In this document: one piece after another, positions 1 through 64,000 of the stretch | Position numbering within the stretch: the stretch's first letter is position 1 | Layout of the letters: each line of letters begins with the position of its first letter | From: Dyella psychrodurans | GTDB lineage: Bacteria; Pseudomonadota; Gammaproteobacteria; Xanthomonadales; Rhodanobacteraceae | Assembly: GCF_003363265.1 (NCBI RefSeq) | Contig: NZ_QRBF01000006.1 | Coordinates: 232,120-296,119 of the forward strand | Direction of reading: 5' to 3' | Length of the DNA: 64,000 nt | The notes under the pieces: model-generated | The model's input: only the letters and a program-made list of their open reading frames with translations | Told to the model about the DNA's origin: nothing | The model's database searches: none | Translations under genes and position numbers: made by a program

Positions 1-42
1 CGTCAGCACCCACAGCGCGCGCAACAGGGAGGGTTTCATCAT
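1..42 (-). CDS. N-terminus of an exported protein, cut by the window edge
   Basis: On the minus strand an ATG-ATG pair at 42-37 opens a frame reading MMKPSLLRALWVLT up to the window edge. A good ribosome binding site (AAGGAAAG) lies just upstream. The basic start followed by a hydrophobic run looks like the beginning of a signal peptide or membrane anchor. Only 14 residues are visible, so the function cannot be told. It lies downstream of the RHS gene on the same strand, separated by a hairpin. Confidence 0.5.
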   Translation of the reverse strand, partial: MMKPSLLRALWVLT

Positions 43-82
43 GGCTTTCCTTGTCGGGTTGTCTTCCATCAAAGCGGAAGGA

Positions 83-111
83 CCTCGACGATGAACTCGT
101 CATCGTCGAGG
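83..111 (-). terminator. Hairpin after the RHS gene
   Basis: A perfect 12-bp inverted repeat (CCTCGACGATGA, 83-94; its complement, 100-111) with a 5-base loop lies 26 bases past the stop of the RHS gene. The tract after the stem on the minus strand is only moderately T-rich, so it is a weak rho-independent terminator or an mRNA-stabilising hairpin. Confidence 0.5.
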
Positions 112-136
112 CTTCTTTACAGCATCAAATTTCCAC

Positions 137-3100
137 CTAACCACCTCTCCAAGGCGAACACCCGGAGCTATTGCATGCTTTCACTTGGAAGATGCGCAGG
201 GCGCCGTAGGCATAGCCGCCTGACCAAGTTGTGTTGGGTCCCGAATACACCTGCGTAGTGATGGCGCCGGCAATTTCTTGCACCACGTAATACGTTGCAT
301 TGGGCACTGGGTCCCAGGTGACCGTTGCGATGATGAACGAGCCTGTGGAAACTTGTTTCACCGTGACTGTAGGTGCAGCAGGCACCAGCTCGACCGTCTC
401 GGTAACGACGCCGCTCCACGGCCCACATCCGGCGTTGTTGCAGGCCACGACGTGGTAGCCATAGGTGCCAGCGCCACGTCCTGCCGTACTCCAACTGGTG
501 GCTCCGTTGTCTTGTACGTTGGCCCAGCTACCGCCGTTGTATTGTTCCTGCAGGACATAGCGATTGGCGTCGTTCACGCCAGTCCAACTCACGGTGTAGC
601 TGCCGTCGGCGCTGTAGCCGGGCACGCTGATGCTAGGGGCGTAGGTGGGCGGGATGGTCACGGACACAGTGGGGCTGGTGGTGTAGCCGCTGCAGCCGTA
701 GGTGTTGCACGCTCTCACCCGATAAACGTAGCCGCCCGACATGCCGGCTCCCACCTGTGCACTGGTGCCTCCGCCCTGGTACGCCACCGTCCAGCCGCCG
801 CTGTTGATGCTTTGCTCCAGGATATAGGTGGTGGCGTCCAGGCTGCTGGCCCAGCTTACCGACACAGGATTAAAGCTTGCGCCCGGCACACTGATGGAGG
901 CCGGTGCGGAAGGCACATTCTCCAATTGCACGTTGGTCGATTGCCCCCAATCACCGCAGCCATACACGTTGCAAGCCTGCACACGAAAACTGTAGGTGCC
1001 ATTGGCGGCGGGATGGATGGTGAAGGTGGCAGCGCTGCCGTTGTAGATCGAGGTCCAATGTTGTTCGTTGAATTGCTTCTCCACGTTGTAGCTGGTGACA
1101 CCGTTGGCGGTGGACCAGGTGATGGCGATACCCATGCCGTCACCGGTTTTTGTGGCGGTGACGGTCGGTGCTTTGGGGGCTTTCTGTTCGGCCGGCACGG
1201 TGAATTGGCCGGAGTTGCCTAATTCGTCATTGGAATTACCAACGGGCGAAATGCCATAGACGTAGATCTTTTCGTCAACGTGATCGCTGCGCACCGTGGC
1301 ACTCAAGGGAATGCTGAAGCGGAAGCTGCCCGAGGACACGCGACATTCGCTGGCCACAGCCGGTTCGCTGGCCTGGTTGGCGCTGTAGCCGCCGATGAAC
1401 GTACCTCTACCGGCCGGACCGCCCAGGTACATATGCACCTGGATGGATTGGGTCAGTCCGCTGGAGCACGCCCAACCGTGGAGGACGGCGTTGTCGTTGC
1501 TATCGATGGCCACGCCATCGATCTGGCCGCGGATGGCGGACTCGTACCGTTCGTTGCGGCCAATCAGCTTATTGCCGAGGTAGACGTAGGAGGTGCCTTT
1601 GGCCATGTCCTCGTCGTACTGGTAGAGCAACTTGCCATCATGTGTGTAGAAGTAATAGGTGGACGGGCCAGCATTGGCCACTTGCTTGAGCACGCGCCGC
1701 CCCTCGGCATCGTAGGCATAGCTGGCAAAACCCGGCACGTTGGCTAGCTGGTTCTTGGCATCGAAAACGAGGGTATTGCCGTTTTTGTTGATGAGGTTGC
1801 CGCGCGTGTCGTAGCCCAAGCTGGTGGTGGCACCTCCGTTGGCGGCCATGCTGGTCAGATGGTTGAGCAGGTCGTAGCCGTAGGTGATCGTCTGCCCTTG
1901 GAGCGTGCGGCTGGTGATGTTGTTGAGCGCGTCGTAGGTGTAGCTTTCGGTGCCCCACAGCGCGCCGGCCTGCGCTTGGGTCACGCGATTGAGTCCATCG
2001 TAAGACAACGTTTTGCTACGCTGACCATTGACCAAATCGGTGAAGCTGGTGATGTTGGCGTCGGCGTCGTAGGCAATATCTTGGCTAAGGGCAAACGTGC
2101 CACCTTTTATAAAGCTGTAATGGCTTAACAGTTGCCGTGCATTTTGCTCGGTAACGTAATCGAAGCTACCCCCAAGATTGAAATGCGCCATCTCACCATC
2201 CGGGAAGTAGCTCACGTCGGAGGCAAAGCTTCCCGCTTGGGTGGGGCGACCTAAGACATCAGGCGCGTAGCTAACGTTGGTACCATCCGGATAGATAGTG
2301 GCACTGAGGTTGCCGTAACTGTCGTGCGTATAGCGAAGCGTGTTGCTGAATCCGTTGGCGGTGAGGCTTTCGGAGAGAGGCATGTTGCGCTTGTTATAGG
2401 TGCCCGCCCAATGGGCGATGCCCGAACGCGCGTGCGTGACATTACCCACCGCGTCGTAGATGTACGTGGTGCCTGCCGTACCTTCCGGCGGCTCCAGCAC
2501 GGTGAGGCGGTTCATCGGGTCGTAGGTGTGAAAGGTTTTGACCGAATCATCCACCTGGCCCTGACCGCAGTCGTTGGTGGTGATGGCAAGGCCATCGGCC
2601 GTCCAATCGATATTGTTGGCGTCGTCGTAGGCGATGACGGTGCTGCCGCTTTCGAGCTCGGACGTACGGCACAGACGGTGGTAGGCGTCGTAGTAGAAAC
2701 TCTTGGTGGTGCCAGTACCTGGCCTGAAAATCGGTCCGATGCCAATAAGACCCTTTGACGGCGAGCCCGTGAATTGTGTGGATTGTGCCGATTGCGTGAT
2801 GGCAGTCGGGTTGCCATAGAGATCGCGCGTGATGGTGTGCGACACGCCCTCTGGCGACGTGACCTGAATCGCGGCGTCGTAGGACGGCTGATCGAACACC
2901 TGGTAACTGGTGGTGGTCACGTTGCCTTTGGGATCGGTGACTTGCTGGCTTGCACCGGGCAGATAGTTGATCGTCGTTGTCAGCGGGCCCAACTCGGACG
3001 ACTGCTGTTTTTTGGTGACGCGACTTAAGGCGTCGTAGGTGGTCGTGGTACCGGTGCCGAGGGTGTTGAAGTTGGGCAAGCCGTCGACGGGGTAGGACTG

Positions 3101-5650
3101 AAAGATGGGGTTGCCCTGCCAGTCGTAGTTGGTTTGGGTGGTGATGGCGAATGCGCCGTCGCTCGAACGATAGTGGCTGGCCAGGATCGGGCGCAGGGTG
3201 GCGTCGAAGTAAGTGACTTCGGTTTTGTCGCCTTGGGTGAGAGTACGGCGCCAGTGGTTGCCTGTTATGCCACGCTCGCTGCCAACGAAATCGTAGGCGA
3301 ATGTTTCGGGGTACCAGTTGGTCTCGTCGTTGGTCGGATAGGTGATCTTGGCGATGCGGCCTATCGCGTTGTAGTCGTAGGATGTCGTGTTGCCGGCCTG
3401 ATCGGTGATGGAGCGGATCTGCCCAAGGTCGTCCACCATCAGGCTTTGACGGGTTCCGTCCGCATACGTGATCGCTTGTGGGATACCTCGATAGTAGTTA
3501 CCCAACGTGGTGGCGTTGTCGTTGCCGTCGACAAAGCTGGCGAGTTGACCGGCGTTGTTATAGGCGTAGGTCATCAGCAACTGCCCAAAGCGCGAGCGCG
3601 TTTGCAGCAGATCGTTGTTGGTATAGGTGTTGCTCGATTCCACCTCGCCCGTGGTGACGTTGGTGACGGTTTGCGTCAAGCCGAGTACCCAGTACGCCGA
3701 ATCGTTACGATATAGCGTGGCTTCTTCGATCGATGACTGCCCGGCGATGTCGTTGTAGCGCTTCACATCCGTGGGCTGCGCGTATGCGTTAAACGTCATC
3801 GCCTGCCAGGTGTAGTTCTGGCCGTCTTGCGTGATCACCTTTTGGTTTAACGGCGACAATTGCTCGGTTTGATAATAATTGTCGCGATAGGCTAGATCGG
3901 CGCCGTAGACGCTTGGCCATGGACCCGCCGTCGCACTGGCGTAGGTGTTGACTACCGACTTCACTAACGTGCCGCCGTAAGCACCCTGGTACGTGTCCGC
4001 GCGTAGCAGTTGTCCTTCTGAGGCGTTGAAGCGATTGCTGAAGGTATAGCGCGTGTCGTTGCCATTGGGATCGGTGACATCGGTATAAACGGTCGTGGGG
4101 CACGTGCCGCTGCGCGCACATGCGTCCGTCGTCCAACTCGCATTCGCGGGCGAATAGCTATAGGTCCAGGTCTGCGTCGGCATGCCCGCACCCGAGATGA
4201 CTTCGCTCGTAATGGCGGGTTGAACGTACCATTCCGGCCAGATCGCCATGGGAATTTCAAACGGCGGCGTGTCCCCGGTTTCTCCCCAACACAATTGGGG
4301 CGTGTACGAACGGCCGCTCATTTTCATCACGAAGCTAAAGGTGCCCGTGAGTCCAGAGGGAGCCGTTACCGTAGCGGTACTGATGACCGGCCCGCTGACC
4401 GGGGTCGTATTGGAATAAGGAAACCGGTTGGCTGAACAGGCATTGGAAGGGAGAACGAAGCTGTACGCCCCAGCACCCCCCTGGTAGGTCCACGAGCTGC
4501 CGTCGGGCAATTGAACACCAGTCAGTCCAGCCCCGTACGTATACGTCCACGTGCGCGACGGAACGTTGGATGCCTTGGCGGTAATCGTTCGGATGTTCGG
4601 CGAACCGGACACATAAGTGACATCGACTTCGCGGCCATCATTCGCCGTAATGCTGGAGAGATAACCCGTGGTGGGGTCGTAGTTGTACGTCAGCGTATTG
4701 CCGAAGCGATCCTGGATCTGCGTGACGTACATCAGCGCATCTTCGCGATACAAGATGGCCAGGCCGCCTGGCCCGGCTTCCATAGGCGTAGCGCCCTGTG
4801 TGGCGATTGCGCTATGTGCCGAAACAGCGCTTTGCGCCGGGGGAGAGGTTTGCGTCGCGATGATCGTGCCATCAGGGGGTAGCGGACCACCTGCCCCGAC
4901 GATCTGGTACCACGGGCGATAGACAAGGTGAGCGAAGGTATAGCGCGTACCGTCGGGTGCGATGGCAAGAAATCCTTCGCCTCCATCGCTCGCCGTAACA
5001 CCGCAAGTGACCATCCAGTTGTTCTTCGTGACAATGTTAAAGCTCAGCCCGCTGATGCTCGGCGACAGCGTATTCGCACTGTAGCGGGGCATCAGTTGCT
5101 GCTTGCCTTCGCCAGGTACCATCAGGTTGTAGCCATACCACCATTCATCCGCCACCCAACCTCCCTCGGCCAGCGTGGATTGAATGCCTGGTGGCGGCGC
5201 AAAATTGCTGCAACGATTGGTTGTACCTACGGTAGGGGTAGTTCCCCCAACGCCTGTCTGCCAGACGGCCGTGGACGGGAGACCGGCAGTCCCTACCAGC
5301 GTTTCGATGCGGGGAATATCCAAATCCCAGTTGCCGAACGGGAAACTTGGGGGACTGATGCCGAGGTTGTCGGGCCACTCAAAAAATTCCGCTGATCGAC
5401 CCACGGTGATGGTCGGCCCATTGCCACGCAAAGAGACGTCCGTGACGTTGAATGACGTGCTTCCGTCATACGTACTGATGTTTTCGCCGAACGGATGCTC
5501 ACCCAAGGGTTCGATGTTTTGATCGACCTGGATCAGCTTCTGGTATTCCTGGTCCGGGGTCGCCCCCTCCGTGGACTGGGCATAACACGCACCGGACAAC
5601 ACCAGCATCGCCACCGCCCACAGGCAGCTCCCTTGCCAGCGTGCAAGCAT
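137..5650 (-). CDS. Secreted RHS/YD-repeat protein with four C-terminal fibronectin-III-like modules
   Basis: An 1837-residue exported giant. The ATG at 5650 is preferred over upstream in-frame starts because GGGA sits 7 bases before it and the protein then opens with a signal peptide (MLARWQGSCLWAVAMLVLSGACYAQ-like, cleavage after about residue 25). About residues 300-1370 carry many RHS/YD repeats (forms such as YDxxGR, YNxxGQL, YDALNN), the motif that builds the hollow beta-cocoon of Rhs/WapA proteins. A module containing HGWACSSG follows, then four modules of about 85 residues, each ending in ACNxxGC, which I read as fibronectin-III-like. No PxxxxDPxG cleavage motif and no variable toxin domain follow the core, unlike polymorphic Rhs toxins. 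The last module stops a few residues after its Cys pair. The role is probably surface or extracellular carbohydrate or protein binding; this is inference. Confidence 0.85.
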   Translation of the reverse strand: MLARWQGSCLWAVAMLVLSGACYAQSTEGATPDQEYQKLIQVDQNIEPLGEHPFGENISTYDGSTSFNVTDVSLRGNGPTITVGRSAEFFEWPDNLGISPPSFPFGNWDLDIPRIETLVGTAGLPSTAVWQTGVGGTTPTVGTTNRCSNFAPPPGIQSTLAEGGWVADEWWYGYNLMVPGEGKQQLMPRYSANTLSPSISGLSFNIVTKNNWMVTCGVTASDGGEGFLAIAPDGTRYTFAHLVYRPWYQIVGAGGPLPPDGTIIATQTSPPAQSAVSAHSAIATQGATPMEAGPGGLAILYREDALMYVTQIQDRFGNTLTYNYDPTTGYLSSITANDGREVDVTYVSGSPNIRTITAKASNVPSRTWTYTYGAGLTGVQLPDGSSWTYQGGAGAYSFVLPSNACSANRFPYSNTTPVSGPVISTATVTAPSGLTGTFSFVMKMSGRSYTPQLCWGETGDTPPFEIPMAIWPEWYVQPAITSEVISGAGMPTQTWTYSYSPANASWTTDACARSGTCPTTVYTDVTDPNGNDTRYTFSNRFNASEGQLLRADTYQGAYGGTLVKSVVNTYASATAGPWPSVYGADLAYRDNYYQTEQLSPLNQKVITQDGQNYTWQAMTFNAYAQPTDVKRYNDIAGQSSIEEATLYRNDSAYWVLGLTQTVTNVTTGEVESSNTYTNNDLLQTRSRFGQLLMTYAYNNAGQLASFVDGNDNATTLGNYYRGIPQAITYADGTRQSLMVDDLGQIRSITDQAGNTTSYDYNAIGRIAKITYPTNDETNWYPETFAYDFVGSERGITGNHWRRTLTQGDKTEVTYFDATLRPILASHYRSSDGAFAITTQTNYDWQGNPIFQSYPVDGLPNFNTLGTGTTTTYDALSRVTKKQQSSELGPLTTTINYLPGASQQVTDPKGNVTTTSYQVFDQPSYDAAIQVTSPEGVSHTITRDLYGNPTAITQSAQSTQFTGSPSKGLIGIGPIFRPGTGTTKSFYYDAYHRLCRTSELESGSTVIAYDDANNIDWTADGLAITTNDCGQGQVDDSVKTFHTYDPMNRLTVLEPPEGTAGTTYIYDAVGNVTHARSGIAHWAGTYNKRNMPLSESLTANGFSNTLRYTHDSYGNLSATIYPDGTNVSYAPDVLGRPTQAGSFASDVSYFPDGEMAHFNLGGSFDYVTEQNARQLLSHYSFIKGGTFALSQDIAYDADANITSFTDLVNGQRSKTLSYDGLNRVTQAQAGALWGTESYTYDALNNITSRTLQGQTITYGYDLLNHLTSMAANGGATTSLGYDTRGNLINKNGNTLVFDAKNQLANVPGFASYAYDAEGRRVLKQVANAGPSTYYFYTHDGKLLYQYDEDMAKGTSYVYLGNKLIGRNERYESAIRGQIDGVAIDSNDNAVLHGWACSSGLTQSIQVHMYLGGPAGRGTFIGGYSANQASEPAVASECRVSSGSFRFSIPLSATVRSDHVDEKIYVYGISPVGNSNDELGNSGQFTVPAEQKAPKAPTVTATKTGDGMGIAITWSTANGVTSYNVEKQFNEQHWTSIYNGSAATFTIHPAANGTYSFRVQACNVYGCGDWGQSTNVQLENVPSAPASISVPGASFNPVSVSWASSLDATTYILEQSINSGGWTVAYQGGGTSAQVGAGMSGGYVYRVRACNTYGCSGYTTSPTVSVTIPPTYAPSISVPGYSADGSYTVSWTGVNDANRYVLQEQYNGGSWANVQDNGATSWSTAGRGAGTYGYHVVACNNAGCGPWSGVVTETVELVPAAPTVTVKQVSTGSFIIATVTWDPVPNATYYVVQEIAGAITTQVYSGPNTTWSGGYAYGALRIFQVKACNSSGCSPWRGG

Positions 5651-5937
5651 CGCATTGTCCCTTTGGGCCCACGCATTGCGCACAGGCATGCTTTCACCCA
5701 TAACGAGCCTACGCCAAGCCTTGGCATACCGCATTCCCAATCTCCTTGTCCCCGACTGCGAACGGCACGCGGCATCTCATTCGATGCGGCCGCTCTGTGT
5801 TGAGCATTGGATAGATTTCATGCGGTGGGCGGCAAGAAGGGAAGCACGGCACTCTTTGCAGGCACGTGCCTACATACGGTGACCCTATTCCGTATTCGCA
5901 CTACGCGGGGGTGAGGGTTGAGCGCGGTCGTCGATAT

Positions 5938-6900
5938 CTATGCATCGTTTGACGAAGCTTCAAGTTCCTCGCTGCGCAAATTGCGCCGCATCGCCTGAGG
6001 CGGCTGACCGAACGCTCGCAAAAACGCCCTGCGCATGCGTTCGCGATCGGCGAAGCCCGATTCTCGCGCCACGATTTCGATCGGATGGCGCGTCTGCTCC
6101 ATCATCAGACGCGCCGCTTCAAGGCGCAGATTTTCCACCGCCTTCGCAGGCGACTGGCCCGTTTCCGCGCGAAACGTTCGGCTGAATTGTCGCGGACTGA
6201 GATTCGCCGCGGCGGCAAGTTCCTCCACCGACAACGGCGAGCGCAGGTGACTCTTCGCGTACGTCAGCGCGTCTTGTATGCGATCCGATTTCGGTTCGAG
6301 TTCCAGCAACGCGGAAAACTGCGACTGCCCGCCGGAGCGCCGGTGATACAGCACGAGTTTCTGCGCCACCTTGTGCGCGACGTCGGCACCGAGATCCTTT
6401 TCGACCATCGCCAGCGCGAGATCGATGCCGGCGCTCATGCCCGCCGACGTCCAGATCGGCCCGTCGGTGATGAAGATGCGATCCTCTTCCATCTTCACCT
6501 TGGGAAAACTGTTCTGCAGTTGTCGCGCCAACAGCCAATGCGTGGTGGCGCGGCGGCCGTCGAGCAGACCGGCTTCGGCGAGAACAAAGGCGCCCGTGCA
6601 GATCGCCGCGACGCGGCGCGACCATTGCGGTGCTTCGCGCACGAAGTCGAGCAGCGCCGGTGTCGTTTCCGGCACGCCCACGCCACCGGCAACCAGCAAG
6701 GTATCGAACGGCTGCCGCTCGAGGCGCCGCGTTTCCATGCTCATGCCGAGCGAACTGGCGATCGGACCGCCCGTTTCGGAGAAGTAGCCCACGTCATACA
6801 CGGCGCTTTCTGCCGTGATGTTGGCGAATTCGAACGCGGACGCGGCGGCCAGGCACATGACCTGGAAGCCCGGAAAAACCACGAATCCAACGCGTTGCAT
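5938..6900 (-). CDS. GlxA-type AraC-family regulator with DJ-1/PfpI domain
   Basis: A 320-residue cytoplasmic transcription factor. Residues 1-180 form a DJ-1/PfpI (class I glutamine amidotransferase-like) fold with the nucleophile-elbow motif AAICTGAF (Cys101). Residues 210-310 carry the two helix-turn-helix units of AraC/XylS proteins (LSVEELAAAANLSPRQFSR; EIVARESGFADRERMRRAF). The length and order are typical of the GlxA/FtrA family, in which the N-terminal domain senses a metabolite and is usually not a hydrolase. It is divergent from the short-chain dehydrogenase at 7021, sharing a 120-base intergenic region, so that gene is the likely target. Confidence 0.9.
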   Translation of the reverse strand: MQRVGFVVFPGFQVMCLAAASAFEFANITAESAVYDVGYFSETGGPIASSLGMSMETRRLERQPFDTLLVAGGVGVPETTPALLDFVREAPQWSRRVAAICTGAFVLAEAGLLDGRRATTHWLLARQLQNSFPKVKMEEDRIFITDGPIWTSAGMSAGIDLALAMVEKDLGADVAHKVAQKLVLYHRRSGGQSQFSALLELEPKSDRIQDALTYAKSHLRSPLSVEELAAAANLSPRQFSRTFRAETGQSPAKAVENLRLEAARLMMEQTRHPIEIVARESGFADRERMRRAFLRAFGQPPQAMRRNLRSEELEASSNDA

Positions 6901-7020
6901 GGCAGCCTCCGGCGAATGGCCTAAAAGGTGGCATCTATGACATTTAAGTCTAGATGCGGCCCGCGTACAACTATCTCAAGGCATCGGCATACCGCCGGCG
7001 CTTCCCCATCGGAGATAGAC

Positions 7021-7821
7021 ATGAACAACTCATCCAAGGGCACCGCCCTGATCACCGGCGCTTCCAGCGGCATCGGTGCCATCTACGCCGACCGTCTCGC
7101 GCGCCGAGGCTACGACCTTATTTTGGTGGCGCGCAATCGCGAACGCCTCGACCAGCTGGCCCGCCGTTTGTCGGATGCCACGGGCCGCGCCATCCAGGTC
7201 TTTCCCGCCGACTTGAACAATGCCGCCGATCTGACCGCCGTGGAAAATCTCCTGCGCACCGACAAGAGCATCACGACGCTGGTCAACAACGCCGGCTTCG
7301 GCGCGGCCACACCGCTGCTGCAATCGGACGTGGCGAAGATGGACGAGATGATTTCGCTCAACGTGAGCGCGCTCACCCGTCTCACCTATGCTGCCGCGCC
7401 CGGCTTCGTGGAACGCGGCCATGGCGCGATCATCAACATCGCATCGATCGTGGCCATCGCGCCGGAACTTCTCAACGGCGTGTACTCGGGCAGCAAGGCA
7501 TTCGTGCTTGCCTTCACGCAGTCGCTCCATCACGAACTTGCAGACAAGGGTGTGCGCGTGCAGGCGGTACTGCCCGGTGCAACGGCCACGGAATTCTGGG
7601 ATGTCGCAGGCGTGCCGATGAGCCATCTGCCTTCGCAGATCGTCATGCCCGCGGAAGACATGGTGGATGCCGCGCTGGCCGGGCTCGATCAGGGCGAACT
7701 GGTGACGATTCCGGCGCTGCCCGAAGCAGCCGACTGGCAGGCCTATGAAGATGCGCGGCAGAAGATGTCGCCCAATCTCTCGCGTTCGCAACCGGCGGCA
7801 CGCTATCGCGTTGCAGGTTGA
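7021..7821 (+). CDS. Short-chain dehydrogenase/reductase (SDR)
   Basis: A 266-residue classical SDR, an NAD(P)-dependent oxidoreductase of unknown substrate. The cofactor loop TGASSGIG is at residues 12-19, NNAG is near residue 88, and the catalytic YxxxK (YSGSK) is at Tyr155/Lys159 with a Ser about 13 residues before. The ATG at 7021 is chosen over an in-frame start at 6928 because GGAGAT lies 6 bases upstream and the first 31 residues of the longer frame do not resemble an SDR. The dehydrogenase belongs to the DltE/SadH-like group with an unusually short substrate region. Divergent partner of the GlxA-type regulator. Confidence 0.9.
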   Translation: MNNSSKGTALITGASSGIGAIYADRLARRGYDLILVARNRERLDQLARRLSDATGRAIQVFPADLNNAADLTAVENLLRTDKSITTLVNNAGFGAATPLLQSDVAKMDEMISLNVSALTRLTYAAAPGFVERGHGAIINIASIVAIAPELLNGVYSGSKAFVLAFTQSLHHELADKGVRVQAVLPGATATEFWDVAGVPMSHLPSQIVMPAEDMVDAALAGLDQGELVTIPALPEAADWQAYEDARQKMSPNLSRSQPAARYRVAG

Positions 7822-7894
7822 TTGGGCGGCGGGCGTGCACGTACGGTTAGGCGTTCACGCCCGTTGACGTGGTCGTACCCCCGCCCTGCGTCGA

Positions 7895-8818
7895 CTAGAC
7901 TTCCGCGAACGGCATGCCCCACCGGCGCCGATACGCTTGATAAAAGCCCGGCGTGTGATGCAGCTGTTCGCCTTTCACCAGTTGTTCGTCAGACATGACG
8001 CGGCAAAGAAAAAAGGTGTGCGAGCCAATCTCCTGACTGTGCACGATGCTCAACTCCTGAATGCTGAGCGCCCCGGCCACAGCGGGAACGCCAAACTCCC
8101 GCGACGGTCGCACGGGAAACGGAAGCGCATTCCAGTCCGGGAGCGGCTGCTTGTGATGCTCGCTGAGCTTGTAAACAGTCGCCTTCATCGCCGCAGGCAC
8201 GTTGGACAGCGCAACGCGGCGTACGTCGCGCATGATGGGTTGCGAAACGTTGGTGCTGCGTAGCGCGAGCGAAAAATAACCGCTGCGCTCGAGCGGTCCG
8301 ATCAGATCCATGGGAAAGATATTCTGGTGGCCCGGCGTACCGACGGAAACAAGAACGACCGGGCGCGGGCACAAGTAGGCGATCATGAGCTGCTGTACCG
8401 CGGCGGGTTCCATGGCGAGATGATGCGGCGCCTGATGCTTCAGCATGAGCCGGTTCTGAAGCCATGCGTTCCACGGACGTCGCGGCCAACCCAGACAGCG
8501 GTGCTCGCCGGCAGCCACATGGTAGAGCGCGAGCGATGTATTTTCGGTAACGACTGGCGCCATACGCACCAGATGCAAAATGCCGAGCCACCTTCCCGTC
8601 GCGCTATCGTAGTACTCAAGCACTGGATGTGGGCCGGCATCGACACTAGTCGCGATCACAAGCGGCTTGAGCGCAGCCACGGTGTGGTCCGCCGTCACAT
8701 CGACCAACTTGCCGTCCCAACGCAAAGTGGCGGTGACCGCCTGCGAAGGCGGCGCAATGGCAACCGTAGACCATTGCGGCAGTGGACGCACGAACGGCCT
8801 TATCCAATCCTTCCACAT
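7895..8818 (-). CDS. Flavin-reductase-like (FMN-binding split-barrel) protein
   Basis: A 307-residue protein, start MWKDW at 8818, one base after the stop of the methyltransferase gene (TGAGATG), so the two are translationally coupled. The last 170 residues resemble the flavin-reductase-like split barrel (PRPVVLVSV, NIFPMDLIGPL, a GxxTFFLCRV-like strand), a domain that binds FMN and reduces flavin or a small substrate. The first 130 residues are not a domain I recognise. A longer frame from 8929 would overlap the methyltransferase by 110 bases and is rejected. The substrate is unknown; coupling to a methyltransferase suggests tailoring of a small molecule. Confidence 0.65.
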   Translation of the reverse strand: MWKDWIRPFVRPLPQWSTVAIAPPSQAVTATLRWDGKLVDVTADHTVAALKPLVIATSVDAGPHPVLEYYDSATGRWLGILHLVRMAPVVTENTSLALYHVAAGEHRCLGWPRRPWNAWLQNRLMLKHQAPHHLAMEPAAVQQLMIAYLCPRPVVLVSVGTPGHQNIFPMDLIGPLERSGYFSLALRSTNVSQPIMRDVRRVALSNVPAAMKATVYKLSEHHKQPLPDWNALPFPVRPSREFGVPAVAGALSIQELSIVHSQEIGSHTFFLCRVMSDEQLVKGEQLHHTPGFYQAYRRRWGMPFAEV

Positions 8819-8819
8819 C

Positions 8820-9497
8820 TCAGATCCGCCGAAATAGCAGGAACATGTAGAGATCGGTCGCCAATCCGACACCGCGCGGATAAAGGCGTTCCAGCCGGAA
8901 ATACGGTGCTGCAGCTCGCGCCACGACACGTGGCGTGAAGCGATGGATGCGGCTTTCGCTTGGAATGGCGTAGCGGCCGGTGCGCACCAGATTCAGAAGG
9001 TTCTTCCGCCACCAGCCGTAACGCGCATCGCCGAGGTAATACGGACTGAGCATGCTTGCCAGCACGAAACCGCCCTGATGCACCACGCGCGACAACTCTT
9101 CAAAAAGCGATGCGTGATCCGCGAAGTGATTGAGGACCGCAAAGTTCGCCGTGACGGCCTGCACCTTGCAGTTGAGAGGCAATGCAACCGTGACGATGGC
9201 GTTGCGGGCGATTTCGTCGCGGCAATGCTCCGCGAGGTAATCGCGCATCGCTGCCGAAGGCTCGTAGACGAACGTCGGGTGCCCGTTGGCGGCATACGTC
9301 TTGGCATCGATGCCGGTACCGGCACCGAAATCGAGCACGCCTTCGCCCTCGTCCAACAGATTCAGCGCCATCTTCTGAAACCTGTCGCGCACCGTCTGGT
9401 CCCGCCGCGAGGTCAGCATGAATGTGTGGTACTGCTCTCCGGTATGCACGTGGTCCACTACCTTGCCGACAAACTCACTGCCGTTTTGATGGCCCAT
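8820..9497 (-). CDS. Class I SAM-dependent methyltransferase
   Basis: A 225-residue protein with the SAM-binding glycine loop VLDFGAGTGID (residues 54-64), the acidic residue at the end of strand 2 (FVYEPS), and a motif IV region (ANFAVLNHFAD) typical of Methyltransf_11/12-type enzymes. It would transfer a methyl group from S-adenosylmethionine to a small molecule that cannot be inferred. It is the first gene of a two-gene operon with the flavin-reductase-like gene, which starts one base after its stop. Confidence 0.85.
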   Translation of the reverse strand: MGHQNGSEFVGKVVDHVHTGEQYHTFMLTSRRDQTVRDRFQKMALNLLDEGEGVLDFGAGTGIDAKTYAANGHPTFVYEPSAAMRDYLAEHCRDEIARNAIVTVALPLNCKVQAVTANFAVLNHFADHASLFEELSRVVHQGGFVLASMLSPYYLGDARYGWWRKNLLNLVRTGRYAIPSESRIHRFTPRVVARAAAPYFRLERLYPRGVGLATDLYMFLLFRRI

Positions 9498-9613
9498 GCG
9501 CCGGGCCGTTCAAGCGCGGGCCTAAAGCCCTTGTGCGGGTGAGTGCCGGCCAGGTCATGGAAGGTTGCGCCCAGCGATGCGCAAGCGCCGCCCGCCGCGA
9601 CGGTAGCGTCGAC

Positions 9614-9644
9614 AAAAAAAGGCACAGGTGATGCCACCTGTGCC
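9614..9644 (-). terminator. Rho-independent terminator of the M61 peptidase gene
   Basis: A 10-bp perfect stem (GGCACAGGTG at 9621-9630 with its complement at 9635-9644), a 4-base loop, and a run of seven A on the plus strand (9614-9620), which is a U-tract for minus-strand transcripts. It lies 38 bases past the stop of the peptidase gene. Confidence 0.9.
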
Positions 9645-9681
9645 TTGCTGCATCCGTGTATCGATGTGTGTTGCTTGATGC

Positions 9682-11640
9682 CTACTTGCGAGCCGCGATG
9701 ATTTCGCTCAAGTAATCAGGCGTACCTTCGACGCGCACCAGGTGCGGGTATTGCAGGCCGCCGTGGTAATCCACCGACACCGTGCGATAACCGCCCTGGT
9801 ACTTCAGCAACAGCTGGATCGGCGCACTGCCGTTCTTGGCCGCCGTGATCGCGCTCTTCAGCGCATCGCTTGAATAGTCCTTGCCGTTCACCGCCATCAG
9901 CGTGGCGCCGGTGCTTACGCCCGCCTTGAATGCCGGCCCGTCCCAGCGCACGTCGTTGACCTCACCCTTCTCGGTCATCGTCAGGCCGATCGACCACGCG
10001 AAGTTGTACAGATGGCGCGACGATTGCGGCCGGCTGTTGTACTGCTTCTCGTATTCGCTTTCCTGATCGGTATAGACCAGTTTCCAGCCGGTCCCCGCGA
10101 TGCCGTTCTGCAGCGGCGGATCGAGCGCATCGACGCGCGAGTGCAGGAAGCTCGCCCAGTCGTAGGGAGCCACGCTGTTCAGTGCCGCCACCACGTCGTC
10201 GAAGGCGTAGGTCTTGGTGACGTAGCTGCCGTTGTCGACGCCGAAGAACGTACTTGCGAAATCGTCCAGCGATTTGCGGTCGTGCGTGAGCGAGCGCAGC
10301 TTGGCGTCCACCTCGAGCCACATCATCTGCCCGCCGCTGTAGTAATCCTCGCTCATCTGCCAGCTGCGGTACGGCAGGCTCGAACGGCGCGCGGCGGTCG
10401 GGTCGTTGGTGGTGTCTTCGAGCGTGCGCCACTGGAAACCTTCGCGGTTGCGCTCGTAGTTGGCCGCCACCATCGCCAAGGCGTCGCGGAACTGCTGCGC
10501 CGTCCACATGCCGGAGCGCGCGGTCAGCACGAATCCCCAGTATTGCGTCTGCCCTTCATAGACCCACAGCAGCGAATCGCCCATCGGCACGTTGAAGTTG
10601 GGTGTCCACAAATCGGCGGGACGACGGAACTTGCCGTTCCACGAATGCGTATATTCGTGCGCGAGCAGATCGCGATCCGGCGCAGCTTCGTTCCAGGCGG
10701 TGAAATAGTCGGCGCCCAGGCCGTTCTCGCTGGATTGATGATGCTCCGTACCGTTGCCGCCCAACTGATCGGAGAGCGAGAACAGGAAATCGTAATGATC
10801 GTAGTGATGCGAACCGAACAGCTTCACTGCCTGGCTGACCAAGGCGCGGTGCACCTTCAATTGTTCCGGCGTCATCTCCAGATACTTCGGCGCATCCGCC
10901 ACGATGTCCAGGTGCACGGGCGCATCGCCACCCGGATTGAGATCGACGCGCTTGAAGTATTCGCCCGCGTACATCGGCGAATCGACCAGATTGTTCAACG
11001 TCACCGACTTGAAGGTCGTGGTGTCGCCCGACTGCGAAGCCGTTTCCAGCGCGGTGCCGAATTGCCAACCCTGCGGCAATGTCACGCTCGGTGCAAAGGT
11101 GATGCCGCGCGAGAAATAGCCGGCCGGATAGAGCACCACCTTGCTCCATTCCATATCCATCATGCGATCGGTCATCTCGAAACCTTCGCTGTCGGTGCGA
11201 CCCGACATGTACTGGAACGATGCATCGATGGTCGAAACGCCCTCGGGCACGTCGACATGAAACGCGTACACGTTGTATTCGTCGCGCTTCCACGTCAGCG
11301 GCTTGCCGTTGGCACTGAGCTTGAGGCCGGCGAGCATGTTGATTGGGCCGGTCGGCGAGTGATCGCCGGGAATCCACTCCGGGTAAAGCAGCGTCACAGC
11401 GCCCGCCTTCACCGGAATCGTTTCGTGAACACGAAAGATGCCCTGCACCGTGTCGTTGGCATCCACATGAAGGGTCACCGTGCCGGGATACGGCGTGTCC
11501 TGCGGCGGCGGCACATTGTCCGTGCGCGCTTGCTGCGCTCCGACGGCACCGGCCGCAAGCGTCAGGGCGACGGCCAAGGCAAGGCGCGAAAACCTGCGAT
11601 GCGCAGCAGCCGCAGAAGCAACGGGAGGGACACGGGACAT
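9682..11640 (-). CDS. Secreted M61-family metallopeptidase with PDZ domain
   Basis: A 652-residue glycyl-aminopeptidase-type M61 peptidase. The ATG at 11640 has GGAG 6 bases upstream; the alternative five codons earlier would be TTG. Signal peptide through about residue 36 (cleavage near VGAQQ). An N-terminal beta-domain is followed by the zinc motif HEYTHSW (around residue 328) and a downstream Glu in YEGQTQYWG that supplies the third ligand. A PDZ domain covers about residues 540-630 (WDGPAFKAGVSTGATLMAVNG). M61 enzymes remove N-terminal Gly or Ala or act as periplasmic endopeptidases; here it is exported to the periplasm or outside. Monocistronic, followed by a strong terminator. Confidence 0.93.
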   Translation of the reverse strand: MSRVPPVASAAAAHRRFSRLALAVALTLAAGAVGAQQARTDNVPPPQDTPYPGTVTLHVDANDTVQGIFRVHETIPVKAGAVTLLYPEWIPGDHSPTGPINMLAGLKLSANGKPLTWKRDEYNVYAFHVDVPEGVSTIDASFQYMSGRTDSEGFEMTDRMMDMEWSKVVLYPAGYFSRGITFAPSVTLPQGWQFGTALETASQSGDTTTFKSVTLNNLVDSPMYAGEYFKRVDLNPGGDAPVHLDIVADAPKYLEMTPEQLKVHRALVSQAVKLFGSHHYDHYDFLFSLSDQLGGNGTEHHQSSENGLGADYFTAWNEAAPDRDLLAHEYTHSWNGKFRRPADLWTPNFNVPMGDSLLWVYEGQTQYWGFVLTARSGMWTAQQFRDALAMVAANYERNREGFQWRTLEDTTNDPTAARRSSLPYRSWQMSEDYYSGGQMMWLEVDAKLRSLTHDRKSLDDFASTFFGVDNGSYVTKTYAFDDVVAALNSVAPYDWASFLHSRVDALDPPLQNGIAGTGWKLVYTDQESEYEKQYNSRPQSSRHLYNFAWSIGLTMTEKGEVNDVRWDGPAFKAGVSTGATLMAVNGKDYSSDALKSAITAAKNGSAPIQLLLKYQGGYRTVSVDYHGGLQYPHLVRVEGTPDYLSEIIAARK

Positions 11641-11738
11641 GAGGGACTCCAGCAAACGATTGGACAGTCGCTGAACTTAGCATTACAGACGCCGGACGGG
11701 GATAGAGCAGTGGTCATGCCCTGTATTGCCCAGTGCGC

Positions 11739-12119
11739 CTAAATGCGATCGATACCTTCTACGGTGATATACCGCTCTGAACCTTTTCCTGTGACAACAA
11801 GCGCGATAAGAACCGGCGAACCATCCGCCAAATGGGTAACACACTCCACGGCTGCGACCAGACCGGTGCTCTCAGTGGCCTCGCCGTTGAAGTACTTGAT
11901 CTCCATGGAAGGAGTAGCGTGTTCGTGAGCCTCCGATTCCCCCGACTGGCTTGCGGCGAAATCTACCTCCAAAGCCATCGCCGGTTCTCGTCCGTGGGCA
12001 AGGGCATAACCAAAACGTTCGGCCAGAGCGGCAAAATCACTATCGCGCAGCAAAGCAACTGCTTCTTCGCCAAACCTGATAAGCGACTGACGATCCGTTT
12101 GAGATTCAGATATTCGCAT
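11739..12119 (-). CDS. Hypothetical protein, 126 residues
   Basis: A small acidic cytoplasmic protein. It begins with a helical segment (RFGEEAVALLRDSDFAALAERFGYALA) and ends with a predicted beta-rich half (VAAVECVTHLADGSPVLIALVVTGKGSERYITVEGIDRI). No signal peptide or membrane segment and no motif I recognise. It follows the zinc-ribbon gene on the same strand after 76 bases. The size and two-part helix/sheet layout resemble many small immunity-type or SMI1-like proteins, but that is only a resemblance. Confidence 0.6.
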   Translation of the reverse strand: MRISESQTDRQSLIRFGEEAVALLRDSDFAALAERFGYALAHGREPAMALEVDFAASQSGESEAHEHATPSMEIKYFNGEATESTGLVAAVECVTHLADGSPVLIALVVTGKGSERYITVEGIDRI

Positions 12120-12195
12120 GCAGTTTGAGCCTTCACCCTAATGGCCGCCATGGGCGAAAGCGGACATCCTCGTCGTTTGCGTAGAATATTTAACA

Positions 12196-12663
12196 CTACA
12201 CGTAGACTTTGCAAATTGGGCAGCGAAGGAACGCGTTAGGCAGCGTGTCGAGCGCCGAAGCGCACCTCGGACAGCAATCCGGTCGGCGCTCATTCCAGAA
12301 CCATAAATAGCCACAAGACCGGCCCGTAGATAACGCACCGGCGACGGCCATGCCGCCAAGATTCACTGCGCTGCCTGCTTCAACGAGTTGCTCATAGGCC
12401 CAAGCTTCGTAACTACCTGACTGAAGCCATAGTTTGTAGATTGACCCGAATGTTGTCGTCCAGTCGGCAACTGCATCAACCTGCGAAGGCGTCAGTTCGA
12501 TTCGTTCTGGCGCTACTGCACCTCGGCAAATATCGCAGTGAATAGGGTTCTCGGTTAGGTCAAACGCCAAGTAGATCGCCTGGATTTCGGCGCACGTGCA
12601 TTGCTCCTCCGGAGAGATAGGTTCGGGCGGCATCAATTTCCTGTATTGATCATTGTTGTTCAT
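12196..12663 (-). CDS. Small zinc-ribbon protein, DUF2310-like
   Basis: A 155-residue cytoplasmic protein with paired cysteines: CTC near residue 22, HCDIC near residue 43, CCPRC near residue 131 and a final RCPIC. The pattern of an N-terminal CxC/CxxC half, a middle helical segment (KLWLQSGSYEAWAYEQL) and a C-terminal CxxC resembles the Zn-ribbon family DUF2310, described as possibly nucleic-acid binding. I cannot confirm this without a profile search. It lies 76 bases upstream of the 126-residue hypothetical and may be co-transcribed with it. Confidence 0.6.
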   Translation of the reverse strand: MNNNDQYRKLMPPEPISPEEQCTCAEIQAIYLAFDLTENPIHCDICRGAVAPERIELTPSQVDAVADWTTTFGSIYKLWLQSGSYEAWAYEQLVEAGSAVNLGGMAVAGALSTGRSCGYLWFWNERRPDCCPRCASALDTLPNAFLRCPICKVYV

Positions 12664-12855
12664 AGCACGCCATCAAGAGTTCAACCCTTTAACACGTGAG
12701 CAAAATCGCTTGCGTCGAACACGGATATTCCACAAGCGTGCACTAAAACCCAACACTCCAAAAAACGAGACCTAGAGCGCAACCAGGTTCACCTTCTGCG
12801 GGAGCAATGATATGGCAAGTGAATTTGGCCTCGCCTTGACCCAATTTATTGTCCG

Positions 12856-15075
12856 TCAATGGCGCGATGATCTGGTATCGCCGCCTTTCTTTTGGTCACT
12901 CAAGGTGAGTATCGCCTCAGTTGCTGTGCGAATGATCGGTTGCAGCTCCACCTTGAACAGCCCCGTTTGCGGATCGCGTGTCGTCGATAAGATGATTGCG
13001 CCCTCGGCATGTGCAGCGATATTGCCCCGTGCGTAACCCGCCACCGTGATCGTCGTATCGTTGGCTGCGAACGCAATTTTCAGCCGGACACCATGGGCAA
13101 GGTCCTGGTACGACGTAACGCGCTTGCGTCCCATCGGAACGAACTTGCCTATGTCGCCGATGACGGCGATGCCCGACGCGGACACCGGTGCGACAACGCG
13201 ATAAGCGAAAGCATCGGGTCCGGTCGGTTTTCCGGTGATGGCCTCCTTGCTGTCCACGATGGCGAGTGTTTCCGACATCGGATCGAATACCGCTACCGAT
13301 CCGCTGAAGCCCAACGCCATCGGCGTCACGGAAAAATCCGTTGTTGGTTTCGCGGGATCGTCGGCGAATGCCAATAGGTAGGCGGTGTTGTGATTACCGT
13401 GACGGGTGAAGGTAGCAGCGATGATTGGTGCTCCCGTCCGCTCTGCCTGCGATAGGTAACTCGCATCGAGCGGCATCAGTGGTTCGTCCGGCTTGACGAT
13501 CTGGCCGTCGGTGCTGGCGACCTTGAAGATGTTGGTGCGGTCGAGATCCTCGAATGCATCGCCGACGCCGACTGGTCCGCCTGAGAGCGTGGCGAACAGC
13601 ATCGCTGCCGTATCGCGCGATGGCATCACATCGGTCGCCGGCCACGCACCCAATTCGTGGATCAATCGCGCGTTGAAGGCCAGTTGCATCCATCTGTCGC
13701 GGGTCAGGCCGTCGCCGGCGGCGCGAATCGTCGTCAGGTTCGGGTATTTCACGCCCTGCAACATGTGCAGCGGATATGCCATGCAGTACTGCATGGTGAT
13801 GCGGTGCGCGGCCATCGCCGATGCCATGCCATCCATGAACAGCTCGCCCTTGCCGGGCACGCTGTGCAATTCCGGCGAGAATCTATAGGTCGCGTCGAGC
13901 CAATCCTGGAGATAAACCGCGATGCCGCTCTCGGCCGCGTAATTCGCAAGCTCGTTCCAGTAGCCTGGATCGACCGCGGCAACGCCGGAGATGTCATAGC
14001 GCTTTCGATACGGACTGTCCTTGTCGATGAAACGGTTGTGCGCGAGGAAGGGCAGATCGACGCGCTTATGAAAACTCGCCAACCCCTTGGGGAACACGCC
14101 GGGCTGCGCCTTCCATTCGACGAGACCGCCGTAGCGATTCCAGTCTTCGTCGGGCAGCGCGGGATTCTTGATGTGACCGACCGGCTGCTCCGGATTCCAC
14201 GAACTCTTCGCGTACCACCAGCTGTCGAGTTGCAGATAGCCGAAAGGGAAGCCGGCTTGGCGACTACGCTCGATGAATCGCACCAGCGACTCTTCGTAGT
14301 TCAGGCCTTCGGCATATTCGTAGTTGTAGTAGTAATGGCCGCCTGCATTGTCGGTGAGCACGCCGATGTAACGCAGGATGGGGTCGGCGTCGGAGGCCGC
14401 AGGACTGCGATGATAGAGCGCGCGCAACGCGGTGCCCCAGGCGTCGTACGCGGACGCTATATCGGGCGCCGCTGCCACGAGCGCCGTAGCCGTGAAACCC
14501 ACCGGCAGTTTCCCCACTTCCGAATTCATCCCGACCGCGACACGCGTCTTGGCATCGCCGAGCATGCTTGCGAGGAAGAAGTCCGATGCCGGCGAGATGA
14601 TGAGCGCGTGACCGCTTTCGCTGAAAAGAACCCAAGGCGTGGACACGTCCTGCGGCGAGTCGAATACCGGAGGTGCGAAATTCATTTGCCGATGCGAAAA
14701 CGAATGCAATCCGGCGGGTATCACGTCGAAGTCGGGAAATGCCGGTGGCTGCTCGACCGGGCTTTTGCCGACGACCTTCCAGGAAAACAGCAGCGCGCTG
14801 GATTTGCCCGGTGCCGGCGAAACGTTCGCCTCGACGCCTTCAACGAGCGGAAAGCGCAAGCCTGTCGTCGATGCCGTCACGCGCGACGCGCCGCCCGGCA
14901 AACGGCCCGCAAAATGCAGCGTACCGTCATCGAGCATGTACGCACCGGTCGTATCGTCGATCGAGAAGACCAGGCTGCCGCTTCGAACCTGATGTTGCGC
15001 GGCGACGGCTGTTTGCGACAGCAAGAGGAACGCACACAACAAAAACGTGACGCGAAAACCGAAGCGGCTTTTCAT
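12856..15075 (-). CDS. Secreted TIM-barrel glycoside hydrolase, clan-D (GH27/GH31/GH36)-like
   Basis: A 739-residue exported protein. The ATG at 15075 opens a clear signal peptide (MKSRFGFRVTFLLCAFLLL, ending near AVAA); the frame to 15153 adds 26 unlike residues. Residues 25-240 look like an N-terminal beta-sandwich. From about 245 the barrel begins (ILRYIGVLTDNAGGHYYYN) and continues through FGYLQLDSWWY, LPFLAHNRF and VYLQDWLDATY to a late RAAGDGLTRDRW. By analogy with clan D, the Asp of LQDWLD would be the nucleophile and the Asp of AAGD the acid/base. A C-terminal beta-domain follows. I cannot assign a family or substrate. It lies well away from the sugar locus at 40-55 kb. Confidence 0.65.
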   Translation of the reverse strand: MKSRFGFRVTFLLCAFLLLSQTAVAAQHQVRSGSLVFSIDDTTGAYMLDDGTLHFAGRLPGGASRVTASTTGLRFPLVEGVEANVSPAPGKSSALLFSWKVVGKSPVEQPPAFPDFDVIPAGLHSFSHRQMNFAPPVFDSPQDVSTPWVLFSESGHALIISPASDFFLASMLGDAKTRVAVGMNSEVGKLPVGFTATALVAAAPDIASAYDAWGTALRALYHRSPAASDADPILRYIGVLTDNAGGHYYYNYEYAEGLNYEESLVRFIERSRQAGFPFGYLQLDSWWYAKSSWNPEQPVGHIKNPALPDEDWNRYGGLVEWKAQPGVFPKGLASFHKRVDLPFLAHNRFIDKDSPYRKRYDISGVAAVDPGYWNELANYAAESGIAVYLQDWLDATYRFSPELHSVPGKGELFMDGMASAMAAHRITMQYCMAYPLHMLQGVKYPNLTTIRAAGDGLTRDRWMQLAFNARLIHELGAWPATDVMPSRDTAAMLFATLSGGPVGVGDAFEDLDRTNIFKVASTDGQIVKPDEPLMPLDASYLSQAERTGAPIIAATFTRHGNHNTAYLLAFADDPAKPTTDFSVTPMALGFSGSVAVFDPMSETLAIVDSKEAITGKPTGPDAFAYRVVAPVSASGIAVIGDIGKFVPMGRKRVTSYQDLAHGVRLKIAFAANDTTITVAGYARGNIAAHAEGAIILSTTRDPQTGLFKVELQPIIRTATEAILTLSDQKKGGDTRSSRH

Positions 15076-15425
15076 GTGAAAGGGGCCTGGGTGAGTGACC
15101 CCATCATTGTGCTTCTTCAGAGATTGCGTCAATGAAGAACGCTTGCCGTTCACGATGCGTCCGTACCGCGGCGAGCCCTGCGCGCGCTTGCTTTAGCGAT
15201 GCCATGTCTGTGCGCCAGCATGTCGACGCGGGGCACGTCACTGGATGACTCACTTGCGTGTCATGCCGTTCTGCAGGGTCATAGCCGGCACGCATGGTCA
15301 GAGGTATCCATGCGTGCCGTCTACATTTCAGGCAGAACTGAAACGATGCACTGTCATCGAGCGATGCCGGGGTATCGGCAAACTTTAGCGACCAAAGCTC
15401 CTTGTCAGCTCGATTGCCGAATGAC
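15076..15425. other. Gene-free stretch with one inverted repeat
   Basis: About 350 bases between the glycoside hydrolase start and the VOC gene stop. It contains an 11-bp perfect inverted repeat, GGCACGCATGG at 15287-15297 and its complement at 15308-15318, around a 10-base spacer. There is no T-tract on either side, so it could be an operator or an mRNA hairpin. I see no gene here. Confidence 0.5.
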
Positions 15426-15836
15426 TCAGCGCAACTGCTGAATGCGGATCATGTTGCCTGCGGGATCGCGAACGGCGCAGTCGCGCACGCCGTAGGGCTG
15501 ATCGGTCGGCTCCTGCACGATGTCCGCATCGCGGGCCTGCAATCGCTCGAAAGCGCCCTTCAGATCATGGGTGGCCAGAAGCACGATGCCGAACGTGCCC
15601 TTGGCCATCATCTCGGCAATGGTGCGGCGTTCGTCATCGGTGATGCCGGGGCTGGCTTCCGGCGGATACAACACGATGGATGTACCGGGCTGACCCATGG
15701 GGCCGACCGTGATCCAGCGCTTTCCGCCGTAGCCGACGTCGTTGCGAACCTCGAAGCCGAGGGTGTCGCGATAGAACGTCAGTGCTGCGTCAGGATCGTT
15801 CTGCGGAAGGAAGCTTGCGTGAATGGTGATGTCCAT
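15426..15836 (-). CDS. VOC-superfamily (glyoxalase-like) protein
   Basis: A 136-residue single-domain protein of the vicinal oxygen chelate fold, with two beta-alpha-beta-beta-beta halves: MDITIHASFLPQNDPDAALTF with YRDTLGFEV, then LLATHDLKGAFERL ending RDPAGNMIRIQQ. Members include glyoxalase I, extradiol dioxygenases and antibiotic-binding proteins, so the reaction is open. It lies 37 bases downstream of an AraC-type regulator on the same strand, a common pairing in which the regulator controls the VOC gene. The region just before the start contains a short duplicate of its own first codons. Confidence 0.88.
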   Translation of the reverse strand: MDITIHASFLPQNDPDAALTFYRDTLGFEVRNDVGYGGKRWITVGPMGQPGTSIVLYPPEASPGITDDERRTIAEMMAKGTFGIVLLATHDLKGAFERLQARDADIVQEPTDQPYGVRDCAVRDPAGNMIRIQQLR

Positions 15837-15847
15837 GGCGGTTTCTC

Positions 15848-15868
15848 TCAGCGGGTGGTGATGTCCAT
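15848..15868 (-). other. Six-codon mini-ORF duplicating the VOC gene start
   Basis: The sequence CCATGGACATCACC occurs twice, 33 bases apart: once at the VOC start codon (15836) and once upstream, where it opens MDITTR-stop (15868-15848). Two starts in tandem could be a small local duplication or a leader peptide. Confidence 0.35.
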
Positions 15869-15873
15869 GGAAA

Positions 15874-16323
15874 TCAGTTTAGTTCCGGCTCGGAGGCCGG
15901 TGCTTCTCGATTCCTGATCGGTCGCGTCACCTGTTTTGCCACGCACGAGGGAATCCCCGCGCCCGCATGCGTCTCCTGACGCCGATAGGCGCTGGGCGAC
16001 ATGCCGACCAGCTCGGCGAATCGAGTGCTGAACGTGCCCAGCGACGCGCAGCCGACTTCGAAACACACATCGGTGACGCTGAGGTCGCCACGGCGCAGCA
16101 ATGCCATCGCACGCTCGATGCGCCGCGTCATCAAATAGCTGTACGGCGATTCGCCGTAAGCGAGACGAAATTGCCGGCTGAGATGTCCGGCCGACATGTG
16201 CACGCCACGCGCCAGCGCTTCCACATCCAGCGGCTGCGCATACTCCCGATCGATGCGGTCGCGAACGCGACGCAACCGAACAAGGTCGCGCAACTGCTGC
16301 GCTTCGGTGGGTTTGCTGGTCAT
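15874..16323 (-). CDS. AraC-family transcriptional regulator, short form
   Basis: A 149-residue protein consisting almost only of the AraC DNA-binding domain: first helix-turn-helix LDVEALARGVHMSAGHLSRQFRLAYG and second LSVTDVCFEVGCASLGTFSTRF, followed by the family signature tail GMSPSAYRR. There is no sensing domain. The ATG at 16323 is used; the in-frame alternative at 16359 is TTG. It is cotranscribed with the VOC gene 37 bases downstream. Confidence 0.87.
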   Translation of the reverse strand: MTSKPTEAQQLRDLVRLRRVRDRIDREYAQPLDVEALARGVHMSAGHLSRQFRLAYGESPYSYLMTRRIERAMALLRRGDLSVTDVCFEVGCASLGTFSTRFAELVGMSPSAYRRQETHAGAGIPSCVAKQVTRPIRNREAPASEPELN

Positions 16324-16488
16324 GGAAAAGATCGTGTCACGTTGCGTCGGAGTGCTCAAGCGCGTAGGTGCAATAGCTCCTACTAGTGAACGATTGGCTC
16401 ATGCATGCCATTCGGATACTTGAGCCAAGGCAGCCTCGTTAGTGGCACCCCACCTACTGCCGTGTGCACTTGGGGTCAAACGCGGACA

Positions 16489-17514
16489 TCAAGTTTGGCC
16501 GCCGATAAGTGAACCGGGCTCCGTTTCCGATATCTGCTGCGTCCGCAACGCATCCTTGGCAGCCTTGGCGGTGTGATGGTTGCCGTCGTGGCTCCAACCT
16601 GGGGGCATAAGCAGGTACAGCAGCTTGTTGCGTATCCCCGGCGCGCGCCATACGTCTCGGCCTAGCAACCAGAATTCGCCCAGGTAGGCATCAAGAACGC
16701 TGTAAGGTTTTACCGGCCGGGTGATGCCGTATTCGATCTGGATATCCTTATGCACTTCCATATAAGTGCCGAAGATGCGATCCCAGATCGGCAGCAGGTT
16801 GCAGAAATTGGTGTCCATGTAGAGCACGTTGCGCGCGTGATGAACGCGATGATGCGAGGGCGTCAGCACGACACGAAACAACACACCCAGTTTTCCCTGC
16901 GGCAGCACGTTCTCGCCGAGATGGATGAACGATCCCCAGAACCCGTCAATGATCATGATCAGGATCAGGAGGGGCGGACTCACTCCCAGCAGCATGCAGA
17001 TGCTTGTACGCACAAAGTCGGCATAGGTGCCTTCGAGGAAGATGTGCGCAAAGTTCACCGACAGATTCATCGCCACCGGCGCATGGTGGGTGGCATGCAG
17101 GCACCACAGCAGGCGTACTTTGTGTGCCAGAAAGTGATACACAAAATGTGCAAGCTCCCATGCTACGTAGCCATAGAGCAGCCCGTACCAAGTGAGCCCG
17201 GCCTGGAATGGGGCAAAACGGTTGAACAGGCCGATGCAGATGCCGACCATGGCAATGGTGAGAAAGGCGCCGATGAAGCGGTTCAGCACCATCGTCAGCA
17301 GCGGGACTTGGTAATCCTCGCGCCTGGTCCGACGCAGCACGATGCCGCGCGCGAGTTCGAATACCAACAACAACGGAATGACTGGCGCGATCAGGCTGCC
17401 GAAGCCGTCTACCGTCAATAGCCTCCGGTAGTCGCCGGAGGCGATCACTTGCAGCAAAGGCCCCAGGCTGAAAAAGCCAGTCAGCTGATCGCGGATCCAA
17501 CTCAGGATATCCAT
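16489..17514 (-). CDS. Sterol desaturase / fatty acid hydroxylase family membrane protein
   Basis: A 341-residue polytopic inner-membrane protein. The start MDILSWIRD at 17514 is chosen because GGGAGGG lies 7 bases upstream; the longer frame to 17586 lacks such a site. The di-iron histidine clusters of the ERG3/fatty-acid-hydroxylase superfamily are present: HFVYHFLAH, HATHHAP and HHRVHHARN, with a further His in SFIHLGEN. At least four hydrophobic segments lie before and between them. These enzymes hydroxylate or desaturate lipids using oxygen; the substrate is not known here. It stands alone between the AraC/VOC operon and the LysR gene. Confidence 0.88.
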   Translation of the reverse strand: MDILSWIRDQLTGFFSLGPLLQVIASGDYRRLLTVDGFGSLIAPVIPLLLVFELARGIVLRRTRREDYQVPLLTMVLNRFIGAFLTIAMVGICIGLFNRFAPFQAGLTWYGLLYGYVAWELAHFVYHFLAHKVRLLWCLHATHHAPVAMNLSVNFAHIFLEGTYADFVRTSICMLLGVSPPLLILIMIIDGFWGSFIHLGENVLPQGKLGVLFRVVLTPSHHRVHHARNVLYMDTNFCNLLPIWDRIFGTYMEVHKDIQIEYGITRPVKPYSVLDAYLGEFWLLGRDVWRAPGIRNKLLYLLMPPGWSHDGNHHTAKAAKDALRTQQISETEPGSLIGGQT

Positions 17515-17650
17515 CGCGGCCCTCCCCGGCGGCACATGAGCTACCAGTCCAGCCGGCAATTTGTCACGATCTAAATGACTATACAACTATGCCCCGGCGG
17601 GGCGGCAAAGGGCTGCGAGACCACTTACAACCAATTAACAAACTGTGCGG

Positions 17651-17768
17651 TATAGTTAATCCATGTCGAGAGACATCAGTCCCACCGCCTAGCCGGGCCT
17701 CCCCTCCCCGCGAAGCAACGTAGAGATGGATGAACTGAAAAACCCGCGGGCCCCCTCGCGGGTTTTTT
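17651..17768 (+). ncRNA. Candidate C-rich small RNA with intrinsic terminator
   Basis: A TATAGT element (17651-17656) precedes three hairpins in about 110 bases: ATGTC-GAGA-GACAT (17663-17676), CGGG...CCCG with a C-rich loop containing CCTCCCCT (17694-17710), and AACCCGCG...CGCGGGTT (17741-17764) followed by TTTT. C-rich loops able to pair with ribosome binding sites are the hallmark of Xanthomonadaceae sRNAs such as sX13. The terminator also has a T-tract on the minus strand, so it could simply end the LysR transcript, and I find no good -35 box. No open frame fits the plus strand here. Confidence 0.35.
17737..17768. terminator. Bidirectional intrinsic terminator
   Basis: Stem AACCCGCG (17741-17748) with CGCGGGTT (17757-17764), loop of 8. 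The plus side continues TTTT; the minus side reads into the complement of GAAAA (17737-17741). On the minus strand it lies about 80 bases after the LysR gene stop. Confidence 0.8.
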
Positions 17769-17845
17769 ATTGCGCCGGCGTTGAGCTTCTGTCAACGCGA
17801 TTGATGCAACACATGGTTGGAATCGTTCGACCGGCGTTTCAAAGT

Positions 17846-18751
17846 TCAATCGACCTCTGATGCCTTGATGAAATCAACGAATGCCCGCAACGGCGCAGGC
17901 ATGAGCCGGCGGCTGGGAAAGTAGAGATACGGCCCGCTGAAGCGCGGCCACCACGGCTCCAGAACAGGTTCGAGTTCGCCGCGATCGAAATAGGGACGCA
18001 GCCAATCCTCGAACAGGTAAACGATGCCCGCCCCTGCCACCGCCACCTCGACGCCAAGTTCGGTTGCCGCGCCGACGCGTACGATCAAAGGCCCGGAAGG
18101 TTCCAGCTTCACCGATTCTCCGTCGCGTTCGAATTCCCACGCGTTGATCATCCCGCTGCTGAAACGGCCTCGGATGCATGCGTGCGACAACAAGTCTTGC
18201 GGATGCCGGGGTCGTCCGTGGCGATCGAGATAGGCGGGCGCTGCTGCTGCCGCGAAGCGTTGAACGCGTGGCCCGATCGGCACCGCGATCATGTCCTGTT
18301 CCAGGCGTTCGTCGTAGCGGATGCCTGCATCGCAGCCTGATGCGAAGACATCGACGAAGCTGTCTTCGGCAATGATTTCCACCTGCACTTCGGGATAAGC
18401 CGCGAGGAAACCTGGAAGGATGGCGGGCAACACCAGGCGCGCCGCGCTGACGGGCACGTTGAGCCGCAAGGTGCCGATCGGCTTGTCGCGAGCGGTGTTC
18501 ACGACGTCGAGCGCCGATTCCACTTCGGCCAAAGCGGGAGCCAGGCGATCGAGCAAACGCTTGCCTGCCTCGGTCGGCACCACGCTGCGCGTGGTGCGAT
18601 TGAGCAGCCGCACGCCGAGTTGAGTTTCCAATCGGCGCACTGCTTCGCTCAATCCGGAAGGGCTCATGCCGCCTGCCCGCGCGGCGTCGCGAAAGCCGCC
18701 GGCCCTGGCCACCGCCATGAAGGCGTTCAAATCGCTCAGATCGACGTTCAT
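17846..18751 (-). CDS. LysR-family transcriptional regulator
   Basis: A 301-residue LysR-type regulator. Winged helix-turn-helix at residues 1-60 (LNAFMAVARAGGFRDAARAGGMSPSGLSEAVRRLETQLGVRLLNR), linker helix, then the effector-binding periplasmic-binding-protein fold from about residue 90. The sequence resembles the group that often sits divergent from aldo/keto reductase or dehydrogenase genes and activates them. Here it is divergent from the reductase at 18847 across 95 bases that hold an inverted repeat at 18764-18778. Confidence 0.92.
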   Translation of the reverse strand: MNVDLSDLNAFMAVARAGGFRDAARAGGMSPSGLSEAVRRLETQLGVRLLNRTTRSVVPTEAGKRLLDRLAPALAEVESALDVVNTARDKPIGTLRLNVPVSAARLVLPAILPGFLAAYPEVQVEIIAEDSFVDVFASGCDAGIRYDERLEQDMIAVPIGPRVQRFAAAAAPAYLDRHGRPRHPQDLLSHACIRGRFSSGMINAWEFERDGESVKLEPSGPLIVRVGAATELGVEVAVAGAGIVYLFEDWLRPYFDRGELEPVLEPWWPRFSGPYLYFPSRRLMPAPLRAFVDFIKASEVD

Positions 18752-18763
18752 TGTTCGATATTT

Positions 18764-18778
18764 CGCACAGGTCGTGCG
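18764..18778. promoter_or_regulatory. Candidate LysR operator between lysR and aldo/keto reductase
   Basis: CGCAC-N5-GTGCG inverted repeat in the 95-base divergent region, 13 bases before the LysR start codon and about 70 before the reductase start. Size and position suit autoregulation and activation of the neighbour; no binding consensus for this subfamily is known to me. Confidence 0.4.
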
Positions 18779-18846
18779 GATTGTGCGCTCTTATCCTGTG
18801 GACCGACAACGTCTAGGCTTTGCGCCAGGCAAACAGGAGATCAGCA

Positions 18847-19761
18847 ATGTCCCTTATCCTCCATTCCGACGTCTTCACCTTGGGCAACCGCACTGTGAGG
18901 CGGCTTGGCTATGGCGCCATGCAGCTTGCAGGACCTGGCGTGTTCGGCCCGCCGAAAGATCGCGCCGGGGCGTTGGCCGTGCTGCGCGCAGCCGTGGCGT
19001 CCGGCGTGAACCATATCGATACCAGCGACTTTTACGGCCCGCACGTCACCAATCAACTGATCCGCGAAGCGCTCGCGCCGTATCCGGACGATCTGCTCAT
19101 CGTCACCAAGATCGGCGCACGACGCGGCGATGACAAATCGTGGATTCCAGCTTTTTCGCGCGAAGAACTTACGCGCGCCGTGCACGACAATTTGCGCAAC
19201 CTTGGCGTGGATGTGCTCGACGTCGTCAACCTGCGCATCATGCTCAATCCTCACGGACCTGCCGAGGGTTCCATCGAAGCACCGCTCACGATACTGGCCG
19301 ACCTGCAGCGGCAGGGATTGGTTCGTCATATCGGTTTGAGCAACGTGACGCCATCGCAAGTCGCGGAAGGGCAAAAGATCTGCACGATCGCGTGCGTGCA
19401 AAATCATTACAACCTGGCGCACCGGGACGACGATGCCTTGATCGATCATTTGGCGCGCGACGGCATCGCCTATGTGCCGTACTTTCCGCTTGGCGGATTC
19501 ACGCCGCTGCAATCCTCGACCTTGTCGGATGTTGCGCGACGCCTCGGTGCGACACCCATGCAGGTAGCGATTGCGTGGTTGCTGCGCCGCTCGCCGAATG
19601 TGCTGCTCATTCCCGGCACATCGTCCATGACGCATCTCAACGAGAATCTTGCCGCCGCCGATCTGATCCTGCCCGGCGATGCGATGGATGCGCTGGACCA
19701 CATCGCGACGCCTGTCGCGGCGAACCATGCCGCGAGTACCGCATCCCGTCAAAACGCCTGA
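18847..19761 (+). CDS. Aldo/keto reductase
   Basis: A 304-residue NADPH-dependent (beta/alpha)8 barrel oxidoreductase. Catalytic residues of the AKR family are visible: Asp58 (HIDTSDFYGP), Tyr63, Lys88 (IVTKIG) and an Asn/His pair near CVQNHYN. The C-terminal cofactor region reads IPGTSSMTHLNENLAAADL. The ATG at 18847 is preceded by AGGAGAT at 7 bases, favoured over the longer frame from 18820. It would reduce aldehydes or ketones; the substrate is unknown. Likely controlled by the divergent LysR regulator. Confidence 0.92.
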   Translation: MSLILHSDVFTLGNRTVRRLGYGAMQLAGPGVFGPPKDRAGALAVLRAAVASGVNHIDTSDFYGPHVTNQLIREALAPYPDDLLIVTKIGARRGDDKSWIPAFSREELTRAVHDNLRNLGVDVLDVVNLRIMLNPHGPAEGSIEAPLTILADLQRQGLVRHIGLSNVTPSQVAEGQKICTIACVQNHYNLAHRDDDALIDHLARDGIAYVPYFPLGGFTPLQSSTLSDVARRLGATPMQVAIAWLLRRSPNVLLIPGTSSMTHLNENLAAADLILPGDAMDALDHIATPVAANHAASTASRQNA

Positions 19762-19830
19762 GCTCGTCACGCATTTTCCCGTCCCTGTCTCATCTCGTAT
19801 AGCACTCAACACGAGTTGCAGCAGCCGCCT

Positions 19831-19848
19831 ACCCCCGAAATCGGGGGT
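19831..19848 (+). other. GC-rich hairpin before the autotransporter gene
   Basis: ACCCCCGA and TCGGGGGT form a tight hairpin 70 bases past the aldo/keto reductase stop and 57 bases before the autotransporter start. It has no T-tract, so it is either an imperfect terminator of the reductase or part of the autotransporter leader. Confidence 0.4.
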
Positions 19849-19904
19849 GCCTGCCTGATTTGCCGCGAACACAATCACAGCCCTGGGAATTCAGGGGCAG
19901 AGAT

Positions 19905-22900
19905 ATGGGCGCCATGTGCGGTATCGGGGCACGGCGGGTTCGGCGTGGGCTGACCTCGCTCGTGCTGTTGGGCATGTTGGGCTTGCCCGGCCTGGCGCAG
20001 GCTTCGCCGGGATGCCAGGCGCTCAATGGGCTATCCGGCACCATCCCCGGTTACGGATACGTCCAACTGCTGACCAACAGCCAGCAGGTCAATCAAGGCG
20101 ACCTTGTAACGTTGACTACACCGGGCCAGGTTTTCTACGGGGGCTCTTTCCTGCAAATGTCGGCCAACGGCAATACCGTCTCCGGCAGCGAGAATAATTC
20201 GGGGGCGGGAGCCGATAACCTCACCAACAACCTTGGCAGCCCGACTACGTACAGCATTACCTGCACATCCGCCGGTGCCACGATATCGGGTGTCAGTCCG
20301 TCTTCGGCGACTGCCGGCAGTTCCGTCGTCATTTCCGGTTCCGGTTTCTGGGGCGCCTCGCAGGTACTTTTTGGTGCCACGCCGGCCACCGCGTTCACCG
20401 TCAGCTATGGCGCCACTCCGATCATCAATGCAACGGTGCCCAACGGTTCGGGCACGGTGACTATCACCGTGGTCACCGACGCGGGCACCTACACCGGCGG
20501 GTCGTTCACGTTCGCCGCGCCCACTGCAAATGCCGCAAGCACGAGCGTGGCGTTCGGCAGCAGCAACAACGCTGTTCCCTTGAATATCAGCGGAAGCGCC
20601 ACCTCCGTGGCGGTGGCCAGTGCGGCTGCGCATGGCACGGCAAGAGCCTCCGGTACCTCGATCACCTATTCGCCGGCCGCGGGCTATTCGGGAACCGACA
20701 GTTTTACCTACACAGCCAGCAATGCTGCCGGTACTTCAGCGCCCGCCACGGTGACGATCACCGTCAGTCCGCCACCCGCGCCCACCGTTGCAGCCACGTC
20801 GGCAACGACGGCCTACAACACGGCGACCAGCGTCAATCTGGCAAGCGCGATTTCCGGGGCGAATATCACGGCGGTCAATGTCGCGAGCAATCCGAGCCAC
20901 GGCACAACGAGCGTTTCCGGCGAGACGGTGACCTATACCCCTTCGTCGACCTTCTACGGCGGCACGGATAGCTTCACCTATACCGCGACGAACCTGGGCG
21001 GCACGTCGTCACCCGCCACGGTGACGATCACGGTCAATCCACCCCCGGCGCCGACTACGGCTGCAGCTTCGGCAACAACGCCCTACAACACGGCGACAAA
21101 TATCAATCTGGCGAGTGCGATTTCCGGAGCGGGTATCACTGCCGTCAACATCGCCGGAAATCCGAGTCACGGCACGGTGAGCGTGTCGGGCGAGTCGGTG
21201 ACTTACACACCCTCCGCCACGTTCTACGGCGGCGCCGATACATTTACGTATACGGCAACGAATGCAGGCGGAACCTCTTCGCCTGCGACGGTTACCGTAA
21301 CGGTGGGTGCGGTGGCGGTCCCCACGGTTGCCGGCAGGTCGGCGACGACCCCGTATAACACGGCAACGAGCATCAATCTGACGAGCGCCATTTCGGGTAC
21401 CGATGTCACCACCGTCAACGTCGCCAGTAATCCGAGCCATGGCACGGTGAGTGTGTCGGGCGAAACGATCACGTACACACCGTCTGCGACGTTCTACGGC
21501 GGCAGCGACAATTTCACTTACACCGCCACCAATCCGAGCGGCACGTCGTCTCCGGCAACCATCACGGTAACGGTGGGTGCGGTGCCCGTACCTTCGGCTG
21601 CTGCGAAATCGGTGACGACACCATACAACACGGCAACGAGCATCGATCTGGCGAGTGTCATTGCGGGAACAGACGTCACCGGCGTCACCGTCGCCAGCAC
21701 TCCAAGTCACGGCACAGTAAGTGTGTCGGGCGAAACGATCACGTACACGCCATCCGCAACGTTCTATGGTGGCACCGACAGTTTCACTTACGCCGCCATC
21801 AATCCGAGCGGCACGTCGTCCCCGGCAACCGTCACGGTAACGGTAGGTGTGGTGCCCGTACCTGAGGCGGCTGCGAAATCGGTGACGACAGCGTACAACA
21901 CGGCAACGAGCATCAATCTGGCGAGTGTCATTGCGGGAACAGACGTTACCGGCGTCATCGTCGCCAGCACTCCAAGCCACGGCACGGCGAGTGTGTCGGG
22001 CGAAACGATCACGTACACGCCATCCGCGACGTTCTACGGCGGGACCGATACGCTTACTTATACGGCAACGAATCCGGCTGGAAATTCGGCGCCCGCGACG
22101 ATCACGATCACCGTGACGCCGCTGAACACACCGACCGCGGCGGCACTCTCCGTATCCACGACGAAAGGAACATCCGTACTAATCGATGCGGCTGCCGAGT
22201 TCAACGGCACCCAGCCCCTGACCGGCGTCAATGTGGCGACGCAGCCGGCGCATGGAACCGCCACCGCCAGCGGCGAGCAGATCCTCTACACGCCTGCGGC
22301 CGGTTTTGTGGGCACAGACACTTTCACTTATCAGTTGAGCAATCATTTCGGCGCGTCGACACCTGGCACCATTACCGTGACGATCACCGCAGCGGGCAGC
22401 GCCGCAGGCTTGAGCCAAACCGTCACGACGCAGCCGGGCACGCCCGTATCGGTGAACCTGGCCGGCGGCGCGCCCGGCAGTTATGTGTCGTCGGCCGTGC
22501 TGGGGTTGTCGCCTGCCAGCGCAGGCAGCGTCACAGTGAGCCAACCCGCCGCGCTGACATTCACACCCGCGACAACGTTCCACGGCCTGGTGCAGATCAC
22601 CACGGTACTCATTGCATCCAATGGACAATCTCAGACAGAAGATGTGTTGGTGCTGGTGAGCAACCAGCCCGATCCATCGCGGAATCCGGATGTGCTTGGC
22701 CTGGTTGAAGCACAGGCGATGCAGGCCGAACGTTTCGCGCAGAGCCAGCTCGGCAATATTCAAAGCCGCCTGGACAGCTTGCATGATGGAAACGGAACGG
22801 CGCGCTTCAGCGACAACCTGTCCATCAGTCTGGATGGCAAACCGCTGCAAGCAACCGCCGGCGCGAACACGAATGGCACGCGCGCACCGGCTCCCGGCAG

Positions 22901-23858
22901 TGCATCGTCATTCGCCGACGCGCGTCCCGGTATCGGCGCTGGCGAAAGCAGCGGTGATGCGCCGATTTCTGCAGACACGACATCCCAAGGCAAACCACGC
23001 ACGACCAACGCGCAGACGTCTTCGGGCCTGGGCGTATGGATCGACGGCACGGCCAACTTCGGCGCATTCGATGCGTATCGGCAGGCCGCAGGCTTCGATT
23101 CGGACAACATCGCCGTGAACACCGGCGTTGATCAGCGCATCGGCCAGCACGCATTGATCGGCATCAGTGTCGGCTACAACCACGACAACAGCGACATCGG
23201 CAACGACGGCACGCGCAGCGTGGCGCAGGGTTATAGCGCCGCCATCTACGGCAGCTATCAACCGGCTGCACATGTGTACGTCGACGGTGTGCTGGGCGGT
23301 GGTGGGCTGAGTTTCGACAGCAACCGCTTTGCAGCCGACAGTGGCACCGATCTCCTGGGTCATCGCAACGGCAACCAGTGGTTTGCGTCGCTCACGGCCG
23401 GCTACGAATACCAGACCGGTGCATGGACGATGTCGCCTTACGGACGGCTGGCCTGGTCCCTGTCTTCGCTCGACAGCTATTCGGAAAGCGGCGATGCCGC
23501 CGACGCACTGACCTATGGCACGCAGACGATACGCACGTCGCAGGCGATCGCGGGCGTCCGTGCAAGCGGCAAGATCCCGTGGCGCGATGCGCTGCTCATA
23601 CCGCATGCACGCCTGGAGGTCGGTCACGATTTCCAGGGAACCAGCGACACCACGCTGAGCTATGCGTTCGTGCCGTCGGCAGGCTCCTGGAATGTGTTGA
23701 CGAATCCGTATTCGGCGAGCGGCACCAGTGTGCAGGCGGCTTTCGGTGGCGACCTGCAGCTATGGAACAACCTGCTGATCACCACCGAATACGAGTACAT
23801 GCTGATGCCGCATGCGCACGACCAGAGCATCCAGCTCGGCGTGAAGAAGCAGTTCTAG
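19905..23858 (+). CDS. Autotransporter adhesin with tandem cadherin/Ig-like repeats
   Basis: A 1317-residue type V secretion protein. The ATG at 19905 follows AGGGGCAG. Extended signal peptide to about residue 34 (ends AQASPG). Order: N-terminal segment; IPT/TIG domain at about 125-203 (GVSPSSATAGSSVVISGSGF); one divergent Ig-like repeat; five 90-residue repeats at about 289-738 ending FTYTATNxxGTSSPATVTVTV; two further divergent repeats; a linker; and an autotransporter beta-barrel at about 1040-1317 that ends in the outer-membrane signature Phe (GVKKQF). The passenger would be exposed on the cell surface and bind other cells or surfaces. Its stop overlaps the stop of the convergent histidine kinase gene by 4 bases. 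Confidence 0.9.
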   Translation: MGAMCGIGARRVRRGLTSLVLLGMLGLPGLAQASPGCQALNGLSGTIPGYGYVQLLTNSQQVNQGDLVTLTTPGQVFYGGSFLQMSANGNTVSGSENNSGAGADNLTNNLGSPTTYSITCTSAGATISGVSPSSATAGSSVVISGSGFWGASQVLFGATPATAFTVSYGATPIINATVPNGSGTVTITVVTDAGTYTGGSFTFAAPTANAASTSVAFGSSNNAVPLNISGSATSVAVASAAAHGTARASGTSITYSPAAGYSGTDSFTYTASNAAGTSAPATVTITVSPPPAPTVAATSATTAYNTATSVNLASAISGANITAVNVASNPSHGTTSVSGETVTYTPSSTFYGGTDSFTYTATNLGGTSSPATVTITVNPPPAPTTAAASATTPYNTATNINLASAISGAGITAVNIAGNPSHGTVSVSGESVTYTPSATFYGGADTFTYTATNAGGTSSPATVTVTVGAVAVPTVAGRSATTPYNTATSINLTSAISGTDVTTVNVASNPSHGTVSVSGETITYTPSATFYGGSDNFTYTATNPSGTSSPATITVTVGAVPVPSAAAKSVTTPYNTATSIDLASVIAGTDVTGVTVASTPSHGTVSVSGETITYTPSATFYGGTDSFTYAAINPSGTSSPATVTVTVGVVPVPEAAAKSVTTAYNTATSINLASVIAGTDVTGVIVASTPSHGTASVSGETITYTPSATFYGGTDTLTYTATNPAGNSAPATITITVTPLNTPTAAALSVSTTKGTSVLIDAAAEFNGTQPLTGVNVATQPAHGTATASGEQILYTPAAGFVGTDTFTYQLSNHFGASTPGTITVTITAAGSAAGLSQTVTTQPGTPVSVNLAGGAPGSYVSSAVLGLSPASAGSVTVSQPAALTFTPATTFHGLVQITTVLIASNGQSQTEDVLVLVSNQPDPSRNPDVLGLVEAQAMQAERFAQSQLGNIQSRLDSLHDGNGTARFSDNLSISLDGKPLQATAGANTNGTRAPAPGSASSFADARPGIGAGESSGDAPISADTTSQGKPRTTNAQTSSGLGVWIDGTANFGAFDAYRQAAGFDSDNIAVNTGVDQRIGQHALIGISVGYNHDNSDIGNDGTRSVAQGYSAAIYGSYQPAAHVYVDGVLGGGGLSFDSNRFAADSGTDLLGHRNGNQWFASLTAGYEYQTGAWTMSPYGRLAWSLSSLDSYSESGDAADALTYGTQTIRTSQAIAGVRASGKIPWRDALLIPHARLEVGHDFQGTSDTTLSYAFVPSAGSWNVLTNPYSASGTSVQAAFGGDLQLWNNLLITTEYEYMLMPHAHDQSIQLGVKKQF
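20769..22118 (+). repeat. Five in-frame tandem repeats of exactly 270 bp
   Basis: The motif TACAACACGGCGAC (or a 1-3 base variant) recurs at 20814, 21084, 21354, 21624 and 21894, exactly 270 bases apart, i.e. 90 codons. Units 4 and 5 are near-identical through most of their length, the others more diverged. Flanking repeats before and after share the protein pattern but not the exact length. This is the passenger of the autotransporter. Confidence 0.95.
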
Positions 23859-25699
23859 GCGACCGGGGACAGCGGCGCGTCGAAGCTCAGGCGCGTGCCG
23901 TCTCCCGGCGATGACGTTATCCGCAAGGTGGCTCCGAGTCGGCCGGCACGAACGCGCAGGCTCGGCAACCCTGCACCCCGCGTGGTCAGATTGCCTGGAT
24001 CGAAACCTCGTCCGTCATCGTGCACGTCCACGCTCAAACGTTCGCCCTCGCGCCGAATGCGCACATGCACCAGCGATGCACTGCTGTGCTTGAGCACGTT
24101 GGTCAAGGCTTCCTGCAGAAATCGCAGCAACTCCAGCACGCGCATGTCACCCAGGCTCAGGTCTTCCACGCCTTCCACCGTCCACTGGCTGTCGATGGCG
24201 ATCGCCTCAAAGCGTTGACTCCAGCGATGCCGCAAAGGCGCGATCAGTCCGGTCAGATCGGTATCGCGCTCATGCGTCGTCGTATCGATGATCAGGCGCA
24301 GATCGTCCCGCAACTCTTTCAGGGTGGTGACGACTTGCGCGGGGTCGGGCCGGCGGCGCGGATCTTCCAGCGTGGAAATGGCCGCGAGCAGGCTGCCGCC
24401 AAAGCCGTCGTGCAGGTCGCGAACGAGATTGAGGCGCTCGCCGATGCGGACGTTGTTCAAGGCCAGGTCGTGCTCGCGCTTCAGCGTTTCCGCCAACTGA
24501 TGCGTCGCTGCGCTCACTTCTCGCTGCAGCTCTGCGTTGAAGTTTTCCGCCCGCCGCATGGCCACCGCGAAACGATAAGCGAGCGCGGAACCCATGCCGA
24601 TGATCGTAAGCGGCGAAGTTACCGCCAGCAGATAGTTGTCGCTGTGAATGACGCTTAGAAACAACAGCATGTCATGCGCGGATACGACCAAGGGAATCAA
24701 CAGGCTGCCGGCCAGCGCGTAGTAGTCTGCGCGTGGATGCCTTAGCGCATAGCCCATGAACCCGAAGATGGACGCATAGTACGTGCTGCAACCGAAGACA
24801 ATGGGCACAGCGCGATAGCGCCCTGTCCACTGGGGACATAGCAGCGCAAACACAAATAGTGCCATGCAAAGCATCAGCATGATTCGCTCGGTACGTCGCC
24901 ATTGGTAGCCCGCGTAGCGGAGCAGAAATATCGCGAACGTTACCGTCGATATGACATAGAACGCCGCGTTGAGGGCCTCCCAGACATCGGTGTTGTCGAA
25001 TGGCCACGGGCTGGAGGCGACAAAATTGAACGAGTACAGCGACCAGAACACGGTGCACAGCGCGTACCAGCCATAGTAGGCATCCTTGCGCCGCAACAGC
25101 CAAAGGATAAGGAATAGTCCGCCGAACACGAGGCTGACGGATTGATCGAACAACTGCACGTTGTAGCGCCAGAATTCGCCACGGCGTTGCTGCGCCTGCA
25201 CCGAGGCGGGATTTCCGACCGTGACGGTGCCGAGTCCCGGCTGGTAGGCGGCCAATCCCGATACGCGCACCAGCAACGTGTTTTGTCCCGGGCGAAGCAG
25301 CGGCTTGTCGAGCAAGAAATATTGCGGCCGGATCCACCTGCGCGAAAGCGGTTCGGTTAAATGCGTGTCGCTGTAAATCAGACTGCCGTTGACGTAGAGC
25401 GCATACGCCGAATTGACGTAATCGACGAGCAGGCCCGCCGGCTGATCGGCGCTCGCCTGGTTCCAGTGCAGCCGATACCACACCACGCCGTCGTGACGCG
25501 GCCAGCGAGCATCCCACAAATCCATCAGCTTGACGGGTGTCCAACCGTCGACCGGCGGCGCCTCGGAGTGCCAGTCGGCAGGCGCCGCCTCGGCGGACCG
25601 CAGCTCGATGGTTGCACTGGACGTCGACAATGTCTGACCGGCGGCGACCGCAGGGGCCAGCATCATGCAGGCGAGCAACAGAGCGAATATCACACGCAT
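23855..25699 (-). CDS. NarL/DesK-type sensor histidine kinase with 7-TM sensor
   Basis: A 614-residue inner-membrane kinase. Signal peptide at 1-20; periplasmic beta-sandwich at about 30-170 (GVVWYRLHW, LYVNGSLIY), of the DISM/galactose-binding type; seven hydrophobic segments at about 180-385; coiled linker; HisKA_3 box with the phosphorylatable His in LVRDLHDGFGGSLL (about 430); HATPase_c with N-box FLQEALTNVLKHS and G-box DDGRGFDPGN. It autophosphorylates and passes the phosphate to the response regulator encoded 2 bases upstream in the same operon. The stop overlaps that of the autotransporter in a CTAG, tail to tail. Confidence 0.93.
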   Translation of the reverse strand: MRVIFALLLACMMLAPAVAAGQTLSTSSATIELRSAEAAPADWHSEAPPVDGWTPVKLMDLWDARWPRHDGVVWYRLHWNQASADQPAGLLVDYVNSAYALYVNGSLIYSDTHLTEPLSRRWIRPQYFLLDKPLLRPGQNTLLVRVSGLAAYQPGLGTVTVGNPASVQAQQRRGEFWRYNVQLFDQSVSLVFGGLFLILWLLRRKDAYYGWYALCTVFWSLYSFNFVASSPWPFDNTDVWEALNAAFYVISTVTFAIFLLRYAGYQWRRTERIMLMLCMALFVFALLCPQWTGRYRAVPIVFGCSTYYASIFGFMGYALRHPRADYYALAGSLLIPLVVSAHDMLLFLSVIHSDNYLLAVTSPLTIIGMGSALAYRFAVAMRRAENFNAELQREVSAATHQLAETLKREHDLALNNVRIGERLNLVRDLHDGFGGSLLAAISTLEDPRRRPDPAQVVTTLKELRDDLRLIIDTTTHERDTDLTGLIAPLRHRWSQRFEAIAIDSQWTVEGVEDLSLGDMRVLELLRFLQEALTNVLKHSSASLVHVRIRREGERLSVDVHDDGRGFDPGNLTTRGAGLPSLRVRAGRLGATLRITSSPGDGTRLSFDAPLSPVA

Positions 25700-25701
25700 G
25701 T

Positions 25702-26400
25702 TTACAGCAACCCCAGGGCCTTGGCCTCGAATACCGCGGCAGTACGCGAGCTCACCGCCAGCTTGCGGTAGATGCTCTTGGTATAGCCCTCGATGGTAAA
25801 GCGCGAAAGGCCGGCGAGATCGGCGATTTCGCGATTGCTGAAACCACGCGCGACGAACTGCAGGATCTCCGATTCGCGTTCCGAAAGCGACGTGTCGCTC
25901 CTGGTCGACGACTCGACCGGAGAGACAGGCGGCGCAGCGTCCTCTTTGGAGGTGAATGTCACATGCGCAAGAATGCGGCGCGCGATGAGGGGATCGATCA
26001 GTGCGCCGCCACGACGAATGCTTTGCAAGGCCGCGCGAAGTTCGGCGTCGTCGCGTTCCTTCATCAGATAGCCGACAGCCCCGGCGCGCAGCGCCGCCAG
26101 CACGACTTCTTCATGTCCCCACGCCGAGATCGCGACCGTCGTCGTATCGGGATGGTGCCGCTCGACCCAGTCGATCAGTTCAAGACCGTTGCCATCGGGC
26201 AAACCGATGTCGACCAACGCGAAGCGCGGCTTCAAGCTCAACACGAGAGCCTTGGCATCCGCGACGGTATCCGCCACCGCGATGTCGCCGGTCGTGCCGA
26301 CCAGCTCCCGCAGCAAGTGAACAAGGCGCGCCTGTGTCCGCTCATCGTCTTCGACGATAAGCACAGGACTCAGTGCAATGTGCTCCCCTGTCGAGACCAT
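25702..26400 (-). CDS. NarL/LuxR-family response regulator
   Basis: A 232-residue cytoplasmic regulator. Receiver domain with the acidic pair (VEDDE), phospho-acceptor Asp in LVDIGLPDGNG (about residue 62), Thr/Ser in AISAWG and Lys in YLMKE. A linker of about 30 residues leads to a C-terminal LuxR helix-turn-helix (LSERESEILQFVARGFSNREIADLAGLSRFTIEG...). It is the first gene of a two-gene operon, followed after 2 bases by its kinase. Targets are unknown; the convergent autotransporter gene is a neighbour but not necessarily a target. Confidence 0.94.
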   Translation of the reverse strand: MVSTGEHIALSPVLIVEDDERTQARLVHLLRELVGTTGDIAVADTVADAKALVLSLKPRFALVDIGLPDGNGLELIDWVERHHPDTTTVAISAWGHEEVVLAALRAGAVGYLMKERDDAELRAALQSIRRGGALIDPLIARRILAHVTFTSKEDAAPPVSPVESSTRSDTSLSERESEILQFVARGFSNREIADLAGLSRFTIEGYTKSIYRKLAVSSRTAAVFEAKALGLL

Positions 26401-26676
26401 GCGCTCTTACCCCCTGACTGCCGGCCGATTATGCCACCTCGGCGGCAGGGCTCCTACGCACATGGTTCCTTGTGCATCCGGCCGTCGCTATTTTGGCGAC
26501 ACTCCCATGGCCGTGCGCGACGTTTATGAAATAAAGGTGTCTAAGAGTCACCTTGTCGGACGCAAGATCTATCGCGAAGAATGCGCCGCTGAATCATCTT
26601 GCAACGTGGACGCGCCGGACCGAAACAAGACATCGGCCGCATGCCGATGTCCGGTTCCGTCGAGCGGGTTCACTAC
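26401..26676. other. Intergenic region, promoter of the two-component operon
   Basis: About 276 bases between the response regulator start and the stop of the hypothetical secreted protein. Both genes are on the minus strand, so the region holds the operon promoter. No hairpin, repeat or credible gene is seen. Confidence 0.4.
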
Positions 26677-27390
26677 CTACATGCTTGGCGCGGCGGTTCC
26701 ATCGGACCATTTGCCGACGGTCACCATCAACACGTTGACCGGTTCGGGCGCGCCATGAAATTGCGGATTCAACAACACGGGCGACCCGGTCTTGTCGGCG
26801 CCCCAATCCACATTCGTGGCGGTGTAGAACATCAAGTGCGACATCCAGTGTCCGTACTGGTCGTCGAGATACCCCTGCTTGGACATCATGTACGACATCG
26901 CGCCGGGCTCCAGCGGCGGCAGTTGTTTGGTGGCGTATGCCTCCTCGATGTCCTTTTTGATTTCCTCCCTGGTCTGCCCGCTGAGCACCAGAGCCGTCCT
27001 CTTATACGTGATGGGCAGAATCGATTTGACGGCCTCCGGGTTGAAGCAAATGGGCCCACGCAGTTTCGGATTCCAGAACTGCGGCGCATCGAAGGGCGAC
27101 ATCCATCCCCGCTCGACCACGCATACAAAGCCATTCGTGCCTTGCACGGCCGTCACGTAGCCATGCGACTGGAGGACCAGGACCGTGGCACGGTCGGAGA
27201 TCGCCGCAGGCGCGGCACTTCGCGCCAACGCGATTTCCGCGGCCCGATCGGTCATCAGGTACTGGGAAAGCGGTGCCATGCTGGGGTAACTGTGCGGCGA
27301 TTGCTGCGCGGAGGCAGCGCCGCCGAAAACCAGCGCAGCGAGCGTGCAGGATGCGAGCAAATAGCTGAAACAGCGGTTTTTTTTCGTCAT
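26677..27390 (-). CDS. Hypothetical secreted protein, 237 residues
   Basis: Start MTKKNRCFSYLLASCTLAAL at 27390 gives a signal peptide cleaved near ASAQQ; the frame upstream to 27522 adds a low-complexity Arg-rich tail not typical of protein. The mature part has VLVLQSHGYVTAVQGTNGFVCVVERGW and a C-terminal SHLMFYTATNVDWGADKTGSP. Two cysteines (VCVV and ICFN) could pair in the periplasm. I recognise no family. It is 150 bases downstream of the efflux outer-membrane gene on the same strand and may belong to that operon or be transcribed alone. Confidence 0.7.
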   Translation of the reverse strand: MTKKNRCFSYLLASCTLAALVFGGAASAQQSPHSYPSMAPLSQYLMTDRAAEIALARSAAPAAISDRATVLVLQSHGYVTAVQGTNGFVCVVERGWMSPFDAPQFWNPKLRGPICFNPEAVKSILPITYKRTALVLSGQTREEIKKDIEEAYATKQLPPLEPGAMSYMMSKQGYLDDQYGHWMSHLMFYTATNVDWGADKTGSPVLLNPQFHGAPEPVNVLMVTVGKWSDGTAAPSM

Positions 27391-27540
27391 CTCTTGGCTC
27401 CCTTGTGATGTTCCCATGCAGGATGTTCGGGGCGCGCCCGGGCCATCGGGCCTGACGGTTAGTCTGGCCCAGCGTCCAGACCGTGCCTGTGAACGACGAA
27501 CGAGCGCGCGGCAGATCGACATCTGCCCAGGCGACGGGAA

Positions 27541-28950
27541 CTACTGCCAGCCGCCGCCCAGTGCAAGGAAGATATCGATCTGATCGCGATTGAGCACGGC
27601 TTGCCCGGCGGCGAGCGCCTGCTCGGCCGCCCAACGATCGCGCTCTGCCGCCAGCATGGTCAGACTGTCGATTCGTCCGCCCTTTTGCAACGCTTCCATC
27701 TGCGAGGCACGACGCGCCGCACTGTCGCGCGCGACCTGCAGCTGGTCCTGTCTGTCCAGGTCGGCCGCATAGTTGTCCAGCGATGTTTCGACTTCGCGCA
27801 GCGCATTCAGTACCGTGCCATCGAAAGCCGCGAGGCTTGCCTGGCTTTGCGCGTTGGCTTGCTCGATGTGCGCACGCACGACGTTCCGATTCACATTCCA
27901 ACTGACGGCCGGACCGACGGCGAAGCGATTGGTATATCCGGTCAATGCATCGGCTGCCTTGCCGGTGGAACCGACGGACACGCCGAACTTGATGTCCGGA
28001 TACAACGCCGCCGTCGCGACACCGATTCGCGCGGTTGCCGCTGCCAGGCGCCGTTCCGCTGCGCGCACGTCGGGCCGCCGCTTGAGCATGTCCTGCCCAT
28101 CGCCCACGGGAAGCACCCGGTTCAGGCGCAAAGGCGTGCGACATGCCAGAAGCGTGCGATCGAATTGTGCCGGTGGCTGTCCTGCAAGCGTTGCCAGGCG
28201 GAACGCCGCGTTGCGCTGCGCCGCCTCCAGCGACGGCAACTGTGCCTGCACGGTTGCCATGACGTCCTGTTGCCGCGCCGTTTCGACAGGCGAGGCACGT
28301 CCATGGGCAACCGATAACTGGGTAAGTCGAACATAATCCTGCTCGACAGCGATTCGCTGACGCATGAGCGAGATCTCGTGTCCCGCGTTGCAATCGTCGG
28401 CGTAGGCGCGCGCTGTTTCGGCAACCGCATTGATGCGTACCAGGTCGCGTGCGGCAGCAGCGGCTTCGTCGTTTGCACTGGCGGCCTCTTCGCCCCGGCG
28501 AATCGCACCAAACAAATCCAGATCGTAGCTGACCGACAGGCCGCCGTTGTAATTCTGATACGGCGTGACGCCGACGCGCTTCAATACCGCCTCTTCGGAG
28601 GGATGCGTCCATGCGGTTGCCGCATCTACCTCACCCGAGAAGTGCTGCGAATCTGCCTCGGTGCGCAAGGCATCGCTATATTGGAGATTGGCCTCGGCGA
28701 AGCGAAGCTGGGTGTTCGCGGCAAGCGTTTGTGCAATCAGCCGATCGAGCACCGGATCGTCGTAAAGCTTCCACCACTTGTCCGGCAGCGCCGAGGCAGT
28801 TGTTCCCGTGGAAGTGGAGACGAAGCGACCTTGTGCCGCGGGCATATTGACGGCCGCCTGCGCGGGAACATGGTAGTCGGGACCGACCGCTGCGCAACCG
28901 GCGGTAGCGATACATGCGCACACGACCCATGCGTTCCGAAGCGTTACCAC
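27541..28950 (-). CDS. RND/MFP-type outer membrane efflux lipoprotein (NodT/OprM family)
   Basis: A 469-residue outer-membrane channel subunit. GTG start at 28950, overlapping the HlyD-family gene stop by 7 bases. Lipobox TAGC near residue 20, followed by AAVGPDYHVPA, the signature N-terminus of NodT factors. Two internal repeats of long helices with the typical sequence (LDRLIAQTLAANTQLRFAEANL; ALREVETSLDNYAADLDRQDQL) form the TolC-like tunnel. It would join the inner membrane pump and HlyD-type adaptor encoded upstream in the same operon into a tripartite exporter. Confidence 0.93.
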   Translation of the reverse strand: MVTLRNAWVVCACIATAGCAAVGPDYHVPAQAAVNMPAAQGRFVSTSTGTTASALPDKWWKLYDDPVLDRLIAQTLAANTQLRFAEANLQYSDALRTEADSQHFSGEVDAATAWTHPSEEAVLKRVGVTPYQNYNGGLSVSYDLDLFGAIRRGEEAASANDEAAAAARDLVRINAVAETARAYADDCNAGHEISLMRQRIAVEQDYVRLTQLSVAHGRASPVETARQQDVMATVQAQLPSLEAAQRNAAFRLATLAGQPPAQFDRTLLACRTPLRLNRVLPVGDGQDMLKRRPDVRAAERRLAAATARIGVATAALYPDIKFGVSVGSTGKAADALTGYTNRFAVGPAVSWNVNRNVVRAHIEQANAQSQASLAAFDGTVLNALREVETSLDNYAADLDRQDQLQVARDSAARRASQMEALQKGGRIDSLTMLAAERDRWAAEQALAAGQAVLNRDQIDIFLALGGGWQ

Positions 28951-29852
28951 GGCAGCCCATCCTTCGGTGCGCTGGACGAATGCACCACCACGGTGGCTGT
29001 CTGACCGGGTACCAGGCGAATATCGGACGGTACGCTGTCGATCGCAACGCGCACCGGTATGCGCTGCGCCAGCCGCACCCAGGTGAACGCTGGATTGACG
29101 TCGGCGAGTTTTGCGATGTCTCCCGTGCGCTCACGGTCTTCGATAGCGGATGCAATGCTTTCGACGCAACCGCGAATCTCGCCTGATACACCCATCAGAT
29201 GAACGCTGACCGGGTCGCCGATGTGAATCCGCTGCAGCTTGGTCTCTTCGAAATATCCCTCCACGCGCATCGACGGTGTATCGACCAAGGCCAGCGCGGA
29301 CTTGCCCACCGTGAGATAAATGCCTGGTTGCAGCGTCATGTTGGCCACCTGCCCGCTCACCGGCGCCCGGATGACGGTTCGGTCCAGATTGAGCTGCGCC
29401 AGGTCACGCGCCGCGATCGCCTGCGCCACCGCCATGCGCAATTGCTCCACCTTCGTTTGCCCCTGCTCGATCGCCTCGCTCGCCACGACATTCGTCATCG
29501 AGCGGTTGCGCCGATCTTCGCGAATGGCCTGAGCAAGCGCAGCGCGCAGGTTGCCGACATCGGCCTGCGCCTGTTGCAACGCCAGCGTGTAGCGCGACGG
29601 GTCGATCACCAGCAGCACCTGGCCTTTCTGCACGACCTGATTGTCGTGCACGCACACTTGCGTGATCAGTCCGGCCACATCGGTGGCGACCGGCACCACG
29701 TCCGCAACCACCTTGCCGTCGCGCGTCACCGGCTCGACCTGATAGCGCAGCCACAAGGCGCGGACGGCAAACAGCAGCGCGGCGATCGCCGACGCCGTGC
29801 AGAGCGTACGCACCATCCTCATGGTCCAGCGTTTGATCACGACTTTATCCAT
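28944..29852 (-). CDS. HlyD-family membrane fusion protein (AaeA-like)
   Basis: A 302-residue periplasmic adaptor with one N-terminal anchor (about residues 12-32). The ATG at 29852 overlaps the upstream DUF1656 gene by 8 bases. It contains a lipoyl/barrel-sandwich half (VAGLITQVCVHDNQVVQKGQVLLVIDP), an alpha-hairpin (LQQAQADVGNLRAALAQAI) and the second half (DRTVIRAPVSGQVANM), then a beta-barrel domain. It links the FUSC-type inner-membrane protein to the outer-membrane lipoprotein. Residues before 29852 in the longer frame are encoded in the upstream gene and are not used. Confidence 0.92.
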   Translation of the reverse strand: MDKVVIKRWTMRMVRTLCTASAIAALLFAVRALWLRYQVEPVTRDGKVVADVVPVATDVAGLITQVCVHDNQVVQKGQVLLVIDPSRYTLALQQAQADVGNLRAALAQAIREDRRNRSMTNVVASEAIEQGQTKVEQLRMAVAQAIAARDLAQLNLDRTVIRAPVSGQVANMTLQPGIYLTVGKSALALVDTPSMRVEGYFEETKLQRIHIGDPVSVHLMGVSGEIRGCVESIASAIEDRERTGDIAKLADVNPAFTWVRLAQRIPVRVAIDSVPSDIRLVPGQTATVVVHSSSAPKDGLPW

Positions 29853-30060
29853 AGTTGAAAAACACATCGGCACCCGCGGTAAGCCCCCACCACAGCAGCG
29901 CGAAAAGCGCGAGCTCCCACACCCCGGCATGTCCGAACACGCTGGACCACGACCAGCGCTGAAATAGCCCGCGCAGCGCATGCGCCATGACACCCGCGAT
30001 GACTGCCCATACCAGTGCCGCCGGCAGATACACGCCGAAAAGATGCAACTCTTCAAACAT
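29845..30060 (-). CDS. DUF1656 small membrane protein (AaeX-like)
   Basis: A 71-residue protein with two membrane segments (FGVYLPAALVWAVIAGVMAHAL and ELALFALLWWGLTAGADVFF). It is the small partner consistently found with AaeA/AaeB-type efflux genes. It overlaps FUSC by 8 bases upstream and the HlyD gene by 8 bases downstream, so all three are translationally coupled. Confidence 0.9.
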   Translation of the reverse strand: MFEELHLFGVYLPAALVWAVIAGVMAHALRGLFQRWSWSSVFGHAGVWELALFALLWWGLTAGADVFFNYG

Positions 30061-32125
30061 CGCGAGTCATCCTCGGAGATGGCGCAGCGGGAAAGAGGTT
30101 GCAACGCATGCCTACGAGAGCGAGCAGCGCCGGATGCGTCGGGTCCAGCCGCTTATCCGTGCACATGGCGGCCATCGCCCTGTCGATACCTGCCTGTAGC
30201 GAAACGGGCGCCGGCAGTAGTACGCCCTTGCGGCCGCGCAACTGGAACAACGCGGAGATTCCATCCAGTACGTCGCGCAACGCGGCTTGCGTGGGTGCGG
30301 GCACCGTCGAAAGTGCGCGTCGGATGGCAATGACGTTGCGGCCGATGCGCAGGTCCGCCAATCCATCGGCTGCATGCAGAACATCATCGCCTTCGGCCAC
30401 GGCCATGCGCGCTGCGATCTGGCCGAGGCGGTCGATCGCCTTGCCGGTCCACTGCGCTGCCCGGAACGGGCGTGCGGGTGCCGCCATCTGGCCGATCTCG
30501 ATCCAGTTGTTGCGCACCATGCGCCGGACTGTCCAGCGCACATTGACCGAGCGGAACAGCTTGGCCACGGCGAGGGTCGCGATGATGCCGCCCACCTGCG
30601 CCAGGCCGACATTGATGAACGTTGCGAAGTCGGCCAGAAAACGGTCGAGAAAACCCAGCGCGACGATCAAGCAGGAAAACATCGGCAGCGCGCGCGCGGA
30701 CAGCGACGGGCTCGCCTGAATGTAACCGATCGACAACAGTGCCGGTGCCAGCGTGACGACCAGCATCATGTAGCCGTCGACACGAGGCAACACCGCAAAG
30801 AGATAGAACGCAGCCAGCGGAAAGGTCAACAAGGTTGCACCGAGATAACGTCCAAGCACCGGTGCCGGGTCGTCCTGCGTGGCGAAAGAGCATGTGATCA
30901 GTGCGGCAAATGCGGCGGTCGCCGAACCATTGGGCCATGCGAGCAGAATCCATACCGCGCAATACAGGATGATGGCGGTTGCGGTCGCAAGGCCTGCCAA
31001 CATCGCCAGGCCGTGGTCGCGTGCCAGCGGAAAGGACTTCTCGCGTGTCTTTCGCGCGCGTTTCGCATCACGCTGCGCGGGGGTGCTGCCCATCTGCTGC
31101 ACAAGCCGGCAGCCTTCGACATGCGCTTCCACAAATTCAGCCATGCGCATGCAGAGGCTGGCGATCAACAAATCGCGCCATGACGGCGGTGCGCTTCGCT
31201 GTACGGCCAGTGTGCGGCAACGGATGGCCAACTCATGGCCGAGCGCTTGTTGTTCCTGCGGAGGCTTCGCCAACCACGCACGCGTGTCGTCGATCAGCTG
31301 CGCCAGTGCAGGTTCCAGCGGTGCCCCGGCACTAAGCATGTCCAGTCTGTTTGCCGTGGCCGATGCGAGCGGCAGTATGGTGGCCAGCTGTTTTTGCAAA
31401 TCCAGCACCCGCTTTCTGCCGGCACTGGCAGGGCGCTGGTCGAATGGCAGATGGATGGCCATCATGCCCAGTTCGGCGATGTCCGCGGCGAGCTTGCGTC
31501 GATGCTCGTATTCGAGCCGGGTGTGACGTTGCCCCAGCGCATCGCGTGTCCATCGCGCGGCGTCGGCAAGGAACGCGAGCGCGCGATGATGGATCACCGG
31601 CGTCACGCTCCACGGCTGCAGCAATCCGTGCACCAGGCTGACGCTGACGATCGCTACCGTCATTTCCTCGACGCGGGATATCGTGGTGGTGAAGACGTCG
31701 GCCGGATCGTCCAGATACGGAAAGCTGATGACGGCCGAACTGAAGGCCGCCATCTGGAACAGGAATGCACGCGGTGTCCGGTCGAGCACGGCGAGGTAAA
31801 TGCAAAGTCCCGTCCAGCCTGCCATGCAAAGCACCAGCAGCTCCGGTGCGTGCTGGAGATTGGGAACGACCAGGATGGAGACCGTCGCACCCGTCAGAAT
31901 TCCGCCCAGGCGATAGAGAATTTTCGGCCGGAACGCTCCCGCCATCGGCTGGGCCGTCACGTAAACCGTCAGCAACGCCCACCACGGACGAGGCAGGCTG
32001 GCTTCGAACGCGATGCCGAGGGTGATGGCTGCAGCGATGAAGCTGCTCAGGGAAAACAGCAACTTTTGCGGATCGAACAGGAACAGCGAGCGCGGCAAGG
32101 ACGCCGCCCGGGTGATGGCGGACAT
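30053..32125 (-). CDS. FUSC-family inner membrane efflux protein (AaeB-like)
   Basis: A 690-residue protein of the aromatic-acid exporter / fusaric acid resistance family. Two membrane blocks (about residues 25-165 and 375-505), each with several hydrophobic helices, separated by long cytoplasmic stretches; PRPWWALLTVYVTAQPMAG near the start is typical. It probably exports hydrophobic weak acids or aromatic compounds as the pump of the tripartite system encoded downstream. First gene of the four-gene operon, divergent from a LysR regulator. No good ribosome binding site precedes the ATG at 32125. Confidence 0.92.
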   Translation of the reverse strand: MSAITRAASLPRSLFLFDPQKLLFSLSSFIAAAITLGIAFEASLPRPWWALLTVYVTAQPMAGAFRPKILYRLGGILTGATVSILVVPNLQHAPELLVLCMAGWTGLCIYLAVLDRTPRAFLFQMAAFSSAVISFPYLDDPADVFTTTISRVEEMTVAIVSVSLVHGLLQPWSVTPVIHHRALAFLADAARWTRDALGQRHTRLEYEHRRKLAADIAELGMMAIHLPFDQRPASAGRKRVLDLQKQLATILPLASATANRLDMLSAGAPLEPALAQLIDDTRAWLAKPPQEQQALGHELAIRCRTLAVQRSAPPSWRDLLIASLCMRMAEFVEAHVEGCRLVQQMGSTPAQRDAKRARKTREKSFPLARDHGLAMLAGLATATAIILYCAVWILLAWPNGSATAAFAALITCSFATQDDPAPVLGRYLGATLLTFPLAAFYLFAVLPRVDGYMMLVVTLAPALLSIGYIQASPSLSARALPMFSCLIVALGFLDRFLADFATFINVGLAQVGGIIATLAVAKLFRSVNVRWTVRRMVRNNWIEIGQMAAPARPFRAAQWTGKAIDRLGQIAARMAVAEGDDVLHAADGLADLRIGRNVIAIRRALSTVPAPTQAALRDVLDGISALFQLRGRKGVLLPAPVSLQAGIDRAMAAMCTDKRLDPTHPALLALVGMRCNLFPAAPSPRMTRDV

Positions 32126-32244
32126 GAGCGGAACGGGATGAAAGTTCGGGGGAGTAGAACCGGGTACAGCGGTAGCGGTGCTGGCCGCCGATGGGTGAGC
32201 GGGCGGTATTGTGCCCGATAAGTCCCGCCGGGCTCAGATCAAAA

Positions 32245-32265
32245 TATTGCTGGCTGTCAGCAATA
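32245..32265. promoter_or_regulatory. LysR-type operator between the efflux operon and its regulator
   Basis: TATTGCTG-N5-CAGCAATA, an 8-bp perfect palindrome, sits 120 bases before the FUSC gene and 108 before the LysR gene in the divergent spacer. Arm length and the T-N11-A layout fit LysR-type regulators. Confidence 0.6.
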
Positions 32266-32372
32266 AAACTGCGCCTAAAAGGCTACGGATACGCCGCACG
32301 GCGCAAGTATTCAGAAAGAAATGCCAGAAAATAATAGAATTGATCGGGCATTCAAGAATAAAAGTTTGATAG

Positions 32373-33227
32373 ATGGACATCAGCGCCGCGCGCACTTTCC
32401 TGGAGATCGTCAAGACGGGCAGTTTTGTCAGCGCCGCCTCCAATCTCAATCTCACCCAAACCGCCGTGAGCGCACGCATTCGGGTGCTGGAAGAACAACT
32501 CGACCGCCCCTTGTTCGTGCGCAACAAGGCCGGCGCGCGACTTACGGCAGCGGGAGAGCAATTCCTGCGCTTCGCCGCCACCATGGTCCAGGTATGGGAG
32601 CGGGCGCGCAAATCGGTTGCGCTGCCGCCAGGGCGCGAGATGGCGGTAACGGTGGGCGCAGAACTCAGCCTTTGGGACCCCTTTCTGCGCGACTGGCTGC
32701 TGTGGGTTCGGGATGCCTGTCCTGAGTTTGCCGTCAACGCGCAGATCGACGATGCCGAACGATTGGTGGATCGCGTGCAGGAAGGCTTGCTGGATGTGGC
32801 CATCGTGTACGCCGCTCCGCAGCGCCCGGGCGTGATTGCGGAGTTGTTGTTTGAAGAGAAGCTGGTGATGGTCAGTACCACTTCGACCGATCTCGGACAT
32901 CCGCTTCGTCCTGAAGATCACGTTCGCATCGATTGGGGCGATGCGTTCGCCGCCAGCTATCAGGCCGCCTTCCCGGATCAGCCGAACCCGGTCGTGTCGA
33001 TCAGCTATGGGCCGCTGGCGCTCGATTACATCCTGGCCAAGGGCGGAAGCGGCTATTTTCGCCAAGGCTTCGTGCATCCGTATCTCGAAGATGGACGCCT
33101 TGCGCTCGTACCCGACAGCCCGGAGTTCTCCTATTCGGCTTATGCCGTGCACTCGGCCAAGGCCGATAAAGGAGTGATGGAACGTATTCGCGTCGGCCTG
33201 CGCGCCGCATCGCCGCGGGTCATGTAG
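32373..33227 (+). CDS. LysR-family regulator of the efflux operon (AaeR-like by position)
   Basis: A 284-residue LysR-type regulator. N-terminal winged helix (AARTFLEIVKTGSFVSAASNLNLTQTAVSARIRVLEEQL) and an effector-binding domain from about 90. It is divergent from the aaeXAB-like operon, sharing a 247-base spacer with a clear palindrome at 32245-32265. By analogy with AaeR it would activate the efflux genes when an aromatic or phenolic acid accumulates; this is inferred from position, not sequence. Confidence 0.9.
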   Translation: MDISAARTFLEIVKTGSFVSAASNLNLTQTAVSARIRVLEEQLDRPLFVRNKAGARLTAAGEQFLRFAATMVQVWERARKSVALPPGREMAVTVGAELSLWDPFLRDWLLWVRDACPEFAVNAQIDDAERLVDRVQEGLLDVAIVYAAPQRPGVIAELLFEEKLVMVSTTSTDLGHPLRPEDHVRIDWGDAFAASYQAAFPDQPNPVVSISYGPLALDYILAKGGSGYFRQGFVHPYLEDGRLALVPDSPEFSYSAYAVHSAKADKGVMERIRVGLRAASPRVM

Positions 33228-33443
33228 CAGGATGAGGTCAAGCGAAACCGTCGCGCAGGATGCACGACGGTCACGAAGGAATCCGAGGCGCGTTCGCCCT
33301 GATTCCGTCGGCTCGATGCGCCGCCATGCATCCAGGAGCAGCGTTGACCGATCAACGCTTGGGTTGACCCAGGCGACAGCGGCAACACGTGCATCCTCGC
33401 ACGATGCATTCCATCGCGGGACGAAATCTCGCTACCGGCGACG

Positions 33444-33848
33444 TCAGGTCGGATTTTTGTCGAAGCGCACGACGTCCTCGGGGAGTTGCACCCACTTGTG
33501 CCTGCGGCACTCGTAGACGGAATCCTGCGGCGCCGGGAAATCCGGATCGGCAAACGCTCCCACCGCCACCATGACGTACTTGTCGTTGCCTTCTTCCGTG
33601 TGAAACACCGTACTTCCGCAGACGGGGCAAAACCTGAAACGGTATGAAGACCCCTCGTCGCCCGTGCGGACGAATTCCGTCGCCGTGCCGTGAACGGCAA
33701 AGGGCGCGGCAAAACCCGCGAGCGTTGCGAACACGCTGCCGGTTCGCCGCTGACAGGCGAGACAATGACAAACGCCGACACCCAGGGTTTCGCCTTGAAC
33801 CTCGATCCGGAGTTGCCCACAAAAGCAGGACGCTGTTTTAGTGACCAT
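33444..33848 (-). CDS. GFA-family zinc protein (glutathione-dependent formaldehyde-activating fold)
   Basis: A 134-residue zinc-binding protein. The start MVTKTASCFCG at 33848 fits the usual family N-terminus and follows a G-run; an earlier in-frame GTG at 33872 overlaps the upstream gene stop (GTGA) and could be used. Zinc cysteines are present: SCFCG, GVCHCLACQ and FCPVCGSTVF. Family members bind glutathione or zinc; the formaldehyde function holds for few of them. It is the second gene of a likely pair with the 92-residue hypothetical. Confidence 0.85.
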   Translation of the reverse strand: MVTKTASCFCGQLRIEVQGETLGVGVCHCLACQRRTGSVFATLAGFAAPFAVHGTATEFVRTGDEGSSYRFRFCPVCGSTVFHTEEGNDKYVMVAVGAFADPDFPAPQDSVYECRRHKWVQLPEDVVRFDKNPT

Positions 33849-33868
33849 GGGAACCCCCATCAGTGATT

Positions 33869-34147
33869 TCACTCTTCGGCTGTATCGCCGAGTGCCGCAT
33901 GGCGATCCTCCGTGTTCTGCTTATACGCGCTGGCGCGCGTCAACATGGCAATGGCTTCCTGGAAGATCATCGAAACGGGAGGCGGCAAATCGTTCTGCGA
34001 CTGCGAAGCTTCAAAGTCTCCCTTCGCGCCTGCAAGAAGATCGCCAATCAGACCAGGTTCCTTCTGATCCATTCGCTGCAGCAGACTGAGCAAGATGTAG
34101 GAACACGCGTGGGCTTTGACATCCGCTCTGGTGAAGTCGCCGGGCAT
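33869..34147 (-). CDS. Hypothetical 92-residue protein
   Basis: A small, mostly helical, acidic protein with no signal or membrane segment (DVKAHACSYILLSLLQRMDQKEPGLIGDLLAGAKGDFEA...). I recognise no family. Its stop overlaps the possible GTG start of the GFA gene (GTGA), which suggests translational coupling of the two. Confidence 0.55.
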   Translation of the reverse strand: MPGDFTRADVKAHACSYILLSLLQRMDQKEPGLIGDLLAGAKGDFEASQSQNDLPPPVSMIFQEAIAMLTRASAYKQNTEDRHAALGDTAEE

Positions 34148-34245
34148 GATCTGCTCCTTAACATCAAAACGTATTGATCTTCTTGAATTAAAGATTTGCC
34201 ATCGATCGAAAGCAAAGACAACATTCGAAAAAGATAGCTCGTTTA

Positions 34246-34659
34246 TTAAAACTTCTTATGTAAGAAGTAACGAGAACCACCCCTCGGATGATCGGCAAGC
34301 TCACCAAAGATGGAGTAACCGAGTTTTTCGTAAAACGGTCGAGCCTGAAAGGCGAAAGTGTCGAGCCAGGCGCCAATGCAGCCGCGCGCTATGGCGACGT
34401 CCTCCGCCGCTCGCATCAAAGCAGCGCCCATTCCTTTGCCACGCATGGATTCGGGGACTGCGAGCAGTTCCACGTACATCCAGTCGTACACGGTCTTGCC
34501 CCAGAGCCCGCCGACCGTTTGGCCGTCATTGTCCTTTAGAAGCAGCGCCAAAGGCTTTGCGTCTGCCGGTGGGCCATGATCGCGGTTGTAGATGACGAGA
34601 GGTGCCGCTATCGCTGCGCGATCCTCGGCCGTCGGCTCATTGACCACTTCCAATTTCAT
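34246..34659 (-). CDS. GNAT-family N-acetyltransferase
   Basis: A 137-residue acetyltransferase of the GCN5 fold. Acetyl-CoA loop RGKGMGAAL follows VELLAVPESM; motif B region is CIGAWLDTFAFQARPFYEKLGYSIFGEL. The substrate, a small amine or a protein terminus, cannot be told. Stands alone. Confidence 0.9.
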   Translation of the reverse strand: MKLEVVNEPTAEDRAAIAAPLVIYNRDHGPPADAKPLALLLKDNDGQTVGGLWGKTVYDWMYVELLAVPESMRGKGMGAALMRAAEDVAIARGCIGAWLDTFAFQARPFYEKLGYSIFGELADHPRGGSRYFLHKKF

Positions 34660-34721
34660 GCAGTTGATCGATCTTGTGGTTTGGTGTTTGTGGCGGATAT
34701 GGCTGCGGATGTGTATGCGAC

Positions 34722-34756
34722 AAAAAGGGGATCAATGTGTCGTGCACACTGATCCC
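34722..34756 (-). terminator. Terminator of the DUF1161 gene
   Basis: A 12-bp stem (34728-34739 with 34745-34756) with one mismatch, a 5-base loop, and five A on the plus strand (34722-34726) that give a U-tract on the minus strand. Lies 46 bases past the DUF1161 gene stop. Confidence 0.85.
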
Positions 34757-34802
34757 TTCATCGCAAGACCCGTATGCTTTTCAGCGTACGCAGTCTCGGT
34801 CT

Positions 34803-35126
34803 TCATTGACCGCCGGATGAGCTGGATGCCGGTGCCGGCTTGTCGGTGGCAGCCGGCGTCTGCTTCGATTTGCCGCCTGTGCTGTCGTCGCTCGCCGCGC
34901 CCTGTCCACGCGTATAGACGATGGCCTTGTTGCTTTCGCACTGTCCGACGACCTTGCCACCGTTCTTGTCGGCCTGATCCGCGGCGATGACATCCAGGGT
35001 GTAGTTGGTTACGCCGTTCGCCTTGATCTTGGCATCGATGCTGGATTTCACGGTGTCGCACGATGCGTGGGCCAGCAGCGGCAACGACATCAATACCAGG
35101 GTGACAATACCAATACGCATTTTCAT
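34803..35126 (-). CDS. DUF1161 periplasmic protein
   Basis: A 107-residue exported protein. AAGGAGAG is 2 bases before the ATG at 35126. Signal peptide ends at HASC. The mature core (CDTVKSSIDAKIKANGVTNYTLDVI ... GKVVGQCESNKAIVYTRG) matches the DUF1161 pattern with two cysteines likely disulfide-linked. A low-complexity tail rich in Ser, Pro, Ala and Lys ends the protein. Function unknown. Confidence 0.85.
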   Translation of the reverse strand: MKMRIGIVTLVLMSLPLLAHASCDTVKSSIDAKIKANGVTNYTLDVIAADQADKNGGKVVGQCESNKAIVYTRGQGAASDDSTGGKSKQTPAATDKPAPASSSSGGQ

Positions 35127-35262
35127 GGCCTCTCCTTGTGGGTTAGCATCGGATCGATGCTGAAACGGTCACTGCACCGTCCATGCAGAAGGTACTTGAT
35201 GAAAGCCACGGAAGGCACTCCATCTTGCAGCTGGATCCGTTACGCCTTCGCATAGCGAACAT

Positions 35263-35757
35263 ATGTACGCGTTGGCCAGCACCGACGAATTGACGGGCGT
35301 ATTCAATCGCCGTCGCCTGCTCGAAATGGCGGAAGGCGTTCGCCGGATGGCGGACGACGGGAACGCGTGCGTCGCGCTGCTCGACCTGGACTATTTCAAG
35401 CAGGTGAACGATACCTGCGGACATCTTGCGGGCGACCAGGTGATTCGCGTCGCCTGCAAGACCATCATTCAACATTGTCGCGAAGGCGACGTGGTGGGTC
35501 GCTACGGTGGGGAAGAACTCCTGGTGTGCCTGCCCAACAGCACGCTCGAACACGGGATGGGCGTGGCGGAGCGCATTCGCGAAGCGCTGGCCGCGAATAC
35601 CATCTTTCACGACGACCATGCCATTCCCGTGACGGCCGGTATCGGCGTGGCGGCGTGGCGTGAGGGGGAAACGCTGTCCCAATGGCTGAGGCGCGCCGAC
35701 GATGCGCTCTACGAAGCCAAACGCTCCGGACGCAACCGTTGTGTGGCAGCTGCATAA
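35263..35757 (+). CDS. Stand-alone GGDEF domain (diguanylate cyclase), probably 5'-truncated
   Basis: A 164-residue protein holding only a GGDEF domain, which makes cyclic di-GMP from GTP. It opens at STDELTGVFNRRRLLE, exactly the domain start, and keeps RYGGEEL (active site, with Leu in place of Phe) and the inhibitory RxxD site (REGD, 4 residues upstream of RYGG). The C-terminal part (GIGVAAWREGE, RADDALYEAKRSGRNR) is complete. There is no sensory or membrane domain; the in-frame stop at 35200 and no clear ribosome binding site suggest the 5' part is lost. The remaining domain could still be active. Confidence 0.75.
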   Translation: MYALASTDELTGVFNRRRLLEMAEGVRRMADDGNACVALLDLDYFKQVNDTCGHLAGDQVIRVACKTIIQHCREGDVVGRYGGEELLVCLPNSTLEHGMGVAERIREALAANTIFHDDHAIPVTAGIGVAAWREGETLSQWLRRADDALYEAKRSGRNRCVAAA

Positions 35758-35790
35758 AAGCGTTCTGATGCGGACTTGACCGATAAAAAA

Positions 35791-35820
35791 GCCGCGCCGT
35801 TGCAGGCGCGGCTTTCCTTT
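35791..35820 (+). terminator. Terminator after the GGDEF gene
   Basis: GCCGCGCC-GTTGCA-GGCGCGGC (35791-35812) followed by TTTCCTTT on the plus strand and flanked by six A on the other side, so it may work in both directions. 34 bases past the stop. Confidence 0.85.
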
Positions 35821-36293
35821 ACCTGATAGTGAGCCCTCGGTGTCCATGCAGGCGTCTCCAAGATGGACATCAGACGGCAACTTCGTCCACCTTAGATCGA
35901 AAATCAGGCCGTCCCCAGGCACTCCGACTTTGCCAAGGACGGCACTTCGTAAGGACTCCCTATAAAGAATATGGAGCAAACTGACTTCGCATCTGGATCA
36001 GTCAACGCATGCCAATCACTATCAATGCCATCTCCTCAAGGAGCGAACTGGCCGTACAAATGTCGTCAGTCCGGGGCAAGTTTTGCAATTTGTGCTCTGG
36101 CGCACATGGCAAACCGAACCATTACTTAACTACACTATCGGGTTGACTTGTGTTGAGCGCCCCTCATCGCGAACACTCTTCATGTGCCCAGCGAAGTCCA
36201 AACGGCAAGCCGTATCTCAAGGCCGTGGACGTGTGATGGAACCACCTGCTTGCACACCAACAGGGATCCATACACCCATTCTGGGAGACGGTT
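35821..36293. other. Gene-free stretch before the Thr-rich exported protein
   Basis: About 470 bases without a credible gene on either strand. It must hold the promoter for the exported protein at 36294; a TTGACT near 36142 is a candidate -35 box. I see no repeat, hairpin or riboswitch. Confidence 0.4.
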
Positions 36294-37028
36294 ATGCGTA
36301 CTCATCGCCTTTCGCTTCGATTGATCTGCGCCAGCATCGTTGTCGCGTCGGCCTCGGCTGTGCCTCTTTACGCACAGACAAGCACCACCACCACGACGAC
36401 CACCAGTACGTCGACCGGCACGCATGAAACGTCACGGCTTACGAATGAATTCACTGGCCTGGCCGGTTCCACGACCAACGCCCAAGCGCTGGTGGATGGG
36501 TTGCGCAACGGCTCACCCATTACCTTGACAAGCACGTCCAGCACGGGCGCAACGACCACGACCACGTTTACGCCGGATACGGGCAAACTTGGTTACGGCA
36601 ACGTGCGCATTGCGCTGTCGCTGGCCCAGGCAAGCCTTGCCCAGCAGGGTATTACCGCCCCGACCTCGGCGGAATTGGCCGCGGCTTTGAACGGCGGCAC
36701 GTTGGTTCTCGCCAACGGCACCACCGTTTCGTTGCAGGGCGTGCTCGCGGCGCGCGCCGCGGGCGAAGGCTGGGGACAGATTTCAAACAAGCTCGGTTTC
36801 AAGCTCGGTGAGCTGATGCGTTCACCGAAGACGGGCGCGGATTCGGCCGCCGAAAAGCATGCGCACGTACAAGTGGCGCGCGTTGAGATCGCAAGCCATG
36901 TGAACATGGCGCATCCCGATCATGACGTGAACAAACCGGATATCGCACAGCGTCCCGAGCGTGCCGATGTCCCTGATCGTCCGGAGCGTCCCGATCGCCC
37001 GGACCACGCCGGCCGTCCCGGCGGCTAA
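36294..37028 (+). CDS. Hypothetical exported protein with Thr-rich tract and charged Pro/Arg/Asp tail
   Basis: A 244-residue secreted protein. Signal peptide ends near YAQTS. Then a Thr/Ser tract (TSTTTTTTTSTSTGT), a core of about 130 residues (IALSLAQASLAQQGITAPTSAELAAALNGGTLVLANGTTVSL, WGQISNKLGFKLGELM), and a tail rich in His, Pro, Arg and Asp (RPERADVPDRPERPDRPDH). I know no family. The gene ends 19 bases before a strong hairpin and is followed 82 bases later by an outer-membrane protein gene on the same strand. Confidence 0.75.
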   Translation: MRTHRLSLRLICASIVVASASAVPLYAQTSTTTTTTTSTSTGTHETSRLTNEFTGLAGSTTNAQALVDGLRNGSPITLTSTSSTGATTTTTFTPDTGKLGYGNVRIALSLAQASLAQQGITAPTSAELAAALNGGTLVLANGTTVSLQGVLAARAAGEGWGQISNKLGFKLGELMRSPKTGADSAAEKHAHVQVARVEIASHVNMAHPDHDVNKPDIAQRPERADVPDRPERPDRPDHAGRPGG

Positions 37029-37047
37029 GTAAATCTTCTATCTACGG

Positions 37048-37078
37048 CACGCAGCCCGGCCCGTCGCCGGGCTGCGTG
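37048..37078 (+). terminator. 13-bp hairpin between the exported protein and the outer-membrane protein
   Basis: CACGCAGCCCGGC (37048-37060) and its perfect complement (37066-37078) with a 5-base loop. The following tract has few T, so it may reduce rather than stop read-through to the next gene. Confidence 0.6.
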
Positions 37079-37110
37079 TCTCCTTGCGCATGTACACAGG
37101 ACAATTCCCG

Positions 37111-37950
37111 ATGTCGAAGAAGCCATTTTGGATGATCACCGCCGGCCTGCTGCTCGGCACCACCGCAGCACATGCCTCAGGGGCGAGCGAAGACCAGTTC
37201 AGCCTTGCTGCCGGCGTGGATTACACCAGCGGCAAATATGGCACCGACACCACCACGGACATCTGGTCCGTCCCGCTCACGGCGACCTACAACATGGATC
37301 GCTGGACCTTCAAGCTGGTAGTGCCCTACATCGGCATCAGCGGCGCCGGCAACGTGATCCCGGGCGTTGGCCGGGTCAACAACACCAACCCGCATGGCCG
37401 AGGTCACGGCCATGGCACCGGTGCCGCCGCGAACGCCGGCACCACCACCGCTTCAGGTACCGGTTCCGCATCGGGACTGGGCGACATCGTTGCCTCTGCG
37501 GGCTATGAAGTTTTCCAGAGCAACGACCATAGCTTCGGCGTGGACCTCACCGGCAAAATCAAATTCGGCACCGCGGACGCCAACCAGGGACTGGGCACCG
37601 GCGAAAATGACTACGGCGCCTCGCTCGACACATACAAGGTCTATGGCAACTGGACCGCGTTCGGCGGCGTGGGCTGGATGAAATACGGCAGCTCGCCATA
37701 CATCCAGCTGAAAAACGGCTTCAACGCCAACGTCGGCCTCGGCTACAAGCTCAGTCACGACGATGATTTCGGCGCCTATTACTACTATCGCGAAAAGATC
37801 GCCGCGAACGGCGGACAACAAAGCGAAGTCACCGCCTATTGGAACCACAAGCTGAATCAGAACCTGAGGCTGCAGGCGTATGTTCTGGGCGGGTTCGCCA
37901 ATGGCAGTCCGGACTATGGCCTCGGTGCGAGCCTCAAATATCTGTTCTAG
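37111..37950 (+). CDS. Outer membrane beta-barrel protein (MetA/phenol-pathway transporter-like)
   Basis: A 279-residue exported protein. The ATG at 37111 (MSKKPFWMITAGLLLG) gives a signal peptide cleaved near AHASG. The mature sequence alternates hydrophobic and polar residues in short strands (SLAAGVDYTSGKYG, SVPLTATYNMDRWTFKLVVPYIGI), with a Gly/Thr-rich insertion (GRGHGHGTGAAANAGTTTASGTG), and ends in LF as outer membrane barrels do. Similar to the 'MetA-pathway of phenol degradation' transporter family. It probably lets small hydrophobic molecules through. Likely co-transcribed with the Thr-rich exported protein. Confidence 0.7.
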   Translation: MSKKPFWMITAGLLLGTTAAHASGASEDQFSLAAGVDYTSGKYGTDTTTDIWSVPLTATYNMDRWTFKLVVPYIGISGAGNVIPGVGRVNNTNPHGRGHGHGTGAAANAGTTTASGTGSASGLGDIVASAGYEVFQSNDHSFGVDLTGKIKFGTADANQGLGTGENDYGASLDTYKVYGNWTAFGGVGWMKYGSSPYIQLKNGFNANVGLGYKLSHDDDFGAYYYYREKIAANGGQQSEVTAYWNHKLNQNLRLQAYVLGGFANGSPDYGLGASLKYLF

Positions 37951-38076
37951 ACAGAGATGGCAGCAGGTGCGAATACAGAGGTCTTGGACGGCAACTTGTG
38001 TTTCTTGACGAAGCGGACCGGCTCACCGTACATGCCAACGACGTGCGCGCTAAGGCTGCATAAAAATTATCTTGCA

Positions 38077-38105
38077 TTCGCTCCGCGCGCCTGTCGCGGA
38101 GCGAA
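38077..38105 (-). terminator. Hairpin downstream of ahpF
   Basis: An 11-bp perfect stem (TTCGCTCCGCG at 38077-38087 with its complement at 38095-38105), 7-base loop, 12 bases past the ahpF stop. A run of five A (38062-38066) lies about 10 bases further on the plus strand. Probable terminator of the ahpF transcript, possibly also of the convergent outer-membrane gene. Confidence 0.6.
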
Positions 38106-38116
38106 CGATTCCTTCA

Positions 38117-39700
38117 TCAGGCCGCGAGCGCTTCTTCAGCCACGACAGGCAGTCGAATGAGATAGTCGAAAGCGCCGAGCGATGCCTTGGCGCCTTCGCC
38201 CATGGCAATCACGATCTGCTTGTACGGCACGGTGGTGACGTCGCCCGCCGCGAAGACGCCGGGTATCGACGTTTCGCCGCGCGCGTCGACTTCGATTTCG
38301 CCGCGCGGCGAGAGCTTCAGCGTGCCCTTGAGCCATTCGGTATTCGGCAATAGGCCGATCTGCACGAATACACCCTCGAGCTGCACCTGCTTGTGCTGGC
38401 CGCTGGCGCGATCGGTGTACGCCAGGCTGGTGACTTTCTTGTCGTCACCCAGCACTTCGGTCGTTTGCGCGTTCACGATCACATCGACATTGGCGAGGCT
38501 GCGCAGCTTGCGCTGCAGTACTTCGTCGGCGCGCAGCTTGCTGTCGAATTCCAGCAGGGTGACGTGCTGGACGAGACCGGCCAGATCGATGGCCGCTTCC
38601 ACGCCCGAATTGCCGCCGCCAATGACCGCCACGCGCTTGCCCTTGAACAGCGGGCCGTCGCAATGCGGACAGTAGGTCACGCCCTTGTTGCGGTATTCCT
38701 GCTCGCCCGGCACGTTCATGTTGCGCCAGCGCGCGCCGGTGGACAGCACGACGGTTTTCGCTTTCAGCGATGCGCCGCCGGCCAGCTTCACTTCGATCAG
38801 GCCGCCCGGCTGCGTAGCCGGAATCAATTGCTCGGCGCGTTGCAGGTTCATCACGTCCACGTCGTATTCGTGCACATGCTGTTCCAGCGCGGAAGCGAGC
38901 TTGGGGCCTTCGGTGTACGGCACCGAGATGAAGTTTTCGATCGCCATGGTGTCCAGCACCTGGCCGCCGAAGCGCTCGGCCGCGACGCCGGTGCGAATGC
39001 CTTTGCGCGCGGCGTAGATCGCCGCTGAAGCGCCGGCGGGACCGCCACCGACCACGAGCACGTCGAAGGCAGCCTTGTTCTTGATCTTCTCCGCGGCACG
39101 CTGGCCCGCGCCGATGTCGAGGCGCGCGGCGATCTGTTCGATCGTCATGCGGCCCTGGTCGAACGGCTCGCCGTTGAGGAACACGGTGGGCACCGACATC
39201 ACCTGGCGCTGATTCACTTCATCCTGAAACAGCGCACCGTCGATGGCGATGTGCTTGATGTTGGGATTGAGCACGCTCATCAGGTTGAGCGCCTGCACCG
39301 TATCCGGGCAGCTGTGGCACGACAGGGACATGAACGTTTCGAAGACATGCTCGCCTTCCAGGTGACGCACCTGTTCGATCACTTCCTCCGATGCCTTGGA
39401 CGGATGGCCTCCCACCTGCAGCAGCGCCAGCACCAGCGATGTGAACTCGTGGCCCATCGGGATGCCTGCGAAGCGCACGCCCACATCCGTGCCCGAGCGA
39501 TTGATGGCGAACGACGGCTTGCGCGCATCGTTGCCGTTGGTGCGCAACGACACGCGCTCGGACACGGACTCGATGTCTTTCAGCAGCGAAAGCAGTTCCT
39601 GCGACGCAGCACCATCGTCGAGCGAGGCCACCAGTTCGATCGGGTGCGTGACCTTCTCGAGATAGGCCTTCAACTGTGTTTTGAGTTCGGTATCCAGCAT
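38117..39700 (-). CDS. ahpF: Alkyl hydroperoxide reductase subunit F
   Basis: A 527-residue flavoprotein that moves electrons from NADH to AhpC, so that AhpC can reduce hydrogen peroxide and organic hydroperoxides. Start [17 protein letters not shown] at 39700, matching family N-termini; the longer frame adds 15 unrelated residues. The N-terminal domain has the redox pair Cys128/Cys131 (SCHSCPD). The C-terminal half has the FAD loop [14 protein letters not shown], the active disulfide TYCPHCDG and a second nucleotide loop [17 protein letters not shown]. Second gene after ahpC, separated by 152 bases with a weak hairpin. Confidence 0.97.
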
Positions 39701-39782
39701 GGGTGACAGCTCCATCGATGTGTGCGGGTTGCACGCCGCCGACACCGGCGTGTGACCGGATGCGGCGGCGGCGGGAAAAGGT

Positions 39783-39806
39783 GGGCCCGACAGGAGCGAC
39801 GGGCCC
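39783..39806 (-). terminator. Weak hairpin between ahpC and ahpF
   Basis: GGGCCCG (39783-39789) and CGGGCCC (39800-39806) around a 10-base loop, about 47 bases past the ahpC stop. On the minus strand ACCTTTT follows. A partial terminator here would make ahpC mRNA more abundant than ahpF. Confidence 0.45.
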
Positions 39807-39852
39807 GATGCGGTTCAAAAATCGGGGTGGAACCGCAAGACGAACGGGTGAA

Positions 39853-40416
39853 TCAGATCTTGCCGACCAGGTCGAGCGACGGCTTCAGGGTGGCCGCGCC
39901 TTCCTTCCACTTGGCCGGGCACACTTCGCCCGGATGCGCGGCCACGTATTGCGCGGCCTTGACCTTGCGCAGCAGTTCGGACGCGTCGCGGCCGATGCCG
40001 TTGTCGTGGATTTCGCACAGCTTGATCTGGCCTTCCGGATTGATCACGAAGGTGCCGCGCAGCGCGAGGCCTTCTTCTTCGATCATCACGTCGAAGTTGC
40101 GCGTGATGGTGCCGGTCGGATCGCCCACCAGCGGATACTTCACCTTGCCGATCGCATCGGAGGTGTCGTGCCAGGCTTTGTGCGCGAAGTGCGTGTCGGT
40201 CGACACGCCGTAGATTTCCACGCCCAGCTTCTGGAATTCAGCGTAGTGATCGGCCAGGTCTTCCAGCTCGGTGGGGCAGACGAAGGTGAAGTCGGCCGGG
40301 TAGAACACCACCACGGACCACTTGCCCTTGAGGGTGGCATCGGTCACGTCGATGAACTTGCCGTCCTTGTAGGCAGTGGCCTTGAACGGTTTGATTTCCG
40401 TATTGATGAGCGACAT
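39853..40416 (-). CDS. ahpC: Alkyl hydroperoxide reductase subunit C (peroxiredoxin)
   Basis: A 187-residue 2-Cys peroxiredoxin. Peroxidatic Cys47 in FTFVCPTE and resolving Cys166 in GEVCPAKW are both present, and the length matches AhpC. It reduces hydrogen peroxide, alkyl hydroperoxides and peroxynitrite in the cytoplasm and is recycled by AhpF. Upstream lies an OxyR-type site (40480-40516). First gene of the ahpCF pair. Confidence 0.98.
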
Positions 40417-40479
40417 CTATTTTTTCCGCGAGGTTGTGGTGAAAGACGCAACGATAGAGATGCGCTCGCGGCATGGCTA

Positions 40480-40516
40480 ATTGATTGTCGAGATCAGATT
40501 GATTGGCGATGTCTAT
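40480..40516 (-). promoter_or_regulatory. Candidate OxyR binding site upstream of ahpC
   Basis: On the minus strand the four quarter-sites ATAG, CAAT, ATCT and CAAT occur with exactly 7 bases between each, the spacing of the OxyR consensus ATAG-N7-CTAT-N7-ATAG-N7-CTAT. Matches are 4, 3, 2 and 3 of 4. The site is 64-100 bases before the ahpC start, the usual place for OxyR activation. Confidence 0.45.
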
Positions 40517-40575
40517 CGAAAGGGCGCCCGCGCGCTGACATCGAAGCGCACGGTCCCTTCGACTTGTTTCGAGCG

Positions 40576-42090
40576 CTAAGTGCTTTTCAATCGTAAAAGC
40601 ACGGCCGAACAGGCAGGCAGAGCCACGTTCGCGTCACCGCGAGCATCCGACTCGAGCTGTTGCTGCGATTGATCCTGCCAATCGCCGCTGGCGATGGCGT
40701 CGCTGTCCCGGCCAAGGCTCACGTGATGGACATCGTCAGGCGCTGGTCCCTGAAGTCGCACCACGTCCAGCTTCGCGTGCGGCGGCAGGCCTTCGATCCG
40801 CATCTGGCATGCGCGCGTTTGTTCCTTGTTGAAGATCGCCAGCAACCATTGCCGATCGCGCTGCGCCGCATACGCGGTGACGTTGCCGTTGCCTGTCTGC
40901 AACTCGCTCTCCATCAGATTTGCACCAGCAAAACGGCTGGCGAGCAGCATGCCGTAGTAGAGCGGCAGCGGCGAAAATCCTTCGTCCACGTTGCCCGCGA
41001 TAGGTGCATAGCGCGCACTGACACTGTCGCGTCGAGCCTGCGCATCGGCCGAGCCAAGGTTGGGATGCACGGCGTTGCCCAGCGACGTTTCCACCGCCGT
41101 CAGGGAACCGCCGTGGAAATGGATGCCCGCTACACCACGACTTGCCATCGCCAGCATGAAGTCGCCGCCCCACAACGCCGCCGCGAGTGTATTGCTCACG
41201 CCCAACTGGCCACCCAGGTAGTAGGAGTTCACTTCTGTCAACCGGAAAGGCAATGCACTTTGCGCATGGATGCTCGCGACTTCGGCATAGAAGTCGTTGT
41301 CGGGCGAGAGCAACTCGCTGATGCTGCCGTGCGGCGCGCCGCCACGGTAGTAGTGCCGGCTGAGAAACACCGGATGCGCAGTTTGCTCGTGCGCAAAGTC
41401 CAGCACCCAATCGGTGTTGGCGCCGGTGTCGGGGCCGGCGATCGGCAGGTCGGGCATGGCCTGGCGCAATGCGTTGGCGGTGCGTTGCCAGCGGTCGTGA
41501 TAATCCGCGTACGTCTTGAAGAAGTTGTTCGGTTCGTTGCCGATCTGCACGGCAAGCAGGTCGTCACCCACCGCGTTTTGCACGGCGCGCGCCAGTTCGA
41601 CCGCCATCTCGGGCAGATCGATTTTCAGATTGACGCCGAAGACGAGCTTCCAGCCCGTCGCGCGCAGAAATGCCGCCAGCGGCTGCAGCGCTTCGGGTTT
41701 GAGCGTGATCGGCGGCACCGCTTTGCCGCGCCAATCGCGCAACACCGGCCACGGCGCACTCGGCCGATACGGCCCCCCCAGCGTGAAATCGCTGGTGTTG
41801 CCGCCGATGCGCAGCACGCCATGCGGACCAAGCTGACGGAACAAGGCGATCAGCGCATGGTTGTCGGCCGAAAAGAAACGCGGATCGAGCAGTTGCGCCG
41901 TTTCATAGCTGAAGCCGTACAGGCTTTCGCTGATCGCACCGAGCTGCTTGCGCGGGTTCAATCGCCAGCGGCCTTCGACGCTTGCACCCGATGCATCCGC
42001 CCCCTTCGCGGCAAGGCCTGGCCATGTGGCGGCGGCCAGAAGCGCCAGCGTGGATTGGCAAAAGCGTCTGCGCGACGGACTGTGCTGCAT
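40576..42090 (-). CDS. Secreted GH79-like glycoside hydrolase
   Basis: A 504-residue exported enzyme. The ATG at 42090 gives a Tat-type leader with SRRRFCQS and a hydrophobic stretch ending near GLAA; the frame to 42297 is not protein-like. The barrel contains VLRIGGNTSDF, AVQIGNEPNNFF (acid/base Glu186) and FRLTEVNSYY (nucleophile Glu286), the retaining clan-A layout of GH79 (beta-glucuronidase/heparanase-like). A C-terminal beta-domain ends the protein. Substrates would be beta-linked glycans, perhaps uronic-acid bearing. It flanks the LacI gene divergently and belongs to the sugar locus. Confidence 0.75.
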   Translation of the reverse strand: MQHSPSRRRFCQSTLALLAAATWPGLAAKGADASGASVEGRWRLNPRKQLGAISESLYGFSYETAQLLDPRFFSADNHALIALFRQLGPHGVLRIGGNTSDFTLGGPYRPSAPWPVLRDWRGKAVPPITLKPEALQPLAAFLRATGWKLVFGVNLKIDLPEMAVELARAVQNAVGDDLLAVQIGNEPNNFFKTYADYHDRWQRTANALRQAMPDLPIAGPDTGANTDWVLDFAHEQTAHPVFLSRHYYRGGAPHGSISELLSPDNDFYAEVASIHAQSALPFRLTEVNSYYLGGQLGVSNTLAAALWGGDFMLAMASRGVAGIHFHGGSLTAVETSLGNAVHPNLGSADAQARRDSVSARYAPIAGNVDEGFSPLPLYYGMLLASRFAGANLMESELQTGNGNVTAYAAQRDRQWLLAIFNKEQTRACQMRIEGLPPHAKLDVVRLQGPAPDDVHHVSLGRDSDAIASGDWQDQSQQQLESDARGDANVALPACSAVLLRLKST

Positions 42091-42584
42091 CGGTTGGGGC
42101 TCCTGTGCATGGGGTCTGCTAGTTCTAGGGATTTGTCGTTTACGCAGGGTCAAATGGCAACCCCATCCGCACGCGGTCGCTCGACGAGTGACTCGTTTTG
42201 AGCACTCGAACACTCGCGGGTGGACCGAGACGGTCATGACGCGGACGTGATGTGCGCAAGCGCATGACGGCGCATCGCTGCTTTGCTCCGCATGCACGCG
42301 AATCGCATTTCATGCACGACGCTGAATCGTTGCTATGCGCAGCCGACGACTTGTGCTGCGGCGCCACGCCAAAAGGAACGCGAAGAAAATCCCGCCAAAC
42401 GACCTCTCCTGCCCGCTGGCCGCCCGCAAATTTCTTGCAATGCAGCATGAGAACGCAAAATTTGCCTTTGCAAGTTGTCATGAAAACGTTTACGTTTGCG
42501 CCGACTCGAGCATGAAAACGTTTACGTTTGGCCCGTCGTATGGACTGATATCGTTCGTACTTCCCAGGACGCAGGAAGCTCTCG
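42091..42584. other. Divergent control region of the sugar locus
   Basis: About 494 bases between the GH79-like gene and lacI. Its right part has the two operator copies at 42479-42530. The rest shows no gene or hairpin. Confidence 0.5.
42479..42530. promoter_or_regulatory. Twin LacI-family operators before the regulator
   Basis: A 20-bp sequence is repeated exactly at 42479-42498 and 42511-42530, 32 bp apart (three helical turns). Each contains GAAAACGTTTAC (42482-42493; 42514-42525), an imperfect form of the LacI-family palindrome GTAAACGTTTAC, with one mismatch in the left arm. They lie 55-106 bases before the LacI start and would let LacI repress its own operon, including the receptor. 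Confidence 0.75.
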
Positions 42585-43637
42585 ATGACGACCAAAAACG
42601 CAACGATCAAAGACGTGGCACGCGAGGCGAAAGTCTCCGTCGCCTCCGTGTCGCGCGTGCTCAACGGTACCGGCGGTGTAACTCCCCAAACGCAGAAAAT
42701 AGTGCGGGAAGTGGCGGCCCGCCTGCACTATGTCCCCGATAGCGCCGCGCGCAGCCTGATCACCGGGCGTACCCACACCATCGGGGCGGTGCTGCCTGAC
42801 CTGTACGGCGAGTTCTTCTCCGAACTGATCCGCGGCATCGACCTTGCCGCGCGTGCACGCGGATTGCACCTGTTGGTTTCCAGCTCCCACGACGGCGTGG
42901 AAGATGCCGCCGCCGCGGTGCGCGCGATGCGCGGCCGGGTCGACGGCATGCTGATTCTTTCCGAATACGTCGACGCGGCCTTCCTGGATGCCAACCTGCC
43001 AGCCAATCTGCCGGCGGTACTGCTCAACAGCGCCGTGAAGAGCACGCGCTATCCCGTGCTCAACATCGACAACCGCGCCGGGGCCAGCGCCATGGTGCAG
43101 CACCTGGTGAGCGCGGGCCGCGAGCGCGTGGCTTTCATTGCCGGACCGAAAACCAACTTCGACGCGCAGCAACGCGACAAGGGTTATCGCGCCGCGATGG
43201 CCAAGTACGCACCGGATGCGCCGTTGAATATCGTCGCCGGCGATTTCAGCGAAGAATCCGGCTATCGCGCCGGGCGCGAATTGCTCGCGCAGAAAACCCG
43301 GCCGGATGCGGTGTTCGCCGCCAACGACATGATGGCGGTCGGCTGCATGCTGGCCTTCAAGGAAGCCGGCGTTCGCGTTCCGCAAGACATCGCCCTCGCC
43401 GGCTTCGACGACATTCTGATTGCGCGCTACGTGTCGCCGCCGCTCAGCACGGTGCAGGTGCGTATCGCCGATCTTGGCCGCGTCGCATTGGAACGCCTGG
43501 CCAGCCTGCTGAATCCGGAAGACAGCACGCCGGCTTCGGTGCAAACGCTCGGATGCGACATCGTAGTTCGCGAAACCAGTGGCGGAAGCGTCAGCGCCGC
43601 CGCGCCGCGGCGACCGCGCCGCCCATTACCACCATAA
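42585..43637 (+). CDS. LacI-family transcriptional regulator
   Basis: A 350-residue sugar-responsive repressor. Helix-turn-helix at residues 6-26 (ATIKDVAREAKVSVASVSRVLNG) with the hinge helix about 50-60 (SAARSLITGR). The ligand domain is a periplasmic-binding-protein fold (HTIGAVLPDLYGEFFSELIRGI; NIDNRAGASAMVQHL; RPDAVFAANDMMAVG; VPQDIALAGFDDILIARYVSPPLSTVQ). AGGAAG precedes the ATG. It is followed after 34 bases by the TonB-dependent receptor and preceded by two operators, so it probably autoregulates and controls the glycan locus. The basic tail RRPRRPLPP is a small oddity. Confidence 0.93.
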   Translation: MTTKNATIKDVAREAKVSVASVSRVLNGTGGVTPQTQKIVREVAARLHYVPDSAARSLITGRTHTIGAVLPDLYGEFFSELIRGIDLAARARGLHLLVSSSHDGVEDAAAAVRAMRGRVDGMLILSEYVDAAFLDANLPANLPAVLLNSAVKSTRYPVLNIDNRAGASAMVQHLVSAGRERVAFIAGPKTNFDAQQRDKGYRAAMAKYAPDAPLNIVAGDFSEESGYRAGRELLAQKTRPDAVFAANDMMAVGCMLAFKEAGVRVPQDIALAGFDDILIARYVSPPLSTVQVRIADLGRVALERLASLLNPEDSTPASVQTLGCDIVVRETSGGSVSAAAPRRPRRPLPP

Positions 43638-43671
43638 CGACACCACAGCAAATCTGTTGGGAGGGGAGACA

Positions 43672-46600
43672 ATGAGAGCAAAGTCGAATTACAAGAAGCT
43701 GGTGCTTGCGCGTTTTATTGCCGCATCGATTACCGCGACCGCGGCCTTACCGATGGTTTCCTTCGCACAGAGCTCTGATGCAAACCTACGCGGCTCCGCC
43801 GCACCCAACACGACCGTTACGGCCAAAAACATCGCGACCGGCTTGACGCGCGTGACCACCTCCGGCAAGGACGGCAGCTACGCGCTGGTGAGCTTGCCGC
43901 CGGGCACCTATCAGGTCGATGCAGGCCCCGGCACCGAACACACCGTCACGCTCACCGTGGCGTCCACCGCCACGCTCAACCTTGCTGCGGCGGCGCCTGC
44001 GGTCAACGCCAAGAACCTCGGCAGTGTGAACGTTAGCGCCACCACGTTGCCTGAGATGACCACCTCGGAGGTGGGCACCACCATTTCGCAACGCGAGATC
44101 GCAACGGTTCCGCAGATCACGCGCAACTTCCTCGAATTTGCCGATACCGTGCCGGGCATGGTGTTCACCGTGCAGCAGAACGGCAATACCAGCCTGCAAT
44201 CCGGCGGCCAGGCGCCATCCGGCATCAACGTTTACATCGACGGCATCGGCCAGAAGAACTACGTGGAGAACGGCGGCATTACCGGTCAGAACTCAAGCCA
44301 GGGCAACCCGTTCCCGCAGCTTGCGATCGGCGAATACAAGGTCGTCACGTCCAACTACAAGGCCGAATTCGACCAGATCTCCAGCGCCGCGGTGATCGCG
44401 GAAACCAAGTCCGGCACCAACGAATTCCACGGCGAAGTGTTCGGCGACTGGACCGATACGCGCCTGCGTTCCATGACGCCCGCGGAAACCGCCACCGACA
44501 AGAAGACACCCTCGCACGACAAGGAATACGGCTTCGCTTTCGGCGGCCCGATCATCCAGGACAAGGCGCATTTCTTCATCGCGTACGAAGGCAAGGAATA
44601 CGACACGCCGATCACGGTCGTGCCCGGCAACGGCTCGCCGCAAATCATTTCGCAACTGCCGGCCAGCGCTCTGGCGCAGCTTGGGCCATCGGGCTTGCCG
44701 TTCAAGGAAAACCTGTACTTCGTCAAGTTCGACTACGAGCCGACCAACCGCGACCGCATCGAAGTGAGCGGCAAGGATCGCGATGAAACCGCCATCACCG
44801 GCACCGGCACGGGCGTGGCTGCATCGTCGGCGCTCAATCAGGTCAACTACGATCGCCGCTTCGACATCCGCTGGGATCACAGCTCCGACAGCTGGTTCAA
44901 CCGCCTGCAGGCCACCTACGAGAACGCGTTCTTCCATCCGACGGCCATCAACTACGGCAACGGCAACGTCTACACGGTCTACAACAACCAGAACCAGAGC
45001 ATTTTGACCGACGGCGCGGCGAGCCCGCTCGGCACGCAAGACAAAGGCCAGAAAGGCCCCGCCCTGCAGGACGACCTCACGTTCAACGACTTCGAATGGC
45101 ACGGCGACCACGTCATCAAGATGGGCGCCAAGATCAAGCTCATACAACTCACCGCACAGGATGCTGGCGAGTTCAATCCGCAGTTCTCCTATGACGTGAC
45201 GCCTACCGGAACCCTGAATGTTCCCTACCAGGTGCTGTTCCCGATCACGCTGCCGGGCACCAGTCCGGTGGTCCGAACCAACGACAAGCAATTTGGTACT
45301 TACATCCAGGACGACTGGACGGTGGACGAGCATCTCACCTTGAACCTGGGTGTTCGCTGGGATTACGAAGAAACGCCTTCGTACCTCAACTTCGTGACGC
45401 CGCAATCGGTCGTCAATGCGCTCAACGCGCTGAACCCCTATCCCGGCGCGACCCCGGGGCAGACCTATGCGCAGTCGCTCGCGCTGGGCGGCGTGAACGT
45501 GAACGACTACATCAGCACGGGTCACAATCGTCACGCGCAAACCAATGAGTTCCAGCCGCGCTTCGGTTTCTCCTATGACATCAACGGCGACCAGGAGCAT
45601 GTGATCCATGGCGGTGCCGGCCGTTCCTACGACCGCACCATCTACGAGATCCTGCAGCTCGAACAGACGAAGCTGGCGCTGTCCGAAGCGACCATCACGT
45701 TTCCGAACCAGTACCACTCGTGCACGGCGAGCCCCACCTGCATTCCGTGGAATCCCGCTTATCTCAACGGCATCGGCGTACTGCAGGGCCTGCTGACCGG
45801 CACCACCGCGGGCCGCGAAGTGGATCTGATGAATAACAACCTCAAGACGCCGTATTCCGATCAGATCAGCATCGGCATGCGCAACCAGATCGGCGATTGG
45901 ATCACCGATGTGACCTTGGCGCAGGTCAACCGTTTCAACGGCGTGGTGTTCACGCTCGGCAATCGTTGGCCCAACGGCGCGTTCTGGCAAAACGGCGGTC
46001 AGCCCTGGAGCCAGAGCATTCCCGGCTTCGGCAATCTGATCATTGCCAACAATGGCCTTACGCAGAAGACGCAGCAGGTGCTGGTGTCGTTGCAAAAGCC
46101 CTACACGCCCGAATCCAAATGGGGCATCAACATTGCGTACACGTATACGAAGGCGAAGCAGAATAACGACAACCAGGATGTGACCGACCAATACGCGTTC
46201 GACGAGGCCACGATCCAGGATTACCCGTACGTCAATTCCGCCGTGGCCAAGCATCGCCTGGTGGTTTCCGGTTCGAACGATGCGCCATGGGGCCTGCTGT
46301 TCGGTTACAAGCTCACGCTGGCCACGCCTATCCCAGGCATCAACCTGGCGTGCTATGGCGCACCGGCTCCGGGCAACGGCAGCCTGGGAAGCGGTTGCCT
46401 CCCGTACTCGTTTACGCCGCCGGGTTCGCGTTTCCTGAGCGGACCGATCTTTGGTTATCGCTCGATCGATTTCCAGGTCACCAAGAACTTCAAGATCTAC
46501 GGCAACTTCGACGGTTACGTGCGTTTCGATCTGCTGAACGCGTTCAACTGGAACAATTACAGCGACTACATCTACAACTACGGTTCCAGCGGCACGTTCA

Positions 46601-46686
46601 ACAAGATCCCGGTGACGTACGACCCCACCGGCAACATTTACGGCACGCCGCGCGAGGTCAAGCTGACCCTTGGCATAAAGTTCTGA
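43672..46686 (+). CDS. Oar/CarO-type TonB-dependent receptor
   Basis: A 1004-residue outer-membrane receptor. GGGAGGGGAG precedes the ATG at 43672; the frame upstream belongs to the LacI coding end. Signal peptide ends near VSFAQ. Next comes a carboxypeptidase-regulatory-like (Ig) domain (NTTVTAKNIATGLTRVTTSGKDGSYALVSLPPGTY), then a plug domain (VYIDGIGQKNYVEN, EYKVVTSNYKAEFDQISSAAVIAETKSGTN), then the barrel to the terminal GIKF. This class imports large molecules such as oligosaccharides with energy from TonB. Beside LacI and several glycanases it is the likely uptake gate for the locus. No SusD partner is visible. A strong terminator follows at 46732. Confidence 0.93.
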   Translation: MRAKSNYKKLVLARFIAASITATAALPMVSFAQSSDANLRGSAAPNTTVTAKNIATGLTRVTTSGKDGSYALVSLPPGTYQVDAGPGTEHTVTLTVASTATLNLAAAAPAVNAKNLGSVNVSATTLPEMTTSEVGTTISQREIATVPQITRNFLEFADTVPGMVFTVQQNGNTSLQSGGQAPSGINVYIDGIGQKNYVENGGITGQNSSQGNPFPQLAIGEYKVVTSNYKAEFDQISSAAVIAETKSGTNEFHGEVFGDWTDTRLRSMTPAETATDKKTPSHDKEYGFAFGGPIIQDKAHFFIAYEGKEYDTPITVVPGNGSPQIISQLPASALAQLGPSGLPFKENLYFVKFDYEPTNRDRIEVSGKDRDETAITGTGTGVAASSALNQVNYDRRFDIRWDHSSDSWFNRLQATYENAFFHPTAINYGNGNVYTVYNNQNQSILTDGAASPLGTQDKGQKGPALQDDLTFNDFEWHGDHVIKMGAKIKLIQLTAQDAGEFNPQFSYDVTPTGTLNVPYQVLFPITLPGTSPVVRTNDKQFGTYIQDDWTVDEHLTLNLGVRWDYEETPSYLNFVTPQSVVNALNALNPYPGATPGQTYAQSLALGGVNVNDYISTGHNRHAQTNEFQPRFGFSYDINGDQEHVIHGGAGRSYDRTIYEILQLEQTKLALSEATITFPNQYHSCTASPTCIPWNPAYLNGIGVLQGLLTGTTAGREVDLMNNNLKTPYSDQISIGMRNQIGDWITDVTLAQVNRFNGVVFTLGNRWPNGAFWQNGGQPWSQSIPGFGNLIIANNGLTQKTQQVLVSLQKPYTPESKWGINIAYTYTKAKQNNDNQDVTDQYAFDEATIQDYPYVNSAVAKHRLVVSGSNDAPWGLLFGYKLTLATPIPGINLACYGAPAPGNGSLGSGCLPYSFTPPGSRFLSGPIFGYRSIDFQVTKNFKIYGNFDGYVRFDLLNAFNWNNYSDYIYNYGSSGTFNKIPVTYDPTGNIYGTPREVKLTLGIKF

Positions 46687-46731
46687 TGTCGTCCAGGGTT
46701 GTATGAAACGGCACGTCTAGTTGGAAGACGA

Positions 46732-46762
46732 ACAAAGCCTGCGTTACGCGGGCTTTGTTTTT
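46732..46762 (+). terminator. Terminator after the TonB-dependent receptor
   Basis: ACAAAGCCTGCG and CGCGGGCTTTGT pair through 12 bp with a 3-base loop (one G-U pair), then TTTT. 45 bases past the receptor stop, so the hydrolase downstream needs its own promoter or read-through. Confidence 0.9.
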
Positions 46763-46931
46763 CGATGTCACAAGATGGAACTTCCCCTCCCCTCAGGGCT
46801 TTCCGAACATGGATCTGGACAAGGAGCACGATTGCCATGAGGCTGCTCGGACCAGACAGTGCGTACCGCATGCTTTGCGCATGCGGTACGTTCCTGCACC
46901 GGATCGTTCGCTACACGACTACCTATTCACG

Positions 46932-48395
46932 ATGTTCAACCGACGTTTCCAACACATCGCTTCAAAAGCACTCGTTGCCGCGCTGCTGGTGATGAGCACG
47001 GGCTCACGGCCCGCTCACGCGCAAGCGCCTGCGACCACCTACGACACGCTGACGAAGCCGCAGCAGGCGATGATCGACGATCTGGAGAAGCGCACCTTCC
47101 AGTGGTTCTGGGACAGCGCCAATCCCGCCAACGGCCTGATACCGGATCACTATCCGGGGCCGTCGTTCTCCAGCATCGCCTCGGTGGGTTTTGGATTGAC
47201 GGCCTACGGCATCGGCGTGGAGCGCGGCTATATCACGCGCCCGCAGGCGGTGGATCGCACCTTGGCGACGTTGCGCTTCTTCGCGAATGCGCAACAGAAC
47301 GACAGCGAGGATAACGCCACCGGCTACCACGGCTTCTTCTATCACTTCCTCGATATGCGGACAGGCAAGCGCAAGGCGCGCTGGACGGAGCTGTCCAGCG
47401 TCGACACGACGCTGCTGCTCGGCGGCGTGTTGTTCGCGCAGTCCTATTACGATCAGGACACGCCGAAGGAAAAAGAGATTCGCGCGCTGGCCGACACCGT
47501 CTATCGACGCGTCGACTGGACCTGGATGCAACCGCGCGCGCCCCAGATCAGCATGGGCTGGACACCGGGCGGCCGATTCATCGATGCCGACTGGAAGGGC
47601 TATGACGAGGGGATGCTGGTTTACATCCTCGCGCTGGGCTCGCCAACGCATGCCATCGGCGACGACGGCTGGTCGGCGTGGACCAGCACGTATCCCAAGA
47701 CCTGGGGCACATTCCAGGATCAGACCTTCCTCAACTTCGCGCCGCTGTTCGGGCACCAGTACAGCGAATCCTGGGTCGACTTCCGTGGCATTCGCGACGC
47801 GTGGAGTCGGCAACACGGTTTCGATTATGTCGAAAATGGCCGTCGCGCTACGTACGCGCAACGCGCATACGCCATCGCCAATCCCGGCCGATGGATGGGT
47901 TACGGCGAGAACATCTGGGGCCTCACGGCGTGCAACGGCCCGGGAGACGTCGTCGGCAAGGCCACCGACGGTAGCACGCGCCAGTTCTTCGGCTACAACG
48001 CGCGCGGCGCCGGGCTGGATTACATCGCCGACGACGGCACCATCGCGCCCACGGCGGCGGGCGGCTCCATCGCCTTTGCGCCGGAGATCGTGGTGCCGGC
48101 GCTGCAGGCGATGAAAGATCGCTACGGTCAGTACGTCTACGATCGCTACGGCTTTGTCGATGCGTTCGACCCGAGCTTCGATGCGAACAGTACGTTGAAC
48201 ACAGGCAGGCGGGTGCCCGGCGTGGGCTGGTTCGATACCGTGCAATTGGGCATCGACCAGGGTCCCATCGTATTGATGATCGAGAACTGGCGCAGCGGAT
48301 TCGTCTGGCGCGTGATGCGCAAGAATCCGTATATCCGCAAAGGACTCGAACGCGCGGGCTTCACGGGCGGATGGCTGGATAAAGCGGCGAAATAG
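46932..48395 (+). CDS. Exported glucoamylase-family (PF10091, GH144-like) hydrolase
   Basis: A 487-residue exported enzyme. The ATG at 46932 opens a signal peptide (MFNRRFQHIASKALVAALLVM, ending PAHAQ); the long upstream extension to 46755 overlaps the terminator and is not used. Helical-barrel features: EKRTFQWFWDSANPANGLIPDHYP, SIASVGFGLTAYGIGVERGYI, WTELSSVDTTLLLGGVLFAQ, GYGENIWGLTACNGP and a C-terminal GPIVLMIENWRSGFVW. These fit the PF10091 glucoamylase family, which includes the endo-beta-1,2-glucanases of GH144. Substrate is therefore a beta-glucan by family analogy only. The SBP gene starts 2 bases after its stop, so they share a transcript. Confidence 0.85.
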   Translation: MFNRRFQHIASKALVAALLVMSTGSRPAHAQAPATTYDTLTKPQQAMIDDLEKRTFQWFWDSANPANGLIPDHYPGPSFSSIASVGFGLTAYGIGVERGYITRPQAVDRTLATLRFFANAQQNDSEDNATGYHGFFYHFLDMRTGKRKARWTELSSVDTTLLLGGVLFAQSYYDQDTPKEKEIRALADTVYRRVDWTWMQPRAPQISMGWTPGGRFIDADWKGYDEGMLVYILALGSPTHAIGDDGWSAWTSTYPKTWGTFQDQTFLNFAPLFGHQYSESWVDFRGIRDAWSRQHGFDYVENGRRATYAQRAYAIANPGRWMGYGENIWGLTACNGPGDVVGKATDGSTRQFFGYNARGAGLDYIADDGTIAPTAAGGSIAFAPEIVVPALQAMKDRYGQYVYDRYGFVDAFDPSFDANSTLNTGRRVPGVGWFDTVQLGIDQGPIVLMIENWRSGFVWRVMRKNPYIRKGLERAGFTGGWLDKAAK

Positions 48396-48397
48396 TC

Positions 48398-49717
48398 ATG
48401 CATGCGACCCGGGGACGAACAGGCTCTGCCACGGCGTTGTTCCGCCGATTGGCGAGCTGCGTCGCCCTCGCGGGGCTGCTGGCGGGTTGCGCGCAACGCG
48501 CCGACGACGCACACACGCTGACGTTCTGGACCATCGGTCGCGAGGGTGAAGCCGTTACGCAGCTGCTACCGGAGTTTCAGCGCGAAAACCCGGATATCCA
48601 TATCGATCTGCAGCAGATGCCGCTGGGGGCGGCACACCAGAAGCTCCTTACCGCTTTCGCCGGCGATTCCTTGCCGGACATGACGCAGCTTGGCAACACC
48701 TGGATACCCGAGTTTGTCGCCTTGCATGCGCTGGAACCCTTGCAGTCGCGCGTCGCCCATTCGACCGTGGTGAATCCGGACGACTACTTCCCCAGCATCT
48801 GGGCCACCAATGTCTACGACGGCGCGCTTTACGGCGTGCCGTGGTACGTGGATACGCGCCTGCTTTTTTATCGCAGCGACCTGCTCAAGGCCGCGGGCTT
48901 CGATGCGCCACCGCGCGACTGGTCGCAATGGCGGCACATGCTTGCGGTGCTGAGCCATCCGCAGCAAGGGATTTACGGCATCCTGCTGCCCACCAACGAG
49001 TACGAGCAACTGATGTCGCTGGCCTTGCAGCAGCCCGATCCGCTTCTGCGCGACGGCGGCCGCTACGGCAATTTCGAGAGTGCCGGTTTCAAGCGTGCGC
49101 TGGCGTTCTACGTGGATACGTTCAAGCTGCGTGAAGCGCCGGCGATCACCAATGTCGAAGCCGGCAATCCGTGGTCGGAATTCGGTCGCGGCGTGTACGA
49201 CTTCTATTTTTCCGGCCCCTGGAACATCGGCGAATTCCGCAAGCGGCTGCCCGCCGACGAGCAAGGCAATTGGGATACGGCGCCGCTGCCGGGACCGGAT
49301 GGCCCCGGCGCTTCGGTAGCAGGCGGCTCCAGTCTGGTGATCTTCCGCGGATCGAACCACAAGCAGGCGGCGTGGAAGCTCATCGAATACCTCTCGCGTC
49401 CCGACGTGCAACAGCGTTTCTACGAGCTGCTCGGCGACATGCCGCCACGCCGCAGTTCGTGGGATGGCGGCCATCTCCATGACGATCCGAAAGCGGTCGC
49501 GTTCCGGGAACAGCTGGAACGCGTGAAACCCACGCCGCCCGTGCCGGAATGGGAACAGATCGCCAACGAGATGCAGCTCGTGGCGGCGCAAGCCGTGGCC
49601 GGCGACCTGACCATCGACCAGGCCGCTGCCGAGATCAACCGTCGTGCCGATCGCATTCTGGAAAAGCGCCGCTGGGTGCTGGCGCATGGGCCGACGTTGC
49701 CAGGAGCGCAACGATGA
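48398..49717 (+). CDS. ABC sugar transporter substrate-binding lipoprotein
   Basis: A 439-residue periplasmic binding protein of the carbohydrate-uptake CUT1 class (MalE-like SBP_bac_1). Lipobox LAGC near residue 31 anchors it to the inner membrane. Typical features: TFWTIGREGEAVTQLLPEFQRENPDI, GVPWYVDTRLLFYRSDLLKAAG, FYFSGPWNIGEF and the C-terminal TIDQAAAEINRRADRIL. Two bases after the hydrolase gene and overlapping the first permease by ATGA. Confidence 0.94.
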   Translation: MHATRGRTGSATALFRRLASCVALAGLLAGCAQRADDAHTLTFWTIGREGEAVTQLLPEFQRENPDIHIDLQQMPLGAAHQKLLTAFAGDSLPDMTQLGNTWIPEFVALHALEPLQSRVAHSTVVNPDDYFPSIWATNVYDGALYGVPWYVDTRLLFYRSDLLKAAGFDAPPRDWSQWRHMLAVLSHPQQGIYGILLPTNEYEQLMSLALQQPDPLLRDGGRYGNFESAGFKRALAFYVDTFKLREAPAITNVEAGNPWSEFGRGVYDFYFSGPWNIGEFRKRLPADEQGNWDTAPLPGPDGPGASVAGGSSLVIFRGSNHKQAAWKLIEYLSRPDVQQRFYELLGDMPPRRSSWDGGHLHDDPKAVAFREQLERVKPTPPVPEWEQIANEMQLVAAQAVAGDLTIDQAAAEINRRADRILEKRRWVLAHGPTLPGAQR

Positions 49718-50592
49718 ATCGCACGCGCGCCGCGTGGCTGTTCCTAGCGCCTGCCCTGCTTATCCTTGGCGTCTTTTTCCTGCTGCCGGTGCTCGCCGCC
49801 TTCGGGTTGAGCCTTACCGACTACGATCTCTACGCGCTGGCCGATATCCATAACCTGCGCTTCATCGCGCTGCAGAATTACTGGACGCTTTTGCAGCGGC
49901 GCGAATTCTGGTCCGCGCTCGGGCACACGCTCTACTTCGTGATCGTGGGCGTGCCGTTGTCGATGGCCGCATCGCTAGGCGCGGCCCTGCTGTTGAACTC
50001 GCCGCTGGCACGTTGCAAAGCCTTTTTCCGCACGGCGTTGTTCGCGCCGGTCGTCACCACCGTGGTGGCTGTCGCGGTGGTATGGCGCTATCTGTTCAAT
50101 ACCAAATACGGCCTGGTGAATGACACGCTCGGCCTGATGGGCATTCATCCAGTCGACTGGCTGGGCAATCCGCATTGGGCCATGCCCGCGATCATCCTGT
50201 TCGCGGTGTGGAAGAACTTCGGCTACAACATGATCATCTTCCTGGCCGGCTTGCAGGCTGTTCCCGGCGATCTGTACGAAGCCGCGCGCATCGATGGCGC
50301 GTCGGCATGGCAGCAGTTTCGCCACATCACGTTGCCTATGCTGGGGCCGACGTTGTGGATGGTGGCCATCATCACCGTATCCGGCTATTTCCAGCTGTTC
50401 GCCGAGCCGTATGTGATGACCGAAGGCGGCCCGCTGCAGAGCACGACCAGCGTGCTGTACCTGATGTACAACGAAGGCTTCAAGTGGTGGAACATCGGCT
50501 CCGCCTCGGCGATTGCGTTCCTGCTGTTCGCGATCCTGTTTGCCGTGACGATGCTGATGCTTCGCATGGGGCGGCGCGGAGGCAGCGTATGA
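49714..50592 (+). CDS. ABC sugar transporter permease 1
   Basis: A 292-residue CUT1 (MalF/UgpA-like) permease with about six membrane segments. The coupling EAA loop reads EAARIDGASAWQQFRHITLPML. Start overlaps the SBP stop (ATGA) and its own stop overlaps the second permease start (ATGA). Confidence 0.94.
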   Translation: MNRTRAAWLFLAPALLILGVFFLLPVLAAFGLSLTDYDLYALADIHNLRFIALQNYWTLLQRREFWSALGHTLYFVIVGVPLSMAASLGAALLLNSPLARCKAFFRTALFAPVVTTVVAVAVVWRYLFNTKYGLVNDTLGLMGIHPVDWLGNPHWAMPAIILFAVWKNFGYNMIIFLAGLQAVPGDLYEAARIDGASAWQQFRHITLPMLGPTLWMVAIITVSGYFQLFAEPYVMTEGGPLQSTTSVLYLMYNEGFKWWNIGSASAIAFLLFAILFAVTMLMLRMGRRGGSV

Positions 50593-51410
50593 GCCCGCGC
50601 CTCGCCAAAGCCTTGATCAACGGCTTCCTGATCGGCGGCGCGGTGATAGCACTGTTTCCGCTGCTCTGGATGGTGTCGGCGTCCTTCATGCAGCCCGGCG
50701 AAGCCAGCGCCCTGCCGCCGCCGCTATGGTCGGCGCATGCCACGATGCGCAACTATCAGGAGTTGTTCCTGCGCGCGGGCATGGGGCGCTATCTGCTCAA
50801 CAGCCTGCTGGTCTCCACGGCGATCACCGTGCTGTCGCTGGTATTCAATCTCATGGCGGGCTACGCCTTCGCCAAATTGCGTTTCGCCGGTCGCGATCGC
50901 CTGTTCAAGGTTTTGCTGGGCATGCTGATCATTCCGGCGCAGGTGGCGATGCTACCGTTGTTTCTGATGTTGAAGTACATGGGCCTGGTGAACAGCTACG
51001 GCGGCGTGATCGTGCCGGCGATGGCGACGGCGTTCGGCACTTTCCTCGTGCGCCAGTACGCGCGCGGCATTCCCGACGAATTGATGGAAGCCGCGCGCAT
51101 CGACGGTGCGAGCGAGCTGCGCATCTTCGTGCGGATCGTGATGCCGCTGCTCAAGCCGATCATGGTGACGCTGGCGATCTTCACCTTCCTCACCGCATGG
51201 AACGACTTCATGTGGCCGTTGATCGTGCTGACCGGGCAGGAGCATTACACGCTACCGCTCGGCCTTGCTTCGCTTTCGCGGGAACACGCGCAGGACAGCG
51301 AGCTGATGATGGCCGGCTCGGTGATCACGGTGCTGCCGGTGCTGGTGCTGTTCCTGGCACTGCAGCGGTATTACCTCGAAGGATTGCTGCTGGGCAGCGT
51401 GAAGGGATAG
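50589..51410 (+). CDS. ABC sugar transporter permease 2
   Basis: A 273-residue CUT1 (MalG/UgpE-like) permease with six membrane segments and the EAA loop EAARIDGASELRIFVRIVMPLL. The ATG at 50589 overlaps the first permease stop by ATGA. It ends 47 bases before the convergent ATPase gene. Confidence 0.94.
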   Translation: MSPRLAKALINGFLIGGAVIALFPLLWMVSASFMQPGEASALPPPLWSAHATMRNYQELFLRAGMGRYLLNSLLVSTAITVLSLVFNLMAGYAFAKLRFAGRDRLFKVLLGMLIIPAQVAMLPLFLMLKYMGLVNSYGGVIVPAMATAFGTFLVRQYARGIPDELMEAARIDGASELRIFVRIVMPLLKPIMVTLAIFTFLTAWNDFMWPLIVLTGQEHYTLPLGLASLSREHAQDSELMMAGSVITVLPVLVLFLALQRYYLEGLLLGSVKG

Positions 51411-51456
51411 GAGCGCCGACATGATGCTTTCATCGACATCGACCACGCAGCGGGCA

Positions 51457-52548
51457 TCAGACGATGCGCGTGCCGCTGGCCGTGTCGAAGAAATGCAGAC
51501 GATCGCCGGCAAAGCCCAGGGGCAGCGCGCTGCCCCGTTGCGGTACCTCACCGGGTGCCACGCGCGAGACCAGCGCCTGAGCGCCGTGACACAGGTTCAA
51601 AAAGACTTCGTTGCCGACAGGCTCGATCACCTCAACCGTGGCCGTAAGCACCGCCTGGTTTGCATCGACGGGTCGCAAATCTTCAGGACGCACGCCGAGC
51701 ACGATCTCGCGGCCGGTCCACGGTTCCAGCGCTGCGCTCTGCGCCGGCAGGCCGCCCAAGGCCAGCGCGCCGCGCGCCGTATCCAGTCGCCATTGACCAT
51801 CGCGCTGCAGCCGGCCACGCAGCAGATTCATGGCGGGCGAACCGAGAAAGCCTGCCACGAACAGATTGGCGGGTTTGTCGTAGAGATTCATCGGCGTGTC
51901 GATCTGCTGGATCCTGCCGCCGTCCAGCACCACGATGCGCTCTCCCAACGTCATCGCCTCGACCTGGTCGTGGGTCACGTAGATCATGGTCGTGCCCAGT
52001 TGCCGGTGCAGCCGCGCAATCTCCACGCGCATCGAAAGACGCAGCCGCGCATCGAGATTGGAGAGCGGTTCGTCGAGCAGGAAGACCTTGGGCTCGCGCA
52101 CCAGCGCGCGTCCCAGCGCCACCCGCTGACGTTGCCCGCCGGACAGTGCCGCCGGCGTCGCATCGAGGCGGTTTTCCAGTTCGAGCAGCCGCGCGGCATC
52201 GCGCACCCGGCGCTCGATCTCGTCCCGCTGCTTGCCGCGAAGGCGCAGGCCGAAGCTGAGGTTCTCCGCGACCGTCATGTGCGGATACAGCGCGTAGTTC
52301 TGAAACACCATCGCGATGTCGCGATCCTTGGGCGCGACGTCGTTGACCACGCGGTCGTCGATGCGCAAGGTTCCACCGGAGATCGACTCCAGGCCGGCGA
52401 TCATCCTGAGCAGCGTCGTCTTGCCGCAGCCCGACGGACCGACCAGCACCAGCAACTCGCCGCCGGCGATGTCGAAGCTGGCATCGTCAACGCCGACGTG
52501 GCCATTGGGATACACCTTGCGCACGCGATCCAGGCTGACGGTTGCCAT
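51457..52548 (-). CDS. ABC sugar transporter ATPase (MalK/UgpC type)
   Basis: A 363-residue nucleotide-binding subunit. Walker A GPSGCGKTT (38-46), signature LSGGQRQRVALGRAL, Walker B VFLLDEPLSNLD and a C-terminal TOBE-like regulatory domain from about 235 (GVRPEDLRPVDANQAVLTATVEVIEPVGNEVFL). It powers the CUT1 permeases encoded beside it, but is transcribed in the opposite direction from them and divergently from the beta-glucosidase. Confidence 0.95.
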   Translation of the reverse strand: MATVSLDRVRKVYPNGHVGVDDASFDIAGGELLVLVGPSGCGKTTLLRMIAGLESISGGTLRIDDRVVNDVAPKDRDIAMVFQNYALYPHMTVAENLSFGLRLRGKQRDEIERRVRDAARLLELENRLDATPAALSGGQRQRVALGRALVREPKVFLLDEPLSNLDARLRLSMRVEIARLHRQLGTTMIYVTHDQVEAMTLGERIVVLDGGRIQQIDTPMNLYDKPANLFVAGFLGSPAMNLLRGRLQRDGQWRLDTARGALALGGLPAQSAALEPWTGREIVLGVRPEDLRPVDANQAVLTATVEVIEPVGNEVFLNLCHGAQALVSRVAPGEVPQRGSALPLGFAGDRLHFFDTASGTRIV

Positions 52549-52647
52549 CGAGATGCATCACTCCGTGTTCTAACGAATCATGCCGCATACGTGAAGAACC
52601 GTGCCGATACGCTGCATGGAAGGACAACATTGAGCTATTCTGCCGAC

Positions 52648-52659
52648 GTAATCGATTAC
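52648..52659. promoter_or_regulatory. LacI-type palindrome GTAATCGATTAC before the beta-glucosidase
   Basis: A perfect 12-bp palindrome 36 bases before the GH1 start, in the divergent spacer with the ATPase gene. It matches GTAAACGTTTAC at 10 of 12 positions, so it is either a weaker site of the same regulator or the site of a related one. Its location suits repression of both neighbours. Confidence 0.55.
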
Positions 52660-52694
52660 ATCAAGCCGCAATGCGGCATACAAGGTTTCGCATC

Positions 52695-54047
52695 ATGACC
52701 GGCAGTTATCGTTTCCCCGCGGATTTCGTCTGGGGCGCCGCCACCTCGGCGTATCAGATCGAAGGATCGCCCCTGGCCGACGGCGCAGGTCCCAGCATCT
52801 GGCAGCGCTTCGCGCACACGCCCGGCATGATGGCCAACGGCGATACCGGCGATGTCGCGTGCGATCACTATCGCCGCTTCCGGGACGATGTGCAGCTGAT
52901 GCGCGCGCTCGGCCTGAAGAGTTACCGCTTCAGCGTGGCGTGGGCGCGTGTGTTGCCGGACGGTACCGGCCGCATCAACCAGAAGGGCCTGGATTTCTAT
53001 TCCAAGCTGGTCGACGAGCTGCTGGAAAACGGCATCGAACCGAACGTCACGCTGTTCCACTGGGATTTGCCGGCGGCGCTCGACGATCGCGGCGGTTGGT
53101 TGAACCGCGATATCGCGCACTGGTTTGCGGAATACGCGGGCGTGCTGTTCAAGGCACTCGATGGCAGGGTGAAGCGCTGGTCGACGCTCAACGAGCCGTG
53201 GGTGGTGACGGACGGCGGCTATCTGCACGGTGCGCTCGCGCCCGGTCATCGCAATAAATACGAAGCGCCCATCGCCGCGCACAATCTGATGCGTGCGAGT
53301 GGTGCGGGCATTCAGGCCTATCGCGCGCTCGGCAAGCACGAGATCGGCGTGGTGTTCAATATCGAGCCGAAATACCCAGCGTCGAACAGCGCCGAGGATC
53401 TGGCTGCCACGCGTCGTGCGCATGCGTATATGAACGAGCAGTTTGCCGACCCGGCCTTGCTGGGTCGTTACCCGCCGGAGCTGAAAGAGATCTTCGGCGA
53501 TGCGTGGCCGGAATTTCCGGATGAGGATTTTCAGCTGACGAAGCAGCCCGTCGACTTCGTGGGCATCAACTACTACACGCGTGCCGTGGTTCGCCACGAC
53601 GCGAATGCCTACCCGCTCAAGTCCGTGCCCTTGCGGCAACCGAATACCACGCAGACCGAAACCGGATGGGAGGTCTACGAGCAGGGACTGATCGATACGC
53701 TCGCGTGGTTCAAGGATCGCTACGGCGATATGCCGCTCTATGTCACCGAAAACGGAGCGGCTTTTTACGACGCGCCGGTGGCCGAAGGGGATGTGGTGCA
53801 CGATCCTTTGCGTACTGACTATCTACGCAAGCATCTGAAGGCACTGCACAAGTCGATCGAGTCCGGCGTGAACCTCAAGGGTTATTACGCGTGGTCGTTG
53901 CTCGATAACCTGGAATGGTCGCTGGGCTTTTCCAAGCGGTTTGGGTTGTATCACGTGGACTTCGCGACGCAGAAGCGCACGCCGAAGGCGTCGGCGAAGT
54001 TTTATGCGCGGGTGATTGAGAGCAATGGTGCCGCGCTGACCGACTGA
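52695..54047 (+). CDS. GH1 beta-glucosidase
   Basis: A 450-residue cytoplasmic retaining beta-glycosidase. The ATG at 52695 fits (MTGSYRFPADFVWGAATSAYQIEG is the standard GH1 N-terminus); the frame further up is not protein. Acid/base Glu167 in TLNEP, nucleophile Glu352 in TENG; FHWDLP is also present. It hydrolyses disaccharides such as cellobiose, laminaribiose or sophorose after import. Downstream of the LacI-type palindrome; stop meets the GH39 gene tail to tail. Confidence 0.96.
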   Translation: MTGSYRFPADFVWGAATSAYQIEGSPLADGAGPSIWQRFAHTPGMMANGDTGDVACDHYRRFRDDVQLMRALGLKSYRFSVAWARVLPDGTGRINQKGLDFYSKLVDELLENGIEPNVTLFHWDLPAALDDRGGWLNRDIAHWFAEYAGVLFKALDGRVKRWSTLNEPWVVTDGGYLHGALAPGHRNKYEAPIAAHNLMRASGAGIQAYRALGKHEIGVVFNIEPKYPASNSAEDLAATRRAHAYMNEQFADPALLGRYPPELKEIFGDAWPEFPDEDFQLTKQPVDFVGINYYTRAVVRHDANAYPLKSVPLRQPNTTQTETGWEVYEQGLIDTLAWFKDRYGDMPLYVTENGAAFYDAPVAEGDVVHDPLRTDYLRKHLKALHKSIESGVNLKGYYAWSLLDNLEWSLGFSKRFGLYHVDFATQKRTPKASAKFYARVIESNGAALTD

Positions 54048-54058
54048 CGGCACCGTTG

Positions 54059-54084
54059 CTCCTCCCCTGCTTGCAGGGGAGGAG
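54059..54084. terminator. Bidirectional hairpin between the GH1 and GH39 genes
   Basis: CTCCTCCCCTGC and its perfect complement with only a TT between, 12 bases past the GH1 stop and 18 before the convergent GH39 stop. No T-tract, so partial terminator at most. Confidence 0.55.
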
Positions 54085-54101
54085 ATAAACGCGCGGCAAG
54101 C

Positions 54102-55664
54102 TCAGTGCAACTCGACCACCACCAGGCCTTGCGGCGGAATGTCGATCATCAGATGACCGTCGTGCAACACGACCGATTCCGGCTTGGCCATCTTTCCCGC
54201 CGCACGCAATTCGACAATCTGCTCGCGACTCGGAAAATCCGGCCGCCCCATGCGATCGAATGCGGCGACCGCGTTGCCATGCTGCTCATCCAGGCGCCAT
54301 ACGGTGGCCTGCACACCCGCGTGCAGATGCGCGACATCCACGGCGAAGTGCTTCATCGCACCTCGCGGTTCGCCCTTGGTGTAGTTCGCGGTATCGCCGA
54401 CCGGCGGCGCGTAGTTCCACAAGGCCAGCACCACCGTGCCGTCTGCACGCCGCGTCGCCAACGCAGTGTCGGAAGAGAGCGGCAGTCGCGTGTCGCCCAA
54501 TCGATGCAGCATCGCGAACGCATTGAACGCGGGCTTCTCGATGCGATCCGCGGCGATGAGTCCGAAACCGCCGTAGAAAGGCGTCTTCACCACGCCCTGC
54601 TCTTCGAACACGTCGGAGAACGACCAGTAACTCATGACGTCGACCTTGCCGGCGCATTCGCGGATGGTGTTGGCCATCCACGGCCCCATGTAGACCGCGT
54701 CGGTGACGTTGGGCAGGTTGGCGTAGGACGCGTTGTATTCGCTGAAGATGAGGGGGAGCTTCGGATACGGCGAAGCGGCGATTTCGTCGTGCACCTTGCT
54801 CACCGCGCGGCATACCATGTCCGCACGCGCGATGTTCTCGTCGGTCTTGAACACGTTCGGCGCGGTGTCGTCGCCGTAGACATGCGTGCTCACGAAATCG
54901 ACCGGCACCTTGGCATCGTGCGCGTGCTTGAGGAACACCGGCACCCACGCAGCCTGCGCAGTGCTGGGACCGCCTACGCGCAGGCGCGGACTGACGGCTT
55001 TCAGCGCGCGCACCGTGTGGTCATACAGGGTGAAATACGTGGGCTGCACCGGCGAACCGCCCCAGAAGGCGAGGTTGGGCTCGTTCCACACTTCGAAGTA
55101 CCAGGTGGACACTTCGCCGATGCCGTAGCGCGCGATCAGGTGTTGCGCGAACGCGCCGATCATCGCGTCCCATTCGGCGTAATCCTTCGGCGGCATCACG
55201 TTCGGGTGATACCAGAAGTCGTGCACCTTCGATGGTTCCGAACTCAGTTCCGGCGGCATGAAGCTGAGTTCCACATAAGGCTTCACGCCGCGCTCGAGCA
55301 GCCCGTCGTAGATCTGGTCGACGTAGCTGAAGTTGTAAGCGATCTTGCCGTTCGCATCGCGGTACACGACGCCCACATCGCGGTCGAAAATGCCGTGGAA
55401 GCGCACGTACTGGAAACCGGTGGCGGCGTGCACCGCCTCGAGGTCCTTGCGGTAGTCGTCGCGTAGCGCAAGCACCGCGCGTCCGGAACCGAACATCTGT
55501 TCCCAGAAATGGGAAAGCGGGGTGCCATGCGCGGTCGCATCGACATTCAGCGAAACCGTGTCGGGCGACGAAGACGCGGCCTGGGCCGTGCCCACCAGGA
55601 TGGCAAATAGCGCAGCGGCGCAGACGCGGGGTGCGATGCGACGGAGCAAGGACTGATCGGACAT
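54102..55664 (-). CDS. Secreted GH39-family glycosidase
   Basis: A 520-residue exported enzyme. The ATG at 55664 has GGGAG 6 bases before; signal peptide ends TAQAASS. Clan-A barrel with acid/base Glu195 in FEVWNEPNLAFW and nucleophile Glu309 in LIFSEYNASY, as in GH39 beta-xylosidases and alpha-iduronidases. A C-terminal beta-domain follows. It would trim xylose or a related sugar from side chains in the periplasm or outside. A GTAAACGTTTAC operator lies 56 bases upstream. Confidence 0.88.
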   Translation of the reverse strand: MSDQSLLRRIAPRVCAAALFAILVGTAQAASSSPDTVSLNVDATAHGTPLSHFWEQMFGSGRAVLALRDDYRKDLEAVHAATGFQYVRFHGIFDRDVGVVYRDANGKIAYNFSYVDQIYDGLLERGVKPYVELSFMPPELSSEPSKVHDFWYHPNVMPPKDYAEWDAMIGAFAQHLIARYGIGEVSTWYFEVWNEPNLAFWGGSPVQPTYFTLYDHTVRALKAVSPRLRVGGPSTAQAAWVPVFLKHAHDAKVPVDFVSTHVYGDDTAPNVFKTDENIARADMVCRAVSKVHDEIAASPYPKLPLIFSEYNASYANLPNVTDAVYMGPWMANTIRECAGKVDVMSYWSFSDVFEEQGVVKTPFYGGFGLIAADRIEKPAFNAFAMLHRLGDTRLPLSSDTALATRRADGTVVLALWNYAPPVGDTANYTKGEPRGAMKHFAVDVAHLHAGVQATVWRLDEQHGNAVAAFDRMGRPDFPSREQIVELRAAGKMAKPESVVLHDGHLMIDIPPQGLVVVELH

Positions 55665-55719
55665 GGCAACTCCCTGTGGCGACATGACGGGTGGGCCGAT
55701 CCAGCGGCGACGCGCCAAT

Positions 55720-55731
55720 GTAAACGTTTAC
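55720..55731. promoter_or_regulatory. LacI-family operator GTAAACGTTTAC before the GH39 gene
   Basis: A perfect 12-bp palindrome 56 bases upstream of the GH39 start. It shares 11 of 12 bases with the two copies before lacI, 13 kb away, which links this gene to the same regulator. Confidence 0.75.
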
Positions 55732-55913
55732 GTAAGTGTCGGGAAGTCTCTTACAGAAGGGCTTGCGGGTTCAATAGGCAGGGCTGCGCGAGGCGATTGT
55801 CGCCATGCCGCATGCGTCGGCGAGCGACGAAAAACGCGCACGCAAAAAGGCGGGAGCGAAAGTCCCGGCTTCCAGTGCTTCAACATGCTGCCGGCGGAGC
55901 AGTGGCTACGCGC

Positions 55914-56987
55914 TCAATGCGAAGCGTGCTCAAGCTCGTCTTGAAGCACCTGCATCAACGCCCGTGATGACATCGCGCGCGCCAGCGGCGCACCCTGCCC
56001 CGCCCATTGCGCGCCGTAACCTGCCTCACCGGCTGCCTTGGCCGCGGCGTTCAGAGATTTCCCGGCGTCATAGGCGATGGGGTAGTCGGGAATGAGGTCA
56101 GCGGAAATCGACGCGCCCAGGCGTGTGAATGCGTTGGCGAGGCTGCGTGCGGGTCGTCCGGAAATCGCGCGCGTCATCGTCGTGTGGTGCGCGGCGTCGC
56201 TGAAAAGATGTTCGCGATAACCCTTGTCCGCCAGCGACTCATCGGTGGCGACGAACGCTGTGCCCAGCTGTGCCGCGCTCGCGCCAAGCTTGAGCGCGGC
56301 GGCAATGCCGGCACCATCCATGATGCCGCCCGCGGCGATGACGGGAAGATCGACGGCACGCGTGAGGACACGCGTCAAGGCGAACGTGCCCAGTCGATTG
56401 TCTTCCGCATCGGGATCGAACACGCCGCGATGGCCGCCCGCTTCGTAACCCTGCGCGATGACGCCGTCGATGCCGGCGCGCTGGATGGCCTTGGCTTCCT
56501 CGACGTTGGTGGCTGTCGCCAGCAGGACCACCCCGGCGCGGTGAAGCGCCTCGACCTGTCCTGGATGCGGCAGACCGAAATGAAAACTCACGACCTTCGG
56601 CTTCTCGTCGACGAACATGGCAAGCATGTCCGCGTCCTCGAGGAAGGAGGTGTAGATCTCGCGCAGGGCATCGGGCGCCTTGGCGCCGTATCGCTCGAAA
56701 TCCGGACGCAGGTGTTGAAGCCACGCTGCTTCCTTCGACGCATCCGCATGCGCAGGCCGGTGCACAAACACGTTCACGTTGAGCGAGCCCGAACTCAAGA
56801 CGCGAAACTGGCGGATGGCCTCGCGTGCTTTGTCCGCATTCATCGCACCCACGCCGAGCGAACCCAGGCCACCGCTTTCACTTACCGCAGCGGCCATCGC
56901 CGGCGACGACACGCCCGCCATCGGTGCCTGGACGATCGGCACGCGAATGGCGAGCAGATCGAGCAATCGAGAGGCTTGGGTTGCCAT
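55914..56987 (-). CDS. Nitronate monooxygenase family FMN enzyme
   Basis: A 357-residue TIM-barrel flavoprotein of the 2-nitropropane dioxygenase/NMO family. Opens with VPIVQAPMAGVSSPAMAAAVSESGGLGSLG (phosphate and FMN binding), and has VIAQGYEAGGHRGVF and LPVIAAGGIMDGAGIAAALKLGASAAQLGTAFV, the family fingerprints. Good ribosome binding site GGAGACC. It oxidises nitroalkanes or propionate-3-nitronate. Not obviously linked to the sugar genes. Confidence 0.93.
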   Translation of the reverse strand: MATQASRLLDLLAIRVPIVQAPMAGVSSPAMAAAVSESGGLGSLGVGAMNADKAREAIRQFRVLSSGSLNVNVFVHRPAHADASKEAAWLQHLRPDFERYGAKAPDALREIYTSFLEDADMLAMFVDEKPKVVSFHFGLPHPGQVEALHRAGVVLLATATNVEEAKAIQRAGIDGVIAQGYEAGGHRGVFDPDAEDNRLGTFALTRVLTRAVDLPVIAAGGIMDGAGIAAALKLGASAAQLGTAFVATDESLADKGYREHLFSDAAHHTTMTRAISGRPARSLANAFTRLGASISADLIPDYPIAYDAGKSLNAAAKAAGEAGYGAQWAGQGAPLARAMSSRALMQVLQDELEHASH

Positions 56988-57129
56988 GCGTAAGGTCTCC
57001 TGCGCGATGAAACCGCTGTCACTTTACGCGCGCACGATGTCCTGGCGAAGACGTATCGTGCGGCATTCAGTCTTCCGATGCGCGCAAGAATGCCCCGCTG
57101 TTCTCGCACATGCGACGAAAGGCCCTGGT

Positions 57130-58287
57130 TCAGCCGCCCTGCGTCGTGGGCCATGGCGCAAACCGCCAGCAGCTCTGGTAGAAATCCCCGAGCGTGCCTC
57201 GGACGGGATTGAGCACGAACGCAAAGCCGTAACGAAAGGCGGCGTTCCTCTCGCTGACCCAGGCACCGAGCGTATAGCCGTACAACAACTTCCCCAGTTG
57301 CGTTGACGGATAGAGGCGGCTGATGACGACGGCCTGATCGGCAACGCTGACGCCGTCTCGTTCCTGCGAGGCGGATTCCTGTTGATTGACTTCCATATAC
57401 GAACGGAATCCGTGCGCCACGATCTGCCGCGCATGCTCCGTGCCGACGACGTCGTAAGCCGTGACATTCACCACGCCCGGATTGCACTGCAGCACGATGC
57501 GATGCTCGCCGTTGCGGAAAAGCTGGCTGATAACCAGCGAGGGAGCACCGGGCGAAGATTGGAACGTCGCCGTAAGCGGCTGGTTGCCGTTGTTGGCGAC
57601 TCCCGTCGACAGCATCTGGTCGGCCGACAGCCACATCGCGTCGTCGCGCGATGTCGAGGTTGCCGGCGCGAGCGACTCCGGCTTGATCCCCATGTCATGC
57701 AGATACGACGTGATGTCGTCCGGCGTCTGCGTGGCGCTATCCGGTTTCGGATCGGCCGACTGCAGACCAATGCGATCGAAACCGGATGGCGTCCAACGGT
57801 AGAGTCCGCCGAGATAGGCATACGTGCACGCACCTGTGCAGATGGCCGTCTTGGCCTGCACCGGCGCATGCTGGTGTTGTCGCGGCGTACCCAGATGCGT
57901 CGACATCGCGCCCGAGCGGAACAGCCGGCCCAACGCCATGCCTGCGTGGACATCGCCGCCCGAGGCGTTGAGATAGATGTCCGATCCGTTGGGAATCTTC
58001 CGCGACTGCATCAATGCCGCCACGCGTTGCGGCGAGTCGGTGTCGATGACGCCGTAGAGGTAGACCTGGGGAACTCTGGTGATCGCCAGGGTCATCTTGT
58101 CGTCGTTGACCTGGATCGACAGCTGCTTGCTGTCCTGCTTCGGCGATGCATGGTTTTCGGTAGTTGTCCGCGCATGGGCCTCGCGCGCGAAACCCGCGCA
58201 GAACATCAGCAAGCACGCGCTGCCAAGCAAGTACGGGCGCCAGCCCATCCGGCCACGAAACCCTTCACTGACGCTACCGTTGTGCAC
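57130..58287 (-). CDS. ClpP-like (COG3904-type) exported protein lacking the nucleophile Ser
   Basis: A 385-residue exported protein. GTG at 58287 is preferred: GAGGG lies 6 bases before. Signal peptide ends near REAHA. Residues 55-230 resemble the ClpP/crotonase fold of COG3904 periplasmic proteins: ITRVPQVYLYGVID, then YLNASGGDVHAGMALGRLFRSG, then ICTGACTYAYLGGLYR. In those families the motif has Ser where this protein has Gly (CTGAC), so the usual nucleophile is missing. The C-terminal 150 residues are not recognised. It may act as a binding protein rather than a peptidase. Confidence 0.65.
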   Translation of the reverse strand: MHNGSVSEGFRGRMGWRPYLLGSACLLMFCAGFAREAHARTTTENHASPKQDSKQLSIQVNDDKMTLAITRVPQVYLYGVIDTDSPQRVAALMQSRKIPNGSDIYLNASGGDVHAGMALGRLFRSGAMSTHLGTPRQHQHAPVQAKTAICTGACTYAYLGGLYRWTPSGFDRIGLQSADPKPDSATQTPDDITSYLHDMGIKPESLAPATSTSRDDAMWLSADQMLSTGVANNGNQPLTATFQSSPGAPSLVISQLFRNGEHRIVLQCNPGVVNVTAYDVVGTEHARQIVAHGFRSYMEVNQQESASQERDGVSVADQAVVISRLYPSTQLGKLLYGYTLGAWVSERNAAFRYGFAFVLNPVRGTLGDFYQSCWRFAPWPTTQGG

Positions 58288-58425
58288 TGCCAACCCTCAA
58301 CGCGGAACACCCCAGTGTCCCTCGTTTCGGATGTCCTAGAGGTGAACAGGGCAGCCTCCTCAGAAGCCACCCTGTCTATTCAGAAGGTTAGCGGCGCGGA
58401 CAAGACCTCACGCTCTCTGCTTTAA

Positions 58426-59409
58426 TCAATTCGAGATCGCAAGCACGCATGCATCCGCGCCGTAACTGCGGCAGCACACAGCGAATATCGAGAGATTCCG
58501 CGATGACGTGATACGCCCGATCAGTCCTTCGAGATAGCCATCGAAAAACCGGCAGCCGGAATGACCGCCTTCCGCGCATAGCTGACTGTCGCGAATATGC
58601 AGCTGGCCGCCTCGGTACTCGACCTGGGCGAACGCGCTCAGTGCAGGCACGCCGATGCGCGTCATCGCTTCGTCCACATCGAGCCGCGATTCGTGTGCGT
58701 AGTCGCGCTCGAATACCCACTCGCCGATGCGCTGCCCGGCAAGCTGCAACGTCGACTCGCGCGCGGCATCCGCCACCGAGCGTTCGAGCGCCAGCAACAG
58801 CGGAAAGATCTGCGGATAGCCGTTCGTCAATTTCGGCAACACTTTTTCCACGGCATCGACATCCGGCCCCAGCTGAATCACTTCGACATACGGCTCGATC
58901 GCCACGGGGGCAGGCGCCGGGGCTGGTGGACGCGTGGGGATGAAGAAGAATTCCGGCTCGGGTTCGGCCTGAACTTCCTGCTTGGGTTGCGGCATCACAG
59001 GCGATTCGACAGTCGCCTTGGACTCGGGCGTTTCCACCGGCTTGTCGGTTGCGACAGCCGCTGCGGCAGCAGGTGCCGCAGCCGGTTCCGCCTTGACGAC
59101 GGGCGCCGGCGGAGGCGCCACCGCTTCCCGCGCAAACGTACGCGATGCGGCGAAATGCGGCTTCGGCGGCCCTTCCTCGAAGGGCGCGGTGTTGAAACTG
59201 ATGATGCGTTCATGGCCTTCCAGTGCCGCTTCGAGCGCGCGCTGTTTGCGTGCCGGCCCACACACGACCAGCGTGATCAGCACGCCATGCGGATCTTGCA
59301 CAAGGCGTTGGCGCTGCACACTAAAACCGCTGGCGAGGACGGCTCGACCGACGTCGACCAACAGACCCTCTCGCGATTGCGAGAGCGCCTGAATTTCCAG
59401 CTCGATCAT
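58426..59409 (-). CDS. V4R-domain protein with N-terminal ACT-like module
   Basis: A 327-residue cytoplasmic protein. The ATG at 59409 is preceded by GGGGGG. Residues 1-75 look like an ACT-type ligand fold (MIELEIQALSQSREGLLVDVGRAVLASGFSV). An Ala/Pro/Glu-rich linker follows (about 95-165). Residues 170-327 resemble V4R (4-vinyl reductase) domains, ending with RDSQLCAEGGHSGCRFFDGYLEGLIG and CCRSYGADACVLA, whose Cys and the FxxGxxEG-like pattern are typical. V4R domains bind small hydrophobic molecules and act as signal inputs, so this may be a regulator lacking an output domain. Confidence 0.65.
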   Translation of the reverse strand: MIELEIQALSQSREGLLVDVGRAVLASGFSVQRQRLVQDPHGVLITLVVCGPARKQRALEAALEGHERIISFNTAPFEEGPPKPHFAASRTFAREAVAPPPAPVVKAEPAAAPAAAAAVATDKPVETPESKATVESPVMPQPKQEVQAEPEPEFFFIPTRPPAPAPAPVAIEPYVEVIQLGPDVDAVEKVLPKLTNGYPQIFPLLLALERSVADAARESTLQLAGQRIGEWVFERDYAHESRLDVDEAMTRIGVPALSAFAQVEYRGGQLHIRDSQLCAEGGHSGCRFFDGYLEGLIGRITSSRNLSIFAVCCRSYGADACVLAISN

Positions 59410-59807
59410 TAGGCCCCCCTGTTGTCGATGCTGGTGACATGAATGGTGGCTGATACGATGATCATTTCCGTCGAAAAGAAATGTGATGCATATCAAACCG
59501 TCTGCATCGCATGGCATTTTACGCAATGCGGGGCATGAATTGTGCTTCGCGGCGACGCCGGCAAGTATCCGCGCCGTCCTGGCTGATTTTGGAATCTACG
59601 CCGCCGGACGCGCACTTCGCGTCAACAGGCTCCAGGCCACGAACTCGACGGCCACGACAATCAGGCACGCGGCAACGCGTCGCTAGATCAGTTGCCGCCT
59701 TCTGCTCGATCACATGTGGCACAAAGCGTGAGGTGTCGCGCGTGGTCAGCGTGGCATCTTCGCGCGGTCTTGTTTCATCGACTGATCTCACGCTTCACCG
59801 TGCGCGA
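59410..59807. other. Gene-free stretch
   Basis: About 400 bases between the V4R gene start and the epimerase stop, both minus strand. It must hold the V4R promoter. I see no hairpin or credible gene; small open frames here have no supporting feature. Confidence 0.4.
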
Positions 59808-60971
59808 CTACTCACGCGATGCCGGCGCACGGCCGCCGTCGATGCCGAAGCGATAGATGATCGTGTTGCGATAGGTTTCGCCCGGCGCCAGCCGCGCCGA
59901 ACCGAAATCCGGATGATTCGGCGTATCCGGGAACCGCTGCGGCTCCAGCACGAACGCATCGCCCTGCCGATAGATGTGATGCGCCTTGCCGACCGTCGTG
60001 CCGTCGAGGAAATTGCCCGAGTAGAACTGCAACCCCGGCTGGGCGGACCACAGCGTCAGCACGCGCCCGGATCGGGGATCTTCGACACGCGCCACCACGC
60101 GTGGCTCGGCAACCGGCTTGCGGCTGATCACCCAGTTCATGTCGTAGCCGTGGCCGAACAGCAGCTGTTGCGAACTGCCGTCGCGGATATCCCTGCCGAT
60201 GGGCTTGGCGACGCGAAAGTCGTAGGGCGTGCCAGCCACCGAAACGATGTCGCCGTTGGGTATCGACGCCGCATCCACCGGCGTGATGGCACCGCCCGGA
60301 ATCATCAGTTGCTCGTCCATCACCGTACCCGAACCTTCGCCGCCCAGATTCCAACAGGTGTGATTGGAAAGATTGACGATGGTCGGCTTGTCGGTGGTGG
60401 CGGTGTAGGTGATGGTGAGCTGGTTGTCTTCGCTCAGCTTGTAGGTCGCCGTCATGGTGACCTTGCCCGGGTAACCCTGATCGCCATCGGGGCTGATGTA
60501 TTGCAGCGTGACGCTCGCCGCCGAACCCATCGTCTTGACGTCGACCACCTTCCACACCTGCATGTCCAGCCCTTTCACGCCGCCATGCAGCGAATTGGGG
60601 CCATCGTCGAGCGTGAGCTGAAACGTTTTGCCATCCAGCGCGAACCGGCCGTGCGCGATGCGATTGGCATAGCGCCCCACCGTCGCGCCGACATACTGGC
60701 GACGATCCAGGTAACCCTGCAGCGTGTCGTAGCCGAGCACGATATCGGCGAGCTTGCCGTTGCGATCCGGCACCAGCAGCGACTGCAGCGACGCGCCGTA
60801 ACTCATGACGCTCGCACGCACGCCATGACTGTTGGCAAGCGTCACGAGATCCACGGTTTGCCCGTCGGCGGTATGGCCGAAGGCCGTACGCGTTGCCTGG
60901 GCTTCGCCGGACACCGCCGGCAGCGCGAACGCGACCATGCATGCGGAACCAAACAAGACCGCGTGCTTCAC
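59808..60971 (-). CDS. Exported aldose 1-epimerase (galactose mutarotase family)
   Basis: A 387-residue exported mutarotase that interconverts alpha and beta anomers of aldoses. Core motifs present: SYGASLQSLLVPDRNGKLADIVLGYDTLQGYL, YVGATVGRYANRIAHGRF, NSLHGGVKGLD (catalytic His), NLSNHTCWNLGG (second His) and the late Glu region DAFVLEPQRFPDTPNHPDF. A signal peptide (KHAVLFGSACMVAFALPAVSGEAQA) suggests the GTG at 60971 as start; an upstream ATG around 61112 is possible. Probably serves extracellular or periplasmic sugar use. Confidence 0.85.
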   Translation of the reverse strand: MKHAVLFGSACMVAFALPAVSGEAQATRTAFGHTADGQTVDLVTLANSHGVRASVMSYGASLQSLLVPDRNGKLADIVLGYDTLQGYLDRRQYVGATVGRYANRIAHGRFALDGKTFQLTLDDGPNSLHGGVKGLDMQVWKVVDVKTMGSAASVTLQYISPDGDQGYPGKVTMTATYKLSEDNQLTITYTATTDKPTIVNLSNHTCWNLGGEGSGTVMDEQLMIPGGAITPVDAASIPNGDIVSVAGTPYDFRVAKPIGRDIRDGSSQQLLFGHGYDMNWVISRKPVAEPRVVARVEDPRSGRVLTLWSAQPGLQFYSGNFLDGTTVGKAHHIYRQGDAFVLEPQRFPDTPNHPDFGSARLAPGETYRNTIIYRFGIDGGRAPASRE

Positions 60972-61870
60972 AGAGCGCGCCCCGCGCACATGCCTTGACC
61001 GAACAGCATGCGCCGTCGCTTCTGCGCATATGGCGTGATTGCATGCGCGCAGCGATCGAAGGGTTTTACGCACTGCAAGGAGGCTGTCGGTTGGCCGAAT
61101 ACGGGGGGTCATTGTTTCCATGGAGCCATCTGTGCGATTCACGGCGATCATTCGGGAAGGCGCTTTATAAGCGGATGGCATGACAAATAGCACCATCGAC
61201 ACTAGCCAAGCCGGAGCTGTCTCGCCGGCGTGAGTGGATGCAGTCTCTTCGAAACATCATGCTTGCGTTTCCGCTGATGCGCCGTCGCGCCGCTGCCGAC
61301 GGCGCTGCGCGATCGCCACCAGGAACCATCGGCAGCTGGATCGCCGGGCTCACCGGCATCGCGGACGGTGGCCTGATTCGTCCGATCAATCCGGCTCGGT
61401 CCCGCAGGGATGGACCCGCTGGACCCGCGCCAGCAAACCACCGTGGCGCCATAAAGATGTCGCTTTCCGGTGTTCTCCTGTCCGCCCTGCCCTGAAGCGA
61501 GAGTGCGACAGACCACCAGGCTAAAGCCAGGAAATGGCCACCAGGCTAGGCTTCGCAAGTCCCTACGACCTCCGGGATACGCGTCCCCCGGGCTCGGAAT
61601 GGGACAAATCCGACGCCGTAAGCGCGGTATCTGGCTGTTTTGGCTTACCATATCGCGGTTTGTCGCACCGCTACGGCGCCGCCGGGTCGGTTTTACGGTT
61701 GGGCCGGAACAGGTTTGTCGATCGATGCCGCAGCGTTGCACGGCCAGATTGAAGCGAACCGTCGGTCTCGACGCAGGAAGCTGCGACCTACGCGATCCCT
61801 TTTCCATAGAACCGATGACGGCCCACGATGTTGGCGCGGCCGACGCAGACAACTTATCCGGGTGCCCTGC
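60972..61870. other. About 900 bases without a recognisable gene
   Basis: Between the epimerase start and the first LAB_N gene. Open frames exist in all directions but none has protein-like composition, a credible start or a known motif. One short direct repeat CCACCAGGCTA occurs at about 61514 and 61539. It must contain the divergent promoters, and perhaps a long leader for the LAB_N operon or a decayed gene. Confidence 0.45.
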
Positions 61871-62164
61871 ATGGCAATGTTAGAAAACGGCTGGTTAGCT
61901 TTGGGATTGATCGGCCAGGCCGTTTTTTCCGCACGCTTCCTGCTGCAGTGGGTCTACAGCGAGTACAAGCAGGAGAGCGTGATGCCGATCGCCTTCTGGT
62001 ACATGAGCATCATCGGCGGCGCGATGCTGCTGAGCTACGCGCTGTACAAGCACGACCCCGTGTTCATCGCCGGACAATCGTGCGGCGTCTTCATCTATGC
62101 GCGCAATCTTCAGCTGCGGCTGCGCGAGCTTGCGGCCTCGGCCGCAGGGGAGTCGCAGCGATGA
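61871..62164 (+). CDS. LAB_N-domain small membrane protein 1
   Basis: A 97-residue inner membrane protein with three hydrophobic segments (WLALGLIGQAVFSARFLLQWV; AFWYMSIIGGAMLLSYALY; HDPVFIAGQSCGVFIYARNLQL). It matches the 'lipid A biosynthesis N-terminal' domain (PF07578: ARFLLQW, PxxFWYxSxxGGxxLLxYA). The ATG at 61871 is within a longer frame but the domain begins here. Stop overlaps the next gene start (ATGA). Confidence 0.85.
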   Translation: MAMLENGWLALGLIGQAVFSARFLLQWVYSEYKQESVMPIAFWYMSIIGGAMLLSYALYKHDPVFIAGQSCGVFIYARNLQLRLRELAASAAGESQR

Positions 62165-62433
62165 CGATCGATCAGCAGATCGTGTGGGTGGCCACCGGTT
62201 TCGTGGGACAGGCGTTCTTCGCCGCACGATTCCTCGTGCAATGGCTGTACAGCGAAGCGCGCGGCAAAAGCCGCGTCCCCAACGTTTTTTGGTATCTGAG
62301 CGCGATCGGCGGAATCTTGCTGCTGAGCTACGCGATTCACCGCAAAGAGGTGGTCTTCATCATCGGTGAAACCACCACCCTGGTGATTTTCCTGCGCAAT
62401 CTGCAGTTGCTCAAACCGCGCGCGAAACAGTGA
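62161..62433 (+). CDS. LAB_N-domain small membrane protein 2
   Basis: A 90-residue relative of the preceding protein, same three-segment plan (VGQAFFAARFLVQWLYSE; PNVFWYLSAIGGILLLSYAIH; EVVFIIGETTTLVIFLRNLQLL). It overlaps its neighbour by ATGA, so both are made in step and may form a heterodimer. The ArnT-like gene follows 70 bases later. Confidence 0.85.
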   Translation: MTIDQQIVWVATGFVGQAFFAARFLVQWLYSEARGKSRVPNVFWYLSAIGGILLLSYAIHRKEVVFIIGETTTLVIFLRNLQLLKPRAKQ

Positions 62434-62503
62434 TCCACGGTCTTGTCGGCGGGCCCGCACGGCGCGGGCCCTTTTGAAAACCCAGCGTCCCAGGAAAATT
62501 CGC

Positions 62504-64000
62504 GTGTCATCACCTTCCCATGCCCCGGCGGCACGATGGTCACTGCTGTGGTTGCTCGCCCTGGGCCTGCTTCTGGGCTTTGCGTTCCAGGGTACGCGCG
62601 GCCTGTATAGCCCTGACGAGGGGCGCTATGTCGACGCGGCGCTGGAAATGCTCGATTCGGGCAACTACCTCGCGCCGGCGTATAGCCCCGATGAAGTGAA
62701 TTTCTCCAAGCCGCCCACCACGTACTGGTTCATCGCGGCGTCGTTCAAGTTGTTCGGCCGCAACACCTGGGCGGCACGCGTTCCCTACGGGTTGGCTTTC
62801 CTGGCCACGCTGCTGCTGATTTACGGCATGGGGAAACGGCTGGTTCCCGATAAACCGTGGCTGCCCGCCCTTATCTACGCCTGCTCGATCTTCCCGTTCA
62901 TGTCGAGCAACATCATCAGCACCGATGTCTTCCTGGCGCTGTGCGAGGCGGTGGCGATGCTCGGCTTCGTAGGCGCCGCGTTCGGCGACGACGAAGGCCG
63001 GCGCAAGCGCAATGTGTTGCTGATGTGGATCGGCTGGGGACTGGCCTTTCTCACCAAGGGACCGCCCGGCCTGATGCCGCTGCTGGCGGTGATTCCGTTC
63101 ATCGCCAGCCGCGACGGCTGGCGGGGCCTGCGCCGGTTCTTTCCGCTGGCCGGCATTGTGCTGTTCCTGGCGATCGGCCTGTCCTGGTATCTGGTGGTGA
63201 TCCTGCGCTACCAGGGCCTGCTGCAGTATTTCCTGCAGCAGGAGGTGTACAACCGGCTGTTCACCGGCGCGCACCATCGGCACGCGGGCTTCTTCGGCTG
63301 GATCGTCGTGTACGTGCCCACGCTGGTGCTGGGCATCGTTCCGTGGTGGCCGGGTCTGGTTCGCGGCATACGTTGCGCGTTGTCAGAAGGTACGTGGAAG
63401 ACGTGGAAAAACACGCATTCGGCCGAGCTTTTCCTGCTGATGTGGTTCGTCATCCCGTTGGTGGTGTTCTGCCTGGTGCAGTCGCGCCTGCCGCTCTACG
63501 TGCTGCCGCTGTTCATACCGCTATCGCTGCTGCTGGCGCTTGAAATACGCGAGCGCGTCGACTTGGGCAAGGTTCGGCAGCGCGTGTGGCTGGGTGCGTG
63601 GATCGTCTTGCTGCTGGCGGTGAAAGGCGTCGCCGCGTTCGCATGGCATCCCCCGGTCGACAATCGCGATGCCGCGCGAGAACTGGCTACGTTCATGCCG
63701 CCCGAACACTATCGCGCGCTGGTATTCGTCGAGGACACCGATCAGAGCTACACGATCGAAGAGGCCACGCCATGGGGCGTTCGCCTGTACCTGGATAAAC
63801 CGGTCTACGGCATCCCGTGGCGCGCGCCCCAAGCGGCGGCGGGGATATGTCATGCTTTGCGTACAGCGGGTTCCACGCTGGTGATCGTGGATGCTGACTT
63901 CAAGCCCGAGGATCTCAAGCCGGCCTTGGCACTCTGCCCTCCCAGTCGGGTGACCCCGCTCGGGGCGTGGCGCGGCCAGGCGGTCGAATGGATCCAGATG
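62504..64000 (+). CDS. ArnT-like (GT83/PMT family) glycosyltransferase, cut by the window edge
   Basis: The first 499 residues of a polytopic inner-membrane glycosyltransferase; it has no stop before the window end. GTG start at 62504 with AGGA 9 bases upstream. Signature pieces: YSPDEGRYVDAALEML (catalytic Asp38/Glu39 of the periplasmic loop), NFSKPPTTYWFIAASFKLFG, MSSNIISTDVFLALCEAVAM, FLTKGPPGLMPLLAVIPF and at least nine membrane segments. ArnT-type enzymes move a sugar from a polyprenyl carrier to lipid A or a glycan on the periplasmic side. It is cotranscribed with two LAB_N proteins. Confidence 0.9.
   Translation, partial: MSSPSHAPAARWSLLWLLALGLLLGFAFQGTRGLYSPDEGRYVDAALEMLDSGNYLAPAYSPDEVNFSKPPTTYWFIAASFKLFGRNTWAARVPYGLAFLATLLLIYGMGKRLVPDKPWLPALIYACSIFPFMSSNIISTDVFLALCEAVAMLGFVGAAFGDDEGRRKRNVLLMWIGWGLAFLTKGPPGLMPLLAVIPFIASRDGWRGLRRFFPLAGIVLFLAIGLSWYLVVILRYQGLLQYFLQQEVYNRLFTGAHHRHAGFFGWIVVYVPTLVLGIVPWWPGLVRGIRCALSEGTWKTWKNTHSAELFLLMWFVIPLVVFCLVQSRLPLYVLPLFIPLSLLLALEIRERVDLGKVRQRVWLGAWIVLLLAVKGVAAFAWHPPVDNRDAARELATFMPPEHYRALVFVEDTDQSYTIEEATPWGVRLYLDKPVYGIPWRAPQAAAGICHALRTAGSTLVIVDADFKPEDLKPALALCPPSRVTPLGAWRGQAVEWIQM

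Follow-up and report, generated by a model that had tools for sequence, protein, structure and literature searches.

The genes between positions 40576 and 55731 of a 64,000-nucleotide stretch of the Dyella psychrodurans genome (the window) very probably encode a beta-1,2-glucan scavenging system under LacI control. This reading comes from comparison, through the families of the genes, their synteny, the operators that they share and their nearest relatives of known function, and it would amount to a complete Gram-negative beta-1,2-glucan route, comprising receptor, importer, repressor and operator, that is spread through Lysobacterales. To our knowledge, soil consumers of this sugar polymer, which other bacteria make, and its passage through the outer membrane have been little described. 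According to excerpts of PMC12102758, beta-1,2-glucans serve many bacteria as factors in symbiosis and virulence.

Searches against Pfam, NCBIfam and PDB sequences identified in this locus genes for a GH79-type protein, a LacI-family regulator, an Oar-type receptor, a PF10091/GH144 protein, a binding protein (SBP), two CUT1-type permeases, GH1 and GH39. The families named in the initial annotation were thus recovered, while its hydrolase count, the strand of the ATPase gene and several start positions had to be corrected. Four hydrolase genes were found instead of the announced five (the reasoning given there also lists four), and several open frames begin too early; likelier starts, picked by eye, are 42090 for GH79, 46932 for GH144, 52695 for GH1 and 55664 for GH39. 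The plus-strand ORF 51421-52698 was rejected as a source of protein: no Pfam family matched it and the ATPase gene sits on the opposite strand. Other flanking ORFs without a Pfam match exist.

The GH144 protein (46932..48395, plus strand; open frame from 46755; PF10091; secreted, as judged by eye) is most likely an endo-beta-1,2-glucanase. It belongs to the same family as XcSGL (XCC2207), a proven endo-beta-1,2-glucanase of Xanthomonas campestris, whose sequence in PDB 8XUL it matched with 596 bits and 58% identity, and the clan-defining residues are retained, namely E at the position of E239 (Q in the crystallised XcSGL mutant), F286 and Y367 in XcSGL numbering. In excerpts of PMC12102758, three residues are said to define the GH144 clan, which is discussed as requiring that subsites -3 and +2 be occupied and as releasing no single glucose. 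XcSGL is reported there to act on beta-1,2-glucan alditol but on none of the other polysaccharides of the panel, which did not include xylan. The GH144 gene is the only PF10091 gene of its genome.

The tight coupling of this gene to the importer genes, described previously, was confirmed: the GH144 stop (48395) and the SBP ATG (48398) are separated by 2 bp, and ATGA overlaps were located at 49714-49717 and 50589-50592. The SBP gene (48398..49717, plus strand) encodes a lipoprotein with an LLAGC lipobox recognised by eye, predicted from the PDB search to bind sophoro-oligosaccharides. It scored 502 bits to 3UOR, 223 bits to Lin1841 and 134 bits to the next group; Lin1841, outscored by 3UOR alone, is the nearest PDB binding protein of known ligand, and binds sophoro-oligosaccharides according to excerpts of PMC12369401 and PMC8861115. 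In Xanthomonas-like genomes, the crystallised 'MalE' 3UOR directly follows XcSGL in the matching block. One paper lists the binding specificity of 3UOR as unknown, and nothing further on its ligand was found in the open-access papers searched; the present comparisons suggest that it may bind sophoro-oligosaccharides, which provides a ligand hypothesis for this crystallised orphan. The SBP gene is followed by those of two CUT1 permeases, one of MalF/UgpA type (49714..50592, plus strand; PF00528; NCBIfam UgpA, 125 bits, under its cut-off) and one of MalG/UgpE type (50589..51410, plus strand; PF00528; NCBIfam UgpE, 151 bits, under its cut-off). The UgpC/MalK-class ATPase (51457..52548; NF008653, 474 bits, cut-off 432) is encoded on the minus strand, divergently from GH1, and is the sole UgpC-class match in the genome above the cut-off of 432, the runner-up reaching 279 bits. 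The CUT1 importer, reported as complete, has its SBP, two permeases and MalK/UgpC ATPase only if this minus-strand gene is counted.

The receptor gene (43672..46686, plus strand; PF13620 and PF25183) encodes a TonB-dependent receptor of the Oar type, with an N-terminal carboxypeptidase-like extension and a plug predicted inside the barrel. PF07715 was absent from its Pfam matches; the predicted model includes the plug, and its alignment to PirA, Cir and BtuB begins at residue 92-128. Transport of beta-1,2-glucan would be assigned to this receptor through guilt by association. Its combination with an ABC importer, presented earlier as a hybrid with less coverage than SusCD systems, is indeed present, and the layout proved to be widespread across Lysobacterales; moreover, excerpts of PMC8861115 already propose uptake by a TonB-dependent transporter and then an ABC importer for the beta-1,2-glucan cluster of Ignavibacterium album. 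None of the open-access papers searched dealt with tryptophan halogenase together with TonB dependence, carbohydrates and Xanthomonas.

The gene of the LacI-family regulator (42585..43637, plus strand; PF00356 and PF13377) is preceded by two predicted operators, both TGAAAACGTTTACG (42481..42494 and 42513..42526), and pattern scans placed a third, TGTAAACGTTTACG, before GH39 (55719..55732), so that the palindromes noted at both ends of the locus are real. A variant with three mismatches, CGTAATCGATTACA, was predicted between the ATPase and GH1 genes (52647..52660). When the window was scanned with TGTAAACGTTTACATT, allowing up to three mismatches, six matches were obtained, representing three places on both strands, compared to 0.11 expected from shuffles. 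A scan of the whole 4.54 Mb genome with TGWAAACGTTTWCRTW (at most one mismatch) returned just the places 42481, 42513 and 55719, and none with the reversed-pattern control; the canonical form of the palindrome is confined in this genome to the locus. The shorter RTRAACGTTYAY found the 55719 place only, and is of little value by itself because its reversed control matched twice per strand.

A palindrome close to TGTAAACGTTTACA was found upstream of lacI in 48 of 54 related loci, and between the ATPase and GH1 genes in 22/23 (25 loci have both genes; L009 and L048, with ATPase matches shorter than 600 bases, were left out). Given its three mismatches, the 52647 site is believed credible solely through this conservation. 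With up to two mismatches, an operator was present at -150..+20 of lacI in 48/54 cases, of the ATPase gene in 20/29 and of GH1 in 21/25, compared to 0/59 for the SBP gene, 0/56 and 0/55 for the MalF- and MalG-type permease genes, 1/80 for GH144 and 4/58 for the receptor gene; approximately 1.2% of size-matched random windows carry such a match. Genes with too little upstream sequence were dropped from these counts, all 54 lacI loci being kept. Six operator sites had no mapped gene downstream, and all of these precede GH3 genes. The single GH3 protein compared with the PDB scored 730 bits to 5XXL, which we take to be BT_3567, and 578 bits to Lin1840. BT_3567 and Lin1840 are both described in excerpts of PMC12369401 as associated with beta-1,2-glucan.

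The order LacI, TonB receptor, GH144, SBP and two permeases was kept in 47 of 80 related loci, and that of GH144, SBP and permeases in 55 of them. Counting only the GH144 matches listed, at least 94 of the 95 SBP-bearing genomes of the family have the SBP gene no more than 5 kb from a GH144 gene. The synteny and operator counts leave out the window itself (L001), tblastn matches below 80 bits (70 bits in one comparison, which included the Xanthomonas-like stretches) and weaker overlapping matches, and L003 and L102, apparently one genome, were never both entered in one ratio. A common palindrome is thus found before transcription units and kept in relatives, and this conservation, together with synteny, strongly supports at the sequence level the earlier proposal of a single LacI regulon for receptor, importer and hydrolases.

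The GH1 gene (52695..54047, plus strand; PF00232; TIGR03356, 590 bits, cut-off 478.5) encodes a predicted beta-glucosidase with no signal peptide recognised by eye. Only its position would indicate a linkage preference for sophoro-oligosaccharides; sophorose-specific GH1 enzymes of the SGR_2426 type are described, in an excerpted source, as having Trp291 and Gln229 at subsite +1. The GH39 hydrolase (54102..55664, minus strand; PF01229; secreted, as judged by eye) is far from canonical xylosidases in the PDB search. Its best PDB matches are beta-xylosidases at 327 bits or less, compared to 700 bits for the other GH39 of the genome, both being pairwise scores, and these point to the latter as the canonical xylosidase. 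E196 and E310, presumably the clan GH-A catalytic pair (the Glu of NEP and the second Glu), were invariant in eight sequences. The locus GH39 also keeps residues that we take to form the -1 subsite of beta-xylosidases and, given these and the xylosidase matches, it could act on a xyloside. Glucosidases can reportedly occur in GH39, CmGH1 being said to be a beta-glucosidase of this family; 5Z3K, presumably CmGH1, scored 39 bits to the locus GH39 and is therefore not a close relative. We know of no beta-1,2-glucan specificity in GH39, and in one paper from an open-access search for this family with sophorose, GH39 occurs only in the title of a reference.

The operator precedes an unlinked GH39 gene in 30 of the 37 importer-bearing (SBP-bearing) genomes examined, and GH39 in 0/4 of those without SBP. 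These 41 genomes are part of the 58 with a GH39 place of at least 59% identity; 12 with linked genes and five with unlinked ones (G139, G119, G071, G084 and G111) were left out, and in two of the four lacking SBP (G083 and G118) GH39 lies within 15 kb of GH144. No operator was found at -150..+20 of GH39 in the named loci (0/5; the L003 site is just beyond that range). What is new here is that a GH39 gene annotated as a xylosidase carries the locus operator where it is unlinked. Because the same operator is used there, operator sharing suggests that GH39, filed as a xylan enzyme, may belong to the beta-1,2-glucan pathway, a link hidden by database names. We regard the chances as evenly balanced that the secreted Rhodanobacteraceae GH39 clade comprises beta-1,2-glucan enzymes, whose targets would be sophoro-oligosaccharides or the bonds that branch or close natural cyclic glucans and which the LacI of the GH144 locus would control in trans, and that the 'MalE' of Xanthomonas, 3UOR, serves as a receptor for sophoro-oligosaccharides rather than for maltose or trehalose.

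The GH79-type protein (40576..42090, minus strand; open frame to 42297; secreted by eye, with a Tat-like N-terminus) is a doubtful member of the regulon. Its best PDB match was the beta-glucuronidase of A. capsulatum (246 bits), and the IGNEPN and LTEVN motifs are retained. Relatives with up to 52% identity occur in 20 other genomes of the family, 0/20 lying within 15 kb of GH144 among the GH144 matches listed, and 0/7 of the loci with scanned sequence had an operator. Among the genomes examined and the GH144 matches listed, linkage of GH79 to the locus is peculiar to this genome, which argues against conserved membership.

In the proposed pathway, the Oar-type receptor would carry the glucan or its large fragments across the outer membrane with TonB, and secreted GH144 would cut it internally into sophoro-oligosaccharides. 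These would be captured by the lipoprotein SBP, imported by the transporter that both permeases form with the ATPase of the minus strand, and converted to glucose by cytoplasmic GH1, while secreted GH39 may trim or debranch glucan fragments outside the inner membrane. LacI would repress the promoters until released by a sophoro-oligosaccharide or a related sugar.

The initial annotation offered both a beta-1,2-glucan and a branched glycan with uronic acid or xylose as substrates. The former is favoured by GH144, SBP and synteny; xylan or uronic acid as the main reading was set aside once the genome's GH39 genes had been compared with each other and the placement of GH79 had been considered. 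A xylan or glucuronoxylan locus, with GH39 as xylosidase, GH79 as glucuronidase and GH1 as exo-glycosidase, appears highly improbable. It would agree with the PDB matches of GH39 to beta-xylosidases and of GH79 to a beta-glucuronidase, with the many source records that name GH39 relatives xylan 1,4-beta-xylosidase, with a UxaC encoded in the genome and with the lack of xylan from the XcSGL substrate panel in the excerpts of PMC12102758. However, GH144 and SBP indicate beta-1,2-glucan, the 700-bit GH39 lies in a 5-kb stretch (L110) without an operator, GH79 is not a conserved neighbour, and no xylanase family was found among the Pfam and NCBIfam matches of the locus. Sophorosides from plants, in which flavonoids or saponins carry beta-1,2-diglucosides and from which GH79 and GH39 would strip glucuronic acid and xylose, are hardly probable at all as the substrate: GH1, GH39 and GH79 do occur together in this genome, and excerpts of PMC12369401 report natural Sop-type compounds mainly as sophorosides, but the GH144 clan is discussed as having the subsite requirement given above and as freeing no single glucose (excerpts of PMC12102758), and the linkage of GH79 is, as stated, unique.

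With beta-1,2-glucan as the preferred substrate, its origin has to be considered. It is very unlikely here that the cell recycles osmoregulated periplasmic glucan of its own making, although such recycling could be real in f2, a different family of this order, since 53 of its 59 SBP-bearing genomes also have MdoG/OpgG-D. In family f1, MdoG was missing from 56 of 59 genomes with SBP. A cyclic glucan synthase would be seen as a PF10091 protein. The Dyella genome has no match to MdoG/OpgG-D and no PF10091 protein besides GH144, so the glucan is probably foreign. It is also conceivable, though unlikely, that the GH39 operators answer a different LacI protein which recognises this target too, such as that of an alpha-glucan regulon, and that GH39 is unrelated to beta-1,2-glucan. 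GH39 neighbours were scanned in four of 40 stretches: a six-hairpin glycosidase and an MFS gene lie beside it in both L111 and L128, together with GH31 in the former and an alpha-amylase-family gene in the latter; moreover, seven importer-bearing genomes have no site before GH39. Against this stand the restriction of canonical sites to the Dyella locus, the presence of the GH39 site in most genomes with SBP (30/37) and in none of those lacking it (0/4), the position of GH39 after GH1 on the same strand in L103, L104, L106 and L109, and the single site in the 11.5 kb of L111, which precedes GH39. The neighbours in the remaining scanned stretches, L117 and L123, either encode glutamine synthetase or gave no match.

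Near relatives of XcSGL (96-97%) precede SBP and permease genes in six Xanthomonas-like stretches; five of this kind (L097-L101) have the block with all genes from LacI through the second permease, with different operator variants and no GH1, ATPase or GH39 match in the sequence covered. Listeria innocua (lin1839-1841) resembles Dyella in pairing a beta-glucosidase with an ABC importer that has a Sop-binding protein, but with an SOGP phosphorylase and GH3 in place of GH144 and GH1, according to excerpts of PMC12369401 and PMC8861115. The Streptomyces griseus cluster SGR_2422-2427 shares the Lin1841-like SBP and ABC genes and has a sophorose-specific GH1, but its glucanase is GH193, and excerpts of PMC12369401 mention no TonB receptor. 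The SGL cluster of Ignavibacterium album likewise combines GH144 with a Lin1841-like SBP, but contains a GH35 transferase and SOGP homologues, and a LacI regulon is not mentioned in the excerpts of PMC8861115. The Xanthomonas sux locus resembles that of Dyella in its LacI-type repressor, TonB receptor and role in sugar scavenging, but has an MFS transporter and a sucrose hydrolase (excerpts of PMC1790865). In the receptors, the contrast with sux lies in the plug predicted for Dyella. Listeria innocua, as a Gram-positive bacterium, has no outer membrane receptor. SusCD loci of Bacteroidota also contain a TonB receptor and co-regulated hydrolases, whereas Dyella would rely on ABC capture in place of SusD. 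In agreement with the initial annotation, no SusD family, and hence no SusD-like lipoprotein beside the receptor, was found among the Pfam matches of the ten locus ORFs scanned (a set without the ATPase).

No RNA element was matched in an Rfam search of positions 36000-62000, and the promoter (1 site, 3.8 in shuffles) and terminator (15 sites, 14.4 in shuffles) scans were close to or below their controls. RNA folding of 46680-46935 (z -3.1) predicted a terminator-like hairpin between the receptor and GH144 genes (46730..46765, plus strand), which is missing from the list of the consensus terminator scan, and a second hairpin of 12 unbroken pairs, counted by script (46862..46890, plus strand). 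Their sequence was not conserved in the 11 relatives scanned; a GC-rich hairpin of 8-11 pairs occupies the same place in L003, L007, L010, L013 and L019, and hairpins of 3-6 pairs only were found in the other relatives.

The locus at 40576-55731, on contig C13 of a genome of 4.54 Mb, carries in order genes for a GH79-type hydrolase (-), a LacI-type regulator (+), an Oar-type TonB receptor (+), a GH144 (PF10091) enzyme (+), a sugar-binding lipoprotein (SBP, +), two CUT1 permeases (permF and permG, +), a UgpC-class ATPase (-), a GH1 (+) and a GH39 hydrolase (-). Very probably, judging from these sequences, it is a regulon for scavenging beta-1,2-glucan and represents a Gram-negative variant of the sophoro-oligosaccharide-importing clusters of Listeria, Streptomyces and Ignavibacterium; past gene content, synteny and operators, we infer the mechanism. 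The tight gene couplings described in the initial annotation proved exact when coordinates were checked, and the hydrolase genes number four rather than five. Its complete importer was retained in the sense that all parts are present, owing to the ATPase, which sits on the minus strand; the long forward ORF facing it has no Pfam match.

The window proteins were searched by tblastn against 80 loci of relatives, the best 80 of at least 576. The series LacI-receptor-GH144-SBP-both permeases was recovered in this order in 47/80 and GH144-SBP-permeases in 55/80, part of the loci lacking the full block being truncated by contig ends. A further pattern, GH144 without LacI, receptor, SBP or permeases, was found in 18/80, including Spirosoma, Acetobacter and Gluconobacter loci. 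Within the same family (147 genomes), GH144 is present in 112 and SBP in 95, and among the matches listed SBP lies within 5 kb of GH144 in 94 of these 95. The ATPase and GH1 genes form a divergent pair across loci, which in some follows the permeases and in others stands ahead of LacI or is inverted. The receptor-GH144 gap of 12/12 loci inspected (L009, L029 and ten more) contains an ORF of 502-530 aa, and both of the two scanned encode a PF04820 tryptophan-halogenase-family flavoprotein; no PF04820-type ORF is present in this gap of the window. Two strong hairpins, the first with a T run, occur there (46730-46890), possibly as a step-down between the receptor and the downstream genes. In a Dyella relative, GH144 (G125:C1:1790480-1791922) contains one internal TAG stop, possibly a pseudogene or an assembly error.

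Order-wide, seven genomes of genus g58 among the matches listed encode SBPs 92-98% identical to 3UOR, the crystallised Xanthomonas 'MalE'. In six g58 stretches (L096-L101), a GH144 96-97% identical to the X. campestris endo-beta-1,2-glucanase XcSGL is followed by SBP and two permeases; LacI lies upstream in L097-L101, L096 starts within the receptor, and the L101 stretch has no receptor match. We infer from sequence that g58 would be Xanthomonas and 3UOR the SBP belonging to the GH144 locus.

The palindrome TGTAAACGTTTACA (CG core, up to 2 mismatches) was found within -150 to +20 of lacI in 48/54 loci, compared to 243/20000 and 236/20000 random windows of equal size in two runs. In the same interval it precedes the ATPase in 20/29 and GH1 in 21/25 cases, with counts of 0/59 for SBP, 0/56 for permF, 0/55 for permG, 1/80 for GH144, 4/58 for the receptor and 0/5 for GH39. 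If up to 3 mismatches are allowed, 22/23 loci have it in the ATPase-GH1 gap (sole miss, L004); the window's site is CGTAATCGATTACA. In the Dyella genome, a 16-base pattern with up to 1 mismatch, which cannot detect the variant site and leaves weaker sites elsewhere possible, had no matches other than the locus's three canonical sites. An extra operator in L012, L043, L055, L068, L071 and L074 lies upstream of a GH3 gene in all six, and therefore one regulon seems to be served by different beta-glucosidases in different lineages. One such GH3 gave a best PDB score of 745 bits, with 730 for 5XXL (which we take to be BT_3567) and 578 for Lin1840 of the Listeria innocua beta-1,2-glucan cluster.

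GH39 orthologues mostly lie far from GH144, with a match within 15 kb in 15/65 genomes among the matches listed. Of 58 genomes with an orthologue at 59% identity or more, 41 were examined for the palindrome (up to 3 mismatches, -300 to +120): it lies upstream of GH39 in 30/37 genomes with SBP (exceptions G105, G011, G108, G025, G129, G043 and G019) versus 0/4 without (Fisher p 0.003, kinship ignored). The 40 stretches L111-L150 (321,782 bases) contain 32 sites, and 30 stretches have one before GH39; as background, 950/20000 random 420-base windows drawn from the same stretches contain a site, true sites included. These operators may be under another LacI, as GH39 is flanked in L111 and L128 by genes of alpha-glucan type and an MFS gene. 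Under control by the locus's own LacI, the unlinked GH39 would be the regulon's least expected member. Behind it, L111:1076-4740 and L128:6899-10584 encode an MFS transporter and a six-hairpin glycosidase whose weak matches are MGH1-like, rhamnosidase and GDE_C; the glycosidase might cleave alpha-1,6 linkages in cyclic glucans.

In the linked loci L103, L104, L106 and L109, GH1 and then GH39 lie on one strand. Against operator control of GH39, a site close to the gene start was found for just one of five GH39 matches in the 80 loci, that of L003; those of L024, L026 and L027 are downstream of GH1, and that of L012 is a 50% paralogue. In L012, L103, L104 and L105, a second kind of GH39 paralogue (~50% identity) is inserted within the operon, between GH144 and SBP. 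The genome's other GH39 (C1:1144602), with 700 bits to 4M29/4EKJ, is predicted to be its canonical beta-xylosidase, and its stretch contains no palindrome site. The locus GH39 shares 36% identity with it and scores no higher than 327 bits against solved xylosidases, although xylosidases are still its best PDB matches. It keeps the -1 subsite residues of xylosidases, so its substrate may be a xyloside, and many source records name its orthologues xylan 1,4-beta-xylosidase.

Membership of GH79 in the regulon is uncertain, and it is treated as a neighbour. About 390 bases separate its probable start (42090) from the closest operator; relatives occur in 20 other genomes of the 147 (identity up to 52%), none within 15 kb of GH144 among the matches listed, with an operator in 0/7 stretches examined and a match in 0/80 of the searched loci.

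Two known routes to beta-1,2-glucan are of the MdoG/OpgG-D type and the PF10091 type. Neither was found in the Dyella genome, since it gave no MdoG/OpgG-D match in a search that detects the E. coli control, and its sole PF10091 gene is the GH144. In the order sample, MdoG is absent from 56/59 SBP-bearing genomes of this family and present in 53/59 of another family. Given the missing routes and the absence of MdoG from most of its family, the locus in Dyella and its kin most likely serves a foreign glucan; own-glucan recycling is possible in the Xanthomonas-like genomes.

Directly before the locus, 38117-39745 (-) encodes a pyridine nucleotide-disulphide reductase that also has a thioredoxin-like domain and by eye resembles AhpF. 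An aldose 1-epimerase family protein (PF01263; 59808-61202, -), 4 kb past GH39, could be part of sugar use. The window also encodes a large RHS-repeat protein with a weak ChitinaseA_N match (137-5740, -) and an autotransporter (19860-23858, +) in which bacterial Ig and cadherin-like domains are numerous.
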